A DNA stretch of 64,000 bases from Asterias amurensis. Lineage: Eukaryota > Echinodermata > Asteroidea > Forcipulatida > Asteriidae. This document shows, piece by piece, positions 1 to 64,000 of this stretch (the stretch's first letter is position 1; every line of letters starts with the position of its first letter). The DNA lies in the NCBI RefSeq assembly GCF_032118995.1, contig NC_092660.1, positions 19,020,501-19,084,500 of the forward strand, read 5' to 3'. The translations under genes were made by a program, and so were the position numbers. The notes under the pieces were generated by a model. That model had not been told where the DNA came from, made no database searches, and saw only the letters and a list, made by a program, of their open reading frames with translations.

Positions 1-1
1 A

Positions 2-1726
2 TGGGGTGAGACCACTTATCAAACCGTAAATGGACGATTCATCTTCGTTACATCGGTAGGTGTGAATACTCAAACAGTTGTTCAAGACTTTACCATCACC
101 AATGTGCAGAGGGCCGATACTAATGAATATGTGTGTAGAGTCAATTACCAAATAGCCACCGGAGGCAGCACCATCGTAGCCTCATCCAGTGTAACACTTT
201 CAGTGTTATACTTCCCCAATGCGTCCTTCCCTATGTGCTCTCCTGCTGGACCCATTACAGTAGACGCTGGGACAGAGTTAGATAAGAGTTGTTCATCTGA
301 GAGCAGTCACGGAACAGTCACAATGACGATCAATCCCACTATACAGACTTCTAGATACACCAACTGGATATCAGTAATCAACGATGATAGCGATACAGTC
401 TCCAGGACATTAGAATTGACAGTGGATGATGCTGACAATGGTGTTGCATTCGATTGCTTCATATCATCAATGTACTTCGATGGTATGCAACGTACATGTC
501 ACATCGGACCAATTACAGTGAGGAACACCTTGACAATACCCATGACAGAACCCACAACAGCATCTACGTCAACACCATCTACAGCAGGATCAGCGAGACC
601 ATCGACTGGAAATCCTACTCCATCTACAGAGAACGAGGTTACTTCAACCTACTCCTCTGCATCTACTCAATCTACGTCCACGCCTTCGTCCAGTCCTGCC
701 GCCATTGCCGGAGCAGTCGCCGGGGGAGTCGCTGTATTTATTCTCCTCGTAATCCTGATCCTTATTTGCTGCAAACGATGCTCCGGCAACTCGGATCCCA
801 AATCGGAACAGTTCAATGAAGACATCAACCAAACAAATACTGACTTGACACTAGATAGACTTGAGCAGTCTCAGGTCAGTTTTAACGAGTATGGAGATCT
901 TGACTCAATACAGTATGGATTACAGGATAATATCATATATGTCCCATCCCGGAGCCCAATATCCGGACCAGGTGAGTCTTACGCTGGCACTTTGGCGGTA
1001 CAAACAGCTGAGACGATTGATCCAAGTCTAATTTATGCAAAACCAATCCGTACCAAAACTCAAAAGACTGAACGTGAATTGAAGAAGCAACAGTCAGACC
1101 CCAACGATAACCCTACAACTGATCAGAGTTACAACAATCCTGCATTTGATTCTAATGTCTCTGGTGGAACAACAGCGCCCTATTGGGACGACTCACCCAC
1201 TCCCACACCGGCGGCATCGGTTAGACCAACTCGACCTAGTAAACCCACACCCTATAATCCCGACCCGTCACAGCGTAACCCATTGGGTACCCGTAATGAC
1301 AATCCTGTGATTGAGTCAAGTGTCTCTGATGGAACAACATCGCCCTCTGGAGTCGACTTATTCACATCCACCAAACCGATTGCATTAGTCAGACCAACTC
1401 GACCTAGTAAGCCCAGACCCTATAAGCCCAAGCCAGCAGAGCGTACGAGTGACACCCCGAGTACCCACAACGACCGGATGCCACCCTCTCCCCCACCCCT
1501 AACAAGCGTCAATGACGGTGCCCCTAGCCTGGAAAACACCGACGATTCTCCTTATGCCCAAGACTCCGTACCCATGAGACAGCAGAGTAGTCATGGCAAC
1601 CCAGCATCTGAGGATCACATTGTCTATGCTGATTTGGATTTGCAATCAGACGAGATTCAAGATGGCGGACACCACCCTCAACCAGCATCTGAAGCAGTGC
1701 TGTACTCGAGTGTAATGATGAACTAA
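2..1726 (+). CDS. R1: Ig-domain membrane receptor, type B ITIM tail (5' end outside window)
   Basis: The frame is open from base 2 to a TAA stop at 1724-1726. It begins inside a V-type Ig domain (W-G-E at bases 2-10) and includes the D-x-x-x-Y-x-C motif (DTNEYVC) near base 115. A second Ig-like domain follows, then a Ser/Thr/Pro stalk (about bases 540-695) and a transmembrane helix (about 701-772, AIAGAVAGG then a Val/Ile/Leu run) ending in CCKRC. The roughly 315-residue tail is proline-rich, has two PTRPSKP-type PxxP stretches and ends in two ITIM-consensus sites, IVYADL and VLYSSV, 26 residues apart. The family role is inferred: cell-surface receptor whose phosphorylated ITIMs would recruit SH2 phosphatases of the SHP type. 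The tail is almost identical to that of R7. The signal peptide and first part of the V domain lie before the window. AATAAA follows at 1850. Confidence 0.88.
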   Translation, partial: WGETTYQTVNGRFIFVTSVGVNTQTVVQDFTITNVQRADTNEYVCRVNYQIATGGSTIVASSSVTLSVLYFPNASFPMCSPAGPITVDAGTELDKSCSSESSHGTVTMTINPTIQTSRYTNWISVINDDSDTVSRTLELTVDDADNGVAFDCFISSMYFDGMQRTCHIGPITVRNTLTIPMTEPTTASTSTPSTAGSARPSTGNPTPSTENEVTSTYSSASTQSTSTPSSSPAAIAGAVAGGVAVFILLVILILICCKRCSGNSDPKSEQFNEDINQTNTDLTLDRLEQSQVSFNEYGDLDSIQYGLQDNIIYVPSRSPISGPGESYAGTLAVQTAETIDPSLIYAKPIRTKTQKTERELKKQQSDPNDNPTTDQSYNNPAFDSNVSGGTTAPYWDDSPTPTPAASVRPTRPSKPTPYNPDPSQRNPLGTRNDNPVIESSVSDGTTSPSGVDLFTSTKPIALVRPTRPSKPRPYKPKPAERTSDTPSTHNDRMPPSPPPLTSVNDGAPSLENTDDSPYAQDSVPMRQQSSHGNPASEDHIVYADLDLQSDEIQDGGHHPQPASEAVLYSSVMMN

Positions 1727-1786
1727 CATTGATGTTTTTGATAGGTATCATAGGATGAGAAAGACGCTGCCCTTCTCCTTGTCACC

Positions 1787-2031
1787 TGGGCCCAATTTCA
1801 TAGAGCTGCTAAGAACAACAAAATTGCTTAGCATGAAATTTCTTCCTTGAATAAAACAGGACTACCAACCAAGTTTCTACCTGTTGCATATTGCTTGTTA
1901 CTGGTATTCAGCTGTTGTTTGCTTATCCTGAAAATCACATGGAAATTTGGTTGGTAATCCTGTTTGTATCAAGGAAGAAATGTCATGCTTAGCAAATGTT
2001 TGTGCTCAGCAACTCTATATGAAATTGGGTT
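1787..2031. repeat. Foldback element, TGGGCCCAATTTCATAGAGC family, copy 1
   Basis: A short inverted-repeat element begins TGGGCCCAATTTCATAGAGC and ends in the reverse complement (ATGAAATTGGGTTC). Copies lie near 27,391, 33,107, 45,555 and 55,993. Because the copy after R7 sits at the same distance from the stop codon, this one was duplicated along with the receptor block. It probably lies in the R1 3' UTR. Confidence 0.7.
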
Positions 2032-3097
2032 CGGTATTCTCTCCCAATCTAATCTACGTACCTTCTCCTAAAATGCTTATCAGCTCTTATTTATCCCTTG
2101 ATTAATCTTCAAATAATTTTGTTCTACAATTTGAATTGGCCTCATTGCTTTTTAAATGAACAATTAAGCATCAATTTTAGAAACTTGAGTTTTCAACTGT
2201 TAAATTTAGACATCTTTTTTAGAGCTATTATTTTGTAAACGAGCTATTATACGACCACGGTCTTGAGATCCTATCCGTTAGCCAAGACATTTTCTTGTAC
2301 AAACTTTATAAATAAGGACAAATTTTCACATTAAACATGAATTTGATTTTATATTGTACCGATAACCAAAAACATAAACTTGTTGTTCTTTTGATAAAAC
2401 CTTGCCTTGCTGAAAAAAGGGAACCACAACAAAAACTGCAACCTAACACAATAAAATTAAACCTATTCACAACTAAATTGTACACATTTTTAATACGCTT
2501 CTTGGGTTAAAAATAATAAATCTCAGAAGCGTCACAAGTTGTCACGAACTATACAAACATAACTGCATGGGCTTTTATTTCTCAAAATCAAGCGGTTTGT
2601 ATCCCCCTTAACGTGCACTCAGTACCACACCCTTTGCCACACCCATTGCCACACCCACACTTCCATACCATCGCCGAAGGGTGTTCGTCCATGTCCTTCA
2701 AGTTTTCCCTCCACTATATCTGCCTAAATTTCAAAACAGTGTCGTGGTTGGAAACTTTGCTATTTTGTAATCACAACAATTTCATACATTTTGGATTATT
2801 TCACTTGAATGAAATTGTTTTGTCTGTGGGTTTTAAGGTTTTAAGATTTTGAAAAATGTGTACACTTTGCTAATATAACCGCATCTAATACAGAAAAAAA
2901 CTATAACAAACAAAATGTACGTTTACGATTAAAAGGCGTGTACAAACACTTTGTGTGAATTGATTGCAAATGTATCCTTAAGTATTCAGAAGATAATTAA
3001 TATCCAAAAAAGTTACATGTCAAAGTTATGTTTTATGATTGATATATTTTTACATTAACGCTAAAATGAAGTCGGTGTGATCGGTGTTTGCTAAGAT

Positions 3098-3225
3098 TAA
3101 AGGGACCGTGTCGTCATGACTAATGATACGGAGTAGGGAAGGCGCACCTGCAGTAACTGGTTGATAGATCATAGTTCCATGTACAGCAATGGCCTGCTTT
3201 GACCATGACGACACAGCCCCTTTAA
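3098..3225. repeat. 130-bp foldback element, TTAAAGGGaCTGTGTCGTC family, copy 1
   Basis: The left end is TTAAAGGGACCGTGTCGTCA and the right end is its reverse complement (GACGACACAGCCCCTTTAA). Related copies occur at 12,666, 19,245, 22,721 and 28,632, always at a similar place in the receptor unit, so most were spread by block duplication rather than by independent insertion. Confidence 0.7.
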
Positions 3226-3486
3226 TCTATTTTCACGTCACACTTTTAGGTTTTGATAAAAAAATTAAAAAGTCAGAAAAAAATGAATAATATTTTTGTA
3301 CTCAGATTGCATCAACAGTGTAAGAACCTGCTCGACATTATGTTTTTTTTTTAGTGAATATTCATTTGGAATTAGGATAAATGATTATGTCTGAACCTGC
3401 TTCTGATCAATATGTTACTTAATAAATAAATTACTTAAAAAAATCATTTCAGATTAAAAATAACAACAAGATTTTGATTAAGATAA

Positions 3487-3650
3487 ATGTATTAATTTTT
3501 GGTTTTTACCCATATACACCGATGTGTGTAGCACTGTATACTCAGTACTTACCCGAGTCCTATGAAAAAAATCACAGGCATTTTTACTCGGGTGGGATTC
3601 GAACCCACGACCTTTGCATTTCCAGAGCAGTGTCATACCAACAAGATAAA
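3487..3650 (-). mobile_element. tRNA-derived SINE, copy 1 (truncated)
   Basis: On the minus strand a tRNA-like head carries a B-box-like GGTTCGAATCCCACC. It is followed by a body with a TATACAGTGC stretch and a tail near CATCGGTGTATATGGG. Better copies lie at 15,983, 24,674, 46,232 and 55,514. This copy lacks the A-box half. Confidence 0.65.
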
Positions 3651-3839
3651 TGTAATTGGAAAACATGAATATGTGCGTATACCTGCTTGATATTAATAAA
3701 TTTTGCATTTTGAAAATTTTGTATGTTAAAATTCTGCTATAGAATTATTGTATAATTAATTTTGTTTTATATTAGAATACAATCGAGGACTTGTATGAGC
3801 TAGAATAGAAAAGACTCTGACAAAATACTGAACCATTTT

Positions 3840-4255
3840 TTAACAGACTTTTAGATGTTGGTTGAGGACAATGAACGGCACTTGATCAAGTTTTTTCATT
3901 CTGTATTTAAAAGGATTAATAATCAGGATTTGTGACCCTGTTGACACCGTTGGTGGCGTGTTTGTGATTTATTGATGGGATACATCTATACCCTGAACTG
4001 AACTATCTGACATTTTCCAAACTAGTTTGGTGCTACCCTGATCAATCTAAGACGTCACAATCCTCGTTCAAATATGGGTCACACTCTGGGAGAGCGCTCA
4101 GTGAAAATTTGAATAAATTCTTTAACAAGCAATATCTCACCTACCTGTAATTCTTAAAGCAACTAAAAGGACTGTAAAAGAGAAACATTTGTAAAACCAA
4201 TATTTGATTTAATTCTCCAATTTCGAACAATCCTCCTAGTTATATAATGATATAT
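3840..4255 (+). promoter_or_regulatory. Orphan receptor promoter block without a gene
   Basis: This stretch matches the distal 5' flanks of R6, R8 and R9 in order: the GGCACCGTTGG-type motif near 3945, a CRE-like GACGTCAC near 4052, the GAGAGCGCTCAGTGA motif near 4090 and the GGACTGTAAAAG block near 4170. The homology stops at about 4255, before the TATA-like box and start codon, where an unrelated dispersed repeat begins. It is read as the scar of a deleted plus-strand receptor. Confidence 0.55.
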
Positions 4256-4261
4256 ATGCAT

Positions 4262-4560
4262 ATCCAGCATATTATTCTGAGGCTGGATTTGTTGACCGTC
4301 CTGTTGTATTTCTCTCAGTAACAGCTTTGTGTACAACACTCCCATAGGCTGCAATAGGAGACTTTTGGGACGCTTGGTGGCAGCAGACTTACCAGGTAAA
4401 TTTCATTGTTCTCGGTAATCTGCGCGTGCTCAGAACTACGTAAACAATGAAAATTTACCTGGTAAGTCCTGCCACCTAGCGCCTCAAAGTCTCCCATTGA
4501 GGGAGTCTTTAGAGTATGAAGACCTTCTCTGAAGACGGTTGGAACTCAGCCCTAAACGAC
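4262..4560. repeat. Dispersed repeat (also at 38,120-38,270) interrupted by a foldback element
   Basis: The outer sequence (CCGTCCTGTTGTATTTCTCT and CTGAAGACGGTTGGAA) matches about 38,120-38,270. Inside it, 4357-4494 is an inverted repeat with arms of about 55 bp (GGAGACTTTTGGGACGC on the left, its reverse complement on the right). The 38-kb copy serves as an approximate empty site, so the foldback insertion is younger than the outer repeat. Confidence 0.65.
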
Positions 4561-5637
4561 TCACAAGACTCCCCACTTTACTCGGACTCGGTCTCGAGGA
4601 TTGAGGTCTCGAATACAAGACTTGTGTACGAGGCTATAGGTCATTTGCTTGTCACAATAAACTTGTTTGCGTCATTTATTGCAGGGGATTCCCTTCTTGT
4701 TGTACATAGGCGACGCGGTGTTTACATGCTGACAAGTTATGACTACAGCTGAACATGTTTCTATACTGTTTTTGTATGTGTTCGGGAACACCCGAACACT
4801 TATTGTTAGGTGTTCAGACTTCAGCCGAACACTTTGTTTTTGTTCGAGTTTTCTTTTTTAGATGTTCGACCAGCAGGCGATGCGTGTTGGGCAATGACGC
4901 CGTTATTTTCCTGATCGAGAGATGGACGTTTAAGATACCACGTGGTTATATCAATCAGTCGTCATTTATTTATTCAAGCCAGTTCATACATATTCATACA
5001 TCTGATTACAAGAGAACAAACATTTAAAAATGCAAATTTAATCATATCAAGCAAGTTCATACTAAATAATTATTTCCGATTACAAATTTTTTCATGACTC
5101 AAAATCCTGCTGGTTTTTTCTATTCTAAAAACGATGTTAGCATAGAAGCAGGTTCATACATAATCATATATTCTTATTCCAAATGAATATTCACTTAAAA
5201 TATATAACAGCGAGCAGGTTCTAATTGATGTAATCTGAGAACGAAGGAATTTTTTTTTCTATTTGAGCATATTCTTAATAATTTGTGACGCTTTCGCAAT
5301 AGTTGTTTTATCCAAGAATCGTGTTTTATAAAGAGCTTCAATTATAACGTGTCACGCTGCAGTTTTTCTGTGGTTATTGTTTGAAAGCAATATAAAAATT
5401 GGATTGATATGAAAAGTATTTTTAAATTGTGTTGAAGAAATTTTATGGCAAAATATTAATTAGTCAACGATATTTTTTATAGAGTCTCATGTATGTGGTA
5501 CAAGATTAACCCAATTAAAAAATAATATATCTGCAATAGTTAAACACCCTCAATCACTCCATTGATTCGAGTAATTTCGTCTGTCTAGAATCTTGCATCT
5601 TCTACACCATTATGTTGTGCAGGTATATCATGGATGT
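4561..5637. other. 3' flank of R2 (reverse orientation), no gene seen
   Basis: At 4960-5240 there are reversed copies of the roughly 75-bp minisatellite (AGCAGGTTCATACATATTCA). From 5240 to 5640 the sequence is the reverse complement of the 3' flank of R5 (for example ATCCAAGAATCGTG near 5311 versus CACGATTCTTGGAT near 18,419). This flank places R2 in the same duplicated unit as R5. Confidence 0.55.
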
Positions 5638-6935
5638 CTAATTGTTAATGTTCTGATACTGCTTCTCAGCTGAACTCTGTGGCACTCTGACCGCTTCATA
5701 GCTGGTGTTGGTGCTGCCCTCTGGACGAGCGTAGTCATACTCTGGGCTGCCATTCTCTACTTCAACTGGTTGGTAGTAGGTATCTTGTGTTGGAATTGTC
5801 TCTTCGGTCGTAGTGGGTTCCATGTAGACGCGATTCCTGTCCTCCTCCGTTGGCTGCAGCTCCATGTAGGGATCAGGTGGGTGACGCGAGGTTCTTTCTC
5901 AGAGGTGAGTCTTTTTATCAGACGTTTCTGTCTGACGTCACGAAGGATGAGAATGATGATAATGACAAAGAATGTCACAGCGAGGACTAAGACAACAATG
6001 AAAGCTACAATCCATGGAGTTGAAGATGGGGCTGGATCAGACGAGCCTGGGCTAGACAAAGTTGAAGAGGTTGAAGTAGCCTCGTTCTCTGCGATTGGAG
6101 TAGGATTTCCAAACGATGATCTCGTTGATCCTGCTGTAGATGATATTGACGTGGATGATGTTGTGGGTTCTGTCGTGGGTACTGTCACAGTGTTCCTCAA
6201 TGTAATTGGTCCGATTTGACATGCACCATGCATACCAGCGAAATACATTGATGATATGAGGCATTCGAATACAACACCATTATCAGCATCATCCACTGTC
6301 AAATCTAATGTCCTTAAGACTGTATCGTTATCATCGTTGATTACTGATGCCCAGTTGGTGTATCTAGAAGTCTCTATAGTGGGATTGATCGTCATTGTGA
6401 CTGTTACGTGACTGCTCTCAGATGAACATCTCATATCTAACACTGTCCCAGCGTCTACTGTAATGGGTCCAGCAGGAGAGCACATAGGGAAGGACGCACT
6501 GGGGAAGTATAACACTGAAAGTGTTACACTGGATGTGGCTACGATGGTGTGGCCTCCACCCTGTATTGGGTCATTGACGTTACACACATATTCATCAGTA
6601 TCGGCCCTCTGCACATTGGTGATGGTAAAGTCTTGAACAACTGTTTGAGTATTCACACCCGATGTAACGAAGATGAATCGCCCATTCACGTTTTGATAAG
6701 TGGTCTCACCCCATCTCAGGGTAAACTGAGTTCTCCACTCCACGATATGATGCGACTCGAGGTTTGTAGCGGTACACCTCATATCAACCTGCCCGCCCTC
6801 CTTACGATCAGCCTCTGGTGTTAAGATCTCTGCATACACTGTTGGTTGAGCAGTGACAACCATCAGGAATCCGCCTGCATCAAGTGAACACCAAACACAC
6901 ACCAGCAAAACATACATCGAGCTCCTTCCATCCAT
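5638..6935 (-). CDS. R2: type A Ig receptor with a tail frameshift
   Basis: The minus-strand start is MDGRSSMYVLL at 6935. The signal peptide, V-type Ig domain, second Ig-like domain, stalk and transmembrane helix all read normally. Just after the membrane (around 5877-5881) one T is missing from the CAGGTTGGG seen in the R3 copy, so CAGGTGGG shifts the frame. As written, the protein is 392 residues and ends at 5757 in 40 unrelated residues. The proper type A tail (YMEL, YMEP, YYQP, YARP, TSYEAV, YQNI) remains open in the other frame down to a TAG at 5638. Either this is a recent pseudogene or tail-altered allele, or it is a one-base assembly error. The V domain is also shorter than in siblings after its core Trp (RTQFTLRW). 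The gene converges on R1. Confidence 0.85.
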
Positions 6936-7440
6936 CGTGTTGAATCTGAGTTTAAGTTGCTATTAAATCATTCATGGAGAAGACGGATAAAGGATGGAAA
7001 TGCATGAAGTTGAATGGTCCCACGTTCACACACAGCTCAATGTAATAGGGATTTAATGTAAGTTATGTATTAATTTTAACGATGAATTCGACTTGGTTAG
7101 TACTTCCTCTTGCTATAACTACGCGCCAATAAACCTCAACAATAACACAATTCATGAATTTAATTTTATCCAGACATGTTTGACAAAGAGAATTATAACG
7201 TCACAGTTCAACCGATTCTAGAACAGTTGTTTGAGAACAACCATACCGCAACTTACCCGAATCATGAATACTGTACTACGTCACTACCACAAACCGACTG
7301 ATTGCAACATTTGAAAGTTCCACCAAGGTCTAATTGTGGAAAGAAACAAACGAAGAGACAGAAACACAGTAAGACTATACTTTAGAAGAGTTTCATTGAA
7401 AAGGGATAAGAATATAACGTCACTGTTTAATTTTCATGAA
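6936..7440 (-). promoter_or_regulatory. 5' flank and promoter of R2
   Basis: The 5' flank is conserved with R5 and R7. It includes an ATTTAATAGCAACTTA-like leader close to the ATG and a CTCAATGTAATAG block (plus-strand reading) near 7030. A TATA-like GTTATAGC appears on the minus strand near 7110. A long block around the CCGACTGATTGCAAC motif near 7295 is shared with R5 and R7. The transcription start is not determinable from sequence alone. Confidence 0.5.
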
Positions 7441-8337
7441 ACTTGTACCTATATGCAGATTAGAACTAGGTAGGGTTCGACACTAGAAGGCAGAACGGTT
7501 TACATATTCTCTTTCATTTCGGTCGTTGACAATGTGCAACTTGAGTTTTGCAACAATATGAATTTTGGTTTTATAACTGTATACACCAATTTATACTCAG
7601 TAATTTTCTGGGTACTTTGTTTTGTTTCTTTCTATTTGTAAATACTGAATTGACAGTGCTTACACAAATCGGTGTATAAGTTTAAAACCAAAATTAATAA
7701 CAACAATTAAAGAGATATTAAATATGGACAGCATGAAAAAGTAAATTTAATTTCGATCATTGCTTCGCCATTGAGTCACTTCGACTAAGTTATGAGACTA
7801 TTTCCTTATCGTGGTTTGCTGCTGGTGCCAAATGCCACAACTCTGAAATTTCCTAGCAGTGTTATGGTATGGTACACATCGTAACAATGACATAGCGGCA
7901 GACTGCGCCCTCTATCCGATATCCATGTGTATTGTGATCATTGTGTTCGTTTTGAACCACAGCTAAATTAATAACGCCCATAGTATATGGATGGAGTGGT
8001 AGGGTATAGCCACTAATATACTTCATTGAGCTTCCTTACAAATAAGGGCCGTAGACATTTTTAATTCAAAACTCAACAGAGAAGTGGTTTTTTTTAAGCT
8101 TGAAATGCATTTTAATTATGAAGTCACACAGCATTATGTACAATTATTAATTTGCAATAGTGATGTAACAGCTAACCAAACATAAGTATCGTTGATGCTG
8201 AAAGGTTTAGTCAAATAGCATCTAAATGAAAAGTAACGGGTCAGAAGATAAATTTGAAACTTTATCTAGGGATTTTTTACATCGAGTTTGATTATAAAAA
8301 ATATAGTGAGTTGTGAATGATCTGTATTGTTGGATGG
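7441..8337. other. Intergenic, no gene seen
   Basis: It contains a degraded SINE-tail inverted pair (about 7550-7700, TTTTGGTTTTATAACTG and its reverse complement). A block near 7890-7975 (CAGACTGCGCCCTCTATCC) is the reverse complement of about 24,290-24,370 upstream of R7. No open frame here resembles a protein family I know. Confidence 0.4.
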
Positions 8338-9623
8338 AGTTTGAACTGAGCCCAATTTGTTTTATTTCGCTGTGCAATGACACAAAACCTTTACATTTAT
8401 TTCTTGGCTTTTGAGATGTCGTTGTTGAATTCGCAAAAAAAAAGATTTTCGTTTTGGTTAAAGTCGTTATTTGAAACAAACATAATATTTACAGTTAGTG
8501 TGAGGACGTACCATCACATGTTGTTATCCTTAAACGTGTTCGTATACCATCACCATAGGTTACTTGTAGTTTTAACTGCAAGTATTAATAAATGACTTAT
8601 TTACATAAATTATACACAATTTTGTTAACGGTGTAAACTTTAGTCCTCCAACACTTATTATTCATACTTCTTTGCCAGTGTGGGTTTTAACTGCTCCAGT
8701 AAAAAAAAAATTGTATTCAGCCTAGAATGTATTTGTATTAAAAGATTGTTATCAAAACGCAGCTCTGACCAAAGTTAGAAACTGCAATGCATGGTCCGCG
8801 TGCTTGTCTAATACTAGTACCGTCACTCGTACACAGTTAAATTTAAAGAAGTTTTCTTGATTTGGTTGAGTGGTATAAAGTCTCTTGAAATCCACTGAGA
8901 ACAATGCAAATGGCTGTCCTTAAAAAATGGATGATGTAATTGACGTTATATTGTAGATATTTGGAGGTGTTGTTATCAAAGTATTCTGTGTATATGTATG
9001 AGTTTGAACTGAGCCCAATTTGTTTTATTCCGCTGGGCAATGACACAAAACCTTTACAATTTAATTAATGGCTTTTGAGATGTCGTTGTTGCGTCATTGA
9101 ATTCGCATAAAAAAAGGAACTTCGTTTTGGTTAACGTCGATATTTGAAACAAAAATAGTATTTACAATTGATGTGAGGACCTACCATCACATTTTGTTAT
9201 CATTAAACGCGTTCGTATACCATCACCATAGGCTACTTGCAGTTTGAACTGCTAAGTATTAATATTTACATATTATACACAATTTTGTTAACGGTGTAAA
9301 CTTACGTCCTCCGACACTTATTATTTATACTCCTTAGCCAGTGTGAGTTTTAACTGCTCCAGTAAAAATATCGAATTCATCCTAAAATTTAATTGTATGA
9401 AAAGATTGTTATCAAAACGCAGCTCCAACCAAAGCTAGAAACTGCAATGCATGGTCCGCGTTCTTGCCTAATACTAGTACCGTCGCTCGCAAGTTTTCTC
9501 GATTTGGTTGACTGGTATATGTCTCTTGAAATCCACTGAGAAGTGACTGCCCTTAAAAATGGATGATGTAATTGACGTTTCTATTGTATATTGGAAGTAT
9601 TTTGTTCAAAGTATTCTGTGTAT
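8338..9623. repeat. Direct tandem duplication of a roughly 660-bp 3'-flank unit
   Basis: The unit starting GAGTTTGAACTGAGCCCAAT at 8338 starts again at 8999-9000. Both copies run through GAATTCGCA, the ACGGTGTAAACTT block and AATGCATGGTCCGCG to TATTCTGTGTATA (about 8995 and 9623). The copies differ by scattered substitutions and small indels, so the duplication is not brand new. A related single reversed unit lies behind R9 (about 36,060-36,650). Confidence 0.75.
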
Positions 9624-9942
9624 AATCCGCACTCCATTGAGAGAGTGTCGCCTCGAATACTGCCACTATACCATTACAATGTATCCTGCATAAACTGGGG
9701 ATTCAAAGTTGACACCAAGCGTGTTGTCTTATGTAGATTCCCGAATAGAGAATCAAAGTAATCACAATAGGAGGTTAACACCAATTTAAATGTTTTCGCA
9801 GGAATTAGTGTTATTTAAACACCACATTGTGTATATATTCCTTTTTGTTTGTTTGTATCTTAATGTGACAACACCCATGGTGTAAATTTTAACACCCAGT
9901 TTTGCAATGTTTATGGTACTCATGTGTCTAATTGTTAATGTT

Positions 9943-11226
9943 CTAATACTGCTTCTCAGCTGAACTCGGTGGCACTCTGACCACTTCATAGCTGGTGTTG
10001 GTGCTGCCCTCTGGACGAGCGAAGTCATACTCTGGGCTGCCATTCTCTACTTCAACTGGTACTTGGTAGTACGTATGTTGTGCGGGATTTGTCTCTTGAG
10101 TCTCCGTGTAGACGCGATTCCTGTCCTCCGTTGGCTGCAGCTCCATGTTGGGATCAGGTTGGGTGACTCGAGGTTTTTTCTCAGAGGTGGGTCTTTTTAT
10201 CAGACGTTTCTTTCTGACGTCACGAAGGATGAGAATGATGATTATGACAAAGAATGTAACAGCGAGGATTAAGACAACAATGAAAGGTACAATCCATGGA
10301 GTTGAAGATGGGGCTGCACCAGAGCTTGGGCTAGACACTGTTGAAGAGGTTGAAGTAACCTCGTTCCCCGTAGTTGGTGTAGGATTTCCAATCGATGGTG
10401 TCGTTGATCCTGTTGTTGATGATGTTGACGTGGATGATGTTGTGGGTTCTGTCATGGGTATTGTCACGGTGTTCCTCACTGTAATTGGGCCGATGTGACA
10501 TGTTCGTTGCATACCAGCGAAATACATTGATGATATGAAGCATTCGAATGCAACACCATTATCAGCATCATCCACTGTCAAATCTAATGTCCTTAAGACT
10601 GTATCGCTATCATCGTTGATTACTGATGTCCAGTTGGTGTATCTAGAAGTCTGTATAGTGGGATTGATCGTTATTTTGACTGTTCCGTGACTGCTCTCAG
10701 ATGAACATCTCATATCTAACTCTGTCCAAGCGTCTACTGTAATGGGTCCAGCAGGAGAGCACATAGGGAAGGACGCATTGGGGAAGTATAACACTGAAAG
10801 TGTTACACTGGATGTGGCTACGATGGTGTTGCCTCCACCCTGTATTGGGTAATTGACATTACACACATATTCATCAGTATCGGCCCTCTGCACATTGGTG
10901 ATTGTAAAGTCTTGAACAACTGTTTGAGTAGCTGTATCTACCGATGTATCGAAGATGAACCGTCCATTGTTATTATTAAAGGTGGCTCCACCCCATCGCA
11001 GGGTCTCTATAGGGTCCTCAGTCCTCCACGCCACGATACGATCCGACCCGAGGTCTGTAGCGATACACCTCATATCAACCTGCCCGCCCTCCTTCCGATC
11101 GGCCTCTGGTGTTAAGATCTCTGCATACACAGTTAATTGAGCACTGACAACCATCAGGAATCCGCCTGCATCAAGTGAACACCAAACACACACCAAAAAA
11201 ACATACATCGAGATCCTTCCCTCCAT
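9943..11226 (-). CDS. R3: type A Ig receptor with eroded tyrosine tail and early stop
   Basis: Intact 427-residue frame: MEGRISMYVFL signal peptide, V-type Ig (C-54, W-67, DTDEYVC), second Ig-like domain, Thr/Ser stalk, transmembrane helix (IVPFIVVLILAV onward) and basic RKKRLIKR stop-transfer. The tail departs from its siblings at several signalling sites: the usual PYMEL is PNMEL, YTEP is YTET, YDYARP is YDFARP. The final codons are cut by a CAG-to-TAG change at 9943-9945, so the protein ends KQY and loses the QNINN that completes the YQNI motif. The ancestral stop is still visible at 9928. YQVP and TSYEVV remain. Expression is likely from the conserved 5' flank. It may be a membrane form with reduced signalling (inference). 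Confidence 0.88.
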   Translation of the reverse strand: MEGRISMYVFLVCVWCSLDAGGFLMVVSAQLTVYAEILTPEADRKEGGQVDMRCIATDLGSDRIVAWRTEDPIETLRWGGATFNNNNGRFIFDTSVDTATQTVVQDFTITNVQRADTDEYVCNVNYPIQGGGNTIVATSSVTLSVLYFPNASFPMCSPAGPITVDAWTELDMRCSSESSHGTVKITINPTIQTSRYTNWTSVINDDSDTVLRTLDLTVDDADNGVAFECFISSMYFAGMQRTCHIGPITVRNTVTIPMTEPTTSSTSTSSTTGSTTPSIGNPTPTTGNEVTSTSSTVSSPSSGAAPSSTPWIVPFIVVLILAVTFFVIIIILILRDVRKKRLIKRPTSEKKPRVTQPDPNMELQPTEDRNRVYTETQETNPAQHTYYQVPVEVENGSPEYDFARPEGSTNTSYEVVRVPPSSAEKQY

Positions 11227-11870
11227 CGTATTGAATCTGAGTTTATTAAGTTGCTATTAAATCATTCCTGGAGAAGACGGATAAAGGATGGAAATGCATG
11301 AAGTAGAATGATCCCACGTTCACACACAGCTCAATGTAATAGTGATTTAATGTACGTTTAACGGTACATGGTTGTACTTTCTTATACTGAGCACGACACG
11401 CCAATGAACTTCAACAATAACACAATTCTGGGTTTCATTTTTACGGCAACAAGTTTAACAATAAGGGTCACAATGTCGCAGTTCAACTGATTCTAGAAAA
11501 TACCCCAAACCAACAGAAAATATGACGTATTTCTTGCCATTAATGTAATTTTCTTAATATTATTAGGATGGTTTGAAACAGAAGAATCAAGTCAAATAGT
11601 TTGACAAGATGGTTGCCCTTTTAAACCTTTATGTTACGGTTTTTTAGTCGCTTTGATATGTGAGAATTGGTTTGCCAAAGAACTTATTTAAATTCTTACT
11701 GATGGCTCTCAATAAATGTGATCCGTATTTGGGAGGGACAAATATTTGTGACGTCATAGATTGCACGTAGCGCGAAACTGATTTTGGAAAGTTTTTGAAC
11801 TTTCAGTTCTGTGTATAGATGTATCCAATCTACAACGCCACCAACGGTGCCAACGGGGTCCCAATGTCCT
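11227..11870 (-). promoter_or_regulatory. 5' flank and promoter of R3
   Basis: In minus-strand order from the ATG: leader with TTTAATAGCAACTTAATAAA, the block GAGCTGTGTGTGAACGTGGG, a TATA-like TATAAG at 11,381-11,386 about 155 bp from the ATG, the TTCTAGAATCAGTTGAACTG block, and a perfect CRE-like TGACGTCA near 11,752. The same order is found upstream of R4 and R6, which supports a real shared promoter rather than chance matches. Confidence 0.55.
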
Positions 11871-12354
11871 TAATTGTCTATTTTCAATACAGAATGCACA
11901 ACTTGATCGAGGAAAACTGTTCATTTGGCCTCAACCAAAAGTTTAAAAGTCTGTTAAAATCTTTCAGTATTTTGGCAGAATGATTTACCTAGCTCATACA
12001 AAGTCCTCGATCTCGTTTCAGTATAACACAAAATATGAATGGATACATTCGTTTTGTAGGAGGAATAATAAGTATACGTGTTGAGGCAATGAGGTCCGTT
12101 CTTTCCCGATTGAGATGACGTTTAAAATACACTTGTCCCTAATTTATTCAAATCCAGCAGGTTCATTTATATAAACACAGTCTGATTGCAAACTGATAAT
12201 CATTTAGGAATGCAAATTTATTCATATCAAGCAGGTTCATACATATTCATGTTTTCCGATTACATTTATCTGACTCAAAATCTTGGTGCTTTTTTAAATT
12301 TATCAATATAAACCACAAGGGAAACTGACTGGGTAAATTTTAAAATGATTTTTG

Positions 12355-12463
12355 GGGTTGAACAAAGAATTGACTAGAGTGGGATTCGAACCAACGACCT
12401 CTGGCACGTTAATCCGGAGGTCGTTGGTTCGAGTCCCACTCTAGTCAATTCTTTGTTCAACCC
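12355..12463. repeat. Head-to-head tRNA-like inverted repeat (hairpin)
   Basis: Two arms of about 48 bp, almost perfectly complementary, flank a short GC-poor spacer. Each arm holds a B-box-like GGTCGTTGGTTCGA sequence and an ATTGACTAGAGTGGGA stretch. The structure looks like two copies of one tRNA-derived SINE head in opposite orientation. A related single sequence lies near 57,495 (GGAGGTCACCGGTTCAAGTG). It is not a functional tRNA gene because no A box or acceptor stem can be drawn. Confidence 0.65.
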
Positions 12464-12665
12464 AAAAGAATTATTTTTAATATAAAAATAATGTGTTATT
12501 TATTTACAGAAGTTTTAATTCGAAATGAATATTCACAAATCAGTTATCATAGCAAGCAGGTTTTTACAGTGTTGATGTAAGCTGACTACAAAGAAAAAAA
12601 CATTTTTTTTTGTTCTGACTTTGTGTACTTTTATGATCAACCCTAAAACGTGACGTGAGAATATA

Positions 12666-12791
12666 TTAAAGGGGCTGTGTCGTCTTGCTCATAAAAGGCG
12701 TGTGGCTGTACATGGAACTCACACACAGTTCTGCACGTGCACACTCCCTCCGTATCATATCTATTTGGGCATAAAGACACAGCTCCTTTAA
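12666..12791. repeat. 130-bp foldback element, TTAAAGGGGCTGTGTCGTC family, copy 2
   Basis: It begins TTAAAGGGGCTGTGTCGTC and ends AAGACACAGCTCCTTTAA. It keeps the same place in the receptor unit as the copies at 3098 and 19,245. Confidence 0.65.
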
Positions 12792-13530
12792 CCTTAACTT
12801 GCACCAATCACATTGAGTCCATGTTTAGCGATTCTGTAAAAACATACAGTAACATGAACATAAGTTTGACAAATATAACTTTCATGGACAATACTTTTTT
12901 TAATAATCATAAATGCAATTGCAAATATTTTACAACGAGTGTACACGCCTTTGAATCGTGTGGAATAAAAAAAATTAATGAGTTTATTTTGTATATTTAA
13001 TTTGGATACGTTTAATTACATAATCGAGGTGTACATGTATTTCAAAATAATATCAAAATCAATAACTATCGAATAGATCAATGATAGTTTATTATTGTTG
13101 TCAATAATTTATTCATATATATGAGGTTCATTTATGAAATCCATAGAGGACAATAGAAATTGCCCTCTCTTCCAAAAATGGACGTTTGTATTGTAACTTT
13201 TAGGAGGTGTTGTGTACAAAGTACTCTGTAATTATCTGAACCTTTTGAGTGAGTGTCGTCTTGACTATTGTACCGCTATGGTTTTTATGTACACTGCAAC
13301 AACTGGGGTGTCAAATTGACACCAAGTGTTTAGTCACATAACGATACCAAATAGAGAATCAAAGTAATCACCATAGGAGGTTAACGCCAATGTAAATGTT
13401 TTCACAAAACTAAGTGTTTTTAAACACCACATTGTGTAAAATATTGATTTCTTTTTTCATCTTAACGTGACAACACCCATGGTGCACATTTTAACACCCA
13501 GTTTTTGCAATGTATATGGTACTCTTGTGT

Positions 13531-14835
13531 CTAATTGTTAATGTTCTGATACTGCTTCTCAGCTGAACTCTTTGGCACTCTTACCGCTTCATAGCTGGTG
13601 TTGGTGCTGCCCTCTGGACGAGCGTAGTCATACTCTGGGCTACCATTCTCTAATTCAACTGGTTGGTAGTAGGTATCTTGTTTTTGAATTGTCTCTTCAG
13701 TCGTAGTGGGTTCCATGTAGACGCGATTCTTGTCCTCCGTTGGCTGCAGCTCCATGTAGGGATCAGCTTGGATGACTCGGGGTTCTTTTTCAGAGATGAG
13801 TCTTTTTATCAGACGGTTCTTTCTGACGTCACGAAGGATGAGAATGATGATGACCACGAAGAATGTAACAGCGAGGACTACGACAACAATGAAAGCTACA
13901 ATCAATGGAGTTGAAGATCGGGCTGGATTAGACGAGCCTGGGCTAGACACTGTTGAGGAGGTTGAAGAAGCCTCGTTCTCTGTAGTTGGAGTAGGATTTC
14001 CAATCGATGATCTCGTTGATGCTGCTGTAGATGATGTTGACGTAGATGCTGTTGTGGGTTCTGTCATGGGTATTGTCACGGTGTTCCTCACTGTATATGG
14101 TCCGAATTGACATGTACGTTTCATACCAGCGAAATACATTGATGATATGAAGCATTCGAATGCAACACCATTATCAGCATCATCCACTGTCAAATCTAAT
14201 GTCCTTAAGACTGTGTCGCTATCATCGTTGACTACTGATGTCCAGTTGGTGAATCTAGAATTCTGTATTGTGGGATTAATCGTGATTGTGACTGTTCCGT
14301 GACTGCTCTCAGATGAACACCTCATATCTAACTCTGTCCCAGCGTCTACTGTAATGGGTCCAGCAGGAGAGCACATAGGGAAGGACGCATTGGGGAAGTA
14401 TAACACTGAAAGTGTTACACTGGATGAGGCTACGATGGTGGTGCCTCCGATCGATATTGGGTCATTGACATTACACACATATTCATCAGTATCGGCCCTC
14501 TGCACATTGGTGATGGTAAAGTCTTGAACAACTGTTTGAGTATTCGCACCCGATGTATCGAAGATGAATCGTCCGTTTCTATTATGAACAGTGAATTCAC
14601 CAAATCTCAGGGTCTGTATTGGGTCCTCAGTCCTCCACTCCACGATGTAATCCGACTCGAGGTTTGTAGCGGTACACCTCATATCAACCTGCCCGCCCTC
14701 CTTACGATCAGCCTCTGGTGTTAAGATCTCCGCATACGCTGTTGGTTGAGCAGTGACAACCATCAGGAGTCCGCCTGCATCAAGTGAACACCAAACACAC
14801 ACCAGCAAAACATACATCGAGATCCTTCCATCCAT
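13531..14835 (-). CDS. R4: intact type A Ig receptor
   Basis: 434 residues, no intron. Signal peptide about 1-29. V-type Ig with C54, W67 and D115-x3-Y119-x-C121. Second Ig-like domain with C173 and C228 (DNGVAFEC), a Trp at 198 away from the usual place and an additional C155/C242 pair. Potential N-glycan sites include NAS at 149 and NWT at 197. Ser/Thr stalk about 255-309, transmembrane 311-334, then a basic RDVRKNRLIKR segment. Tail tyrosines: Y360 (YMEL), Y373 (YMEP), Y389 (YYQP), Y404 (YARP), Y415 (T-S-Y-E-A-V, ITSM consensus) and Y429 (YQNI, a Grb2-type YxN). Y415xxV and Y429xxI are spaced like an ITAM with Val in the first half. It is a plausible signalling receptor of immune or adhesion type. 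It is divergently transcribed from R5. Confidence 0.93.
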   Translation of the reverse strand: MDGRISMYVLLVCVWCSLDAGGLLMVVTAQPTAYAEILTPEADRKEGGQVDMRCTATNLESDYIVEWRTEDPIQTLRFGEFTVHNRNGRFIFDTSGANTQTVVQDFTITNVQRADTDEYVCNVNDPISIGGTTIVASSSVTLSVLYFPNASFPMCSPAGPITVDAGTELDMRCSSESSHGTVTITINPTIQNSRFTNWTSVVNDDSDTVLRTLDLTVDDADNGVAFECFISSMYFAGMKRTCQFGPYTVRNTVTIPMTEPTTASTSTSSTAASTRSSIGNPTPTTENEASSTSSTVSSPGSSNPARSSTPLIVAFIVVVVLAVTFFVVIIILILRDVRKNRLIKRLISEKEPRVIQADPYMELQPTEDKNRVYMEPTTTEETIQKQDTYYQPVELENGSPEYDYARPEGSTNTSYEAVRVPKSSAEKQYQNINN

Positions 14836-15480
14836 CGTATTGAATCTAAGTTTATTAAGTTGCTATTAAATCATTCCTGGAGGAGACGGATAAAGGATGG
14901 AAATGCATGAAGTAGAATGATCCCACGTTCACACACAGCTCAATGTAATAGTGATTTAATGTACGTTTAACGATACATGGTTGTACTTCCTTATACTGAG
15001 CACGACACGGCAATGAACTTCAACAATAACACCATTCTCGGTTTTCATTTTTACGGTAACAAGTTTAACAATAAGGGTCACAATGTCGCAGTTCAACTGA
15101 TTCAAGAACATGCCCCAAACCAACAAAATAAATGACGTATTATTCAACATATTTTTTACATTCTCCTCATATTATAGTAGGATGGTTTAAAACAGAATAA
15201 TCAAGTCAAATATAGTTTGACAAGTTTTTGCCACTTTAAACCGTTATAAAACAGGCATTCAGTCGCTTGTGCTATTTTTTTGTCAAACAACTTGTTTAAA
15301 TTCTCACCGAGCGCTCTCAAAGAGTATTATCCATGTTTGGACGAGGATCGTGGCGTCATAGATTTCCCAGGTCAGCACAAAACTGATTTGGAAAATGCCT
15401 GATAGATCAGTTCAGGGTATAGATGTAATCCATCAATAAATCACAAATACACCACCAACGGTGCCAATAGGGTCCTAAAT
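14836..15480 (-). promoter_or_regulatory. 5' flank and promoter of R4
   Basis: Same element order as upstream of R3 and R6: leader, GAGCTGTGTGTGAACGTGGG, TATA-like TATAAG at 14,990-14,995 (minus strand) and the GTTGAACTG block near 15,092. The CRE-like site near 15,352 is altered to TGGCGTCA. This flank is duplicated at about 23,385-23,900, where no gene follows. Confidence 0.5.
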
Positions 15481-15502
15481 CGTGTTTAATATTTGCCTTC
15501 TT

Positions 15503-15893
15503 TTTAAAGACACTGGGCCCTTTTGGTAATTGTCAAAGACCAGTCTTCTCACGTGTATCTCAACATGCACAAATTAACAAACCTTCGAAAAAATTCGAAC
15601 TCAAATGGTCGTCGAAGTTGCGAGATAATAATGGAAGAAAAAACACCCTTGTCAGACGAAGTTGTGTGCCTTCAGATGCTTGATTTCGGTGACTCAAAAT
15701 CCAATTCTGAGGTCTCGAAATCAAATTCAAATATTTAGTGGAAAATTACTTCTTCTTCGAAAGGTAGATTATTAGAGGGAGCCGTTTCTCGCAATGTTGT
15801 ATACTATCAACAGCTCTCCAATGCTTGTTACCAAGTAAGTTTTTATGCTAACATTTATTTTGAGTAATTACCAATAGTGCCCAGTGCTTTTAA
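15503..15893. repeat. Foldback element, TTTAAAGaCACTGGaC family, copy 1
   Basis: Ends are TTTAAAGACACTGGGCCC with a TTGGTAATTGTC block, and on the right AATTACCAATAGTGCCCAGT with TTTTAA. The inside has the typical AACCTTCGAAAAAATTCGAA and GGAGCCGTTTCTC blocks. Copies lie at 23,928, 30,656, 33,814, 41,489 (short), 49,522, 56,462 and 61,664. Such inverted-repeat elements without coding capacity are MITE-like. This copy lies between the R4 and R5 promoters. Confidence 0.75.
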
Positions 15894-15982
15894 TACAGAA
15901 ACATATTTTAGTAAACATTCTGGAGAGCAGCACTGAGTGTTATTAATTTAACTGTCATTCAAAACGAATACAATGATCACAC

Positions 15983-16143
15983 TAGACATACCGATTATGT
16001 AACCACTGTATACTCAGTACTTTCCCGAGTTCTGTGAACAAAATCACAGGCATAGTACTCAGGTGGGATTCGAACCCACGACCTTTGCAATTCTAGATCA
16101 GTGTCATACCAACTAGACCACCGAGATTGCCCGGTAGCTAGAG
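15983..16143 (-). mobile_element. tRNA-derived SINE, copy 2
   Basis: On the minus strand it reads CTACCGGGCAATCTCGGTGG, then an A-box-like TGGTCTAGTTGG and a B-box-like GGTTCGAATCCCACC, followed by the SINE body (GGGAAAGTACTGAGTATACA). A second SINE tail (GATGTTAAATTTGCATCGGG) follows at about 16,199. The same pair precedes R7 at 24,674 because the whole intergenic block was duplicated. Confidence 0.75.
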
Positions 16144-16359
16144 ACATGTAGTTCGAATCATAATGTGTTAAGCAGCGGGCACTCCATCGAATTAAGAGAT
16201 GTTAAATTTGCATCGGGTATGAAGAAAATTAATTTTGGTTTCACCCATACACACACACCGAGAAAACATTATTATCCTTTTCGAATAAATCTCCTCTGTC
16301 GTATAATCTGTATTTGTGTCTCTTCAGTTGTTTCTTTCCGCCATTAGATTTATTTAACT

Positions 16360-16733
16360 TTAAGAAGTTGCAATCAGTCGGTTTGTGGTCGTGCTAAGTT
16401 TCTACAGTATTTCAATGCCATGATATTGGCGAGTTGCAGATCGTTGTTCATAAATAACTGCAGTTCTAGATTCAGTTGAACTGTGACATTATAATTCTCT
16501 TTGTCAAACATGTCTGGATAAAATGAAATTCATGAATTGTGTTATTGTTGAAGTTTATTGGCGCGTAGTGCTCAGTAAGAGAAAGTACAACCAAGTCGAC
16601 TTATGTACATTAAATCACTGTTACATTGAGCTGTGTGTGAACGTGGGATCATTCTACTTCATGCATTTCCATCATTTATCCGTCTTCTCCAGGAATGATT
16701 TAATAGCAACTTAATAAACTTAGATTCAATACG
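16360..16733 (+). promoter_or_regulatory. 5' flank and promoter of R5
   Basis: Conserved with R2 and R7: the TTGCAATCAGTCGGTTTGTG block near 16,369, GTTGAACTGTGACATT near 16,476, GAGCTGTGTGTGAACGTGGG near 16,628 and the leader ATTTAATAGCAACTTAATAA just before the ATG. The TATA-like site of other copies reads GTAAGAG here, so promoter strength may differ. Confidence 0.5.
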
Positions 16734-18089
16734 ATGGATGGAAGGATCTCGATGTATGTTTTGCTGGTGTGTGTTTGGTGTTCACTTGATGCAGGCGGAC
16801 TCCTGATGGTTGTCACTGCTCAACCAACAGCGTATGCGGAGATCTTAACACCAGAGGCTGATCGTAAGGAGGGCGGGCAGGTTGATATGAGGTGTACCGC
16901 TACAAACCTCGAGTCGGATCATATTGTTCAGTGGGCAACTGAAGATCCAGGACAGAACTTGAGATGGGGTGATTTAACTGTTTTTAACAACAATGGACGA
17001 TTCATCTTCGATACATCGGTAGGTGTGAATACTCAAACAGTTGTTCAAGACTTTACCATCACCAATGTGCAGAGGGCCGATACTGATGAATATGTGTGTA
17101 ATGTCAGAGACCCAATACCGACCGGAGGCAGCACCATCGTAGCCTCATCCAGTGTAACACTTTCAGTGTTATATTTCCCTAGTGCGTCCTTCCCTATGTG
17201 CTCTCCTGCTGGACCCATTACAGTAGACGCTGGGACAGAGTTAGATATGAGGTGTTCATCTGAGAGCAGTCACGGAACAGTCACAATGACGATCAATCCC
17301 ACTATACAGACTTCTAGATACACCAACTGGATATCAGTAATCAACGACGATAGCGATACAGTCGTAAGGACATTAGATTTGACAGTGGATGATGCTGACA
17401 ATGGTGTTACATTCGAATGTCTCATATCATCAATGTATTTCGCTGGTATGCAACGTACATGTCAAATCGGACCGATTACAGTGAGGAACACCGTGACAAT
17501 ACCCATGACAGAACCCACAACATCATCCATAGCATTATCTACATTAGGATCAACAGAACCCTCGACTGGAAATCCTACTCCATCTACAGAGAACGAAAGT
17601 AATTCGATGTACTCTGCGACATCTACCATGACAAAACCCATAACACCAGAACAGATAACAACTGAGTCTAGACTAAGGTCGTCTGATCAAGCCCCATCTT
17701 CAACTCCATGGATTGTAGCTTTCGTGATCCTCGCTGCTACATCCTTTGTGATCATCATCATTCTCATCCTTCGTGATGCCAGAAAGAACCGTCTGATAAA
17801 AAGTCTGAGAACTGAGAAAGAACCTCGAGTCACCAAACCTGATCCCTACATGGAGCTGCAGCCAACGGATGACAAGATCCGCGTCTACACGGAACCCACT
17901 ACGACTGAAGAGACAATTCCAACAGAGAAGAGACAATTCCAAGATACCTACTACCAACCAGTTGAAGTAGAGAATGACAGCCCAGAGTACGACTACGCTC
18001 GTCCAGAGGGCAGCACCAACACCAGCTATGAAGTGGTCAAAGTACCACATAGTTCAGCTGAGGAGCAGTATCAGAACATTAACAATTAG
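16734..18089 (+). CDS. R5: intact type A Ig receptor with long stalk
   Basis: 451 residues without introns. The start context ACGATGG is the same as in all siblings. Signal peptide about 1-29, V-type Ig domain (loop VQWATEDPGQNLRW), second Ig-like domain, then a longer stalk than R4. The stalk has an added TMTKPITPEQITTESRL segment. The transmembrane helix starts near IVAFVILAA. Tail: YMEL, YTEP, YYQP, YARP, TSYEVV and terminal YQNI, so all six tyrosine sites of the type A module are present. A short in-frame tandem duplication of about 20 bp near 17,908-17,943 adds EKRQFQ residues before the YYQP site. Divergent neighbour of R4. Function as for R4, inferred from motifs only. Confidence 0.93.
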   Translation: MDGRISMYVLLVCVWCSLDAGGLLMVVTAQPTAYAEILTPEADRKEGGQVDMRCTATNLESDHIVQWATEDPGQNLRWGDLTVFNNNGRFIFDTSVGVNTQTVVQDFTITNVQRADTDEYVCNVRDPIPTGGSTIVASSSVTLSVLYFPSASFPMCSPAGPITVDAGTELDMRCSSESSHGTVTMTINPTIQTSRYTNWISVINDDSDTVVRTLDLTVDDADNGVTFECLISSMYFAGMQRTCQIGPITVRNTVTIPMTEPTTSSIALSTLGSTEPSTGNPTPSTENESNSMYSATSTMTKPITPEQITTESRLRSSDQAPSSTPWIVAFVILAATSFVIIIILILRDARKNRLIKSLRTEKEPRVTKPDPYMELQPTDDKIRVYTEPTTTEETIPTEKRQFQDTYYQPVEVENDSPEYDYARPEGSTNTSYEVVKVPHSSAEEQYQNINN

Positions 18090-19244
18090 ACAGTCATGAC
18101 AATGATGTAGAAGATGCACCATTCTAGAGAGACGAAATCACATACATTAATGGTGTATAACTTTTGCATATATAGGCTACTATTTTTTAATTTGGTTACT
18201 CTTGTCTCATACCAGAGAGTTTATATTATCGGTAACCATTTTGTTTGTCATATCATTTCTTTAACACACTTAAAGACAACCTTCTCATAAATAATTATTT
18301 TTTACAATGTTCCGAAACAAAAAAATTCAAAAGTATTGTTCCTGTGTCTTGCTTTAAAAAAAAAATAGCCACAGAAGAACTGCAACGTTACTTGTAATAA
18401 TTGGAGCTCTTTATAAGTACACGATTCTTGGATAAAACAACTATTGCAAAGCGGCACAAATTATTAAGAATAGGAACAAACTACTGCAGCATTTTATAAT
18501 TCACCTTGCCAAATGGTGGTGTATGTATTCATCTCTTAATACGCGCTACCAATTGCAACACCCATTGACACACCCTTTGTCACACCCATCTCCACACCCA
18601 CTACCACACCCGTTGCCACACCCACTGCCATACCCATCTCCACATCATCGCCACTGGATGTTCTCAAACGGCGTCCTAGTTTTCCCTTCACTATCTCTCT
18701 AAATGTAACTTCCAAATAGCGTTGTGGTTGGAAACTTTGCTATTTTGGGGGATTGTTTCCCTCGAATAAAACCGTTTTCTACTGATTTTAAGATTTTGGA
18801 AAAACAAAACCTTGCTCATGTAAACGCATCTAATTTTAATACACAGAATAAACGCACATCGCAAAAGACAAATTATACGTTAGATTTAAAAGGCATAATC
18901 AATTGATGTAGGTTGTCAGCAAATGCATCTACAATTATTCAGAAACAGTAAATATCCAAGCAACATATGTCAATGTTATGTTCAAACTTTTGAAGTTGTA
19001 TTTTAAAAAACATGTTCACATTGTTTATGTAAACGCATCCAGTTTAAAAAGATACAGAATATAAACTAACGTCGTAAAAACACATAGGCCTAAAGTGTGT
19101 TCATTTATACTACCGTGAATTGTTTAAAAATTCATAAGAATTTTATATCTAAGGACGTTACAGCTGTCAAAGTAACGTTCACTTGCATGTATGTTTTTAC
19201 AGTAACGCTATATATTTAGTCAATTTGATTGGTGCATATTAATA

Positions 19245-19377
19245 TTAAAGGGACTGTGTCATAATGACTAAATAGGCATGATACGGAGGGAGGGCGCGCG
19301 TGCAGTAAACTGTGAGAGTTTATAATTCCATGTACTGACACAGACCTGCTTTGATCATGACGACACAGCCCCTTTAA
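19245..19377. repeat. 130-bp foldback element, TTAAAGGGaCTGTGTC family, copy 3
   Basis: Left end TTAAAGGGACTGTGTCATAA, right end ATGACGACACAGCCCCTTTA. It marks the same position of the receptor unit as the other copies. Confidence 0.65.
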
Positions 19378-19464
19378 TCTATTGTCACATCACATTGTTA
19401 GGTTGTGATCATAAGTAGTCAACACGGTCAGAACAAAAACGAATATTCCTTTGTAATCAGATTA

Positions 19465-19830
19465 CATCAACAATGTAAGAACCTGCTCGCTACCATGTAT
19501 TTTTAGTGAACATTCATTTGGAATTAGAACTAGAATATGATTATGTACAAACCTGCTTCTATATAAATTGCTTTAAAAAAATTCAGATTAAAAATATTGA
19601 TAAGATTTTGAGTCAAATAAAATGTAATCGGAAAACATGAATATGTACATACCTGCTTGATATGAATACATTTGCACTTTTAAAAGTGTTTTCATTTGTA
19701 ATCAGATTGTTTAAATAATATGTATGAACCTGCCTGATATGAATAAATTAGCATTTTTAAACGATTTCTGTTTGTAATCAAGTTGTATGAATATTTATGA
19801 GCCTGCTGGATTTGAATAAACTAATGACGA
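19465..19830. repeat. Degenerate minisatellite, about 75-bp period
   Basis: At least four diverged units repeat the order ATATGTACATACCTGCTTGA, TATGAATAAATTTGC and TTTGTAATCAGATT. Single or few units of the same motif occur near 3300-3470, 3660-3710, 4960-5240, 12,130-12,290 and 28,915-29,030, in the orientation of the neighbouring receptor gene. Confidence 0.6.
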
Positions 19831-20089
19831 GTGACCGACATCAATACATGGTATCTTACACGTCCATCTCATTCAGGAAAGTAATTATAAGGACCTCACT
19901 GCCCCAACACTTATGGTTAACACTCCTCCTACAAAAAGAATGATTCCTTTCATTTTGTTATTTTAAAATAATACCGAGGACTTTGTTTGAGCTAATAATG
20001 AACAATTTTTAACAATCTTCAAAAGTTTTGTTGAGGCCAAATGAACGGCATTTCTTTTTCATCAAACTGTTCATTCTGTAAGAAAAGAA

Positions 20090-20706
20090 AAACATTAATC
20101 AGGATTTAGGACCCTTTTTGGCACCGTTGGCGGCGTACGTGTTTGTGATGGGATACATGTACATGTACCCGGAACTGAACTCTTAGACTTTTTCCAAATC
20201 AGTTTTGTGCTATTCTGGGAAATCTATGACGTCACAATACTCATCTAAATATGGATCACGCTCTTTGAGAGTGCTCAGTAAGAATATAAGTGAGTTCTTT
20301 ACCCAAAAAATCGCACATATCAAAGCGACTGGAGGACTGTAAAATGACGGTTTAAAAGGGCAACATTTGTCAAACTATTTGACTTGATTCTTCGGTTTCA
20401 AACCATCCTACTAATATGAAGAAAATTACATTAATGGCAAGAAATACGTCAATTATTTTGGTGTTTTGGGGCATGTTCTAGAATTAGTTGAACTCACTGT
20501 GACATTGTGACCCTTATTGTTAAACTTGTTGTCGTAAAAATGAAAACCCAGAGTTTAGGTATTGTTGAAGTTCATTGCCGTGTCGTGCTCAGTATAAGGA
20601 AGTACAACCATGTACCGTTAAACGTACATTAAATCACTATTACATTGAGCTGTGTGTGAATGTGGGAATGATTTAATAGCAACTTAATAAACTTAGATTC
20701 AATACG
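20090..20706 (+). promoter_or_regulatory. 5' flank and promoter of R6
   Basis: The most complete upstream block: GGCACCGTTGG near 20,119, CRE palindrome TGACGTCA near 20,227, GTGCTCAGTAAGAATA near 20,271, the GGCATGTTCTAGAAT block near 20,471, TATAAG at 20,593-20,598 (114 bp before the ATG), the GAGCTGTGTGTGAA block and the AATAGCAACTTAATAAAC leader. The leader is shortened compared with R5 (it lacks the CATTCTACTTCATGCATTTC part). Confidence 0.55.
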
Positions 20707-22011
20707 ATGGATGGAAGGATCTCGATGTATGTTTTGCTGGTGTGTGTTTGGTGTTCACTTGATGCAGGCGGATTCCTGATGGTTGTCACTGCTCAACCAA
20801 CAGCGTATGCGGAGATCTTAACACCAGAGGCTGATCGTAAGGAGGGCGGGCAGGTTGATATGAGGTGTACCGCTACAAACCTCGAGTCGGATTACATCGT
20901 GGAGTGGGCAACTGAACATCCAAAACAGAGCTTGAGATGGGGTGATGTCACTGTTTTTAACAGCGTTTGGCGATTCATCTTCGGTACATCGGGTGTGAAT
21001 ACTCAAACAGTTGTTCAAGACTTTACCATCACCAATGTGCAGAGGGCCGATACTGATGAATATGTGTGTAATGTCAATTACCGAATACAGGGTGGAGGCT
21101 ACACCATCGTAGCCTCATCCAGTGTAACACTTTCAGTGTTATACTTCCCCAGTGCGTCCTTCCCTATGTGCTCTCCTGCTGGACCCATTACAGTAGACGC
21201 TGGGACAGAGTTAGATATGAGTTGTTCATCTGAGAGCAGTCACGGAACAGTCACAATGACGATTAATCCCACAATACAGAATTCTAGATACACCAACTGG
21301 GCATCAGTTATCAACGATGATAGCGATACAGTCGTAAGGACATCAGATTTGACAGTGGATGATGTTGATAATGGTGTTGCATTCGACTGCTTCATATCAT
21401 CCATGTATTTCGCCGGTATGAAACGTACATGTCAATTCGGACCAATTACAGTGAGGAACACCTTGACAATACCCTTGACAGAACCCACAACATCATCTAC
21501 GTCAACATCATCTACAGCAGGATCAACGAGACCATCGACTGGAAATCCTACTCCATCTACAGGGAACGAGGTTACTCCAACCTCCACAACTGTGTCTAGC
21601 CCAAGCTCATCTGATGCAGCCCCATCTTCAACTCCATGGATTGTAGCTTTCATAGTTGTCTTAGTCCTCGCTGTTACATTCTTCGTGACCAACATTATTC
21701 TCATCCTTCGTGACGTCAAACAGAAACGTCTGATAAAAAGACTTAGATCTGAGAAAGAACCCCGAGACACCCAACCCGATCCCTACATGGAGCTGCAGCC
21801 AACGGAGGACAAGAATCGCGTCTACACGGAACCCACTACGACTGAAGAGACAATTCGAACACAACATACCTACTACCAACCAGTTGAGGTAGAGAATGGC
21901 AGCCCAGAGTATGACTACGCTCGTCCAGAGGGCAGCACCAACACCAGCTATGAAGCGGTCAGAGTGCCACAGAGTTCAGCTGAGAAGCAGTATCAGAACA
22001 CCAACAAATAG
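20707..22011 (+). CDS. R6: type A Ig receptor
   Basis: 434 residues, intronless. Signal peptide, V-type Ig domain with a changed loop (FNSVWRFIFGTS in place of NNNGRFIFDTS), second Ig-like domain, stalk and transmembrane segment (IVAFIVVLVLAV, then a polar Thr-Asn pair before IILIL). Tail has YMEL, YTEP, YYQP, YARP and TSYEAV. The last motif is YQNT and the end is NTNK instead of NINN: the Grb2-type YxN is kept but the +3 Ile is not. Upstream flank is complete, so it is likely expressed. Confidence 0.92.
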   Translation: MDGRISMYVLLVCVWCSLDAGGFLMVVTAQPTAYAEILTPEADRKEGGQVDMRCTATNLESDYIVEWATEHPKQSLRWGDVTVFNSVWRFIFGTSGVNTQTVVQDFTITNVQRADTDEYVCNVNYRIQGGGYTIVASSSVTLSVLYFPSASFPMCSPAGPITVDAGTELDMSCSSESSHGTVTMTINPTIQNSRYTNWASVINDDSDTVVRTSDLTVDDVDNGVAFDCFISSMYFAGMKRTCQFGPITVRNTLTIPLTEPTTSSTSTSSTAGSTRPSTGNPTPSTGNEVTPTSTTVSSPSSSDAAPSSTPWIVAFIVVLVLAVTFFVTNIILILRDVKQKRLIKRLRSEKEPRDTQPDPYMELQPTEDKNRVYTEPTTTEETIRTQHTYYQPVEVENGSPEYDYARPEGSTNTSYEAVRVPQSSAEKQYQNTNK

Positions 22012-22833
22012 ACACATGAGTACCATCATCATCAGGTTTACTGTAGAAACTGGAGTGTTCGAATGTACACCATGGGTAATGTCCCATAAAGATAAAACAT
22101 GGGGAAAATTACACAAAGTGGGGTTTAAATAACACTTATTTCTGCGGAAACATTTACATTGGCGTTAACCTCTTTTGGTGATTACTTTGATGTGACGACA
22201 CCCTTGGTGTCAATTTGACACCCCAGTTGTTGCAGTGTACATAAAAACCATAGTTGTACAATATTCGAGACGACACTCACTCAGAGGGTTCAGATAATTT
22301 ACAGAGTACTTTGTTGACAACGTTTTCGAAAAGCTACAATAAAAACGTCCATTTTTGGAAGAGAGGACAATTTCTATTGTTCTCTATGGATTTCATAAAC
22401 GAACCTCCTATATATAAATAAATAACTGACAACAATAGTAAACTATCATTGATCTATTTGATAGATATTGATTTTGATACTATTTTGAAATACATGTACA
22501 CCTTGATTTACCCAAATTTAAGATACAAAAACTCATTAACAACAAATTATACAATACGATTCAAAGGCGTGTATACTCGTTGTAAAATGTTTGCAAATGC
22601 ATTTATGATTATAAAAAAAGTATTGTTCAAGAAAGTTATTTGTCGAACTTATGTTCATGCTATTTTATGTATTTATAGTAACGCTAAACATTGAATCAAT
22701 GTGATTCGTGCAAGTTAAGGTTAAGGAGCTGTGTGGCTTTATCATCAAATAAATATGATACGGATGGAGTGTGCACGTACAGTAACCGTGTGTGAGTTCC
22801 ATGTACAGCTCAATGTACAAATGATTTAATAAA
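22012..22833. other. 3' flank of R6, no gene seen
   Basis: Related in reverse complement to the flank of R4 at about 13,020-13,530 (TTTGACACCCCAGTTGTTGC near 22,212 versus GGGTGTCAAATTGACACC). A truncated 130-bp foldback begins at 22,721. Confidence 0.45.
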
Positions 22834-22995
22834 GGAATCAATGTGTGGTGAAGAGGTTTTCAACTAGTGGTTTAGTCCCAACGAGGCCTGGTTCTTGATA
22901 ATTTTACCGAGACGAAGTCGAGGTAATTTATCAAGAACCAGGCCTCGGCGGGTTTAAACCACTAGTTGAAAACCGATTCAACACACTTTGATTCC
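22834..22995. repeat. Foldback element with about 55-bp arms
   Basis: The left arm GGTTTTCAACTAGTGGTTTA is matched on the right by TAAACCACTAGTTGAAAACC. The arms extend outward (GGAATCAATGTGTGG versus CACACTTTGATTCC) and inward (GAGGCCTGGTTCTTGATAA versus TTATCAAGAACCAGGCCTC), leaving a short GC-rich loop. It sits at the edge of the region where the R4-type coding body is missing. Confidence 0.7.
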
Positions 22996-23384
22996 CATTC
23001 ATAAAAACCTTTTCGGTCAAAAAATATCAACACTTTTGGTCAAAAAGTAAAATAAATGCACAAATTATAATTGTTCAATGATTTCTTTCAACACAACACC
23101 CCTCTAGCTATGAAATAGTAAGGCCCTCCGCCGCCCTCGGGTAAACAACTCCTTATAAGGGAATGCTGTGCGCGTCGCGCGTATCGTGTGATGTGGCACA
23201 ACTGTCCCGGTCGTCGCTCTCGACCAATAGGAATGAAGAAACTGTCTTATAAGAACAGGTGCAAGCTCACGTGTCACGCCCATGTTTCAACACTTTTGAC
23301 TGGTCACAAACAAAGGTTTATACACACCCACGTGACGCGCTCTCCACCAATAGGAATAGCGAAACTGTCTGAGGTATTTATGAA
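22996..23384. other. Non-coding segment of different origin, no gene seen
   Basis: Higher in GC and CpG than its surroundings (GCGCGTCGCGCG near 23,170) and containing two near copies of a CCAATAGGAAT motif (near 23,225 and 23,346). It replaces the sequence where a minus-strand receptor would be expected next to the orphan promoter. Confidence 0.4.
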
Positions 23385-23900
23385 TGTACGTTTAACGATA
23401 AATGGTTGTACTTCCTTAATATTCTGAGCACCACACGCAAATGAACTTCAACAATAAAACAACTCTGGGTTTTCATTTTTACGGTAACAAGTTTAACAAT
23501 AAAGGTCGCATTGCCGCAGTTCAACTGATTCAAGAACATGCCCCAAACCAACAAAATTAATGACGTAGATTATTCAACATAATTGTTTCCATTTTCTTCG
23601 TATTAGTAAGATGGTTTAAACCAGAATAATCAAGTCAAATATAATGTTTGACAATACTTGTCATTTTATACCGTTATGTAACAGGCTTTCAGTCGCTTGT
23701 GCTATTTTTTGTGGCAGGAACTTATTAAAATTCTCACTGGGTGCTCTCAAAGAGTGTGATCCGAGGATTGTGACGTCATAGATTGCCCAGGGTAGCACAA
23801 AACTAGTTTTGAAAATGCCTGATAGATCATTTCAGGGTATAGATGTTGATGTATCCCATCAATAAATCACAAACACGCCACCAACGGTCCCAACAGGGTC
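23385..23900 (-). promoter_or_regulatory. Orphan minus-strand receptor promoter (lost R4-like gene)
   Basis: Runs parallel to the R4 5' flank (14,960-15,450): the AATGTACGTTTAACGATA start, ACAACTCTGGGTTTTCATTT, GTTCAACTGATTCAAGAACA, the CAGGCTTTCAGTCGCTTGTG block and a CRE-like TGACGTCA at about 23,773. Homology ends at 23,385, before the leader and ATG. It shows that the divergent R4/R5 pair was duplicated as a unit and that the R4 equivalent was later lost. Confidence 0.6.
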
Positions 23901-23927
23901 CTAAATCGTGATTAATATTTGCCTTCT

Positions 23928-24235
23928 TTTTAAAGACACTATGATGGACGCTTTTGGTAATATTGTCAAAAACCAGTCTTCACTCACTTGGTGTATCTCA
24001 ACATGACCAAAAAAAACTTTGATTTTGGTACTCAAAATCTAAATATGAGGTCTCGAAACCAAATTCAAATATTTTACTGGAATATTAGTTCTTTCTCGAA
24101 AACTACGTTTACTTCAGATGGAGCCGTTTCTCACAATGTTTTATACTATCAACAGCTCTCCATTGATTGTTACCAAATATGTTTTTATGCTAACAATGCT
24201 TTTGAGTAATTACCAATAGTGTCCAGTGCCTTTAA
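23928..24235. repeat. Foldback element, TTTAAAGaCACT family, copy 2
   Basis: Orthologous in position to the copy at 15,503 (it lies between the two divergent promoters in both blocks), with an internal deletion. It therefore inserted before the block duplication. Confidence 0.7.
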
Positions 24236-24673
24236 TACAAACAAAATATTTTAGTAAACATTCTTCAGAGCAGTATGAGTGTTATTAATTTAACTGTCAT
24301 TCAAAACGAACACAATGATCACATACACTAGACAGGAATATTGGATAGAGGGCGCACTCTGCCGCTGTGTCAACGTAACGATAAATTGGGGAGGGGAATT
24401 TTGCATCAGAAGCACACCACGACAATGCCACAATCTCACGATTCGGTCGAATTGACTCGATGGCGAATCAATTATCTAAATGACATTATTGGTTGTACAT
24501 AGTGTAATTAAAGACATAAACAATACCTTGTTTGCTTGAGGGCCTACTGTTGGAAAACGTTCACGTTGCACACTTCCATTAACTGAAATGAGGGGAAAAG
24601 GTAACAGTTTTTCTTTCTGCTGGCGAACTACATAGTTCTAATCTGCGTGTGTACAACTTTCTTTGCTGATTGA

Positions 24674-24867
24674 AGTAAATACCATTCGTTTTGGTATTAC
24701 CCATAATATACACAGATTGTGTAACCACTGTATACTCAGTACTTTCCCGGGTTCTGTGAACAAAATCACAGGCATAGTACTCAGGTGGGATTCAAACCCA
24801 CGACCTTTCCAATTCTAGAGTCAGTGTCATTCCAACTAGACCACCGAGATTGCCCGGTAGCTAGAGG
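24674..24867 (-). mobile_element. tRNA-derived SINE, copy 3
   Basis: Same order as copy 2: CTACCGGGCAATCTCGGTGG, TGGTCTAGTTGG (A-box-like), a slightly damaged B box (GGTTTGAATCCCACC) and the body. A second SINE tail follows near 24,921. It was inherited with the duplicated intergenic block. Confidence 0.72.
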
Positions 24868-25079
24868 ACATGCAGTTCGAATCATATGTGGTAGCAGCGG
24901 GCACTCCAACGAATTTATAGATGTTAAATTTGCATCGGGTATGAAGAAAATTAATTTTGGTCTCACCCATACACACCGAGAAAATATTATTAATTTTTTC
25001 CAATAAATCTCCTCTCTCGTATAATCTTACTGTGTTGGCATCTCTTCAAATGTTTCTTTCAACCATTATTTGTTTGGAA

Positions 25080-25482
25080 CTTTAAGAAGTTGCAATCAGT
25101 CGGTTTGTGGTCGTGCTAAGGTTCTGCAGTATTTCAATGTCATGATATGTGTGAGTTGCACTATGGTTGTTCATAAATAACTGCAGTTCCAGATTCAAGT
25201 GAACTGTGACGTTGTAATCCTCTTTGTCAAACATGTCTGGATAAAATGAAATTCATGAATTGTGTTATTGTTGAAGTTCATTGGCGCGTAGTTATAGCAG
25301 GAGGACGTACAAACCAAGTCGACTTCATCGTTAAAATTAATACATACATACATACATTAGATCACTGTAACATTATGAGCTGTATGTGAACGTTGGATCA
25401 TTCTACTTCATGCATTTCCATCCTAAATCCGTCTTCTCAAGGAATGATTTAATAGCAACTTAATAAACTCAGATTCAGTACG
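25080..25482 (+). promoter_or_regulatory. 5' flank and promoter of R7
   Basis: Nearly the same as upstream of R5: TTGCAATCAGTCGGTTTGTG, the AAGTGAACTGTGACGTTG block near 25,199, a TATA-like GTTATAGC near 25,290, the leader GGAATGATTTAATAGCAACT and the start context ACGATGG. Type A and type B genes therefore share promoters and could be expressed in the same cells (inference). Confidence 0.5.
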
Positions 25483-27330
25483 ATGGAGGGAAGGATCTCG
25501 ATGTATGTTTTGCTGGTGTGTGTTTGGTGTTCACTTGATGCAGGCGGATTCCTGATGGTTTTCACTGCTCAACCAACAGTGAATGTGGTGATATTAACAC
25601 CAGAGGCCGATCGTAAGGAGGGCGGGCAGGTTGAAATGAGGTGTACCGCTACAAACCTCGAATCACATCATATCATGGAGTGGAGGACTGTGGACCCAGA
25701 CACGACCCTGAGATGGGGTGAGACCACTTATCAAAACGTGAATGGGCGATTCATCTTCGTTACATCGGTAGACATGGCTACTCAAACAGTTGTTCAAGAC
25801 TTTACCATCACCAATGTGCAGAGGGCCGATACTGATGAATATGTGTGTAATGTCAATGACCCAATGCAGAGTGGAGGCAGCAACATCGTAGCCACATCCA
25901 GTGTAACACTTTCAGTGTTATACTTCCCCAGTGCGTCCTTCACGATGTGCTCTCCTGCTGGACCCATTACAGTAGACGCTGGGACAGAGTTAGATATGAG
26001 GTGTTCATCTGAGAGCAGTCACGGAACAGTCACAATGACGATCAATCCCACTATACAGACTTCTAGATACACCAACTGGACATCAGTAATCAACGATGAT
26101 AGCGATACAGTCGTAAGGACATTAGATTTGACTGTGGATGATGCTGACAATGGTGTTGCATTCGAATGCTTCATATCATCAATGTATTTCGCTGGTATGC
26201 AACGTACATGTCAAATCGGACCAATAACAGTGAGGAAAACCGTGACAATACCCATGACAGAGCCCACAAATTCATCCACGACTTCGTCCATTCCTGCCGT
26301 CATTGCCGGAGCAGTCGTAGGGGGAGTCGCTGCATTTCTTCTCTTCGTAATTCTGATCCGCATTTACTGTAAACGACGCTCCGGCAACTCGGATCCCAAA
26401 TCGGAACAGTTCAATGCAGACATCAACCCAACAAATAATGACTTGACACTAGATAGACTTGAGCAGTCTCAGGTCAGTTTCAACGAGTATGGAGATCTTG
26501 ACTCAATACAGCATGGGTTACAGGATAATATCATATATGTCCCCTCACCAAGCCCAATATCCGGACCAGCTGCGTCTTATGCTGGCACTTTGCCGGTACA
26601 AACAGCTGAGACGATTGATCCAAGTCTAATTTATGCAAAACCAATCCGTACCAAAACTCAAAAGACTGAACGTGAACTGAAGAAGCAACAGTCAGACCCC
26701 AACGATAACCCTACAACTGATCAGAGTTACAACAATCCTGCATTTGATTCTAATGTCTCTGGTGGAACAACAGCGCCCTATTGGGACGACTCACCCACTC
26801 CCACACCGGCGGCATCGGTTAGACCAACTCGACCTAGTAAACCCACACCCTATAAACCCAACCCGTCACAGCGTAACACATTGGGTAGGCCTAACAATGA
26901 CAATCCTGTAATTGAGTCAAGTGTCTTTGATGGAACAACAACGCCCTCTGGAGTCGACTTATCCACATCCATCAAACCGATTGCATTAGTCAGACCAACT
27001 CGACCTAGTAAGCCCAGACCCTATAAGCCCAAGCAAGCAGAGCGTATGAGTGACGCCCCGAGTACCCACAATGACCGGATGCCACCCTCTCCCCCACCCC
27101 TAACAAGCGTCAATGACGGTACACCTAGCCTGGAAAACACCGACGATTCACCTTATGCCCAAACCTCCTTACCTATGAGGCAGCAGAGTAGTCATGGCAA
27201 CCCAGCATCTGAGGATCACATTGTCTATGCTGATTTGGATTTGCAATCAGACGAGATTCAAGATGGTGGACACCACCCTCAACCAGCATCTGATGAAGCA
27301 GTGCTGTACTCGAGTGTAATGATGAACTAA
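25483..27330 (+). CDS. R7: Ig receptor with long type B ITIM tail
   Basis: 615 residues, intronless. Signal peptide about 1-29 (MEGRISMYVLL). V-type Ig domain and second Ig-like domain almost identical to type A genes. Very short stalk (MTEPTNSSTTSS), transmembrane helix from AVIAGAVVGGVAAF, then basic CKRRSG. The roughly 315-residue tail shares nothing with type A. It contains YGDL, IYVP, YAKP and YNNP tyrosines, two proline-rich PTRPSKP blocks and two C-terminal ITIMs: I580-V-Y582-A-D-L585 and V607-L-Y609-S-S-V612, 27 residues apart. The YADLDL core closely resembles the SIRP-alpha ITIM known from vertebrates. Expected role by family logic: inhibitory counterpart of the type A receptors through SHP-type phosphatases. 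This is inference. Confidence 0.93.
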   Translation: MEGRISMYVLLVCVWCSLDAGGFLMVFTAQPTVNVVILTPEADRKEGGQVEMRCTATNLESHHIMEWRTVDPDTTLRWGETTYQNVNGRFIFVTSVDMATQTVVQDFTITNVQRADTDEYVCNVNDPMQSGGSNIVATSSVTLSVLYFPSASFTMCSPAGPITVDAGTELDMRCSSESSHGTVTMTINPTIQTSRYTNWTSVINDDSDTVVRTLDLTVDDADNGVAFECFISSMYFAGMQRTCQIGPITVRKTVTIPMTEPTNSSTTSSIPAVIAGAVVGGVAAFLLFVILIRIYCKRRSGNSDPKSEQFNADINPTNNDLTLDRLEQSQVSFNEYGDLDSIQHGLQDNIIYVPSPSPISGPAASYAGTLPVQTAETIDPSLIYAKPIRTKTQKTERELKKQQSDPNDNPTTDQSYNNPAFDSNVSGGTTAPYWDDSPTPTPAASVRPTRPSKPTPYKPNPSQRNTLGRPNNDNPVIESSVFDGTTTPSGVDLSTSIKPIALVRPTRPSKPRPYKPKQAERMSDAPSTHNDRMPPSPPPLTSVNDGTPSLENTDDSPYAQTSLPMRQQSSHGNPASEDHIVYADLDLQSDEIQDGGHHPQPASDEAVLYSSVMMN

Positions 27331-29268
27331 CATTGATGTATTTGATAGGTATCATAAGACGAGAAAGACGCTGCCCTTCTCCTTGTCACCTGGGCCCAAT
27401 TTCATAGAGCTGCTAAGAACAAAACATTGCTTAGCATGAAATTTCTTCCTTGACTACCAACCAAATTTCTACCTGTTGCATATTGCTTGTTACTGGTATT
27501 CAGCTGTTATTTGCTTATCCTGAAAATCACATGGAAATTTGGTTGGTAATCCTGTTTTTATCAAGGAAGAAATGTCATGCTTAGCAAATTTTTGTGCTCA
27601 GCAACTTTATATGAAATTGGGTTCGGTATTCTCTCCCAATCTAATCCACTTACCTTCTCCTAAAATGCTTATCAGCTCTTATTTATCCCTTGATTAATCT
27701 TCAAATAATTTTGTTCTACAATTCAAGTTGGCCTCATTGCTTTTTAAATGAACATGCATCATATTTAGAAACATGAGTTTTCAACTTTTAAATGAAATAT
27801 TATTTTGAGATATTATTTTGTAATCGAGCTATTATACTACCACGGTCTTGAGATCCTATTTGTTAGCCAAGACATTTTCTTGTTCACACTTTATAAATAA
27901 GGACAAATCTGCACATTAAACATGAATTTGGTTTTATATTGTACCGATAACCAAAAACAAAAACTGCAACCTAAGACAATAAAATTTAACCTATTCACAA
28001 CTAAATTGTACACATTTTTATTACGCTTCTTGGGTTAAAAATAATAAATCTCAGAAGCGTCACAAGTTGTCATGAACTATACAAACATAACTGCATGGGC
28101 TTTTATTTCTCAAAATCAAGCGGTTTGTATCCCCCTTAACGCGCACCCAGTACCACACCCTTTGCCACACCCATTGCCACACCCACACTTCCATACCATC
28201 GCCGAAGGGTGTTCTTCCATGTCCTCCAAGTTTTCCCTCCACTATATCTGCCTAAATTTCAAAACAGTGTCGTGGTTGGAAACTTTGCTATTTTTTAATC
28301 ACAACAATTTCATACATTCTTGGATTGTTTCAATTGAATGAAACTGTTTTGTCTGTGGGTTTTAAGGTTTTAAGATTTTGAAAAATATGTACACTTTGCT
28401 TGTATAACCGCACCTAATACAGACAAAAAAATGTTGTAAACAAAATTGTAATTTACGCTAACGATGAAAAGATGTGTACAAACACTTTTTGTTTTTAATT
28501 GATAGCAAATGCATCCTTAATTATTCAGAAGAAAATTAATATTCAAGAAAGTTATATGTCAAAGTTATGTTTTATGAATGATATGTTTTATTTTACATTA
28601 ATGCTAAAAAAGAAATCGGTGTGATTTAAGATTAAAGGGACCGTGTCGTCATGATCAAATAGATCATTATTAATATTCTTTATCCCCGATGCAAATTTAA
28701 CATCTATTACAAATAGATCATGATAATGAGGAAAGTCGCACCTGCAGTAATTGTGTGAGAGTTAGTAATTATTGTACAGCCACAGGCCTGCTTTGACCAT
28801 GACGAAACATCACATTTATTAATCTATTCTCACGTCGCATTTTAAGGTTTGATTATTTAGTATACAGAGTAGGATAAAACAATAATTCTCAGATATTATC
28901 AACTCACTCAGGATACGTCAATAATGTAAGAATTTGCTCGCTATAATATTTTTAGTGAATATTCATTTGGAATAGGGATATAGGATTGGCTGAACCTGCT
29001 CCTGTAAATAAATTACTAACCTAACATAATGTATTTTATTATTGTATCTTTTCATTTTTTTTTTTTTTTTTGTATTAAAATAAAACCGAGGACTTTGTAT
29101 GAGCTACAATAAAAAATATTCTGACAAAGTACCAAACAATTTTAACAGACTTTTACAATGTTCTTTTTAGGCCAAATGAACGGCACTTCTTTGGACAAGC
29201 TTTTCATTCTGTAAAAGAAGACACATATTAGGACCCTGTTGGCACCGTTGGTGGCGTGTTTGTGATTT
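27331..29268. repeat. R7 3' flank, duplicate of the R1 3' flank
   Basis: Aligned with 1727-3840 nearly throughout. It holds the GGGCCCAATTTCATAG foldback (27,391-27,622), the C-rich 12-mer tract near 28,145-28,190, the 130-bp foldback (28,632-28,822, interrupted by about 50 bp of SINE-tail-like GATGCAAATTTAACATC) and minisatellite units near 28,915-29,030. No gene seen. Confidence 0.65.
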
Positions 29269-29271
29269 ATT

Positions 29272-29424
29272 GGGTGCGTTCGTTTAGCTTCCATGGGTCG
29301 ACCCCGGTGTGTGACGGGGTTTTTTTTCCAGGATGAACGTGTGCAGATAATTACCCACGTTCGTCCTGCAAGAAAAAACCGCCACACACCGGGGTCGACC
29401 CAGGGAAGCTGAACGAACGCACCC
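29272..29424. repeat. Foldback element GGGTGCGTTCGTT with ATT target duplication
   Basis: Arms of about 65 bp: GGGTGCGTTCGTTTAGCTTC on the left, GAAGCTGAACGAACGCACCC on the right, both including GGGGTCGACCC-like sequence. Paralogous sequence at 3957-3985 reads through GTGATTTATTGATGGGA without it, giving an empty site and a 3-bp ATT duplication (29,269-29,271 and 29,425-29,427). Confidence 0.75.
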
Positions 29425-29528
29425 ATTGATGAGCCCGCGCGTCACACTGAATAACACACGTTGACATTGACCACCAAAATGGCGCATCCAAGATTATTCT
29501 GATGATGACGTCAGGTAAAATGGGTCAA

Positions 29529-29704
29529 TAGACCTTTATCACGCTGTCACCATCTTGGTCATGTTCCATGTTTCCAATAACAGTAATGAATGCTAACATT
29601 CATTGCGTATGACACCAGACTATTATTTCGTCCAGCCTCAGGTTGGTTACAATTAATGAGTTGGAATGGAGTAAAATCAAGATGGCCACACCGTGATAAA
29701 GGTA
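29529..29704. repeat. Foldback element GACCTTTATCACG, about 175 bp
   Basis: Ends GACCTTTATCACGCTGTCAC and GTGTGGCCATCTTG in inverted form (CAAGATGGCCACACCGTGAT on the right). It may be flanked by TA, as for Tc1/mariner-derived elements, but the border is not certain. It lies within the R8 distal 5' flank. Confidence 0.6.
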
Positions 29705-30283
29705 TATAACATGTATACCCTGAACTGAACTATCAGACATTTTCCAAATCAGTTTTATGCTACCCTGGACAATCTATGATGTCACAATCCTAGTCCAAAC
29801 GTGAAACACACTCTTTGGGAGCGCCCAGTGAGAATTTAAATTAGTTCTTTCACAAACAATATCTCACCTAACTTTAATTCTCCAAGCGACTAAAGGACTG
29901 TAAAAGGGAAACATTTTGTAAAACTATTATTTAATTTGAATCTTTCTACCAATCCTTATAGTTATGTGATAATAAATGAAAATAATGTTCAGGAATACGT
30001 CATTTATTTTGGTGTCTTGGTAGCATGTTGTAATCAGGCGACATTGTGACCATTTTTGTAAAACGTGATACCATAAGAAAACCCACAGTTGTGTTATTAA
30101 GTTCATTGGCGTGTAAGTATAAGGAAGTACAACAAAGTTAACTTGACAAATACTTCTATTGGTAAATCGCTGTTACATTGAGTTATGTGTGAACGTATGT
30201 GGCATTAATCGTAAAGGCTGTTACAGAATGGAATTACGCATTTCCTATCATTGCTTATACAAACTGAACTCATGATCTTTCAT
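29705..30283 (+). promoter_or_regulatory. Distal R8 promoter block
   Basis: Shares with R6 and R9 the CCCTGAACTGAACTATC stretch, a mutated CRE (TGATGTCA near 29,777), GAGCGCCCAGTGAGAAT, GGACTGTAAAAGG and AGTATAAGGAAGTACAAC with a TATA-like TATAAG near 30,118. It is separated from the R8 start by two foldback elements, so the ancestral core promoter is now more than 1 kb from the ATG. Confidence 0.5.
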
Positions 30284-30663
30284 TTTAAAGCCATTGGACC
30301 CTTTCGGTAAACAGTGTTGTCCAAGGCCCACACTTTGTGTACCACAACTTCTATATCAAATTACAAACCTGTGAAAATTAAGGCTCAATCGGTCATCGGA
30401 GTCGGGAGAAAACAACGGAAAAACCCACCCTTGTTTCCACGCGTTTCTCCGTGTCATGACATATATTTAAAATAAATCCGTAATTCTCGTTAACGAGAAT
30501 TTATATTGTTTTGCTGTTTTTTCAAAAAGTAAAGCATTTCATGGAACAATATTCCAAGAGAAGTCTTTCACCAGTGCCTTTTGTAAACCCTGTAAGTTAT
30601 TTGTAAATCTGTGAACTTTTTTTTTTTTTTTTCTGAACCGAAAGTGTCCAATGGCTTTAAAGG
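30284..30663. repeat. Foldback element, TTTAAAGCCATTGGACcC family, copy 1
   Basis: Left end TTTAAAGCCATTGGACCCTT then TCGGTAAACAG; right end CCGAAAGTGTCCAATGGCTT. The centre holds GTTAACGAGAATT near 30,490. Other copies at 37,384-37,764 and 41,766-42,144. It abuts the next element, with shared TTTAAAGG bases. Confidence 0.75.
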
Positions 30664-31047
30664 CACGATGGACACATTCGGTAATTGTCAAGACAAGTAT
30701 TCTCCCTTGGTGTTTCCAACTTAAACATGCATAAAAATAATAACAAATCTGTGAAAAATTTTACTCAATTGCCCATCGAAGATGCAAGAGAGTAATGAAA
30801 GAAAAAACACCCCTGTTGCACTGCTTTGTGTGCTTAATATTCAGATAAAGGCTCCAGGTGAGGTCTTTTATTATTTGATTGAGAAATTACCTCTTTCTCA
30901 AAAACTATATACCTTACTACAGAGGGAGCCGTTTCTCACAATGTTTCATACTATCAACAGCACTCCATTGCTCGTTAGGCCTACCAATTAAGTTTTTATG
31001 CTAACAATCATTTTGAGTAACCAAAATTAGTGTCCAGTACCTTTAAA
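30656..31047. repeat. Foldback element, TTTAAAGGCAC family, copy 3
   Basis: Begins TTTAAAGGCACGATGGACAC and ends TAGTGTCCAGTACCTTTAAA. Directly follows the previous element. The R9 flank has a related element at the same place (33,814-34,162), so this insertion predates the R8/R9 duplication. Confidence 0.72.
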
Positions 31048-31173
31048 CAAACATCGTGTTTGAGACTGGTACCGTGTTGTACCAAGCCCACCTCCAGATG
31101 AAGTGAAAGTGATTGTGGTTAGCCCACACTTTCCCGGAGTCGGACAGGATGTTTGCTTAAAAACATGCATTGC

Positions 31174-31181
31174 TATAAATA
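31174..31181 (+). promoter_or_regulatory. Candidate TATA box of R8
   Basis: TATAAATA, 130 bp before the R8 ATG and absent from the sibling leaders. If used, transcription would start near 31,205, which excludes the upstream in-frame ATG at 31,103 and supports translation from 31,304. Confidence 0.4.
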
Positions 31182-31303
31182 CTTGCAAAATAAATCACTG
31201 CTACAATAGTACAAGAGCTTTGCATGATGAACGCCGTCTCATCCACTTCTTGATTTTCAAAGGAATCTTTCGTAGTAACTTAATAAACTCAAGATTCAAT
31301 ACG

Positions 31304-32617
31304 ATGGATGGAAGGATGTCGATGTATGTTTTGCTGGTGTGTGTTTGGTGTTCACTTGATGCAGGCGGATTCCTGATGGTTGTCACTGCTCAACCAACAG
31401 TGTCTGCGGAGATCTTAACACCAGAGGCTGATCGTAAGGAGGGCGGGCAGGTTGATATGAGGTGTACCGCTACAAACCTCGAGTCGCATCATATCGTGGA
31501 GTGGCTGACTGAGGACCCTATAAAGACCCTGAGATGGGGTGGAGCCACTGTTTTTAACAACAATGGACGGTTCATCTTCGATACATCGGTAGATAAAGCT
31601 ACTCAAACAGTTGTTCAAGACTTTACCATCACCAATGTGCAGAGGTCCGATACTAATCAATATGTGTGTATTGTCAATGACCCATTACCTACCGGAGGCT
31701 ACGACATCGTAGCCAGATCTAGTGTAACACTTTCAGTGTTATACGTCCCCAGCATTACGCCACAAAACAATGACATTACAAGCACCATGACAGCCCCATC
31801 TTCAACTCAATGGACTGTAGCTTTCATAGTCCTTGCTGTTGCATTGTTCGTCGTCGTCATCATCATTCTCATCCTTCGTGATGTCAGACAAAAACGTCTG
31901 ATAAAAAGACTCAGATCTAAGAAAGAATCCCAAGTCACCCAACCTCCCTACACGGAGCTGCAGCCAACGGAGGACAGGAATCGCGTCTACATGGAACCAG
32001 TTGAAGTAGATGAAAGCCCAGAGGATTACTACGCTCAGCTTGATGATCCTAGGCATAGTGAGCAAAGAATAAATCACCAAGTCAGTGTGCATGTTGACCC
32101 AACTCCAAGTTCATCAGGAGCAACTGACACTCAACATACCTACTTCCAACCAGACAAAGTAGATAATGGAAGCCCAGAGGATGACTACGCCCAGCCTGAT
32201 GATCCCAAAGAGCAAAAAATTAATCACCAAGTCACTTTGCATGTTGACCCAACACCAAGTTCATCAGGAGCAACTGACACTCAACATACCTACTTCCAAC
32301 CAGACAAAGTAGATAATGGAAGCCAAGAGGATGACTACGCCCAGCCTGATGATCCCAAAGAGCAAAAAATTAATCACCAAGTCACTTTGCATGTTGACCC
32401 AACCCCAAGTTCATCAGGAGCAACTGACACTCAACATACCTACTTCCAATCAGACAAAGTAGATAATGGAAGTCAAGAGGATGACTACCTTCAACCACGG
32501 CCACATGATCTCAAGGAGCAAAAAATAAATCACCAAGTCAGTGTGCATGTTGACCCAACCCCAAGTTCATCAGGAGCAACTGACACTCAACATACATACT
32601 TCCAACAATTGAAGTGA
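31304..32617 (+). CDS. R8: single-Ig receptor with repeat tail, type C
   Basis: 437 residues from the family start ACGATGG (MDGRMSMYVLL). The frame is open upstream to an ATG at 31,103, but those 67 residues match the 5' leader of siblings and would bury the signal peptide, so the inner start is chosen. One V-type Ig domain (C54, W67, DTNQYVC), no second Ig domain, short stalk, transmembrane helix (TVAFIVLAVALF onward) and RDVRQKRLIKRL. The tail starts as type A (PYTEL, YMEP), then runs into 50-residue repeats (150 bp, starts of the TCAACATAC motif at 32,131, 32,281, 32,431 and 32,587). These carry TYFQP and DDYAQP or DDYLQP sites: six YxxP motifs in all, with YAQL, YFQS and YFQQ as variants. 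It ends FQQLK. YxxP is the known binding consensus of Crk-family SH2 domains. Role as a Crk or Nck scaffold receptor is inferred. Confidence 0.9.
   Translation: MDGRMSMYVLLVCVWCSLDAGGFLMVVTAQPTVSAEILTPEADRKEGGQVDMRCTATNLESHHIVEWLTEDPIKTLRWGGATVFNNNGRFIFDTSVDKATQTVVQDFTITNVQRSDTNQYVCIVNDPLPTGGYDIVARSSVTLSVLYVPSITPQNNDITSTMTAPSSTQWTVAFIVLAVALFVVVIIILILRDVRQKRLIKRLRSKKESQVTQPPYTELQPTEDRNRVYMEPVEVDESPEDYYAQLDDPRHSEQRINHQVSVHVDPTPSSSGATDTQHTYFQPDKVDNGSPEDDYAQPDDPKEQKINHQVTLHVDPTPSSSGATDTQHTYFQPDKVDNGSQEDDYAQPDDPKEQKINHQVTLHVDPTPSSSGATDTQHTYFQSDKVDNGSQEDDYLQPRPHDLKEQKINHQVSVHVDPTPSSSGATDTQHTYFQQLK
32041..32617 (+). repeat. In-gene 150-bp tandem repeat (R8 tail)
   Basis: About four units with only scattered base differences; the last unit is 6 bp longer (LQPRPHDL in place of AQPDDP). 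Near-identity of units suggests recent expansion or conversion. Confidence 0.85.
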
Positions 32618-33813
32618 GAATTATTTAAAGCTACTGGATTTGAATAAATTAATGACTACTGATTGATCATCAACACGTATTGTCTTTCCCCATCCGTTTC
32701 AATCAGGAAAGTTGGACCTCATTTCCTCAACATGTATATTAGAAATCCCTCCAACAAAATGATTTCATCTTTTCGTTTTGTTTAATTAAAAAAAAATCGA
32801 AGACTTGTATGAGCTCAGAACAATATTATTCTGCTCAAATACTGAATAATTTTTATGTAATTGAATTAATGGATTTTTACATTTTTGTGTAGGCCAAATG
32901 CATGGCTTTTCTTTCTGTATTTAAAAAGGGACAACAGATTAATAACGGTTTAGGTCCCTGTTGGCACCGTTGGTGGCGTGTTTGTGATGTATTGACAGGG
33001 TACATCCATAGAGCTATACCGCATCAGACATGGGTTCTTTATGTCAGTGGTCTATACTCTGAATTGAACTACCAGACGTTTTTCAAATCAGTTTTGTGCT
33101 ACACCCTGGGCCCAATTTCATAGAGCTGCTGAGCACAAAAATTTGCTTAGCATAAAATTTTCTTCCTTGATAAAAACAGGATTACCAACCAAATTTCCAC
33201 GTGATTTAAAGGATAAGCAAACAGCAGCCGAATACAAGTAATCCTGTTTTTATCAGGGAGGAAATTTCATGCTGAGCAAATTTGGGCCCTGGACAATCTA
33301 TGACGTCACAATCCTTGTCCAAACATATGGAACACACTCTTTGTGAGCGCCCAGTGAGAATTTAAGTGAATTGTTTCACAAACACTATCTCACCTAAACT
33401 TTAATTCTCCAAGCGACTACAGGACCGTAAAAAGGGAAACATTTTGTAAACTATTATTTGATTTGAATCTTTCGACCAATCCTTGTAGTTAGTGTGATGA
33501 TAAATGAAAATGATGTTCAAAAATACATCATTTATTTTGGTGTTTTGGGGGCATGTTATAGAATCAGTTAACCAGCGACATTGCGACCATTTTTGTAAAA
33601 TCTATAGTTGTGTTATTTTTTAAGTTCATTGGCGTTTGGTGTTCAGTATAAGGAAGTACAGCAAAATTAACTTCATAGATACATGGATATTGGTAAATCG
33701 CTGTTACATTGAGCTGTGTGTGAACGTACGTGGCATCATTCGTAAAGGCTGTTACAGAATGGAAGTACGCATTTCCTATCATTGCTTATACAAACTGAAC
33801 TTGATCTTTTATG
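32618..33813 (+). promoter_or_regulatory. R8-R9 spacer with distal R9 promoter block
   Basis: After R8 a minisatellite end (GGATTTGAATAAATTAATGA) leads into the common block: GGCACCGTTGGTGGCG near 32,960, a CRE TGACGTCA near 33,301, GAGCGCCCAGTGAGAAT near 33,347, and AGTATAAGGAAGTAC near 33,647. A GGGCCCAATTTCATAG foldback (33,107-33,291) sits inside it, just upstream of the CRE. Confidence 0.5.
33107..33291. repeat. Foldback element, GGGCCCAATTTCATAG family, copy in the R9 promoter
   Basis: Inserted between GCTACACCCTGG and CCCTGGACAATCTATGACG. The R8 flank reads GCTACCCTGGACAATCTATG without it near 29,760, an empty site that shows a CCCTGG duplication. It is therefore younger than the R8/R9 split. 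Confidence 0.72.
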
Positions 33814-34162
33814 TTTAAAGGCACCAACACATTCGGTAATTGTCAAGACAAGTACTCTCACTAGCTGTATCCAAACATATGCATAAAATAACAAATCTGT
33901 GAAAATGTTGACTCAATTGATCATCGAAGTTGCAAGAGAATAATGAAAGAAAACACAACCTTGCATAAGAAAAGGCTTTAGACGTGTGAAGTATTTTAAA
34001 TTTTGATTGAGAAATTACTTCTTTCTCAAAAACTAGTTACTACAGAGGGAGCCGTTTCTCACAATGTTGTATAATCAACAGCTATCCATGGCTCGTTACC
34101 TAGTAACTGTTTACGCTAACAACTATTTTGAGTAATTACCATGTGTCCATCGTGCCTTTAAG
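33814..34162. repeat. Foldback element, TTTAAAGGCAC family, copy in the R9 5' flank
   Basis: Begins TTTAAAGGCACCAACACATT, ends CCATCGTGCCTTTAAG. Corresponds in place to the 30,656-31,047 copy upstream of R8. Confidence 0.7.
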
Positions 34163-34431
34163 AAATTATCCTGTTAAAAACTGGTGTCGTGTTGCAGTAC
34201 CACCAAATCCCTCCTCAATATGAACTGTGAAAGGTTGTTGGTACATTTTCCCATGGCAGAATGTTTGATGAAAAACATCCATTGTTCAATACGTGTACAT
34301 TTAATTTTAGTTTAATCACTTTTACGTTGAGCTGTGCGTGAAGAACGCAGGATCATTCCACGTCAAGCAAGTTTTTTTTTTTCTTCAAAGGAATGATTTA
34401 ATAGCAACATAATAAACTCATGTTCAATACG

Positions 34432-35871
34432 ATGGATGGAAGGATCTCGATGTATGTTTTGCTAGTGTGTGTTTGGTGTTCACTTGATGCAGGCGGATTC
34501 CTGATGGTTGTCACTGCTCAACCTACAGTGTATGCAGAGATCTTAACACCAGAGGCTGATCGTAAGGAGGGCGGGCAGGTTGATATGAGGTGTACCGCTA
34601 CAAACCTCGAGTCGGATCATATCGTGGAGTGGAGGACTGGGAACCCAGACAGGACCCTGAGATGGGGTGAATCCAATGTTGATAATAACAATGGACGATT
34701 CATCTTCGATACATCAGTAGGTGTGAATACTCGAACAGTTGTTCAAGACTTTGTCATCACCAATGTGCAGAGGGCCGATACTGGTCAATATGTGTGTTCT
34801 GTTAAAAACCCTATACCGACCGGAGGCGGCTACAACACCATAGCCAGATCCAGTGTAACACTTTCAGTGTTATACCTCGCCAGCATGACGCCAAAAAACA
34901 TCGAAGTATCTACCACCATGACAGCCCCATTTTCAACTCCATTGGTTGTAGCTTTCATAGTCCTCGCTGTTACAATTTTCGTCGTCGTCATCATCCATGT
35001 CGTCATCCTCATCTTTCGTGTAAGACAAAAACGTCTCATAAAAAGACTTAGATCTGAGAAAGAAAACCAAGTCACCCAAGCTGATCCCTACATGGAGCTG
35101 CAGCTAACGGAGGACGAGAATCGCATCTACATGGAACCAACTACGACTGTGGGAAATATTCCCACACAAGACACCTACTGCCAAGTACCAGTTGAAGTAG
35201 AGAATGAAAGCCCAGAGTATGACTACGCTCGGCCAGATTATCTCAAAGAGCAAAGTTCATCAGGAGCAACTGACACTCAAGTAGATAATGAAAGCCAAAA
35301 GGATGACTACCTTCAACCACGGCCACATTATCTCAAGGAGCAAAGAATAAATCACAAAGTCAGAGTGCACGTTGACGCAACCCTAAGTTCATCAGGAGTA
35401 ACTGACACTCAAGTAGATAATGGAAGTCAAGAGGATGACTACCTTCAACCACGGCCACATGATCTCAAGGAGCAAAGAATAAATCACCAAGCCAGTGTGC
35501 ATGTTGACCCAACTTCAAGTTCACCAGGAGTAACTGACACTCAACATACCTACTTCCAACCAGATAAAGTAGATAATGGAAGCCAAGAGGATGACTACGC
35601 CCAGCCTGATGATCCCAAGGAGCACAAAATAAATCACCAAGTCAGTGTGCATGTTAACCCCACCCCAAGTTCATCAGGAGCAACTGGCACTCAACATACA
35701 TACTTCCAACCAGATAAAGTAGATAATGGAAGCCAAGAGGATGACTACGCCCAGCCTGATGATCCCAAGGAGCAAAAAATAAATCACCAAGTCAGTGTGC
35801 ATGTTGACCCAACCCCAAGTTCATCAGGAGCAACTGACACTCAACATACATACTTCCAACAATTGAAGTGA
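34432..35871 (+). CDS. R9: single-Ig receptor with long repeat tail, type C
   Basis: 479 residues from the family ATG in ACGATGG; a second in-frame ATG 12 bp upstream (MFNT) is specific to this copy. Signal peptide, one V-type Ig domain (DTGQYVC), short stalk, transmembrane helix interrupted by a His (VVVIIHVVILIF), basic RQKRLIKRL. The tail keeps more of the type A start than R8 (PYMEL, YMEP, YDYARP), then has two 44-residue and two 50-residue repeats (motif starts at 35,269, 35,401, 35,533, 35,683 and 35,833). YxxP sites: YMEP, YARP, YLQP twice, YFQP twice, YAQP twice. It ends FQQLK through the same frame change as R8. A fossil type A tail follows the stop. Last receptor of the cluster. Confidence 0.9.
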   Translation: MDGRISMYVLLVCVWCSLDAGGFLMVVTAQPTVYAEILTPEADRKEGGQVDMRCTATNLESDHIVEWRTGNPDRTLRWGESNVDNNNGRFIFDTSVGVNTRTVVQDFVITNVQRADTGQYVCSVKNPIPTGGGYNTIARSSVTLSVLYLASMTPKNIEVSTTMTAPFSTPLVVAFIVLAVTIFVVVIIHVVILIFRVRQKRLIKRLRSEKENQVTQADPYMELQLTEDENRIYMEPTTTVGNIPTQDTYCQVPVEVENESPEYDYARPDYLKEQSSSGATDTQVDNESQKDDYLQPRPHYLKEQRINHKVRVHVDATLSSSGVTDTQVDNGSQEDDYLQPRPHDLKEQRINHQASVHVDPTSSSPGVTDTQHTYFQPDKVDNGSQEDDYAQPDDPKEHKINHQVSVHVNPTPSSSGATGTQHTYFQPDKVDNGSQEDDYAQPDDPKEQKINHQVSVHVDPTPSSSGATDTQHTYFQQLK

Positions 35872-35996
35872 GAATGGCAGCCCAGAGTATGAGTATAATG
35901 CTCGTCCAGAAGGCAGCACCAACACCAGCTATAATTATAAAGCGGTCATAGTGCCACAGAGTTCAGCTGAGAAGCAGTATCACAACATTATTAGAC
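35872..35996 (+). pseudogene. Fossil type A tail in the R9 3' UTR
   Basis: Directly after the R9 stop the DNA still matches the end of the type A tail (AATGGCAGCCCAGAGTATGA, GGCAGCACCAACACCAGCTA, AGTTCAGCTGAGAAGCAGTA). The R9 stop arose where CAACCAGTTGAAGTAGAG of R5 became CAACAATTGAAGTGAG, a small loss that shifts the frame. The TSYEAV and YQNI motifs are thus no longer translated. Confidence 0.75.
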
Positions 35997-36685
35997 ATTC
36001 ACGAGTCCTTTTTAATACAATCACAGCGGTAAAGTAGATGCAACATTCTAGACGGCAATCATTCAATATCAATGGAGTGCGGATAAAACACCCAGTGAAC
36101 ACCCTCTGAACAAACATCTCACCCTTGTACGCTTCGAAATGTAAAACATCATCCACAATTTGGAGAGAGGTCATTTCCATTGCTCTCAATAGATTTCAAG
36201 AGACATACAAAGTCAACCAATTGAGAAAACTTCTATAAATAACTGTGAACGAGTGACGGTGTAAGGCAAGAACGCCGCGGGCCAAGCAATGACAGTTTCT
36301 AGCTTTGGTTGGATCTGCAACTGATAGCAATCTTTCATACAAATACATTTTAAAATTAATACGATATTCCTACCGGAGCATTTAAATCTCGCACTGTCCA
36401 AGTGTTGGAGGACTCAAAGTGAACCTAAGTAACGAAATTGTATATTATTATTGTAAACATTTCAAACAAAAACTTTTAAGTGTAAAAGTATAGGCGGTGG
36501 TTTATTACGAACATGTGATGATGAGAATAATTATGTGACGTAACGTTCTCAAATCAATTGCAAATATTTCTGTTTAGACTTTAGGCAAAAAGAAGCTCGT
36601 GTCATTCCATGCGAATTCAATTAACACTTTCAAGTGACACAACAATGACATCTCAAAAAATAATATTTTTGTTCATAACTTCTTC
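35997..36685. other. 3' flank of R9, edge of the receptor cluster
   Basis: Reverse complement of the unit duplicated at 8338-9623 (for example GGACTCAAAGTGAACC, AGACATACAAAGTCAACCAA and TGACATCTCAAAA). Homology to the cluster fades after about 36,660. No gene seen. Confidence 0.5.
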
Positions 36686-36790
36686 TGATGTTGTACGCCA
36701 TTTCCGAGACTCTCTGGGTTTTCCACAACTAACCAGTCTTGAGCTTGGTCATTGTGGGATTACTGAATCACAAATTCTTGATTTGTGTAT
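36686..36790 (+). pseudogene. Possible leucine-rich-repeat gene remnant
   Basis: A short open stretch translates to DVVRHFRDSLGFPQLTSLEL followed by GHCGITESQILDLC. This fits an LxxLxLxxCxI leucine-rich repeat of the kind found in NLR proteins, which are numerous in echinoderms. The frame ends at a TAA at 36,807 and no flanking repeats or NACHT sequence are visible. It may be a lone exon or decayed fragment. Weak call based on one repeat only. Confidence 0.3.
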
Positions 36791-36809
36791 TCATAATCAT
36801 AGACGTTAA

Positions 36810-37383
36810 ACCAATGTTGATATGAGAGAGATTGGCTGTTGCCAGCTTAGTGTTTATATCCCTTTGTGGTAGTTTGCCGAGTTCAATGATGGGAAGATTA
36901 TTTAAAAAAAAAACTGCTACAGTGACGTCACTTCATTAGACCTTTTAAAACGTTACTATTTTGTAATTATTAAAAGCAGCTTTTAACTCTGTTTGTGACG
37001 CTCAAACTTTCGACTGGCTACTGTTGCCACTTTATCCGATAGGTGTTATAAGTTTAGTTGTCATTGAAAACGAACACCATACCAGACTAAGCCAATGTTT
37101 GGAGGTGCACCGCACCCACAGTGCTAGGAAATTTTTGGGTAGGCATTTTAAATCAGAAGCAAACCACGATAATTCCGTAATGTCATGTTTCAGTCGAATT
37201 GAATCGAGACTCTTAATTAATGATCAAAATAAAATGTTTAACTATTGGTGTGTCACTCAAATGTTCACAAGTGTCGTTAGAAACATTAATGATGCATTGT
37301 CAATCTTTTAGCTCTGTGTGTTGCAAACACCTCATCGTAGGCAATGAATGAAAGGGAAGGGTGATGGACGGTTTTTCGTTCTT
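36810..37383. other. Intergenic, no gene seen
   Basis: Contains a block (about 37,060-37,210, GAACACCATACCAGAC and AATTGAATCGAGACTC) diverged from 24,300-24,470 upstream of R7. No supported gene. Confidence 0.4.
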
Positions 37384-37764
37384 GTGGCCATTGGACACTT
37401 TCGGTACAGAAAAAAAAATAAAAGTTCACAGATTTTACAAATAATTTACAGGGTTTACAGAAGTAATGGTGAAAGACTTCTCTTGAAATATTATTCCATG
37501 AAATGCTTTACTTTTTGAGAAAACATTAAAACAATATAAATTCTCGATATCGAGAATCATTTTGCGGATTTATTTTAGACACATGTCATGACACGGCGAA
37601 ACGTGCAGAAACAATTAGGGTGGGTTTTCCCGTTATTTTTTTCCGACTCTGATGACCAATTGAGCCTAAATTTTCACAGGTTTGTTATTTTATATATAAG
37701 TTGTGATACACGAAGTGTGGGCCTTGGACAATACTGTCTACCGAAAGTGTTGAATGGCTTTAAG
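37384..37764. repeat. Foldback element, GCCATTGGACAC family, copy 2
   Basis: Inverted relative to the copy at 30,284: starts GGCCATTGGACACTTTCGGT and ends CCGAAAGTGTTGAATGGCTT. The centre has ATTCTCGATATCGAGAAT. Accounts for the first half of a spurious long reading frame here. Confidence 0.7.
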
Positions 37765-39395
37765 CAGCCTTTGGGGTATCCCAACCTGCTGGCGTTTCCC
37801 GGTGGAGTGACCGGCGATATTAAAGCGACACCCAAAAATCTGATTATTATTGAGACGCAGGAATATCTAAAGGAAGACTCGGTACAAATTTCGTCTTTCT
37901 CGTATGCCTTTTCTGGAGTTATTTTCAAACTTAACGCAGAATTTATTACCAAGCATTTTTTTCAGCCGGACATTGTGCTATACTGCGTTGCCCTCAGTGG
38001 TGCATAGCTCTTCTCCCTGACCTCGCCTGGCCTTCAAAATCGTCATGAAAACTAAACAAAAACTGAGAGGAGATCGAGCCCTGGAAATGGACTTTCCAGC
38101 TGTAAAACTTGTGCAGTTCCAGCATTATTATTCTGAGACTGGATTTGTCGACCGTCCTGTTGTATTTCTCTCAGTAACAGCTCAGTGTACAATACTCCCA
38201 TTCTGCAATGCGGTAGTCTTTGGAGTATGCAGACCTTGCCGCGTCTGAAGACGGTTGGAAGTAGCCCCACAAGTGTAGATGAGCAACAAAGTGTGGGGGC
38301 AAAGAAAGCCAAAAGCAAGGCAGAAAAAAAACACCGGGAAAAACTGCCCTAACAATACAAAGTAATGAGGGAGAAAAGACAAATTAGGCAAACAGGTTGT
38401 TTTTCTGCACCCCCCCCCCCCCCCCATAGGTCATTTTGGTTTGTAACGGCTAACTATTTTTCCCCAAAGATGAAACACAGAATTCCAATACTAATCATTC
38501 TTACACAATCTATTAATTGCACGACCCCTCAAAATGCCACAATTCAAGAATATTGGGCCTATTAATTAATCAGCTTGGTGCATGATGAACGTATTGAACT
38601 AATAATGAGTGATAGCGCCCTCTTTTGATGACGCTGTCATCCCCAGATTGGGACCCAAAATTCCTCAATCTCGTGTTCATTTGACATGGGGGTAAGGTGG
38701 TGCACGAGGTTATTAAACCAAACGTGTACAAGTAGTGGGCCGACCCCCTCTCAGTGCTCGATGTTTGTGTGCTTTCGTACGATGTGGGGTAAGAAATAAG
38801 GCGACATTTTCTTAATAACAGGATCTTTCCATGCTCCCTTGAGTTGGAAATACACACTGTAGTAGCACACTCTTCACCCTGCAGGCGGTCACTGCCGGAG
38901 GTAGGCTAGTTCAGGGACCAAAACAGCACCTTCTCACTCATTCTTTACAGTAAAACAGAGACCTCACCCGTTTCCGTTCCTGATCCTGTTAACCAAAAAA
39001 GCAAAGTAAGTAACATTTGTTTTTATAATAAATACCGTACTAAGTAAGTAGGTAGCCAGGGTAGTATTAAGACAAATACTTAGGTCTAGCCCCGGCCACT
39101 AAACTAGTCATGTTTTAATTCAGTGCTAGTGACACACACACTGACACTGTGTCACTGTGTCACTGTGTCATGTGTCCAAAAAGCGAAAATTCAGAAAGAG
39201 CCCCAAGCCCAAGGCCAAACCAGAACAAAGTGTGTCTGACACTTTGACATGTGTAAACGTCCTTATTTTACTTGGCCTGGGCCATGCCGGAGGTATAGCT
39301 CCATGGTAGAACCAATTTCGAGTTAATGTGCTCTCCACAATTTAGTATGGTATTGCACTATTGGTAAGTTGTTAGTAATATACCTGGGGGAAATC
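37765..39395. other. Intergenic with dispersed repeat, possible upstream region of Dab
   Basis: 38,120-38,270 repeats 4262-4560 without the foldback insertion. A poly-C run lies at 38,411-38,427 and short 8-bp tandem repeats of ACTGTGTC at 39,140-39,170. A sequence near 38,930-39,006 ends in AAA|GTAAGTAAC, a good donor, and could be a non-coding first exon of Dab, but nothing links it. No open frame is convincing. Confidence 0.35.
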
Positions 39396-39530
39396 AGGGA
39401 AAAGTTTCCGTATGGCGCCACCACTTATTCATTCGATATAAAATAACATAGTATCTAATTTACCTCAATGAGATATCCCTTTTTGTAAAAATTAGTGAAA
39501 AAGTGGTGGCGCCATACGGAAAGTTATCCG
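39396..39530. repeat. Foldback element GTATGGCGCCACC
   Basis: AAGTTTCCGTATGGCGCCAC on the left, GTGGCGCCATACGGAAAGTT on the right, about 25-bp arms. A further diverged copy of one arm (GGTGGCGACGTGCGGAAAAT) lies just downstream. Confidence 0.65.
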
Positions 39531-40452
39531 AAATCAGCATTAAAAAAGTGGTTTTGGAGTTGATTTAAATTATTTGCGGATAAATTGGTGGCGACGTGCG
39601 GAAAATTATCCCAAATTTTGTATCAACTCCTACGAAACAATTGCTGTGAAAGCAGCAGTGTGACAGCAAAATTTGCTTCCCATGCATTCGTAGGAAGTAT
39701 GAATTTGGCTTTTGGTCGTACACAGTGCCTAGCCTACTCCTAGAACTTTGAGGTTCATTCTGCTAACGTCTCCGTACTGTGGAAGAATGTAGAAAGGGCA
39801 AAATGTTTGGGGTTCACCCTCTATGAGGTTCGTAGAGCAATAGCGGAATTCGGAACAAACTTCATAGTTCTAGGAGTAGTGCCTAGCCCAGGTACAGTGG
39901 ACTCCTCCGATCAAAGCATACAACAGTGCAGAGTCCAGGAGGGCCGTAGCCTTTAGAAAAAATGTCTACCAATGTTTTTGTCATATTTTTACCATAAGGG
40001 CCTACTGAGGGAGCTGAAGTTTTTACTCATACCTTGCTTGTGTCCTGAACTATTCAGCTTGATTGGTAAAGAAATGTTGATATTAATACCTGGATGACAT
40101 CGTTTTGTGAAATAAAAATGGAAATTGATGGCCCTGTTAGACCGTCCTGAACGTCTGCAACTGACTTGCTTTAGAGTGAAAACTTTATTGCATGTGCTCA
40201 TAATAATATTGTAATGTGTTGCATGCAATCTTCATTAAAGTTTGCACAAGCTGCAACTTTTTTACGGTGCAAACTTTGTAGGGGGTAATAGGTAGGCCTA
40301 CAGTATGTGTTTTTCGATTCAATAACAATGCCGCACTTTTTAATTTATCGTATAATGAAGACATTAATGAGATCAATCTTCTCTTACATGTCACCAAGCT
40401 TGTTCAATGCATGTTAAACTGTGTTGGGAGCTTTTTTTCTCATGTAGATTCT
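39531..40452. other. Intergenic, no gene seen
   Basis: An inverted pair of TGCCTAGCCTACTCCTAGAA (39,728) and TTCTAGGAGTAGTGCCTAGC (39,868) marks another small foldback element. Nothing else recognised. Confidence 0.4.
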
Positions 40453-40630
40453 GGGGTGGATTTCACAAAGGTAGTCCTAACTTAGGACTTGTCCTAGGCA
40501 ATGTTAAGAGATAGGACCAGTCCTAAGTTAGGATGAGTTACTGGTCCTACTGTAACTTAGGACCAGTCCTACCATTTAGTATTGCTTAGGACTAGTCCTA
40601 AGTTAGGACTACCTTTGTGAAATCCACCCC
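40453..40630. repeat. Foldback element, GATTTCACAAAG / TTAGGACTAGTCCTAA family, copy 1
   Basis: 178-bp near-palindrome with GGTGGATTTCACAAAGGTAG at the left and CTACCTTTGTGAAATCCACC at the right, filled with repeated GTCCTAA/TTAGGAC words. Relatives at 44,896-45,005 and 63,268-63,411. Confidence 0.75.
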
Positions 40631-41488
40631 TGGTCGTATAAAAATATCTCTGGTCTAACAAACATTTTAGCTACTGTGGTCTTGTGGATTTTCCCTCAAA
40701 ATTTGAGCCCTTCATGTACATGGTACATACAGTCCAAATTTTGTGTTTAATTGTTTTCAAAACAAAATTATCTATCCCCAATACTGGTGCCATGTTGGCT
40801 ACAAGTTCCTAGTGAATGCAGATTTTGCAAGGAAACAAGTACTGCACTGTACAAATGTAGACTTAACCTGTGATGCTTTGCAAGTAGTTCTTGGCATGAG
40901 ACCAAAACATAAATTGTGCCCAAGTCATCAGCTGTTCTCGGATTTCAAAAAAGTATCAACACGGTAGGAGCAACCGTGCCAGATATTAATTGTGTTTGTT
41001 TAAATGATGGCAAGCACCATGTGCTAAAATGTAGGCTACTGTGACTTTAAATACAGCCAAGGTTTGCCCTGAACTCTTTCAGTGACTAGCCAGGAGGACC
41101 AGTGAGTTTGTCATTTCACTGGTTAGGTGTCGTCACTAGACTAGTCCTCAATATTATTGTTATATAGACAATGTGACCTGTGACATCACATGTTTACAAA
41201 AGAGCCACAGAGCCTGGACTTCCTGCAGGCACGATTTGTACACAGCTCAAAGGAAGAAAACATAAAATCTTATATTTTATGGAGATTGCTTGTCTAATTC
41301 CCATCAACTTTTGATATGATGAAAGGTGGGGCACATCTCAAAACTTGTCCAGCTTTTACTTTCATAACTCTTGGATTTATGTGGACTTGAAATTATGACA
41401 CAAAATGTCATTATTCCCAGAATACCTACCGAATACACAAGGTCACAGTGATTGTAAACAAAGTTCACATGGTCTATGGGGAATGCTC
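40631..41488. other. Intergenic, no gene seen
   Basis: AT-rich sequence without a family-like open frame or repeat that I can identify. Confidence 0.35.
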
Positions 41489-41744
41489 TTGAAGACACTG
41501 GACACTATTGGTAATGTCAAAGACCAGTCTTTTCGGATTTAGAATTTGAGGTCTCGGAATCAATCTTTATGAAAGCACACAACTTCGTGTGACAGGGGTG
41601 TTTTTTCTTTCATTATTATCTCGCAAGTTTGGTGACCGATTGAGCTCAAATTTTCACAGGTTTGTTATTTTATGCATATGTTGAGATACACCAACTGTGA
41701 AGACTAGTCTTTGACAATTACCATTAGTGTCCACTGCCTTTAAA
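41489..41744. repeat. Foldback element, AAGACACTGGACAC family, internally deleted copy
   Basis: GAAGACACTGGACACTATTG on the left and TAGTGTCCACTGCCTTTAAA on the right; about 135 bp of the usual interior is absent. Confidence 0.7.
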
Positions 41745-41765
41745 ACACATCAAGGTGTATTAGGG

Positions 41766-42144
41766 TTAAAGCCCTTGGGCACTTTCGGTTAACAGTATTG
41801 TCCAAAGGCCCACACTTCGTGTATCACAACTTATATATAAAATAACAAACCTGTGAAAATTTAGACTCAATCGGTCATCGGAGTCGGGAAAAAATAACGG
41901 GAAAACTCACCCTTGTTTCCACACGTTTCGCCGTGTCATGAGATGTGTTTACTATAATCCGTAATTCTCGTTGTCGAGAATTGATAATTGTTTTAATGTT
42001 TTCTCAAAAAGTAAAGCATTTCATGGAATAATATCTCAAAAGAAGTCTTTTACCATTACCTTTTGTAAACCCTGTAAGTTATTTGTAAATCTGTGAACTT
42101 GTTTTTTTTTTGTTCTATTCCGAAAGTGTATAATGGCTTTTAAA
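41766..42144. repeat. Foldback element, TTAAAGCC family, copy 3
   Basis: Begins TTAAAGCCCTTGGGCACTTT and ends CGAAAGTGTATAATGGCTTT, with interior words as in the 30,284 copy (GTCATCGGAGTCGGG, AGTAAAGCATTTCATGGAA). Confidence 0.7.
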
Positions 42145-42848
42145 CAAATTACAATGTATATGCTTTGCCCTTGAATTGATGCAGTACACTGTTGTGTTGT
42201 AAAGACAGACTGCAGGAATGTGTGTACCCTATGGCATGTAGCGAATGTTGTCTGGAGGCTCTGGCACTACTGATGATGATGAAGAATGTACAAGTAGTGT
42301 GCATGAACCAATGATTGTTAAAGCAGTGCTCCGATTTTACACTGGACCCACAGGCCCAAGGCCAGCGATGTTTAGTCTTGGGCCAGTAAACTTTTGACCG
42401 GACAAGTCCAGCCAAAACCTCACTGTGTAATAAAATATTGTACAGGCACAGATTTTTTTTCCAATATTAGCCTTGAATTCTGTTGGTTTAGTTTTCAAAA
42501 ATACCCCAGACAGTTGCGCTATTTCTATTGGTTGAGAGCGGTCGTAAGGGGGTGTTTAAACGGTTAATAAAGTCACAGCTGAAGCTGTTTAAGACCGGCT
42601 GGCATCGCGTGTTAGGCTCGCACGCTAATGTACGCCAATTTAAATTACGCAGAACGCAATTCATAGCTATTAGTAACAGCGTGTAATATGCGTGTACATG
42701 CGCTACACACCGCCCAACGCGCATGAAACATTGTTGAAAAATTTTATGGAAATTTGCAAACTTCAAAAAATTCGCAAAAGAAAGTGTCACACACAATGTC
42801 TATTTTGTGAAATTATTTCGCTTTTTGGCGTTTAGGGTATTTATGAAT
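42145..42848. other. Intergenic, no gene seen
   Basis: No open frame of interest. The part from about 42,480 leads into the foldback below. Confidence 0.35.
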
Positions 42849-43014
42849 TGGAATAAAAGAGTAGTGACTCCTTCTTAAACGGCCGTTTAAAACCTTGCAG
42901 GGTCTGCCTGTGCGATAAAGGCCCTCGCCTTTCGACTCAAGCCTTTATCACACAGCTGCAACCCTGCTGGTTTTAAACAGTCGTTTAAGAACTCGTCGCC
43001 TACTCTTTTATTCC
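42849..43014. repeat. Foldback element GGAATAAAAGAGTAG
   Basis: Arms GGAATAAAAGAGTAGTGACT and its counterpart ACTCTTTTATTCC, with inner GATAAAGGCCCTCGC / GCCTTTATCACAC pairing and TTAAACGGCCGTTTAA. Confidence 0.65.
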
Positions 43015-43015
43015 C

Positions 43016-43534
43016 TTAAAGTCACCTGGAAATAGAATTTTTTTCTTTCAATCATAAGAGTTTATGCTTACGTACAATAAAACAATTTTTTTGGTAATTG
43101 TTTGTCACGATTTATATGTTAAAAAAATATATAAAGTTGTTTGGGGGGCTGACTCCGCCTACCCCTTTTGTGACATAAATCAAGGCACACTTTGCCTCCA
43201 ATGCGTAGTTTCTGCATTCAGCAACAATACACACTGGTCGGCATTGCCGGAAAAAAAACTTTTTTATTTTTTTTTAAACGTACAAACTCACGACTTGGTC
43301 CGTACATGTACTTTGCAATTGTGTTTACTCTACGCATTACAGGCAAAGTCTGCCTCGATTGACGTCACAAACAGCGCCCTCTTGGGTCGGGGTCTACTCT
43401 TAAATTTGTAAATAACATTTGAACTGATTTTTTAAAACCTTAGTTAACTGTTTATTCACATTCCACTCATCAAAACACATATATTAGTGACAAAAGCTTT
43501 ATTTTAAAAAAATACCACTTCCAGGTGACTTTAA
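43016..43534. repeat. Inverted-terminal-repeat element TTAAAGTCACCTGGAA, about 520 bp
   Basis: Begins TTAAAGTCACCTGGAAATAG and ends CACTTCCAGGTGACTTTAA. No transposase is visible; the 115-residue open frame inside resembles no family I know. Non-autonomous DNA transposon by structure. Confidence 0.65.
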
Positions 43535-44895
43535 TTTATACATGAAGTCATTTTATACCCCAAAAGACGTATAAGATCAATCTTCTCCTAGGATTATAAA
43601 TTGCTTAATTGTTCAAGCAGGGCTGAGAAAGTTTTTCCCTCTTTTTGATTCTGGTCATGTAAAAAAAATTATAGTCTGGACCGTAAAACTGTTGAGCTAC
43701 ATGTACCTACATGTAAGCCCCTGCAGTATTGTGTATTTTTCTCTCAAAGTCGTTCCCTGTAAAGGTCTGTTACCATTTTGTGGATGTGCAACAAAGTGTC
43801 CAGTGCTTTTATCCTGGGCTAAAGCAATCTTTACTATTAAAAACTGCTTCAAGTGTGCGTGAACACCTTGAGGGTTGCAACGGTTTATTCCACTCCACTT
43901 GAGATGGTGGTTTGTAATTTATTTAACTTATGGTACAAACCATGGAGGTGACTGTCTGAGGAAAGTGGCCCTGACCTGAATTACAACTTGTGAAGTACAA
44001 GCAACTTGCTTCACACAGGTACCAGTAAATGGAAACGTACCCTGTACCTATATTCAATGTATTTGCCTAGAATTGGTTCCAAGTCTGTGATTGTGGTTTT
44101 GTTTCTAGTCTACCTGACGGCCAGTACAGTATTGCCTGAAACAGCGCCCTCTTGAGGGTAATCTGTGACCGCGAGTTAGGATGGTGATAGGCTAATTGTG
44201 TGAGGCATTTTTCTGTTGCTCATGCAGAGAAAATATTGCGATCTCAGACTTGAAAACAAGTCTACGAATTTGCCAAGGACACAGTGCATGGTGTGTGGTA
44301 CATTGTGTACATTCTGCATTAGTGCTAGGGTATAATGTAGCCTTACTATGCACACTCAATTTAACACAGGTTGTGTCCTATAGTGCCAGATGTCTGAGTA
44401 GCTGTTGGACCACAGTGCTTTGGTGTTGGAAGTACACCATTGAGAAAGGACCATGGTACACTGACATTCAATGTTCAATCATTTTATTTGTCCATCATTA
44501 AAAAGATAGAAATGGAAAATTTACATGTCAAAACATTGATAAAAAGCTCCAAGACTTAGAACAAAAAAATGTTTATAAAACTATGATTTATACACTGATA
44601 AAAGATAAGTAAAAAACAGTCATATCTCAACAAAAACACCACATTAGCAAAAACTGCCCAAACCTCTCCGCTCCCACAAGCCGTAGAACAAAAATAATCA
44701 GTAAAAACCCACTAAGAATCTTACAACCATGCTTCAACCATAGAGGAAGCTCCAACCAACCATCTCCATGCTCCAAGTGGTCAGGCAGGCTTTAGTTTTG
44801 AACAAGCTGATGGGCCAGTGAAATGAAAAGCTAACTGGTCCTGATGGTTAGTCACTGAAAAATGTTAAAGGCAAAATCCGACATGTAGTGTCCCT
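43535..44895. other. Intergenic, no gene seen
   Basis: AT-rich, low-complexity words only. A 101-residue open frame at 44,196 lacks any family resemblance and is not called. Confidence 0.35.
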
Positions 44896-45005
44896 GGGGT
44901 CGATTTCACAAAGAGTTAGGACTAGTCCTATTAGTCCTAAGTTAGGACGAGAAACTGGTCCTAACTCGAGATAAGACTAGTCCTAACTCTTTGCGAAATC
45001 AACCC
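44896..45005. repeat. Foldback element, GATTTCACAAAG / TTAGGACTAGTCCTAA family, copy 2
   Basis: 110 bp: GGGGTCGATTTCACAAAGAG to CTCTTTGCGAAATCAACCCC, near-perfect arms. Confidence 0.75.
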
Positions 45006-45834
45006 CTGTACATTTAAAACAAATTTGGAGATTGTTCAAATCATTTCAAGTTTACCAAACCAGTTTCCCTTGTGGTTTACTACATAGGCCTACATTTGTG
45101 CCCAGCCTAAAACATGGGAACATGTTTTGTTTGTGTCCATTTTATGAACAACAAATTAAAAACCAACATGAATGTAGCAGCTATCTCAATGCATTGATGA
45201 TATAATGTATCAATCAACAAAAATGAAATGAAATGAAATGGGTTTATCGAATAACAAAGAGTTACTCAGAATTTATCTGTTGTTCATTTGGTGTCTTTGT
45301 AACAAAAGGTGTACCCATGATGATGGCTGTGTACATTTACATGTAAATCCAGCATGACCTATACCATGGAGGTTCCTATTTGCATTGATCATGTTCAAAT
45401 GCCTTCCTGTTAAAGCTCACCATTTGGCATTCCCCTGTGTTTCTGTAACAAAACACCCTGTCATGAACAAACACCTGTTCTGTAAACAATCATTGCTTAC
45501 ATTAGCCTCAAGATGGAATGTTTGTGTGTTCATCATGCACTGGTGGAATGTGCAGGGCCTAATTTCATGGAGCTGCTTAAAAAAAAAAAAAAAAAAAGTA
45601 GCTAAAGCACAACAAAATTATGCTTACCAGTTTAAGGTTACCAGCTAAACTACCATGTGGAATGCACAAATTAATTGTGACTGGTACCCTGCTCATCTCT
45701 GCTTAGCAGACAATTGTTAAGCTATATTTTCTGCTTTTAAAGCAGCTGGGCCCTGGCTGCAAGATATAAACACACTGAGTACAATTCAAAAACAGTACTT
45801 CACTGTTTAATATCTTTCTTTTTCTTAAAGGATT
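45006..45834. other. Intergenic with a GGGCCCAATTTCATAG-family foldback
   Basis: The foldback spans about 45,555-45,753 (GGGCCTAATTTCATGGAGCT to AGCAGCTGGGCCCTGG) and contains a 19-bp A run. An AAATG microsatellite lies at 45,221-45,240. No gene seen. Confidence 0.55.
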
Positions 45835-46139
45835 TGGGTACTTTTTCAGGTGGAAAGCTTCCCTGCAAATCTTACTTACTGAGGTGCTGTAGTTTTTTAG
45901 AAATGAGTAAAACAATGTCCTGAAAATACTTTTGTAAATGATTAAAATAATTTTCGTCTCATGAGACGAAAATTATTTTCATGACATTTTTTTACTCATT
46001 TCCCAAAAACTACAACAACTCAGCACGTAGTATTTACAGGGAAGCTTTCTACTATAATTATCTTCAAACTGTGTAAGTTTAGTGTAAATCTGTGGACAAT
46101 GTGTTTTTTGTGCTACTAAAGTTATATAGATCCTTTAAA
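45835..46139. repeat. Foldback element with perfect 36-bp central palindrome
   Basis: Outer ends TTAAAGGATTTGGGTAC and ATAGATCCTTTAA. The arms converge on a perfect palindrome around 45,963 (AATTTTCGTCTCATGAGACG and its mirror). Related pieces flank the element at 51,187-51,577. Confidence 0.7.
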
Positions 46140-46231
46140 CTCTATTGAGTGTTGATTGTATGGCATATAAAGACTTGAGATAGCTTATACTGCATGTCAT
46201 AGTGCTTGTTCAAATAAAAACATAAGGCCTA

Positions 46232-46812
46232 GATGTTAAATTTGCATCGGGGATAAAGAATATTAGTTTTTTGTTTTTACCCATATTCACCGATGTGTGG
46301 TTAGCACTGTATACTCGGTACTTTCCTGAGTCCTGTTAAAAAAAATCACAGGCATATTACTCGGGTGGGATTTGAACCCATGACTTAGCTTGGGCGATAT
46401 CGCGATATTATTGAATATCGCGATATTAATTTGGAAACGATTTCGATATCGGATGGATTTGGTTTTAATCGAAATATCGATATATCGCGTTATATCGCGA
46501 TATCGATTAAATATCGCGATGTATTTGCAAGCTTAGACATCTTGCACCCCATGGGTTTGGAGTAAAACCAGAAGAATAGGTCATTAGAACACCTCTCTTA
46601 TGCTATGACTGTCTCTTCTACAACTGTTACTTGGAGTTTGAAGACTGATGATGTCAAATTTAATTAATCGGATTATATCGAATATCGCGATATATTGTCG
46701 GCGATATATCGTGAATAAAATTAATCGATATCGCCCAAGCTTACCCATGACCCTTGCGATTCTAGAGCAGTGTCTTACAAATTAGATTACCGATATAGCC
46801 TGGTAGCTAGAG
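46232..46812 (-). mobile_element. tRNA-derived SINE, copy 4, split by a hAT-like insertion
   Basis: Nearly full SINE: tail GATGTTAAATTTGCATCGGG at 46,232, body, B-box region (GGGTTCAAATCCCACC on the minus strand) up to 46,384. After a 359-bp insertion the tRNA-like head resumes at 46,744 and ends at GGTAGCTAG near 46,810. Confidence 0.75.
46385..46743. mobile_element. hAT-like non-autonomous transposon, copy 1
   Basis: 359 bp with terminal inverted repeats TTAGCTTGGGCGATATC and GATATCGCCCAAGCTTA. Flanked by perfect 8-bp duplications CCCATGAC (46,377-46,384 and 46,744-46,751); 8-bp duplications are a hallmark of the hAT superfamily. Subterminal arrays of ATATCGCGATAT palindromes. No coding capacity. 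Confidence 0.82.
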
Positions 46813-48717
46813 GGAATTTGAATCCTATGTATTCCACCTGAGTAATATGCCTGTGTGTTTAGTACCATTAGGCATATGGGCATATTGAGCAAGCAAGGAC
46901 CACTGTGCTTGTAACAGTGTAGATTTACTGGTCATTGTGCCAGTCACTCATTATTTACCTTTTATCTTTACAAAGTTTGCAACATACATGTTCACGTACA
47001 TTTGTCCCTGCTAGTGCTACATAGAATGTGCGTAACAGTCCATTGTACTACTACATGTACATCACAGAGATAACTATCACATGTTTTGATACTATGCGCA
47101 AAATTATTAGTCATATTAAAGTTTGTCTAAAGCCGTGTTGGGCAAACTAACCGAGCCAATGGGTAACGTACCTATTTTAAGTCCAGTGCGAACAGCCTGT
47201 GTAGTTTTCCTGATTACACGTATTTGTCAGTGATTAGAACATGGAGGCGACAAAAAAGAAGAAAAGAACCAACTTTATCTGGAGTACAGCACACACAGTT
47301 TTTTATTTGCATGGCCTTATCTTACAAGTGTTTATTGGGGGTTGTTTGCCCTGTGTAGATCTGGGGTACAAGGGTCACTGAGAGCTCTGGTTGGGGACCA
47401 ACACACCACTAGTTTTTTGCTTTTCCTGCTGAAGCCAACTCCCACCTTCCAGCGACGACGCACAAGCCGCCATCACTCTTGGTAAGAAGCTGAATCCATC
47501 TGATATTTTAAAGCCTTGGTGAAGAGTCAGTTTTATCTGGACAACCAGAACAAGGCAAGGATCTCAGCTTGGTTGATTGAAACGTCACTTGTTGAGTCTG
47601 TAAGAAAAGTTGCTTCTGACTGCTTCTGAAATTGTTGATAACTTTTGTACCTGTGTGTGTGTGGACCGTTCGAGTCCATAGGTTACACAAATATCAACTG
47701 AGGTCTGTAAGGTTAAATTGGATCCACCCCTTTTTTCATTGTGAACAGTTTGCAACGCGAATTTTCACAAGAAATGTGTGGCTTTAATCCTTTCTGCATT
47801 ATTTGAAGACACGGCAATAGTTCTTGGAAAACCTTCACATGTACAGTAGGTATCCGTTTTTATTGTCTACAGGCACATTGTAGGGCCAGGAGGCCTACTG
47901 TTGTGAATGTACTTGTAGTTGTAGTGTACACCATGCCTTGAACACCCAGCTGGGTGGATATGTGCGCATTACAAGTCTTAAATTATTATTATTATTAACG
48001 TACATTGTGCCATGAACTTGAACATACATGTTTGTCACTACTGTACAATTTCCAATGTAAGTTTGTTTTCAGCAGTGGTTTGTTTGCTCTAAAGATGTTA
48101 TTAATAGTATAAGTAACTTTAAGTATTGGGTACAATTTTAGTCGGATTCAAAATATGGGATTTGAGGGATTGCATGGTGAGGTATCTGTGTATTGGTTTG
48201 CGGTAATGTGTATATCAACTTGCCTGGTAGCTTCTTACGTGTATGTTCTTATGAAACTTGTCTTGCTTTACAACATTCTACTACCGAGGAGTAGTTTTTT
48301 CTGAATTCGGGAGTCTTCTCTAATACCGCGAAGAAAATTTTGGGAATCCTTGAGACTTCTCAATCTCAGTTGTGAAAAAAAATGTCCTGATTATAAAACA
48401 ATGTTTCATTTGCTCAAAATGAAGGGGAAAAGTATTACATGTTGTTGGTTAAATTTTGCTTTAGTTGGATTTTGTGTAAGTTTTCCTTCATGCTGGTTGT
48501 ATAGGGACGAGACACTTCAGACTTTTATCTGAATTCAGACTCTTTCATGCCTTCTATTATTTTCTTCAAATCATAAACTGAATTTGACCTTGGACTCCCC
48601 CCTTTAGGGGGTAAACCTTTTGTTATTCATCCGAAAAAAACAGTGACCATTAAAATTTACTTTGTAAGAAGCACTTCAGCTGTTTATAACGTAACATTTA
48701 TTATGAGAAACATTTTA
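46813..48717. other. Intergenic or Dab 5' region, no gene seen
   Basis: A possible donor (CTTG|GTAAGAAG) at 47,482 could end a non-coding exon but lacks independent support. A dispersed repeat at about 48,155-48,310 (GATTGCATGGTGAGGTATC) has a second copy at 55,358-55,515 inside Dab intron 6. The rest is unremarkable. Confidence 0.35.
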
Positions 48718-49183
48718 GGCCAAATAAAAAAAAATTCCAGTTGATCGTCCCCGTCCGCATCCTTTTTTGGGGCCGCATCCTTTTTTTTTTACTATTTACT
48801 ATTTATCGATTTTTGTAAAATAAAAATAAAACTTTTTTTTAATCCATCTTTTTAAAAGGACTGGCCTAGGAGCTTTTCCCGAAATCTAACTTGATGCTCT
48901 CGAACAATTGTAACCGTCTGTTTCATAAACCAATATAAGTGAATGCCTACCAGTAAATCTTTTTAGTGTTATCCGACCCTGTTAGTGTTAGTGTTAACAC
49001 AGGTCCTCATGCAACTAATAGGTATAAATAAGTTTGCGGTTGATTCAAACTGAAGAATTGGTGGCCTGTTTGATTTGAAATACTTAGCAGCCATCTTGAA
49101 AAAAAATAGTAAATAGTAAGACCCTCATCCTCATCTTTTTTGAAAAATCCGGACGATCAACTGGTATTTTTTGATATTTGGCC
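48718..49183. repeat. PIF/Harbinger-like foldback element, TTA target duplication
   Basis: 466 bp. Ends GGCCAAAT then TCCAGTTGATCGTCC, mirrored by GGACGATCAACTGG and ATTTGGCC, with inner ACTATTTACTATTTA arms. Flanked by TTA at 48,715-48,717 and 49,184-49,186, the TWA duplication typical of PIF/Harbinger. Confidence 0.7.
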
Positions 49184-49521
49184 TTACTTCTAATGGATAA
49201 GGTTTTAGAGAGACAGGATTCGAACACATTTCATTCTGAAAAAACATTTCTGCATGAAACGATTCTCAAAATGTGTATTCCGATTATGGATAATGTTGCT
49301 GTATTTCTTGAAACAGTACCACCTACCACCTTCACATGAAGACGAGCAGTGTATACTGTTCGAAACGCCGAGACCAAACTGTCTCTTTGTAGAGCCAACA
49401 CTCACCCTAAGAGATTTACACATGGTTGTACTCGCAAGTTTACTATTTATTTGTAGTTTCTTCTTACTACCACCTTTTGAAATTAAATTTTCACTGGTTC
49501 GTTTTCCCGTATAGATCTTCA

Positions 49522-49913
49522 TTTAAAGGCAGTGGACACTATTGGTAATTGTTAAAGACTAGCCTTCACAGTTGGTGTGTCTCAACATACATGTATGCAT
49601 AAAATAACAAACCTGTGAAAATTTGAGCTCAATCGGTCATCGAACTTGCGAGATAATAATGAAAGAAAAAAACACCCTTGTCACATGAAGTTGTGTACGT
49701 TTAGATGGTTGATTTCAAGACCTCAAGTTCTAAACTTGAGGTCTCGAAATCAAACTCGTGGAAAATTACTTCCTTGAAAAGTATGGCATTTTAGAGGGAG
49801 CCGTTTCCCACAATGTTTTATACCATCAACCTCTCCCCATTACTCGTCACCAAGAAAAGTTTTATGCTAATCATTATTTTGAGTAATTACCAATAGTGTC
49901 CACTGCCTTTAAA
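49522..49913. repeat. Foldback element, TTTAAAGGCAGTGGACAC family, best-preserved copy
   Basis: About 392 bp, TTTAAAGGCAGTGGACACTA to TAGTGTCCACTGCCTTTAAA, perfect 20-bp ends. Inner hairpin GACCTCAAGTTCTAAACTTG near 49,719. It serves as the family reference in this window. Confidence 0.8.
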
Positions 49914-50081
49914 TAGGATTAAAAACAATTGAACAGTTAAAAAAACGTTTTAAAAAAGGTTACATTGTATTCTTTGCCTTTAAGATCACTTACATGTATG
50001 AGGAATCTTTGGTTTCATAGCCAGAAATACACAATAAAAAAAATTATAAAAATAAAATGTTTTCTTTTTTTTTATCTGCAG

Positions 50082-50135
50082 ATTCTCTGGGTAATGAGAG
50101 TATAGAACCAAACAAAATGTCGAATAAAAAGAGAG
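50082..50135 (+). CDS. Dab: Dab exon 1 (first coding exon)
   Basis: Acceptor TTTTATCTGCAG precedes 50,082; 35 bases of 5' UTR, then ATGTCGAATAAAAAGAGAG and the donor GTAAGT. Encodes MSNKKR and the first base of the next codon. The acceptor implies at least one non-coding exon further upstream. Confidence 0.8.
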
Positions 50136-53100
50136 GTAAGTTCATGGAAGTAATATTAAATTCAGAAAATCCTTTCTGGTATTTAACTTAATTAATGAAC
50201 AAGTAATTGACTAAATAGGGAGACTGCCAACATTAGGGCTAGAAAGCTCAGTTGGTGGAGCACCAGCGCCTTATCTGGATGTTCAAATGCTGCTCTAGTA
50301 AATTTTTCTTTTTTTGACCCAAAGTTCTTAAAGTTTACCAGTCATGGTTTGTCATGTGATAGAAAATTGTTAGAAATGACCGCCTTTGAAGCAATGGACT
50401 TTTTAGAAAAAATAGGTAATTTTAACCCACAAATTTGAAAAAGTATTTGTCAAAGCATCTGAAAGCACACAAATCTATGCCACAAAAGTGGATTTTCATG
50501 TGGGTTTTCATTTTAAATTTATTGTAACTTTGATTGCCAGTTGAGCCAAAATTTTCCCTGGTTTGTTATTTCATGCTGTATGCAATGGTGGGATACACCA
50601 AGTGAGGATACTGTTTTTTGACAAATTACCAAAAGTAGTACCTCCAGATATAGATTTTAAATGCAGCTCTCACTAGTTTTGTCTAACTGCTTTTTCTTTC
50701 TTTTTTTAGTTGTGAGTGCCTAACGTTTACTTCTAACTTATTTTATTTTCCATCCCTATTTTATGTCACTTTTTTATCTTTGTAAACTTATTATTTTGAG
50801 TCTCCGGACTTTCTCAGACTATATTTTAGTAAAACCGAAATGACAAATAAATGTTGAGGTAGAAGCTCTACTGTGAATGTTCACCCCAAATTTTAGCCCT
50901 AATTATTAAGGCGTACCGAACCTGTATGTGACCTTTCAATTAATCCATTTTTTTCTCCATCAAAACGTGACACACAGAGGAAAGAGAGGCCCGGTTTAAG
51001 GCATTTGGGGAGAACTTCCGAGCCAAACTAATCGGAATTGATACCGTAGAGGAGGCCAGAGGCGACAAAATGTGTCTGGATACGATGGGAAAATTAAAGG
51101 TAGGTGAAAGTTTAAAAGGTCTTGGTACTTTTTGTTTGACACTAAACACAAACATCCACAGATTTACATTAAACTTACACACACGGTTTAAAGGAACACG
51201 TTGCCTTGGATCGGTCGAGTTGGTCTTTGAAAAGCTTTTGTAACCGTTTGTTATAAAATTGATCTGGTTAGAAAGATATTGTTAAAGTAGAATACAATGA
51301 TCCACACAAACATGCCTCGAACTTGCACGGTTTTCCTTTTACCTTGTGACTAACACGATCGGCCATTTATGGGAGTCAAATTTTTTACTCCCACAAATGG
51401 CCGACCGTGTTAGTTCGCACAGTAAAAGGAAAACCACGCAATTTCGAGGCAAACTTGTGTGGATCATTGTATTCTACTTTTAAAACATCTTTCCAACCAT
51501 ATGCATTTTATAAAAAGGGTTACAAATGCTTTTTACAGAACAACTCGTCCAATACAAGGCAACGTGTTCCTTTAAAGATAACGATGGTAGAAAGCTTCCT
51601 TTAAAGTATTGCTTGCCTAAGTGCATTGGGTGCTGGAGCTTTTAAGAAATGAATGAAACAATTTCACAAAAATGAATTTTGTCTCAGCATTGCAAAACTT
51701 TTAATCGGTTTTTCACTATTCTCTTGTGATCTAGACGGCCGTTTGATCTCAAACTTGGACAAACTTTTACATAAAGTGCTTACACTGCCAGCAACTGTTT
51801 TGTTAGCAAAAACCAATTCTTCTAACATGCAATTTGGCAGTTGAGACTTCTCTCTCCAATTAACTCTCTTAATCAAATTTCTTAATTACTTTTTCTTTCT
51901 CATAACCAATTAGGCCCTTGTCAAAACAGCCGGAGAACACAAACAGCAAATCATCGTCAACGTGTCATTAGAAGGCATTAAGATAATTGACTTAAAGTCA
52001 TTGGTAAGATGAAAAGTTTTTCTTAAATATTTCTGAATTTCACAATCCTGATACAAAATATTAAAAATGATATCAAGTTTTGGTAATTGTAATAATAAAA
52101 TACCTGGCACTTCCTTTGAAAGGACAAGGGCACCAAGGCGTTTTATTTTATTTTGGAAAGCCTCCTCTATGGTAAAATAGTAAGTGCACAAAGGCACTGA
52201 CTAGCCCTGCATATAGTTGACGCCAGTGCTTTATTTGTATTTGTACATTATTTCTTCCACAGGCAAACCTACACACACATGATGTCATAAAGATCTCGTT
52301 TATTTCAAGAGATCCGACTGACAAGCGAGCCTTTGGTTATATCTACGGTGAAGCTGGCAACCACAAATTCTACGCCATCAAGACACAGAATCAGGTACAA
52401 AATGGGCCAAGTTTGCGCAAAGACTATCGTTGACCATAGTTTGACTATCATTGCCCAAACTCTGTCTAGTTGAACTACGGTAGTCAACTATTTGGAACCA
52501 ACCTACTTGGCATGGTGCATCATTGGTTACCAACAGCAGCTTTCATAACACAGTTATAACAAAATGATAACATGCTTAAATTGCCCCTCACCCTGAGACG
52601 ACATGACAAGAGTCATTCGCACTACAACCTCTACGCATGCCCTCTGTACGCCACTGAACATCCACTCGATAAACATTGGTCTTTGCGTGGACTTGATCTG
52701 GGTTTGCCCTTAACTTCTTTAATTGATTGTTCAGCAGGACCAGGTAGCTTGACATTGCACTGGTCAATCACCTTTTCCTCTAGTCCATACTTCACGTGAA
52801 ATAAGAGATGCTTTTCAATACTGGAGTAGCCAGTCGGACCATTTAGAATAAATTGTGACTGGTCATCTGGTATTTTAACTGGCATTAGGCCAGTGGAAAA
52901 GTGTTAAGGAAGATTGCCGTATAAGAACCCAGAATACTTATCATCGGAAAGAAATAATAATAAAAGTTATTACCCGAGCACGAGTAGAATACGGAAAGTA
53001 TGTAGTGCTTTTGCGTCCCTTATTCATTAAGGTGCTCTATTTTTCTGTATTTCCGCAAGCGCACGTGTGATAATGAATTTATCTTCAAGCAAATTTGGAA

Positions 53101-56100
53101 CAATGCATGTGACGATCAGCATTTGACGCAAACGTGCAACTTTTGATCTTACATTAACTTTTGATATTTAAGCTGGACAATAAGCTTGTAAAAGTGCAAT
53201 ACGCGGAGTTAGAACACACAAGACGCAGGTGTCATGATTGGCCGTGCGATTATAAGATAAAATCAGACTCCTTGTTGCTGTGGATTGACCAATCGGAATC
53301 AAGGATTGAAGCCTCCTTGAAGATAATCAAGTCTTGTGAAGCGCTGAAAGATAAGTCAGTTGAGAGGAACGTGCTTTTGACATGGTCAGCTTGTAAGGTG
53401 TTTCTGCTGAGTAAGATTTGTGCTAAGCAAAATTCATGCATGAATCTTGTATTTCTTCGAAACTGTGTCTGTATGCGTACATATATGCTGCGGCCAGAGA
53501 TGCGGTTAGTAACCCCTACCACCTCGCTTAACGTGTATGGTTTTGTCGTTAAGCTTGGGCGATATCACGATATTATCGAATATTGCGATGCTAATTTTGA
53601 AACGATTTCGATATCGGATCGATTGGGTTTTAATCACGATATCGATTAAGTATCGCAATATCGCAATGTATTTCCTAGCTATTACATCTTGCACCCAATA
53701 GGTTTGGAGTAAAACCAGAAGAATAGGTCATTACAACACCTCTCTTATGCTATGACTGTCTCTTCTACAACTTTCACTGGGAGTTTGAAGACTGATGGTG
53801 TCAAATTTAATTAATCGTGATTATATCGAATATCGCGATATATTTGAATAAATTAAATCGATATCGCCCAATCTTATTTGTCGTTCTATTGAAAATACCA
53901 TGACATTTGAAGTTTCAACTTCAACTTTCACAAGCAACTTTCATTGTACCTTGATAATTTTACCAATAAATCAGCTATTCTCAAACAAAAATACAATCTA
54001 TGACCCTATCTTTAATCACAGGCTGATGAACTGGTCATAGCTCTGAAGGATCTCTTTGAGATCGTGCTGTCCAACAAGCAGAAGGAAGTGGAAGAGCAGA
54101 AGAAGCGCATGGAGGAGAGCACGGTTTATCTCGAACCGAGCTACGATAATCCTCTGGGATCGCCAACTTCCAAAGCCCCTGCAGAAGAAAATGTCTACTC
54201 TGTAAGTCCACATTTTTATTTTATTTTTTTGCAAGGCTCCAGAAACACAAGGCCTGAGGGCCACTTCAAGGTCTCGGCTTCAAACCAACTATTTCTCCGA
54301 GGGGCAATTTCCACCTATGTTGTACTCCTGGGGCTGAAACAGGGTGTAGCCCCCTTTACAGTCCATATGGATGTAGGTATCATCCAATAATATTAATAGG
54401 AATAACTAGTTCTTATATAGTACATTTCACATTATATAACACCCAAGCAGATCCTTGCCATTTGATTGGAGGATTGTCCGTCACGTGATAGCAAATAAAA
54501 TTACCATTGCACGCTGAGGACGCTGAGTCACTCACCATGCTTTTTCGTTTCATCCGAAAAGTACCATTGCACGCTGCCAGCGTGCAATGGTACTTTTCGG
54601 ATGGAACGAAAAAGCCGAGTAAAAACATCACTGCGTGCGCGTGTCTTTGGTAACGCAGCAGTGTTACTGCCAGGCATTAGTAAAATTACTAGCATTCGAC
54701 TTCTATAATTGAAAATTGTAGGCCTACGCTTTGTTTGTTTTGAAAGTTGTATCTTTCAATCAAAATGACAAAGATCTACTTGGATGTTATATAAAACAAA
54801 TAATGAATGTTTATGAGTGCAATGGTGCGAATATGTTCATTCGTTGAAAGCTGGAATGTTCCATTCAACTCGGCTCCGCCTCGTTGAATAGAACATTCCA
54901 TCTTTCAACTCATAAACATTCATTATGTGTATACTAACCGTCTCAATGCCCTTTGCATTAGTGCCCTGGTCATTGTGCCTTTAACATTCCTTTGATCTTT
55001 CTCAGCTCCCTAGGGATTATACAACCCGGGCAACCGTAGCGCTCCAAAGGCTTTTTCATACACAACACCAGCCGGAACAACTACTACCTTCACTGTAATG
55101 GATCAAGGGGACTACTTGTTATGAACTTCACTACTGCGAATTGAGTTCTTAAATGGTCTCTACTCTGTTATTGTTACTGACCGGTTGACATTTTTGTTTC
55201 ATCTGATTCACTTTTTTGTCATGGAACAGGAATCTCCGATTACACTGACGACTGCTGAGCCTCAAGAGACGGCAATATCCAGCTTAGTGAGCTTGGAAAA
55301 TGAAGTCAGCAATCTTCAAATGGTATGTTCACTTTTCAATAAACTATCTGCAAGTTATTTAGGATTTGAGGCATTGCATGGTGAGGTATCAATGTATATT
55401 TGGTTTGCGGTAATACCATGTGTGTATCTACTTGCCAGGTAGAGTTTGTTCTTAGAGAACTGTCTTACTTTAATCTACTACCGCAGAGTAGATTATCGGA
55501 TGTTCGGGAGACTTCTCAGTTCTTTCCCGAGTTCTGTGCAAAAAATCACAGGCCCTATTACTCTGGTGGGATTTGAACCCACGACCTTTGCAATTCTAGA
55601 GCAGTGTCGTATCAACTAGACCACCAAGATTGTCCAGTAGCTAGAATCCTGTGTTTTAGTAGCAAGTGATCCTACACTTTAATAGATGTTATTTGCAAGA
55701 TAAACATGTAGTCTATAATGTCTGTAAAATGACTTGCTTAGACACAAAAGGCAAAGTATACCAAGTTGGTTTTTTGAAACATTTGATACTTTGAAATAAT
55801 AAATGTAGGACAATTTAAATAAAACTAAAGTGTGAACATTTCAGTCCTGAAGGTGGTCAGGTTTTTTGCGATACATCGGCGAAAAAAACTGAAGCGATTT
55901 TGTCCACACAAGTTGAATAATCCCTAAGTAATAGGAAAAGACAATCTGAGAAACGTTACTGATGGAAACGCTTGTTAGATCCAATGTAACCAGGGGCCAA
56001 TTTCATAGAGCTGCTTAAGAAAAAATTTGATCAAGCACGAAAATAGCTCGCTTATTTTACACATGTGGCCAAAATTTCATGCCATATACATTGCTTGTGA

Positions 56101-59100
56101 CTGGTATTTAGCTGTTGTTTACTTAGCATAACAATTGAGTGGAGTCTTGGCCGGTAATCTGATTTTTCTAAGCAAGGATTTTTTTGCTTAAGCAAAATTT
56201 TGTGCTTAAACAGCTCAATGAAATTGGGCCCAGGGTTTGCTTATCTTTGAAGTTGTTGTACAAAAGCTTGCCCGAACCATTTGACATACATGTAGCGACT
56301 GTCTCTATAGTCTGAGGAATTCAAATTAAAGCAGTAACTTGTGACTAAGCAAGTCATTATACCAGCCTTTTTTAACTCATTATATGGCTTTTTATTTTAA
56401 TTTCAGCCCATTCAGTTTGATATTTTATTTTAGTACAATAACAGAACTCGTTGTAGCCATCTTAAAGACACTGGACACTATTGGTAATTGTCAAAGACTA
56501 GTCTGCACAGTTGGTGTATCACAACATATGCATAAAATAACAAACCTGTGAAAATTTGAGCTCAATCGGTAGGCGAAGTTGCGAGATATTAATGAAAGAA
56601 AAAACACCATTGTCACACGAAGTTGTGTGCTTTCAGATGCTTGATTTCGAGACCTCAATTTCTAAACTTGAGGTCTCAAAATCAAATTCAGGGAAAATTA
56701 CTTCTTTCTAGAAAACTACGTCACTTCAGAGGGAGCTGTTTCTCACTGTTTTATACTATCAACTTCTCCACATTACTCGTAATCAAGAAAGATTTTATGA
56801 GAATAATTAGTTTCAGTAATTACCAATAGTGTCCACTGACTTTAACTAATACTTGTTCAAATGTTAACCTTGAATGTATTGGAGACAATCAATAATGCAG
56901 TATTTGCCTCCAAACAAAATTCTATACAACTTTTTTTTAAAACCTTTTAAAGACTGTTCATTTCATCACTATGAGCCTAGCCATTGCAATTCTTTGCTGA
57001 TTTTCGGCCCCATAAATTATTAACAATCGAATATACCTCGTTTTTGGAAACCATGGCGGCCGCAAGCAACTTGTAGTAAAATGCCCATCACAACCCCAAT
57101 TTTCAGCAAGATTGAACTTCATGTCGGGATGTATTAACATTTTCCCATGTTTTCCATTGTTATCATAGACTGTACCACTCTAAAATGAATCCACGTATTC
57201 TTGTTTCTTTATGATTAATGTTACAACTTCCCTGAAAATAGCGTGGCAGAAATGAACATGATTAGCAATTACTGGGCGTTATGGTGATGATACAGAAATT
57301 AACAGTCTCTAAGGGGTCAAATGTCATTTGGGTTCAGTGCCTTTTCTCCTTTGACTCTCGTGTTTGAAAGGAAGTATGTAAAATCTCAGCACAGCCCCCC
57401 CCCCTCCTATTGAGTCCAAAGGTCCTTCATGTTCCTGTAAAGTTTGTGCGATAATCCTAACCGTTCGTCCTCTCGATGGTCGTATGAATTTAGGGCCGGC
57501 ACGTTGATCTGGAGGTCACCGGTTCAAGTGCTGCTTAAGTCAATTTTTCTTTGATAATAATAATAATAATAATAATAATAATGGCTGTGATTTTTTTCAC
57601 AGTACTGAGTATACATACAGTGCTAACACACATTACAGCAAAGTGCAATCATGGGTAAAACAAAATGTATTCTTCTTTATCCCCTAATGCAAATTTAACA
57701 TCTATTCAACCCAAATAGTTTCAAAATAATACCCAGTCAGTTTCTCTCATGGTGTACATGTATACCTTCAGGCCCTGAACTTTGCTCCTGAAGAGGCACA
57801 GCGATTTTGCCCTAGTAAGGGGCATTTCTATGAGGACAATTTTTATTTGTGTTACAACAACAGCACAGAGCAACACAGTGATTGCAGTGGATGCCGTGGG
57901 CTATTTCGTGGCCAGTACCTTGCCACATGTTAAGTGTAACCTTGTTGGAACAGGCTTGTATACATTTAACACTGGAGTGTCTCACTGAATTAATGACTCA
58001 TGCTTACCGCAGGATATTACATTTTAACCATAAATCGCAAAGTTTTTCTTAGAATTTTTTTTTTTTCGCCTTCCTCTCCCCTCCGAAGAAACACAACCCA
58101 CAATTAAAAATTCCTTAAAAAAAAAAAAAAAGGTTTTTACACATTGTGTGTTTCAAGTGTCCTTTTTGTCAATATTGTTTGTTTGATAAGGTACGTGTTC
58201 GTATGGGTTAAAACTGTTTGTAAGGGCTGTATGTGAATAAGTGGGGTAGTCATCGTCCGTTTATAGCTATGCGACATTGGGGCCGAAATGTCACTTCCCA
58301 AGGTTACCTCTATAGTGATTAAGACATGACCCCAAGATGTCGGCACTCACTCACAAGCGCCCCAACAACAAACGAAGGGCGAGTCGCGGGGTGCGCTTCT
58401 CCCAAGAAATCAAGTACTTCCCTCCTGATGTTACAGGAGGCGGGGAGGACGTGTCCACGGACTGGCTTAAGGTGGAGTGGGCGAGGCAGATGGGGAGGGA
58501 GGGGTTTGTGGACATGTTGTCATGGACCTGTCATTTGCTGGAGATACATGAACTATTCTGTGATAGGTTACATGTTGAGTGTGTGAGTAATTAGGGGGTT
58601 AAGTACACTGTCAGAATTCACTCTTCTTTGCATTTCAAAAATTACTGTAACCTTTGCTCTGTCACATTTGTCCAGTACTTCCAAAGGTTAAGTATTCATT
58701 CTAATGATTTTCTTTTATAGCCAATGGGTTGGGGGGTGAACCATGCTTAATATCGAACACTAAATGTTCTCTTATCCCTGTAAAGAGCTCCTTTGCGTCA
58801 AATGCTTATAAACCAAAATGACCGAGTTAATGTTTCTTTATTTTTCAGGGCATCATTGCAGCCATGGAACAGTCAACACCGAATACTCTAAACCCAAAAT
58901 GACCCAAACTATTGTCTTGTTATATTTTCAGGGTATCACAGCCATGGAGCAGTTGGACCTTAACTCCCCCGATGCAGATCCCTTCAGCCCCGGTGCTGTC
59001 CTTACTTCGTCCACCACAGCAGACCCATTCGCCCCAGCTACATCGCCTCCACTACAGCCCCCACCACCATTGCGTCCACCTCAGGCTGTGCCCCGTGCCG

Positions 59101-61579
59101 CCCCTCGGCAGGCCCCTGCCCCCGTAGTACCCCCTGCGGCTGCCCCTGTGCAACCTGCACCATCCGCAGATCTCTTCGGAGAAGTCCAGGTATTATTTTT
59201 ATTCAGAAAATAGAATTTTTCATGTATAATGTGAGACACACAAAGTTAGATGACAGATCTGTGAAGTTTATCAGTCCTGTATTTTACAAGACCCCAATGA
59301 AAATGAGTCTAACTGGTTGGATCTTTATGAGCTATCCTAGGATAATTTTGTGCCGGATTTCTTTCCTGTCTTTACTTTAGTTTTTATGTTTGCATTTTTA
59401 TCCTCCTGTTATCAAACTATGTTTGCCTTTTTGCCACGTTCTAACTAATTCAAATGAAATCAAGTCAAATTTTATGCAGACCAAAATTATTGAATTACAT
59501 TTTTCTCAAAGGTTTATTGAAGCTCTGTACAAATTTATAACTTGGGTTGCAAATTTGAACGGAGCTCTGATCAAAACTCTTTCATTTTCAATTTGAGATC
59601 AATTTGAATCTTTAGTTTTGCTTAATTCCTTGTGTTTTTACTCCAACACTTCAATTGTCCTACTAAATGGGGCAAATATCACATCCGCCTTTATCAAACT
59701 TTATGTTGACGCAACTATTGCTTTCTTTTTGATCAAGGTACAAACTGCCCCTGCAGGCTCTGCCAAACCATCTGACGACCTCTTCAAGGAATTTAAGGAT
59801 ACCTTTACTGCCCCGCCCCAGCCTGCTGCAGCTCCTGCTTCGACAAATCCATTTGGAGGAGGTATGGGCGGATTCGGCGTGTCACAACCTGGTATGGGTG
59901 GCGGGTTCCAACAGCAGCCTTTCAGCCAGGCGGGAATGGGTATGGGCCAAGCGCCAATGGGAATGGGCCAGCCAGCCATGGGCTTCGGGCAAGCACCGAT
60001 GGGCATGGGGCAAGCACCCATGGGCATGGGGCAAGCACCCATTGGGCAGGCACCCATGGGGATGCAACAGCAACCACAACAACGACAGGATCTCTTTGGC
60101 AGCACTGCGACCACCACATCCAACTCCTTTGATGCGTTCACCCTTCAGCCTCAGCAGGTCCACCCTAAGCCGGTTGAAAAGAACGGGCAAGCCAAGAAGC
60201 CAGACCCTTTTGGTTCCATCGGTCTTCTGGGACAAGGCCCTGAGACCAAGGACCCCAAGAAGAAAGATCCATTCGCTGGGTTTAAGATGGCCAAACCCGG
60301 CGAGGTCAAAGTACCTGAATTCAACCCGGGAGCAGCACCTAATAACAACACAGCTTCGGGTAATTTACCTCCAGTGTCACTCGATCTCACAAAAACATTT
60401 GACATCACTGACGATTTCAGCTTGCCCTCTCCTCAAGGCCCGCCGCCTCCTTTGCCGGTGGAAATCCTTAGCCACGGTATCAGTTTAAAGTTTGATGATG
60501 TCGTAGAGGTTCCTCCTCCCCCTCCGCGGAGATCCAGAAGTAGCCTCTCCGCCTCGGAGGGCACTTCCCCGCTTCCGATACCCCCTCGGGTCAAATCCCA
60601 TTCCTTTGCAGCCCCTAACTTGTCTGTTGACTCTGCAGGGGATCAATTAAGAACTACCCCAGTAACTGCTAACCTCATAACAGCACCATCCCTAACAAGA
60701 AACCCTTCCTCATTACCTTCCAACCTGGCTTCGTTAGACATTGACAATAACCTGCATGGCAATGACGAGGCCGCCATTTCGGATCTCGCTTCAACTCATT
60801 CGAATAGCACTGGGAACCTGTCCTCTCCAGGACGGGAGCAGAGTCCCCCTGTTATCCATAACCTAACTACAGACAATGCCATCCCAACTCCCCACACGTC
60901 ATTAGCTTCACCCACAGGCACAACAGGTACCATGGCACTGTCAAACTCATTACCCTCTCAGTCACCCCAATCTTCCTGCCATAACACAGCAACGTCATCC
61001 ATGGGAGTCAGCATCGCCAAGAACATCCACTCTTCCAGGATGGCGTCCCGACTCGACGCTCCTCTTTCAGACAATGTAATCGACATTCTATCCAGCTCAG
61101 CACCGGTACCAGACTCTTTTCTCATGCATCGCCAGGCTCACCATCACATGACCACTTCCTCGTCTAATCCCTCTCTAAGCAAGCTCGCTGCGGTTCCGAT
61201 CATCCCCGTTGCCGATGACCCTTTTGCCGACGATCCCTTCCTGAGAGGGTCGCCCACTGTCAAGAAGGTCTTTGTCTTGCCTCCACAAGCTGGGCCTCAG
61301 GTCGAGACTGTCTCAAACCCAACCTCAATCATGGCGTCATCATCTGCATCATTTTCATCACCATCTTCCTCCTCCTTATCATCCACAACGTACCACAGAA
61401 CTTTTGCCACAGTTAACACGACTCACCAATCCAATGGTAGTAATGATATTTCTGGTGTACGGACAGATCCCTTTGGACTTGGCGACGTGAACATCGGACA
61501 GAAACCGGCCGACAGTCAACCTCTCTTTGATGATTCTCCATTCGGTGCCTTTGATTTTGGTAATCCTAGTAACAAGTGA
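50117..61579 (+). CDS. Dab: Disabled (Dab) clathrin adaptor homologue, 8 coding exons
   Basis: Model: 50117-50135, 50978-51099, 51914-52003, 52263-52394, 54022-54201, 55230-55322, 58932-59189, 59738-61579; all introns GT-AG and the joined frame gives 911 residues. Residues about 10-145 form the PTB domain typical of DAB1/DAB2 ([33 protein letters not shown]), which in the family binds NPxY tails of LDL-receptor-type proteins and PIP2. Next come two Crk-type YxxP sites, Y157-LEP and Y162-DNP. The Pro-rich tail has endocytic motifs: DPF several times (including DPFADDPF), NPF at 335-337 for EH domains and DLF three times. Longer than human DAB2 (770), shorter than fly Dab. Role inferred: cargo-selective endocytosis and Src/Crk signalling at the plasma membrane. 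ATG is preceded by a 5' UTR part in the same exon. Confidence 0.92.
50230..50320 (+). repeat. tRNA-like SINE fragment in Dab intron 1
   Basis: AGCTCAGTTGGTGGAGCACC resembles a tRNA A box and TGTTCAAATGC a decayed B box, spaced as in tRNA-derived SINEs. No cloverleaf survives. Confidence 0.5.
50978..51099 (+). CDS. Dab: Dab exon 2 (PTB start)
   Basis: 122 bp after ACACACAG; starts in phase 1 and ends in phase 0 at AAATTAAAG|GTAGG. Encodes [18 protein letters not shown] and the ARGDKMC helix. Confidence 0.88.
51187..51577. repeat. Long foldback element in Dab intron 2
   Basis: About 390 bp: AAAGGAACACGTTGCCTTGG to CAAGGCAACGTGTTCCTTT, arms close to 170 bp, centre GGGAGTCAAATTTTTTACTC near 51,370. 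Parts of another foldback (TTTACATTAAACTTACAC left; GTAGAAAGCTTCC right) flank it, so it inserted into an older element related to 45,835-46,139. Confidence 0.75.
51914..52003 (+). CDS. Dab: Dab exon 3
   Basis: 90 bp, phase 0 both ends, between ACCAATTAG and GTAAGATG. Encodes [20 protein letters not shown] and [10 protein letters not shown], the central PTB strands. Confidence 0.88.
52263..52394 (+). CDS. Dab: Dab exon 4
   Basis: 132 bp, phase 0 both ends, between TTCTTCCACAG and GTACAAAA. Encodes [20 protein letters not shown] and YAIKTQNQ, matching the PTB core of DAB1/DAB2. Confidence 0.9.
53550..53876. mobile_element. hAT-like non-autonomous transposon, copy 2 (Dab intron 4)
   Basis: 327 bp, same family as 46,385-46,743 (TAAGCTTGGGCGATATCACG to GATATCGCCCAATCTTA). 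Perfect 8-bp duplications TTTGTCGT at 53,542-53,549 and 53,877-53,884. Confidence 0.82.
54022..54201 (+). CDS. Dab: Dab exon 5 (PTB end, YxxP sites)
   Basis: 180 bp, phase 0, between TTTAATCACAG and GTAAGTCC. Encodes the C-terminal PTB helix ([16 protein letters not shown]), a basic coiled stretch and [14 protein letters not shown] with two overlapping-spacing YxxP sites. Confidence 0.9.
54539..54615. repeat. 77-bp near-perfect palindrome in Dab intron 5
   Basis: GCTTTTTCGTTTCATCCGAA on the left is mirrored by TTCGGATGGAACGAAAAAGC, with the ACCATTGCACGCTG arms meeting at the centre. Loose direct copies of ACCATTGCACGCTGAGG lie just upstream (54,503). Confidence 0.75.
54799..54928. repeat. 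Foldback element in Dab intron 5
   Basis: AATGAATGTTTATGAGT on the left and ACTCATAAACATTCATT on the right; inner pairing of TGGAATGTTCCATTCAAC with GTTGAATAGAACATTCCA. Confidence 0.65.
55230..55322 (+). CDS. Dab: Dab exon 6
   Basis: 93 bp, phase 0, between CATGGAACAG and GTATGTTC. Encodes [20 protein letters not shown] and [11 protein letters not shown]. Completes an NVYSESP context from exon 5. Confidence 0.82.
55323..58336. other. Dab intron 6, repeat-rich
   Basis: Contains a dispersed repeat (55,358-55,515, also at 48,155), SINE copy 5 (55,514-55,645), a GGGCCCAATTTCATAG foldback (55,993-56,232) and a TTAAAGACACTGGACAC foldback (56,462-56,845). A tRNA-like fragment lies near 57,490, an AAT microsatellite at 57,556-57,582 and a SINE tail at 57,590-57,715. 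No coding exon is recognised before 58,337. Confidence 0.55.
58337..58582 (+). CDS. Candidate unrecognised exon or small ORF inside Dab intron 6
   Basis: An 82-codon open stretch from ATG (AAG before it, good context) to a strong donor TGT|GTGAGTAA. It is much richer in GC than the intron around it. It translates to [20 protein letters not shown] then [12 protein letters not shown], a Gly-rich turn and a Trp-rich part ([20 protein letters not shown]). RGVRF fits the PP1-docking consensus, a weak motif. The donor phase (0) matches Dab exon 7, so it could be the first exon of a PTB-less Dab isoform. As an internal exon it is unlikely because no in-phase acceptor with a pyrimidine tract is present. 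If unspliced, it stops at 58,594 as an 85-residue protein. I do not recognise the family. Confidence 0.4.
58814..58970 (+). repeat. Tandem duplication of the Dab exon 7 3' splice site
   Basis: Two units of about 80 bp: CCAAAATGACC, a T-rich tract, TTTTCAGGG(C/T)AT and GCAGCCATGGAACAG or CACAGCCATGGAGCAG. The first acceptor at 58,848 would give [12 protein letters not shown] and then TGA at 58,900-58,902; the second (58,930-58,931) continues in frame. The copies are similar but not identical. Confidence 0.75.
58932..59189 (+). CDS. Dab: Dab exon 7 (DPF and Pro/Ala-rich)
   Basis: 258 bp, phase 0, between TATATTTTCAG and GTATTATT. Encodes DPFSPG, DPFAPA and DLFGEV adaptor motifs within a Pro/Ala-rich linker. 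Confidence 0.88.
59738..61579 (+). CDS. Dab: Dab exon 8 (last coding exon)
   Basis: Starts after GATCAAG at phase 0 and runs 613 codons to TGA. Contains DLFKEF, NPFGGG, a Met/Gly/Gln tract of 7-residue units (GMGQAPM, about 59,937-60,065), DLFGS, DPFGS, DPFAGF, Pro-rich SH3-type stretches (PPPPPRR), DPFADDPF and DPFGLG. It ends FGNPSNK. A donor-like GTAAGT follows the stop at 61,582, so a 3' UTR intron is possible. Confidence 0.88.
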   Translation, partial: VQTAPAGSAKPSDDLFKEFKDTFTAPPQPAAAPASTNPFGGGMGGFGVSQPGMGGGFQQQPFSQAGMGMGQAPMGMGQPAMGFGQAPMGMGQAPMGMGQAPIGQAPMGMQQQPQQRQDLFGSTATTTSNSFDAFTLQPQQVHPKPVEKNGQAKKPDPFGSIGLLGQGPETKDPKKKDPFAGFKMAKPGEVKVPEFNPGAAPNNNTASGNLPPVSLDLTKTFDITDDFSLPSPQGPPPPLPVEILSHGISLKFDDVVEVPPPPPRRSRSSLSASEGTSPLPIPPRVKSHSFAAPNLSVDSAGDQLRTTPVTANLITAPSLTRNPSSLPSNLASLDIDNNLHGNDEAAISDLASTHSNSTGNLSSPGREQSPPVIHNLTTDNAIPTPHTSLASPTGTTGTMALSNSLPSQSPQSSCHNTATSSMGVSIAKNIHSSRMASRLDAPLSDNVIDILSSSAPVPDSFLMHRQAHHHMTTSSSNPSLSKLAAVPIIPVADDPFADDPFLRGSPTVKKVFVLPPQAGPQVETVSNPTSIMASSSASFSSPSSSSLSSTTYHRTFATVNTTHQSNGSNDISGVRTDPFGLGDVNIGQKPADSQPLFDDSPFGAFDFGNPSNK

Positions 61580-61663
61580 TTTGTAAGTATTATTTGGGTA
61601 TTTTATCTAGCGTCTTCCAGGGTTCGACCTTGATAATAATAATAACAACAATAATAGTGGCTC

Positions 61664-61931
61664 TTTAGACAGCACTAAGTGAGAAAGACGTAATTTTCCA
61701 CGAATTTGATTTTGAGACCTCAGATTTAAAATTTGAGGTCTCGAAATTAAGCATTTGAAAGCACACAACTTCGTGTGACAAAGTGTTTTTTTCTTCCATG
61801 GTTATCTCGCAACTTTGACAGCCGATTGAGCTAAAAATTTTCACAGGTTTGTTATTTTATACGCATGTTGAGATACACCAAGTGAGAAGACTGGTCGTTA
61901 ACAAATAACAATAGTGTCCAGTGTCTTTAAT
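61664..61931. repeat. Foldback element, AAGACACTGGACAC family, partial
   Basis: The right end AATAGTGTCCAGTGTCTTTA is clear; the left end is decayed. Lies just behind the Dab stop codon, possibly in the 3' UTR. Confidence 0.6.
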
Positions 61932-62830
61932 GGTTTACAAGGTGCTGTGGCTCAATATGCTGCCGATCTGACAAGGAACACCGGGACGAACACTTCTGGG
62001 TTCTTTTACGTGCGTTACACAACAAACGGGACCAACAGCTTTACGTCCCATCCTATTGGTTAAGTGTCTTGCTCAAGAGAGAGGTTTCGCAAGTGTACGG
62101 ATACACATACAGATACAGATACGCCGACACTTAATGTGTTCACGTGACGCGTATCCGCGACTACCGTATTTTGCACACAGGTTTGCAATGGATACAGGAG
62201 CTCATACACGTCGTAGAAAAACCGATACTGTTTTGCAGACTTTCAGTTGTATTTTTGTCCAAGATTAAATATATTTCCCACGTAACTGCTTTCACTGGTA
62301 TTGTGCTTGATGTAAATAGAAAGTTGTTAGTCAATTGCAAGCAAAGCGATGAGAAAATACAGTGTATAAAACACGGGGTCTCTATCGGTCTAGACTTGAT
62401 GACAAGTCGTTAGGCGCTGCCTATTTGTTACAAACACACATTCTGCCGTTAATGCAACAGTCACAGTGCGATTCATTCACGCAGTGGTTGTAGGCAGCGC
62501 GTTGCAGCTCTTACACATACTGGGATAGAGGATGAGTGGAGTGGACCGTCCCCGTAGCAACACCGCGCTTAACAATTACCGACTTGATTTCAAGACTGGC
62601 GACTTCTTGGTCATGTTTGTCAGAAAAACACTCATGGTGAATGTGAGCCACTCATACCTGTATGCGGCTGATGTGAACGGATACAGTTATCATATCTGTA
62701 TCTGTATCTGTATCCCCACGCTTGCAAAACCTCTCGACAGGTGTCATGACCAGGACTCGGACCCACACGCTGCTGATTAGAAACACCAGAGCTTGAGTCC
62801 GGTGCCTTTATGACACACCATAACGACATG
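61932..62830. mobile_element. Dispersed repeat interrupted by a 657-bp inverted-repeat element
   Basis: The outer repeat (GTGTCTTGCTCAAG ... GTCATGACCAGGACTCGGAC) is split by 62,079-62,735. The insert begins GAGAGGTTTCGCAAGTGTAC and ends CACGCTTGCAAAACCTCTC. Subterminal CAGATACAGATAC arrays at the left end have complementary arrays at the right. No transposase is visible; target duplication is not clear. Confidence 0.6.
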
Positions 62831-63267
62831 TGTTTCTTTTATTCCTTAGGCTTCTTCAAGATCCTGAATGGCTGCTAATAGTAAGGTGCCTGTGGACCAA
62901 CGCATGTTTATCTTTACCACAGTGTAGTTGTAAACAAGCACACAAACATTAGTAAATCTTTGCATACAGTTTTAGATTTTTAACTAAGGCTGACTCAACT
63001 CATTTTTGTTATTTCTTTAAAAGCAACTATTGTTCTCTTAATATTGAGATTTTAAAACTTGATATTAAAAAATTTAATTCACATTATGTGTTTTTTTTTA
63101 TTATCAGTATTATACTTTTTTGAATGTAAGAAAAGAAATATTTAGGTTTTAAAACACATCATTTTGGCTATTAAGAAAATCAAGCTATCTTCCCAACTAA
63201 TATTTTTTCCAGTTTTATAAAAGTGAGTGTGCTATGTTGTTGCTGATTGAAACAATAGGGCCTCCTG
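62831..63267. other. Downstream of Dab, no gene seen
   Basis: An acceptor-like TTTATTCCTTAG at 62,838-62,849 followed by non-coding sequence could start a 3' UTR exon of Dab. The rest is AT-rich. Confidence 0.3.
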
Positions 63268-63411
63268 CAGCCGATTTCATGGAACGCTAGAATTAACTCG
63301 TCCTAACTTAGGATTAATCTTAAAGTTTGCGTGCTACGGTGCAGGGCTGGGACTCATCCTAAGTCATAAGATTAATTCTCAGTTACAAAGAGTTTGGTGA
63401 AATCAACGGCT
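63268..63411. repeat. Foldback element, TTAGGATTAATC family, diverged copy 3
   Basis: CAGCCGATTTCATGGAACGC on the left and AGTTTGGTGAAATCAACGGCTG on the right in inverted form, with GTCCTAACTTAGGATTAATC inside. Confidence 0.6.
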
Positions 63412-64000
63412 GGTTTGCCAGCAGATATTTCATAAAAATAAGTACTTTTTCTTTACCTAAACCGTGTGCTTAAGCCTGCGATATTATACAGTTTAATGAT
63501 CCAATTACGTCAACTGTTTGGAACAAAAATAACAGGTGTAGGTTGCAAGATGAAGAAGATGTGTTGTTTAGCCTTTTTCTTTAATGGAGCTTTCCATGCC
63601 CAGTACTAAGCAGTCTAGTTTGCGTAGTAGTATCGTTACACAACTAGGACCGTGGTTCAAATCCTCACCTCTATCTCTGGGACCCTGGTTCAAATCCTAC
63701 CGAGGAACTACATGGATTGGGTTTCCAGTCCCTACCTGAGTGCATGGGTTTGCCCTTGAATAGTTCTCTAAAACTAAAGCTTTCTCCCTTGTCTTCTCTC
63801 CGTTGGGGTTCTTGGCCAGTATAGTGATTAAGTTTGCTTTTCAAAACCAGAAATAATTTTGGACATAACGTAGTTGTCGTTGTAATCATCTCAGATTGGC
63901 CACAAACTGGGTCAAGTTGAGAATTGTTTTTTTGTTTTTTTTTACATCGGGATAAAGAGATGTTAACTTTGCTATCGTTGCAGTACCCACTGCCATAGGA
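63412..64000. other. End of window, no gene seen
   Basis: Contains a short direct repeat CCGTGGTTCAAATCCT / CCCTGGTTCAAATCCTACC (63,650 and 63,684) resembling SINE B-box sequence and a SINE-tail word ACATCGGGATAAAGAGATGT at 63,944. Nothing coding is supported. Confidence 0.35.

Follow-up and report, generated by a model that had tools for sequence, protein, structure and literature searches.

Paired inhibitory and activating receptors that are kept in step by gene conversion have been described mostly from vertebrates. The activating partners of the KIR, LILR and SIRP type possess charged membrane residues and rely on ITAM adaptors, and the domain sets of these families are V+C1+C1 (SIRP) or C2-type (KIR and LILR). 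Teleost NITRs, known from fish, constitute germline V-domain repertoires with clustered ITIM and non-ITIM members. For the CEACAM paired receptors, the parts of the respective study consulted here report clustered genes, IgV domains that are 80-93% identical among members with different tails, conversion that affects the ligand-binding exon only, a non-random opposite orientation, and changes on the CC'C''FG face (PMC5112662). Concerning invertebrates, and again according to the portions of text consulted, the FcoR genes of Botryllus, which are linked to one locus, form an IgSF multigene family whose tails bear an ITIM, a hemITAM or a bare Yxx[ILV] (PMC12065747). Hydractinia Alr comprises 41 clustered IgSF genes that encode V-set and I-set domains (PMC11999971), and ITIM/ITAM motifs are present on candidate genes (PMC12065747).

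The stretch of DNA analysed here (the window; 64,000 bp of the Asterias amurensis contig NC_092660.1, termed C13 below, positions 19,020,501 to 19,084,500) exhibits the gene layout known from vertebrate paired immune receptors, in a sea-star cluster that is larger than first noted. As stated in the preliminary description, nine homologous genes (R1 to R9) are situated in positions 1-36,000 of the window. Each was found to be a single open frame that runs from the signal peptide to the end of the tail and needs no intron. The remark in the preliminary description that no account of the cluster was known agrees with the literature searched, in which none was found. The window represents one edge of the cluster, which extends 156 kb past the left edge of the window. 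This edge cuts the 5' end of R1 (1..1726, plus strand; frame open from base 2), a receptor with the tandem-ITIM tail (tail B) that ends with VLYSSVMMN and a stop, whose match begins 224 bp upstream of the edge and whose complete ORF is C13:19020250-19022226. R7 (25483..27330, plus strand) is an intact tail-B receptor with IVYADL and VLYSSV 27 residues apart.

The YxxP/ITSM/YxN tail (tail A) had been ascribed to R2-R6, and it is indeed intact in R4 (13531..14835, minus strand; all six tyrosine motifs; P0001 in the homology search), in R5 (16734..18089, plus strand; with an identical protein copy at C13:18875204-18876556) and in R6 (20707..22011, plus strand), whereas R2 (5757..6935, minus strand) is frameshifted in the tail and devoid of its tyrosine motifs, the remainder of the tail forming a separate ORF (C13:19026138-19026398), and R3 (9943..11226, minus strand) is eroded, with four of six motifs gone and an early stop at QY. 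R8 (31304..32617, plus strand) and R9 (34432..35871, plus strand) combine a V domain, without a second Ig domain, with a YxxP array tail encoded by 150-bp repeats in R8 (32010..32606, plus strand) and by 132/150-bp repeats in R9 (35253..35892, plus strand). Pfam assigns 'ig' or V-set above the curated cut-off to seven of the nine genes (R3-R9), R2 being slightly below it and R1 truncated; the second Ig domain gives a weak Pfam match, and the AlphaFold model of R4 contains two Ig domains.

One ectodomain on switched tails, as claimed earlier, is what the comparison of R7 with R4 and R2 yields: identity over the two Ig domains amounts to 83% and 87%, respectively, and the tails of R7 and R4 show no alignment beyond noise. 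That there are three unrelated or rebuilt tails applies to tails A and B, but the tail of R8 and R9 derives from tail A, in which a unit of about 50 residues has been repeated and a stop introduced, and in R9 distal tail-A sequence persists past the stop as a relic in the downstream DNA (35872..36010, plus strand).

The entire C13 cluster comprises 39 IgSF receptor ORFs (at least 300 aa) in 192 kb, i.e., members clustered at one locus as in paired receptors, with 27 ORFs of tail A, nine of tail B and three with a YxxP array. In the family architecture, which is without introns, the signal peptide is followed by a hypervariable V domain, in most members by another Ig domain, and then by a Ser/Thr-rich stalk, a membrane span and a tyrosine tail. 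Further matches are found on C1, C5, C7, C8, C10, C17, C18 and C21, tail B being located on C1, C10, C13 and C18. Chromosome C1 and Patiria each possess both tails again, attached to diverged ectodomains. The named matches of the protein homology searches (8,000 candidates scored per search) were all from sea stars. C13 contains a recent segmental copy of 21.5 kb at 98.2% identity with a 17-kb core differing by 10 mismatches, and a second copy-rich stretch is situated at the very start of C10. Collapsed or duplicated haplotypes in the assembly might produce such a near-identical segment pair and such a copy-rich stretch, and thereby account for the number of copies as well as for the apparent exchange described below; we consider this highly improbable, since the mixing of tails A and B is also seen in the diverged cluster on C1 and among Patiria proteins, and since the text consulted on what we infer to be this assembly describes PacBio HiFi data with haplotypic duplication removed (PMC10625585).

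Tail B is marked by its paired ITIMs, which had been noted for R1 and R7 and which proved commoner than in shuffled tails: two [ILV]xYxx[ILV] motifs 20-32 residues apart arose in only 29 (R7) and 36 (R1) of 20,000 tail shuffles. Two strict ITIMs at this distance are present in eight of the nine C13 B tails (at motif level only); the spacing is 26-28 residues in 13 of 15 B rows and 26 in Patiria P0041. By motif, there is a putatively inhibitory member with ITIM. A comparison of the tail-B C-terminus with solved structures, by sequence, gave no match. A locus with the domain order SH2-SH2-PTP at C18:13.904-13.918 Mb is a plausible candidate for the partner of tail B, and together with the conserved tandem ITIMs it makes the inhibitory side of the layout plausible at the level of sequence. 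The main text of the Patiria egg SH2 paper mentions neither SHP nor Crk.

Tail A contains, when intact, six motifs (of the types YMEL, YxEP, YARP, TxYxxV and YQN), at least one of which is missing in five of the 27 C13 A ORFs; its conserved part is YMEL + YxEP, a core retained in C13, C1 and Patiria P0041. Concerning the array tails, the claimed YxxP repeats of R8 and R9 are borne out, the six YxxP of R8 being reached in none of 5,000 shuffles; the two YxxP in each of the R7 and R1 tails are at chance level in shuffled tails. Sites of the YxxP and YxEP type are preferred by SH2 adaptors of the Crk/Nck/RasGAP kind, and YxN by those of the Grb2 kind. An activating member, recognisable by an ITAM or by a charged membrane residue that would engage an ITAM adaptor, was not found: none of the nine window tails carries an ITAM, and 37 of the 39 membrane spans lack K, R, D, E and H, the exceptions being a K at the edge and one H. 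The 'activating' label is therefore unproven. Of the activating and inhibitory pair originally proposed, the layout is supported and the inhibitory side is plausible at motif level, but the activating side is not supported in this way.

These absences would also fit two tails that are both inhibitory or merely modulatory, in which case the repertoire would be diversified for recognition and would dampen to graded degrees, and there would be no activating/inhibitory pair. In intact C13 A tails such as that of R4, 25 residues separate two TxYxxV motifs (TYYQPV and TSYEAV), a distance near the ITIM spacing of tail B, so that tail A could recruit the same phosphatase. This pair is, however, not retained in tail A of the two C1 genes and of Patiria P0041, where YMEL + YxEP and a YEV remain; what is multiplied in the array tails is YxxP and not TxYxxV; and YxxP and YxN are adaptor-type sites. 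We regard two inhibitory or merely modulatory tails as possible but unlikely.

In contrast to the tails, the ectodomains group by cluster and not by tail type. On C1, the ectodomains of L041 (tail B) and L044 (tail A) are 86% identical with unrelated tails, and in Patiria, P0039 (B) groups as sister to the second part of P0041 (A), with a support of 100/100 and 69% identity over 167 residues. With R7 against R4 and R2, and L041 against L044, near-identical ligand-binding domains on different tails, a feature of paired receptors, are present. In the ectodomain tree (alignment-based domain extraction; five of 68 rows dropped for length), the 13 B rows of 63 require 10 changes, at least seven of which are forced by well-supported branches, against a mean of 12.0 changes for shuffled labels, with 36-40 of 500 shuffles as low as observed. 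A single B clade was rejected (p-AU 2e-4).

Within the main cluster, no differentiation separates A from B ectodomains (Fst about 0), and the tails are type-specific. Fst between 21 A and seven B genes of C13, excluding the array genes as well as eight genes (four near-identical copies and four without clear start) and with permutations that ignore relatedness, remains at or below 0.055 between -100 and +700 (100-bp windows), and amounts to 0.27-0.59 from -1000 to -100, falling between -200 and -100. At the other end, the similarity between A and B stops in the stalk, so that recombination is confined to the ligand-binding part, as in paired receptors. An upstream region is common to the B genes and absent from the A genes, which have no one common distal promoter and differ among each other upstream nearly as much as from B; the prevailing orientations of A and B genes are opposite. 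Undifferentiated ectodomains, combined with type-specific tails and the B upstream region, point to an exchange of ectodomains between receptor chassis.

Variation on the V domain is concentrated on the CDR/GFCC' face: 22 of the 25 most variable positions lie on BC-C-C'-C''D and F-FG-G (p 1e-5), and dN/dS is 2.10 (bootstrap 1.55-2.98) at positions 122-138, both values being somewhat favoured because the segments and this interval were set after the variable positions and the alignment had been seen, and both disregarding eight of the 39 genes (the same two categories of four as above). Since dN/dS is 0.30 in the C-C' patch, where synonymous divergence is high, and about 0.7 over the whole V domain, it is only in the FG region that diversifying selection is evident. 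The 31 genes possess 28 different CDR1-like, 28 CDR2-like and 27 FG stretches; exact sharing between A and B among them concerns no CDR1- or CDR2-like stretch and one FG stretch. A search for strict A/B pairs with identical binding faces thus found none; the hypervariable stretches are rarely identical between genes, such that a shared pool is seen and not exact same-ligand twins. By eye, codon mini-cassettes common to the tail types are found, e.g., a TAT CAA ... AAT block in four of seven B and three of 21 A genes.

A neutral adhesion-type family under ordinary tandem duplication and concerted evolution, with tail classes as relics without signalling, would accord with the segmental copy and its few mismatches, with several broken members and with a tail dN/dS of 0.65-0.70 within types. 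Homogenisation leaves unexplained, however, a boundary that spares the tail and the B upstream sequence, and variation focused on the V face, an FG dN/dS above 1 and tyrosine motifs retained between Asterias and Patiria likewise argue against it, so that we judge it improbable. Another explanation takes the V domain to bind a conspecific V or a polymorphic self ligand, i.e., homophilic or allogeneic recognition (Alr- or fuhc-like) instead of pathogen sensing. It accords with variation on the GFCC' face, with the allorecognition that adult sea-star coelomocytes display according to the consulted part of PMC9763293, and with the fold matches of the D1-D2 model, the best of which include the cell-cell adhesion IgSF proteins Rst and SYG-1. 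Such a match over two Ig domains reveals little about the ligand, however: these IRM proteins are only 18% identical to the model, and antibody Fabs come within 1 Z unit of them, such that the likeness between IRM and sea star would extend no further than the general two-Ig arrangement. We treat self recognition as a tentative, rather doubtful alternative.

A paired-receptor layout is supported, as far as sequence goes, by recurring tail classes, homogenised ectodomains, a sharp exchange boundary, opposite orientation and face-focused variation. It appears probable that this intronless type-I IgSF family acts as a germline-encoded paired or multigene immunoreceptor system whose ectodomains are moved between two chassis. 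Gene conversion or unequal crossing-over would carry a common pool of V+D2 ectodomains back and forth between two old chassis, which are distinguished by membrane span and tail and, in the case of tail B, by an upstream sequence of its own. The two ITIMs of tail B, separated by about 27 residues, would recruit a tandem-SH2 phosphatase (SHP type) and dampen signalling, and tail A and its YxxP-array derivative would serve as scaffolds for SH2 adaptors with a different or opposite output. A shared pool on different chassis would allow one animal to couple many recognition faces to different kinds of signal, probably in coelomocytes and in microbial or allogeneic recognition. Chances seem evenly balanced for the wider reading that this is a germline cassette system, in which a hypervariable V+D2 pool is continually converted between two ancient chassis (a tandem-ITIM one with its own upstream region and an adaptor-type one with a YxxP-array offshoot), kept in several clusters in Asterias and Patiria, paired-receptor logic having arisen independently in an animal without lymphocytes. 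If true, a large, intronless, actively exchanging echinoderm family would mean that this logic evolved elsewhere too, and it would provide candidate genes for allorecognition and microbial recognition by sea-star coelomocytes. As tails and heads are separable modules, selection for keeping one recognition pool on different outputs becomes testable.

Compared with the described systems, Hydractinia Alr is similar by description, as an invertebrate IgSF cluster, and belongs to a different phylum; ectodomain exchange between fixed tail classes was not found for it in the portions of literature text covered. NITRs are likewise similar by description. Botryllus FcoR resembles the sea-star family as an invertebrate IgSF multigene family with ITIM and other tyrosine tails, but combines V, sushi and two C2 domains with a motif switch by splicing in some genes, whereas the sea-star genes yield Pfam V/Ig and a weak second Ig domain without sushi, are intronless, and switch between genes. 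The likeness to KIR, LILR, SIRP and Siglec-11/16 lies in the layout and the conversion logic (for Siglec-11/16 according to the text consulted); the domain organisation of SIRP, KIR and LILR differs from the V + one Ig, or V alone (R8/R9), of the sea star. Concerning CEACAM, the tails of activating members contain an ITAM or an ITAM-like motif, whereas the window tails lack ITAMs; converted exons are nearly without synonymous differences, whereas pS of the sea-star V domain is about 0.15; and the sea-star ORFs are intronless, the demonstrated homology extending as far as the Ig fold. What the CEACAM1/CEACAM3-type receptors of Xenopus and mammals share with the sea-star genes is the clustering, the exchange confined to the ligand-binding part, the opposite orientation, the variation on the binding face and the near-identical IgV domains on different tails.

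All nine receptor genes (R1-R9) reported in the preliminary description at 1-36 kb of the window are present, each with one open frame from the signal peptide to the tail. The searched genome amounted to 491,506,623 bp in 23 contigs (491.5 Mb in the published HiFi assembly of A. amurensis; PMC10625585), in which the window maps to contig C13:19,020,501-19,084,500. The whole receptor cluster, followed through twenty neighbouring stretches, extends over C13:18,864,188-19,056,371 and contains, besides shorter receptor fragments, 39 ORFs that reach 300 aa or more (27 with tail A, 9 with tail B, and 3 with an array of YxxP repeats), three of which (18931244, 18934916, and 18947586) are later parts of genes broken by a stop or shift. 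The plus strand carries all nine B ORFs, and 21 of the 27 A ORFs are read from the minus strand (a descriptive Fisher p of 5e-5, the genes being related); array genes occur at both ends of the cluster, and one array-like fragment lies within it. A segmental duplication of 21.5 kb with 98.2% identity links C13:18864981-18886420 to C13:19026999-19048465 (window about 6499-27965); its 17-kb core, flanked on either side by less similar sequence, shows 10 mismatches, and it represents a very recent copy or conversion tract. Genome-wide, the protein search matched at least 113 pieces, some of them two per gene, on C1, C5, C7, C8, C10, C13, C17, C18, and C21, with tail B outside C13 on C1, C10, and C18. 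A second dense gene set, including four tail-B genes, lies at the very start of its contig (C10:1601-54815), which may be either a subtelomeric copy or a placement problem.

Concerning the tails, three kinds had been proposed, one of them common to R2-R6. Tails A and B are indeed unrelated, and R4-R6 keep the common tail A, whereas the tail of R2 carries a frameshift and R3 lacks YMEL, YxEP, YARP, and the final YQN. The array tail of R8 and R9, both without second Ig domain (D2), corresponds to tail A with a repeated unit, terminated by a stop behind which distal tail A sequence remains in R9; the inventory therefore consists of two unrelated tails and one derivative. The array unit is also found in a second cluster (P0032, 17.1-Mb contig) and in A. 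rubens (P0013); the array copies of the latter and of the left-end gene C13:18864188 end with DDYVVSKI, unlike those of R8/R9.

Among the C13 genes compared (21 A and 7 B), distances are nearly equal within and between tail types, both for signal peptide plus V domain (A-A 0.103, B-B 0.105, A-B 0.107) and for D2 (0.068, 0.055, and 0.063, respectively). In 100-bp windows, A-B Fst does not exceed 0.055 from -100 to +700 and reaches 0.27-0.59 from -1000 to -100, and the similarity ends again within the stalk. Gene conversion would be expected to give such a two-sided boundary, which simple tail loss would not produce. The upstream Fst is driven by the B genes, whose mutual differences are 0.05-0.16 at -800 to -100, while A genes differ by 0.33-0.49 beyond -300, such that a type-specific promoter can be claimed, as a candidate, for B genes only.

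Across clusters, ectodomains group by cluster and tails by type. On C1, the ectodomains of L041 (B) and L044 (A) are 86% identical despite unrelated tails, whereas L041 and L042, which both have tail B, share just 51%. In Patiria miniata, P0039 (B) is sister to the second part of P0041 (A) with support 100/100, and the P0041 gene model runs from a B tail on into an A gene, which suggests that it joins neighbouring B and A genes. In the ectodomain tree, 10 changes are needed to account for the 13 B rows among 63, a number close to the mean of 12.0 under shuffling, and a single B clade is rejected (p-AU 2e-4). The between-cluster pairs computed show identities of 44-51% in the ectodomain, 32-45% in B tails, and 38-52% in A tails, with the exception of P0034 (ectodomain 30%, tail A 70%). 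In P0034-P0037, P0043, and P0047 (A. amurensis, A. rubens), tail A is combined with an ectodomain that has diverged strongly, to 23-30% identity with that of R4, which is the opposite of the pattern in the window: the tail is shared and the heads are of two kinds.

Within the V domain, the BC-C-C'-C''D and F-FG-G segments, which make up 58 of 117 residues, hold 22 of the 25 most variable positions (p 1e-5), as placed on a structure model with mean pLDDT 84.6. For the whole V domain dN/dS is about 0.7, and for the stretch 122-138 it is 2.10 (1.55-2.98). Since synonymous divergence in the C-C' patch is 0.455, compared with 0.08 elsewhere in V, and the patch has a dN/dS of 0.30, old alternative cassettes fit better there than recent selection; the codons of this patch form blocks common to A, B, and array genes. 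The CDR1-/CDR2-like stretches comprise 28 different sequences in 31 genes, none of them identical across tail types, such that A and B genes seem to draw on a shared pool of heads and not to be matched twins.

The two ITIMs of tail B are spaced by 26-28 residues in 13 of 15 rows (26 in P0041), and eight of nine C13 B tails pass the strict ITIM pattern. In tail A, the core A(D/E)PYMELQP...VYxEP is kept on C13, in both C1 A genes, and in P0041, and by inferred placement on C7 and C18; all six motifs occur in 22 of the 25 C13 A tails with readable core. As no ITAM was found in the nine window tails and a charged or His membrane residue occurs in 2 of 39 proteins, the activating role of tail A stays putative. 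Concerning possible partners, the genome search found, along a single strand at C18:13,903,699-13,917,620, first an SH2 domain in two exon pieces, then a further SH2, and finally phosphatase pieces, which is the architecture of SHP-1/SHP-2. A study of Patiria eggs reports Grb2, PLC-gamma, Cbl, Syk, and Csk together with SH2 phosphatases that it does not name, and its main text mentions neither SHP nor Crk (PMC11593052). Exons of protein tyrosine phosphatases have dozens of matches on C13 (0.4-2.2, 3.7, 5.0, 15-18, and 19.6 Mb), which apparently constitute a large phosphatase expansion.

Elsewhere in the window, open frames at 58812-61579 contain many DPF/NPF motifs, a feature of endocytic adaptors; a Pfam search of them gave no domain. 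An interspersed repeat of 200-400 bp (78-91% identity; 15502-15893, 41533-41745, 49520-49912, 56458-56845, and 61702-61930) is probably a short mobile element.

IgSF clusters with tail motifs of the ITIM/ITAM sort are described from other invertebrates, i.e., Botryllus FcoR and Hydractinia Alr (PMC12065747, PMC11999971), and this kind of system is therefore already known; the literature searched yielded no description of the family, for the phylum, or of ectodomain exchange between fixed tail classes. For the CEACAM paired receptors of Xenopus, the hallmarks described are similar IgV domains, IgV-limited conversion, opposite orientation, and a changing CC'C''FG face (PMC5112662), all four of which recur in the sea-star family. 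There are nevertheless differences from that account: No counterpart to the ITAM partner of the Xenopus receptors was found in the nine window tails, and synonymous differences, nearly absent there (PMC5112662), are not so here. In its layout the sea-star family works like paired receptors, and it is a candidate, not an established, member of their class.
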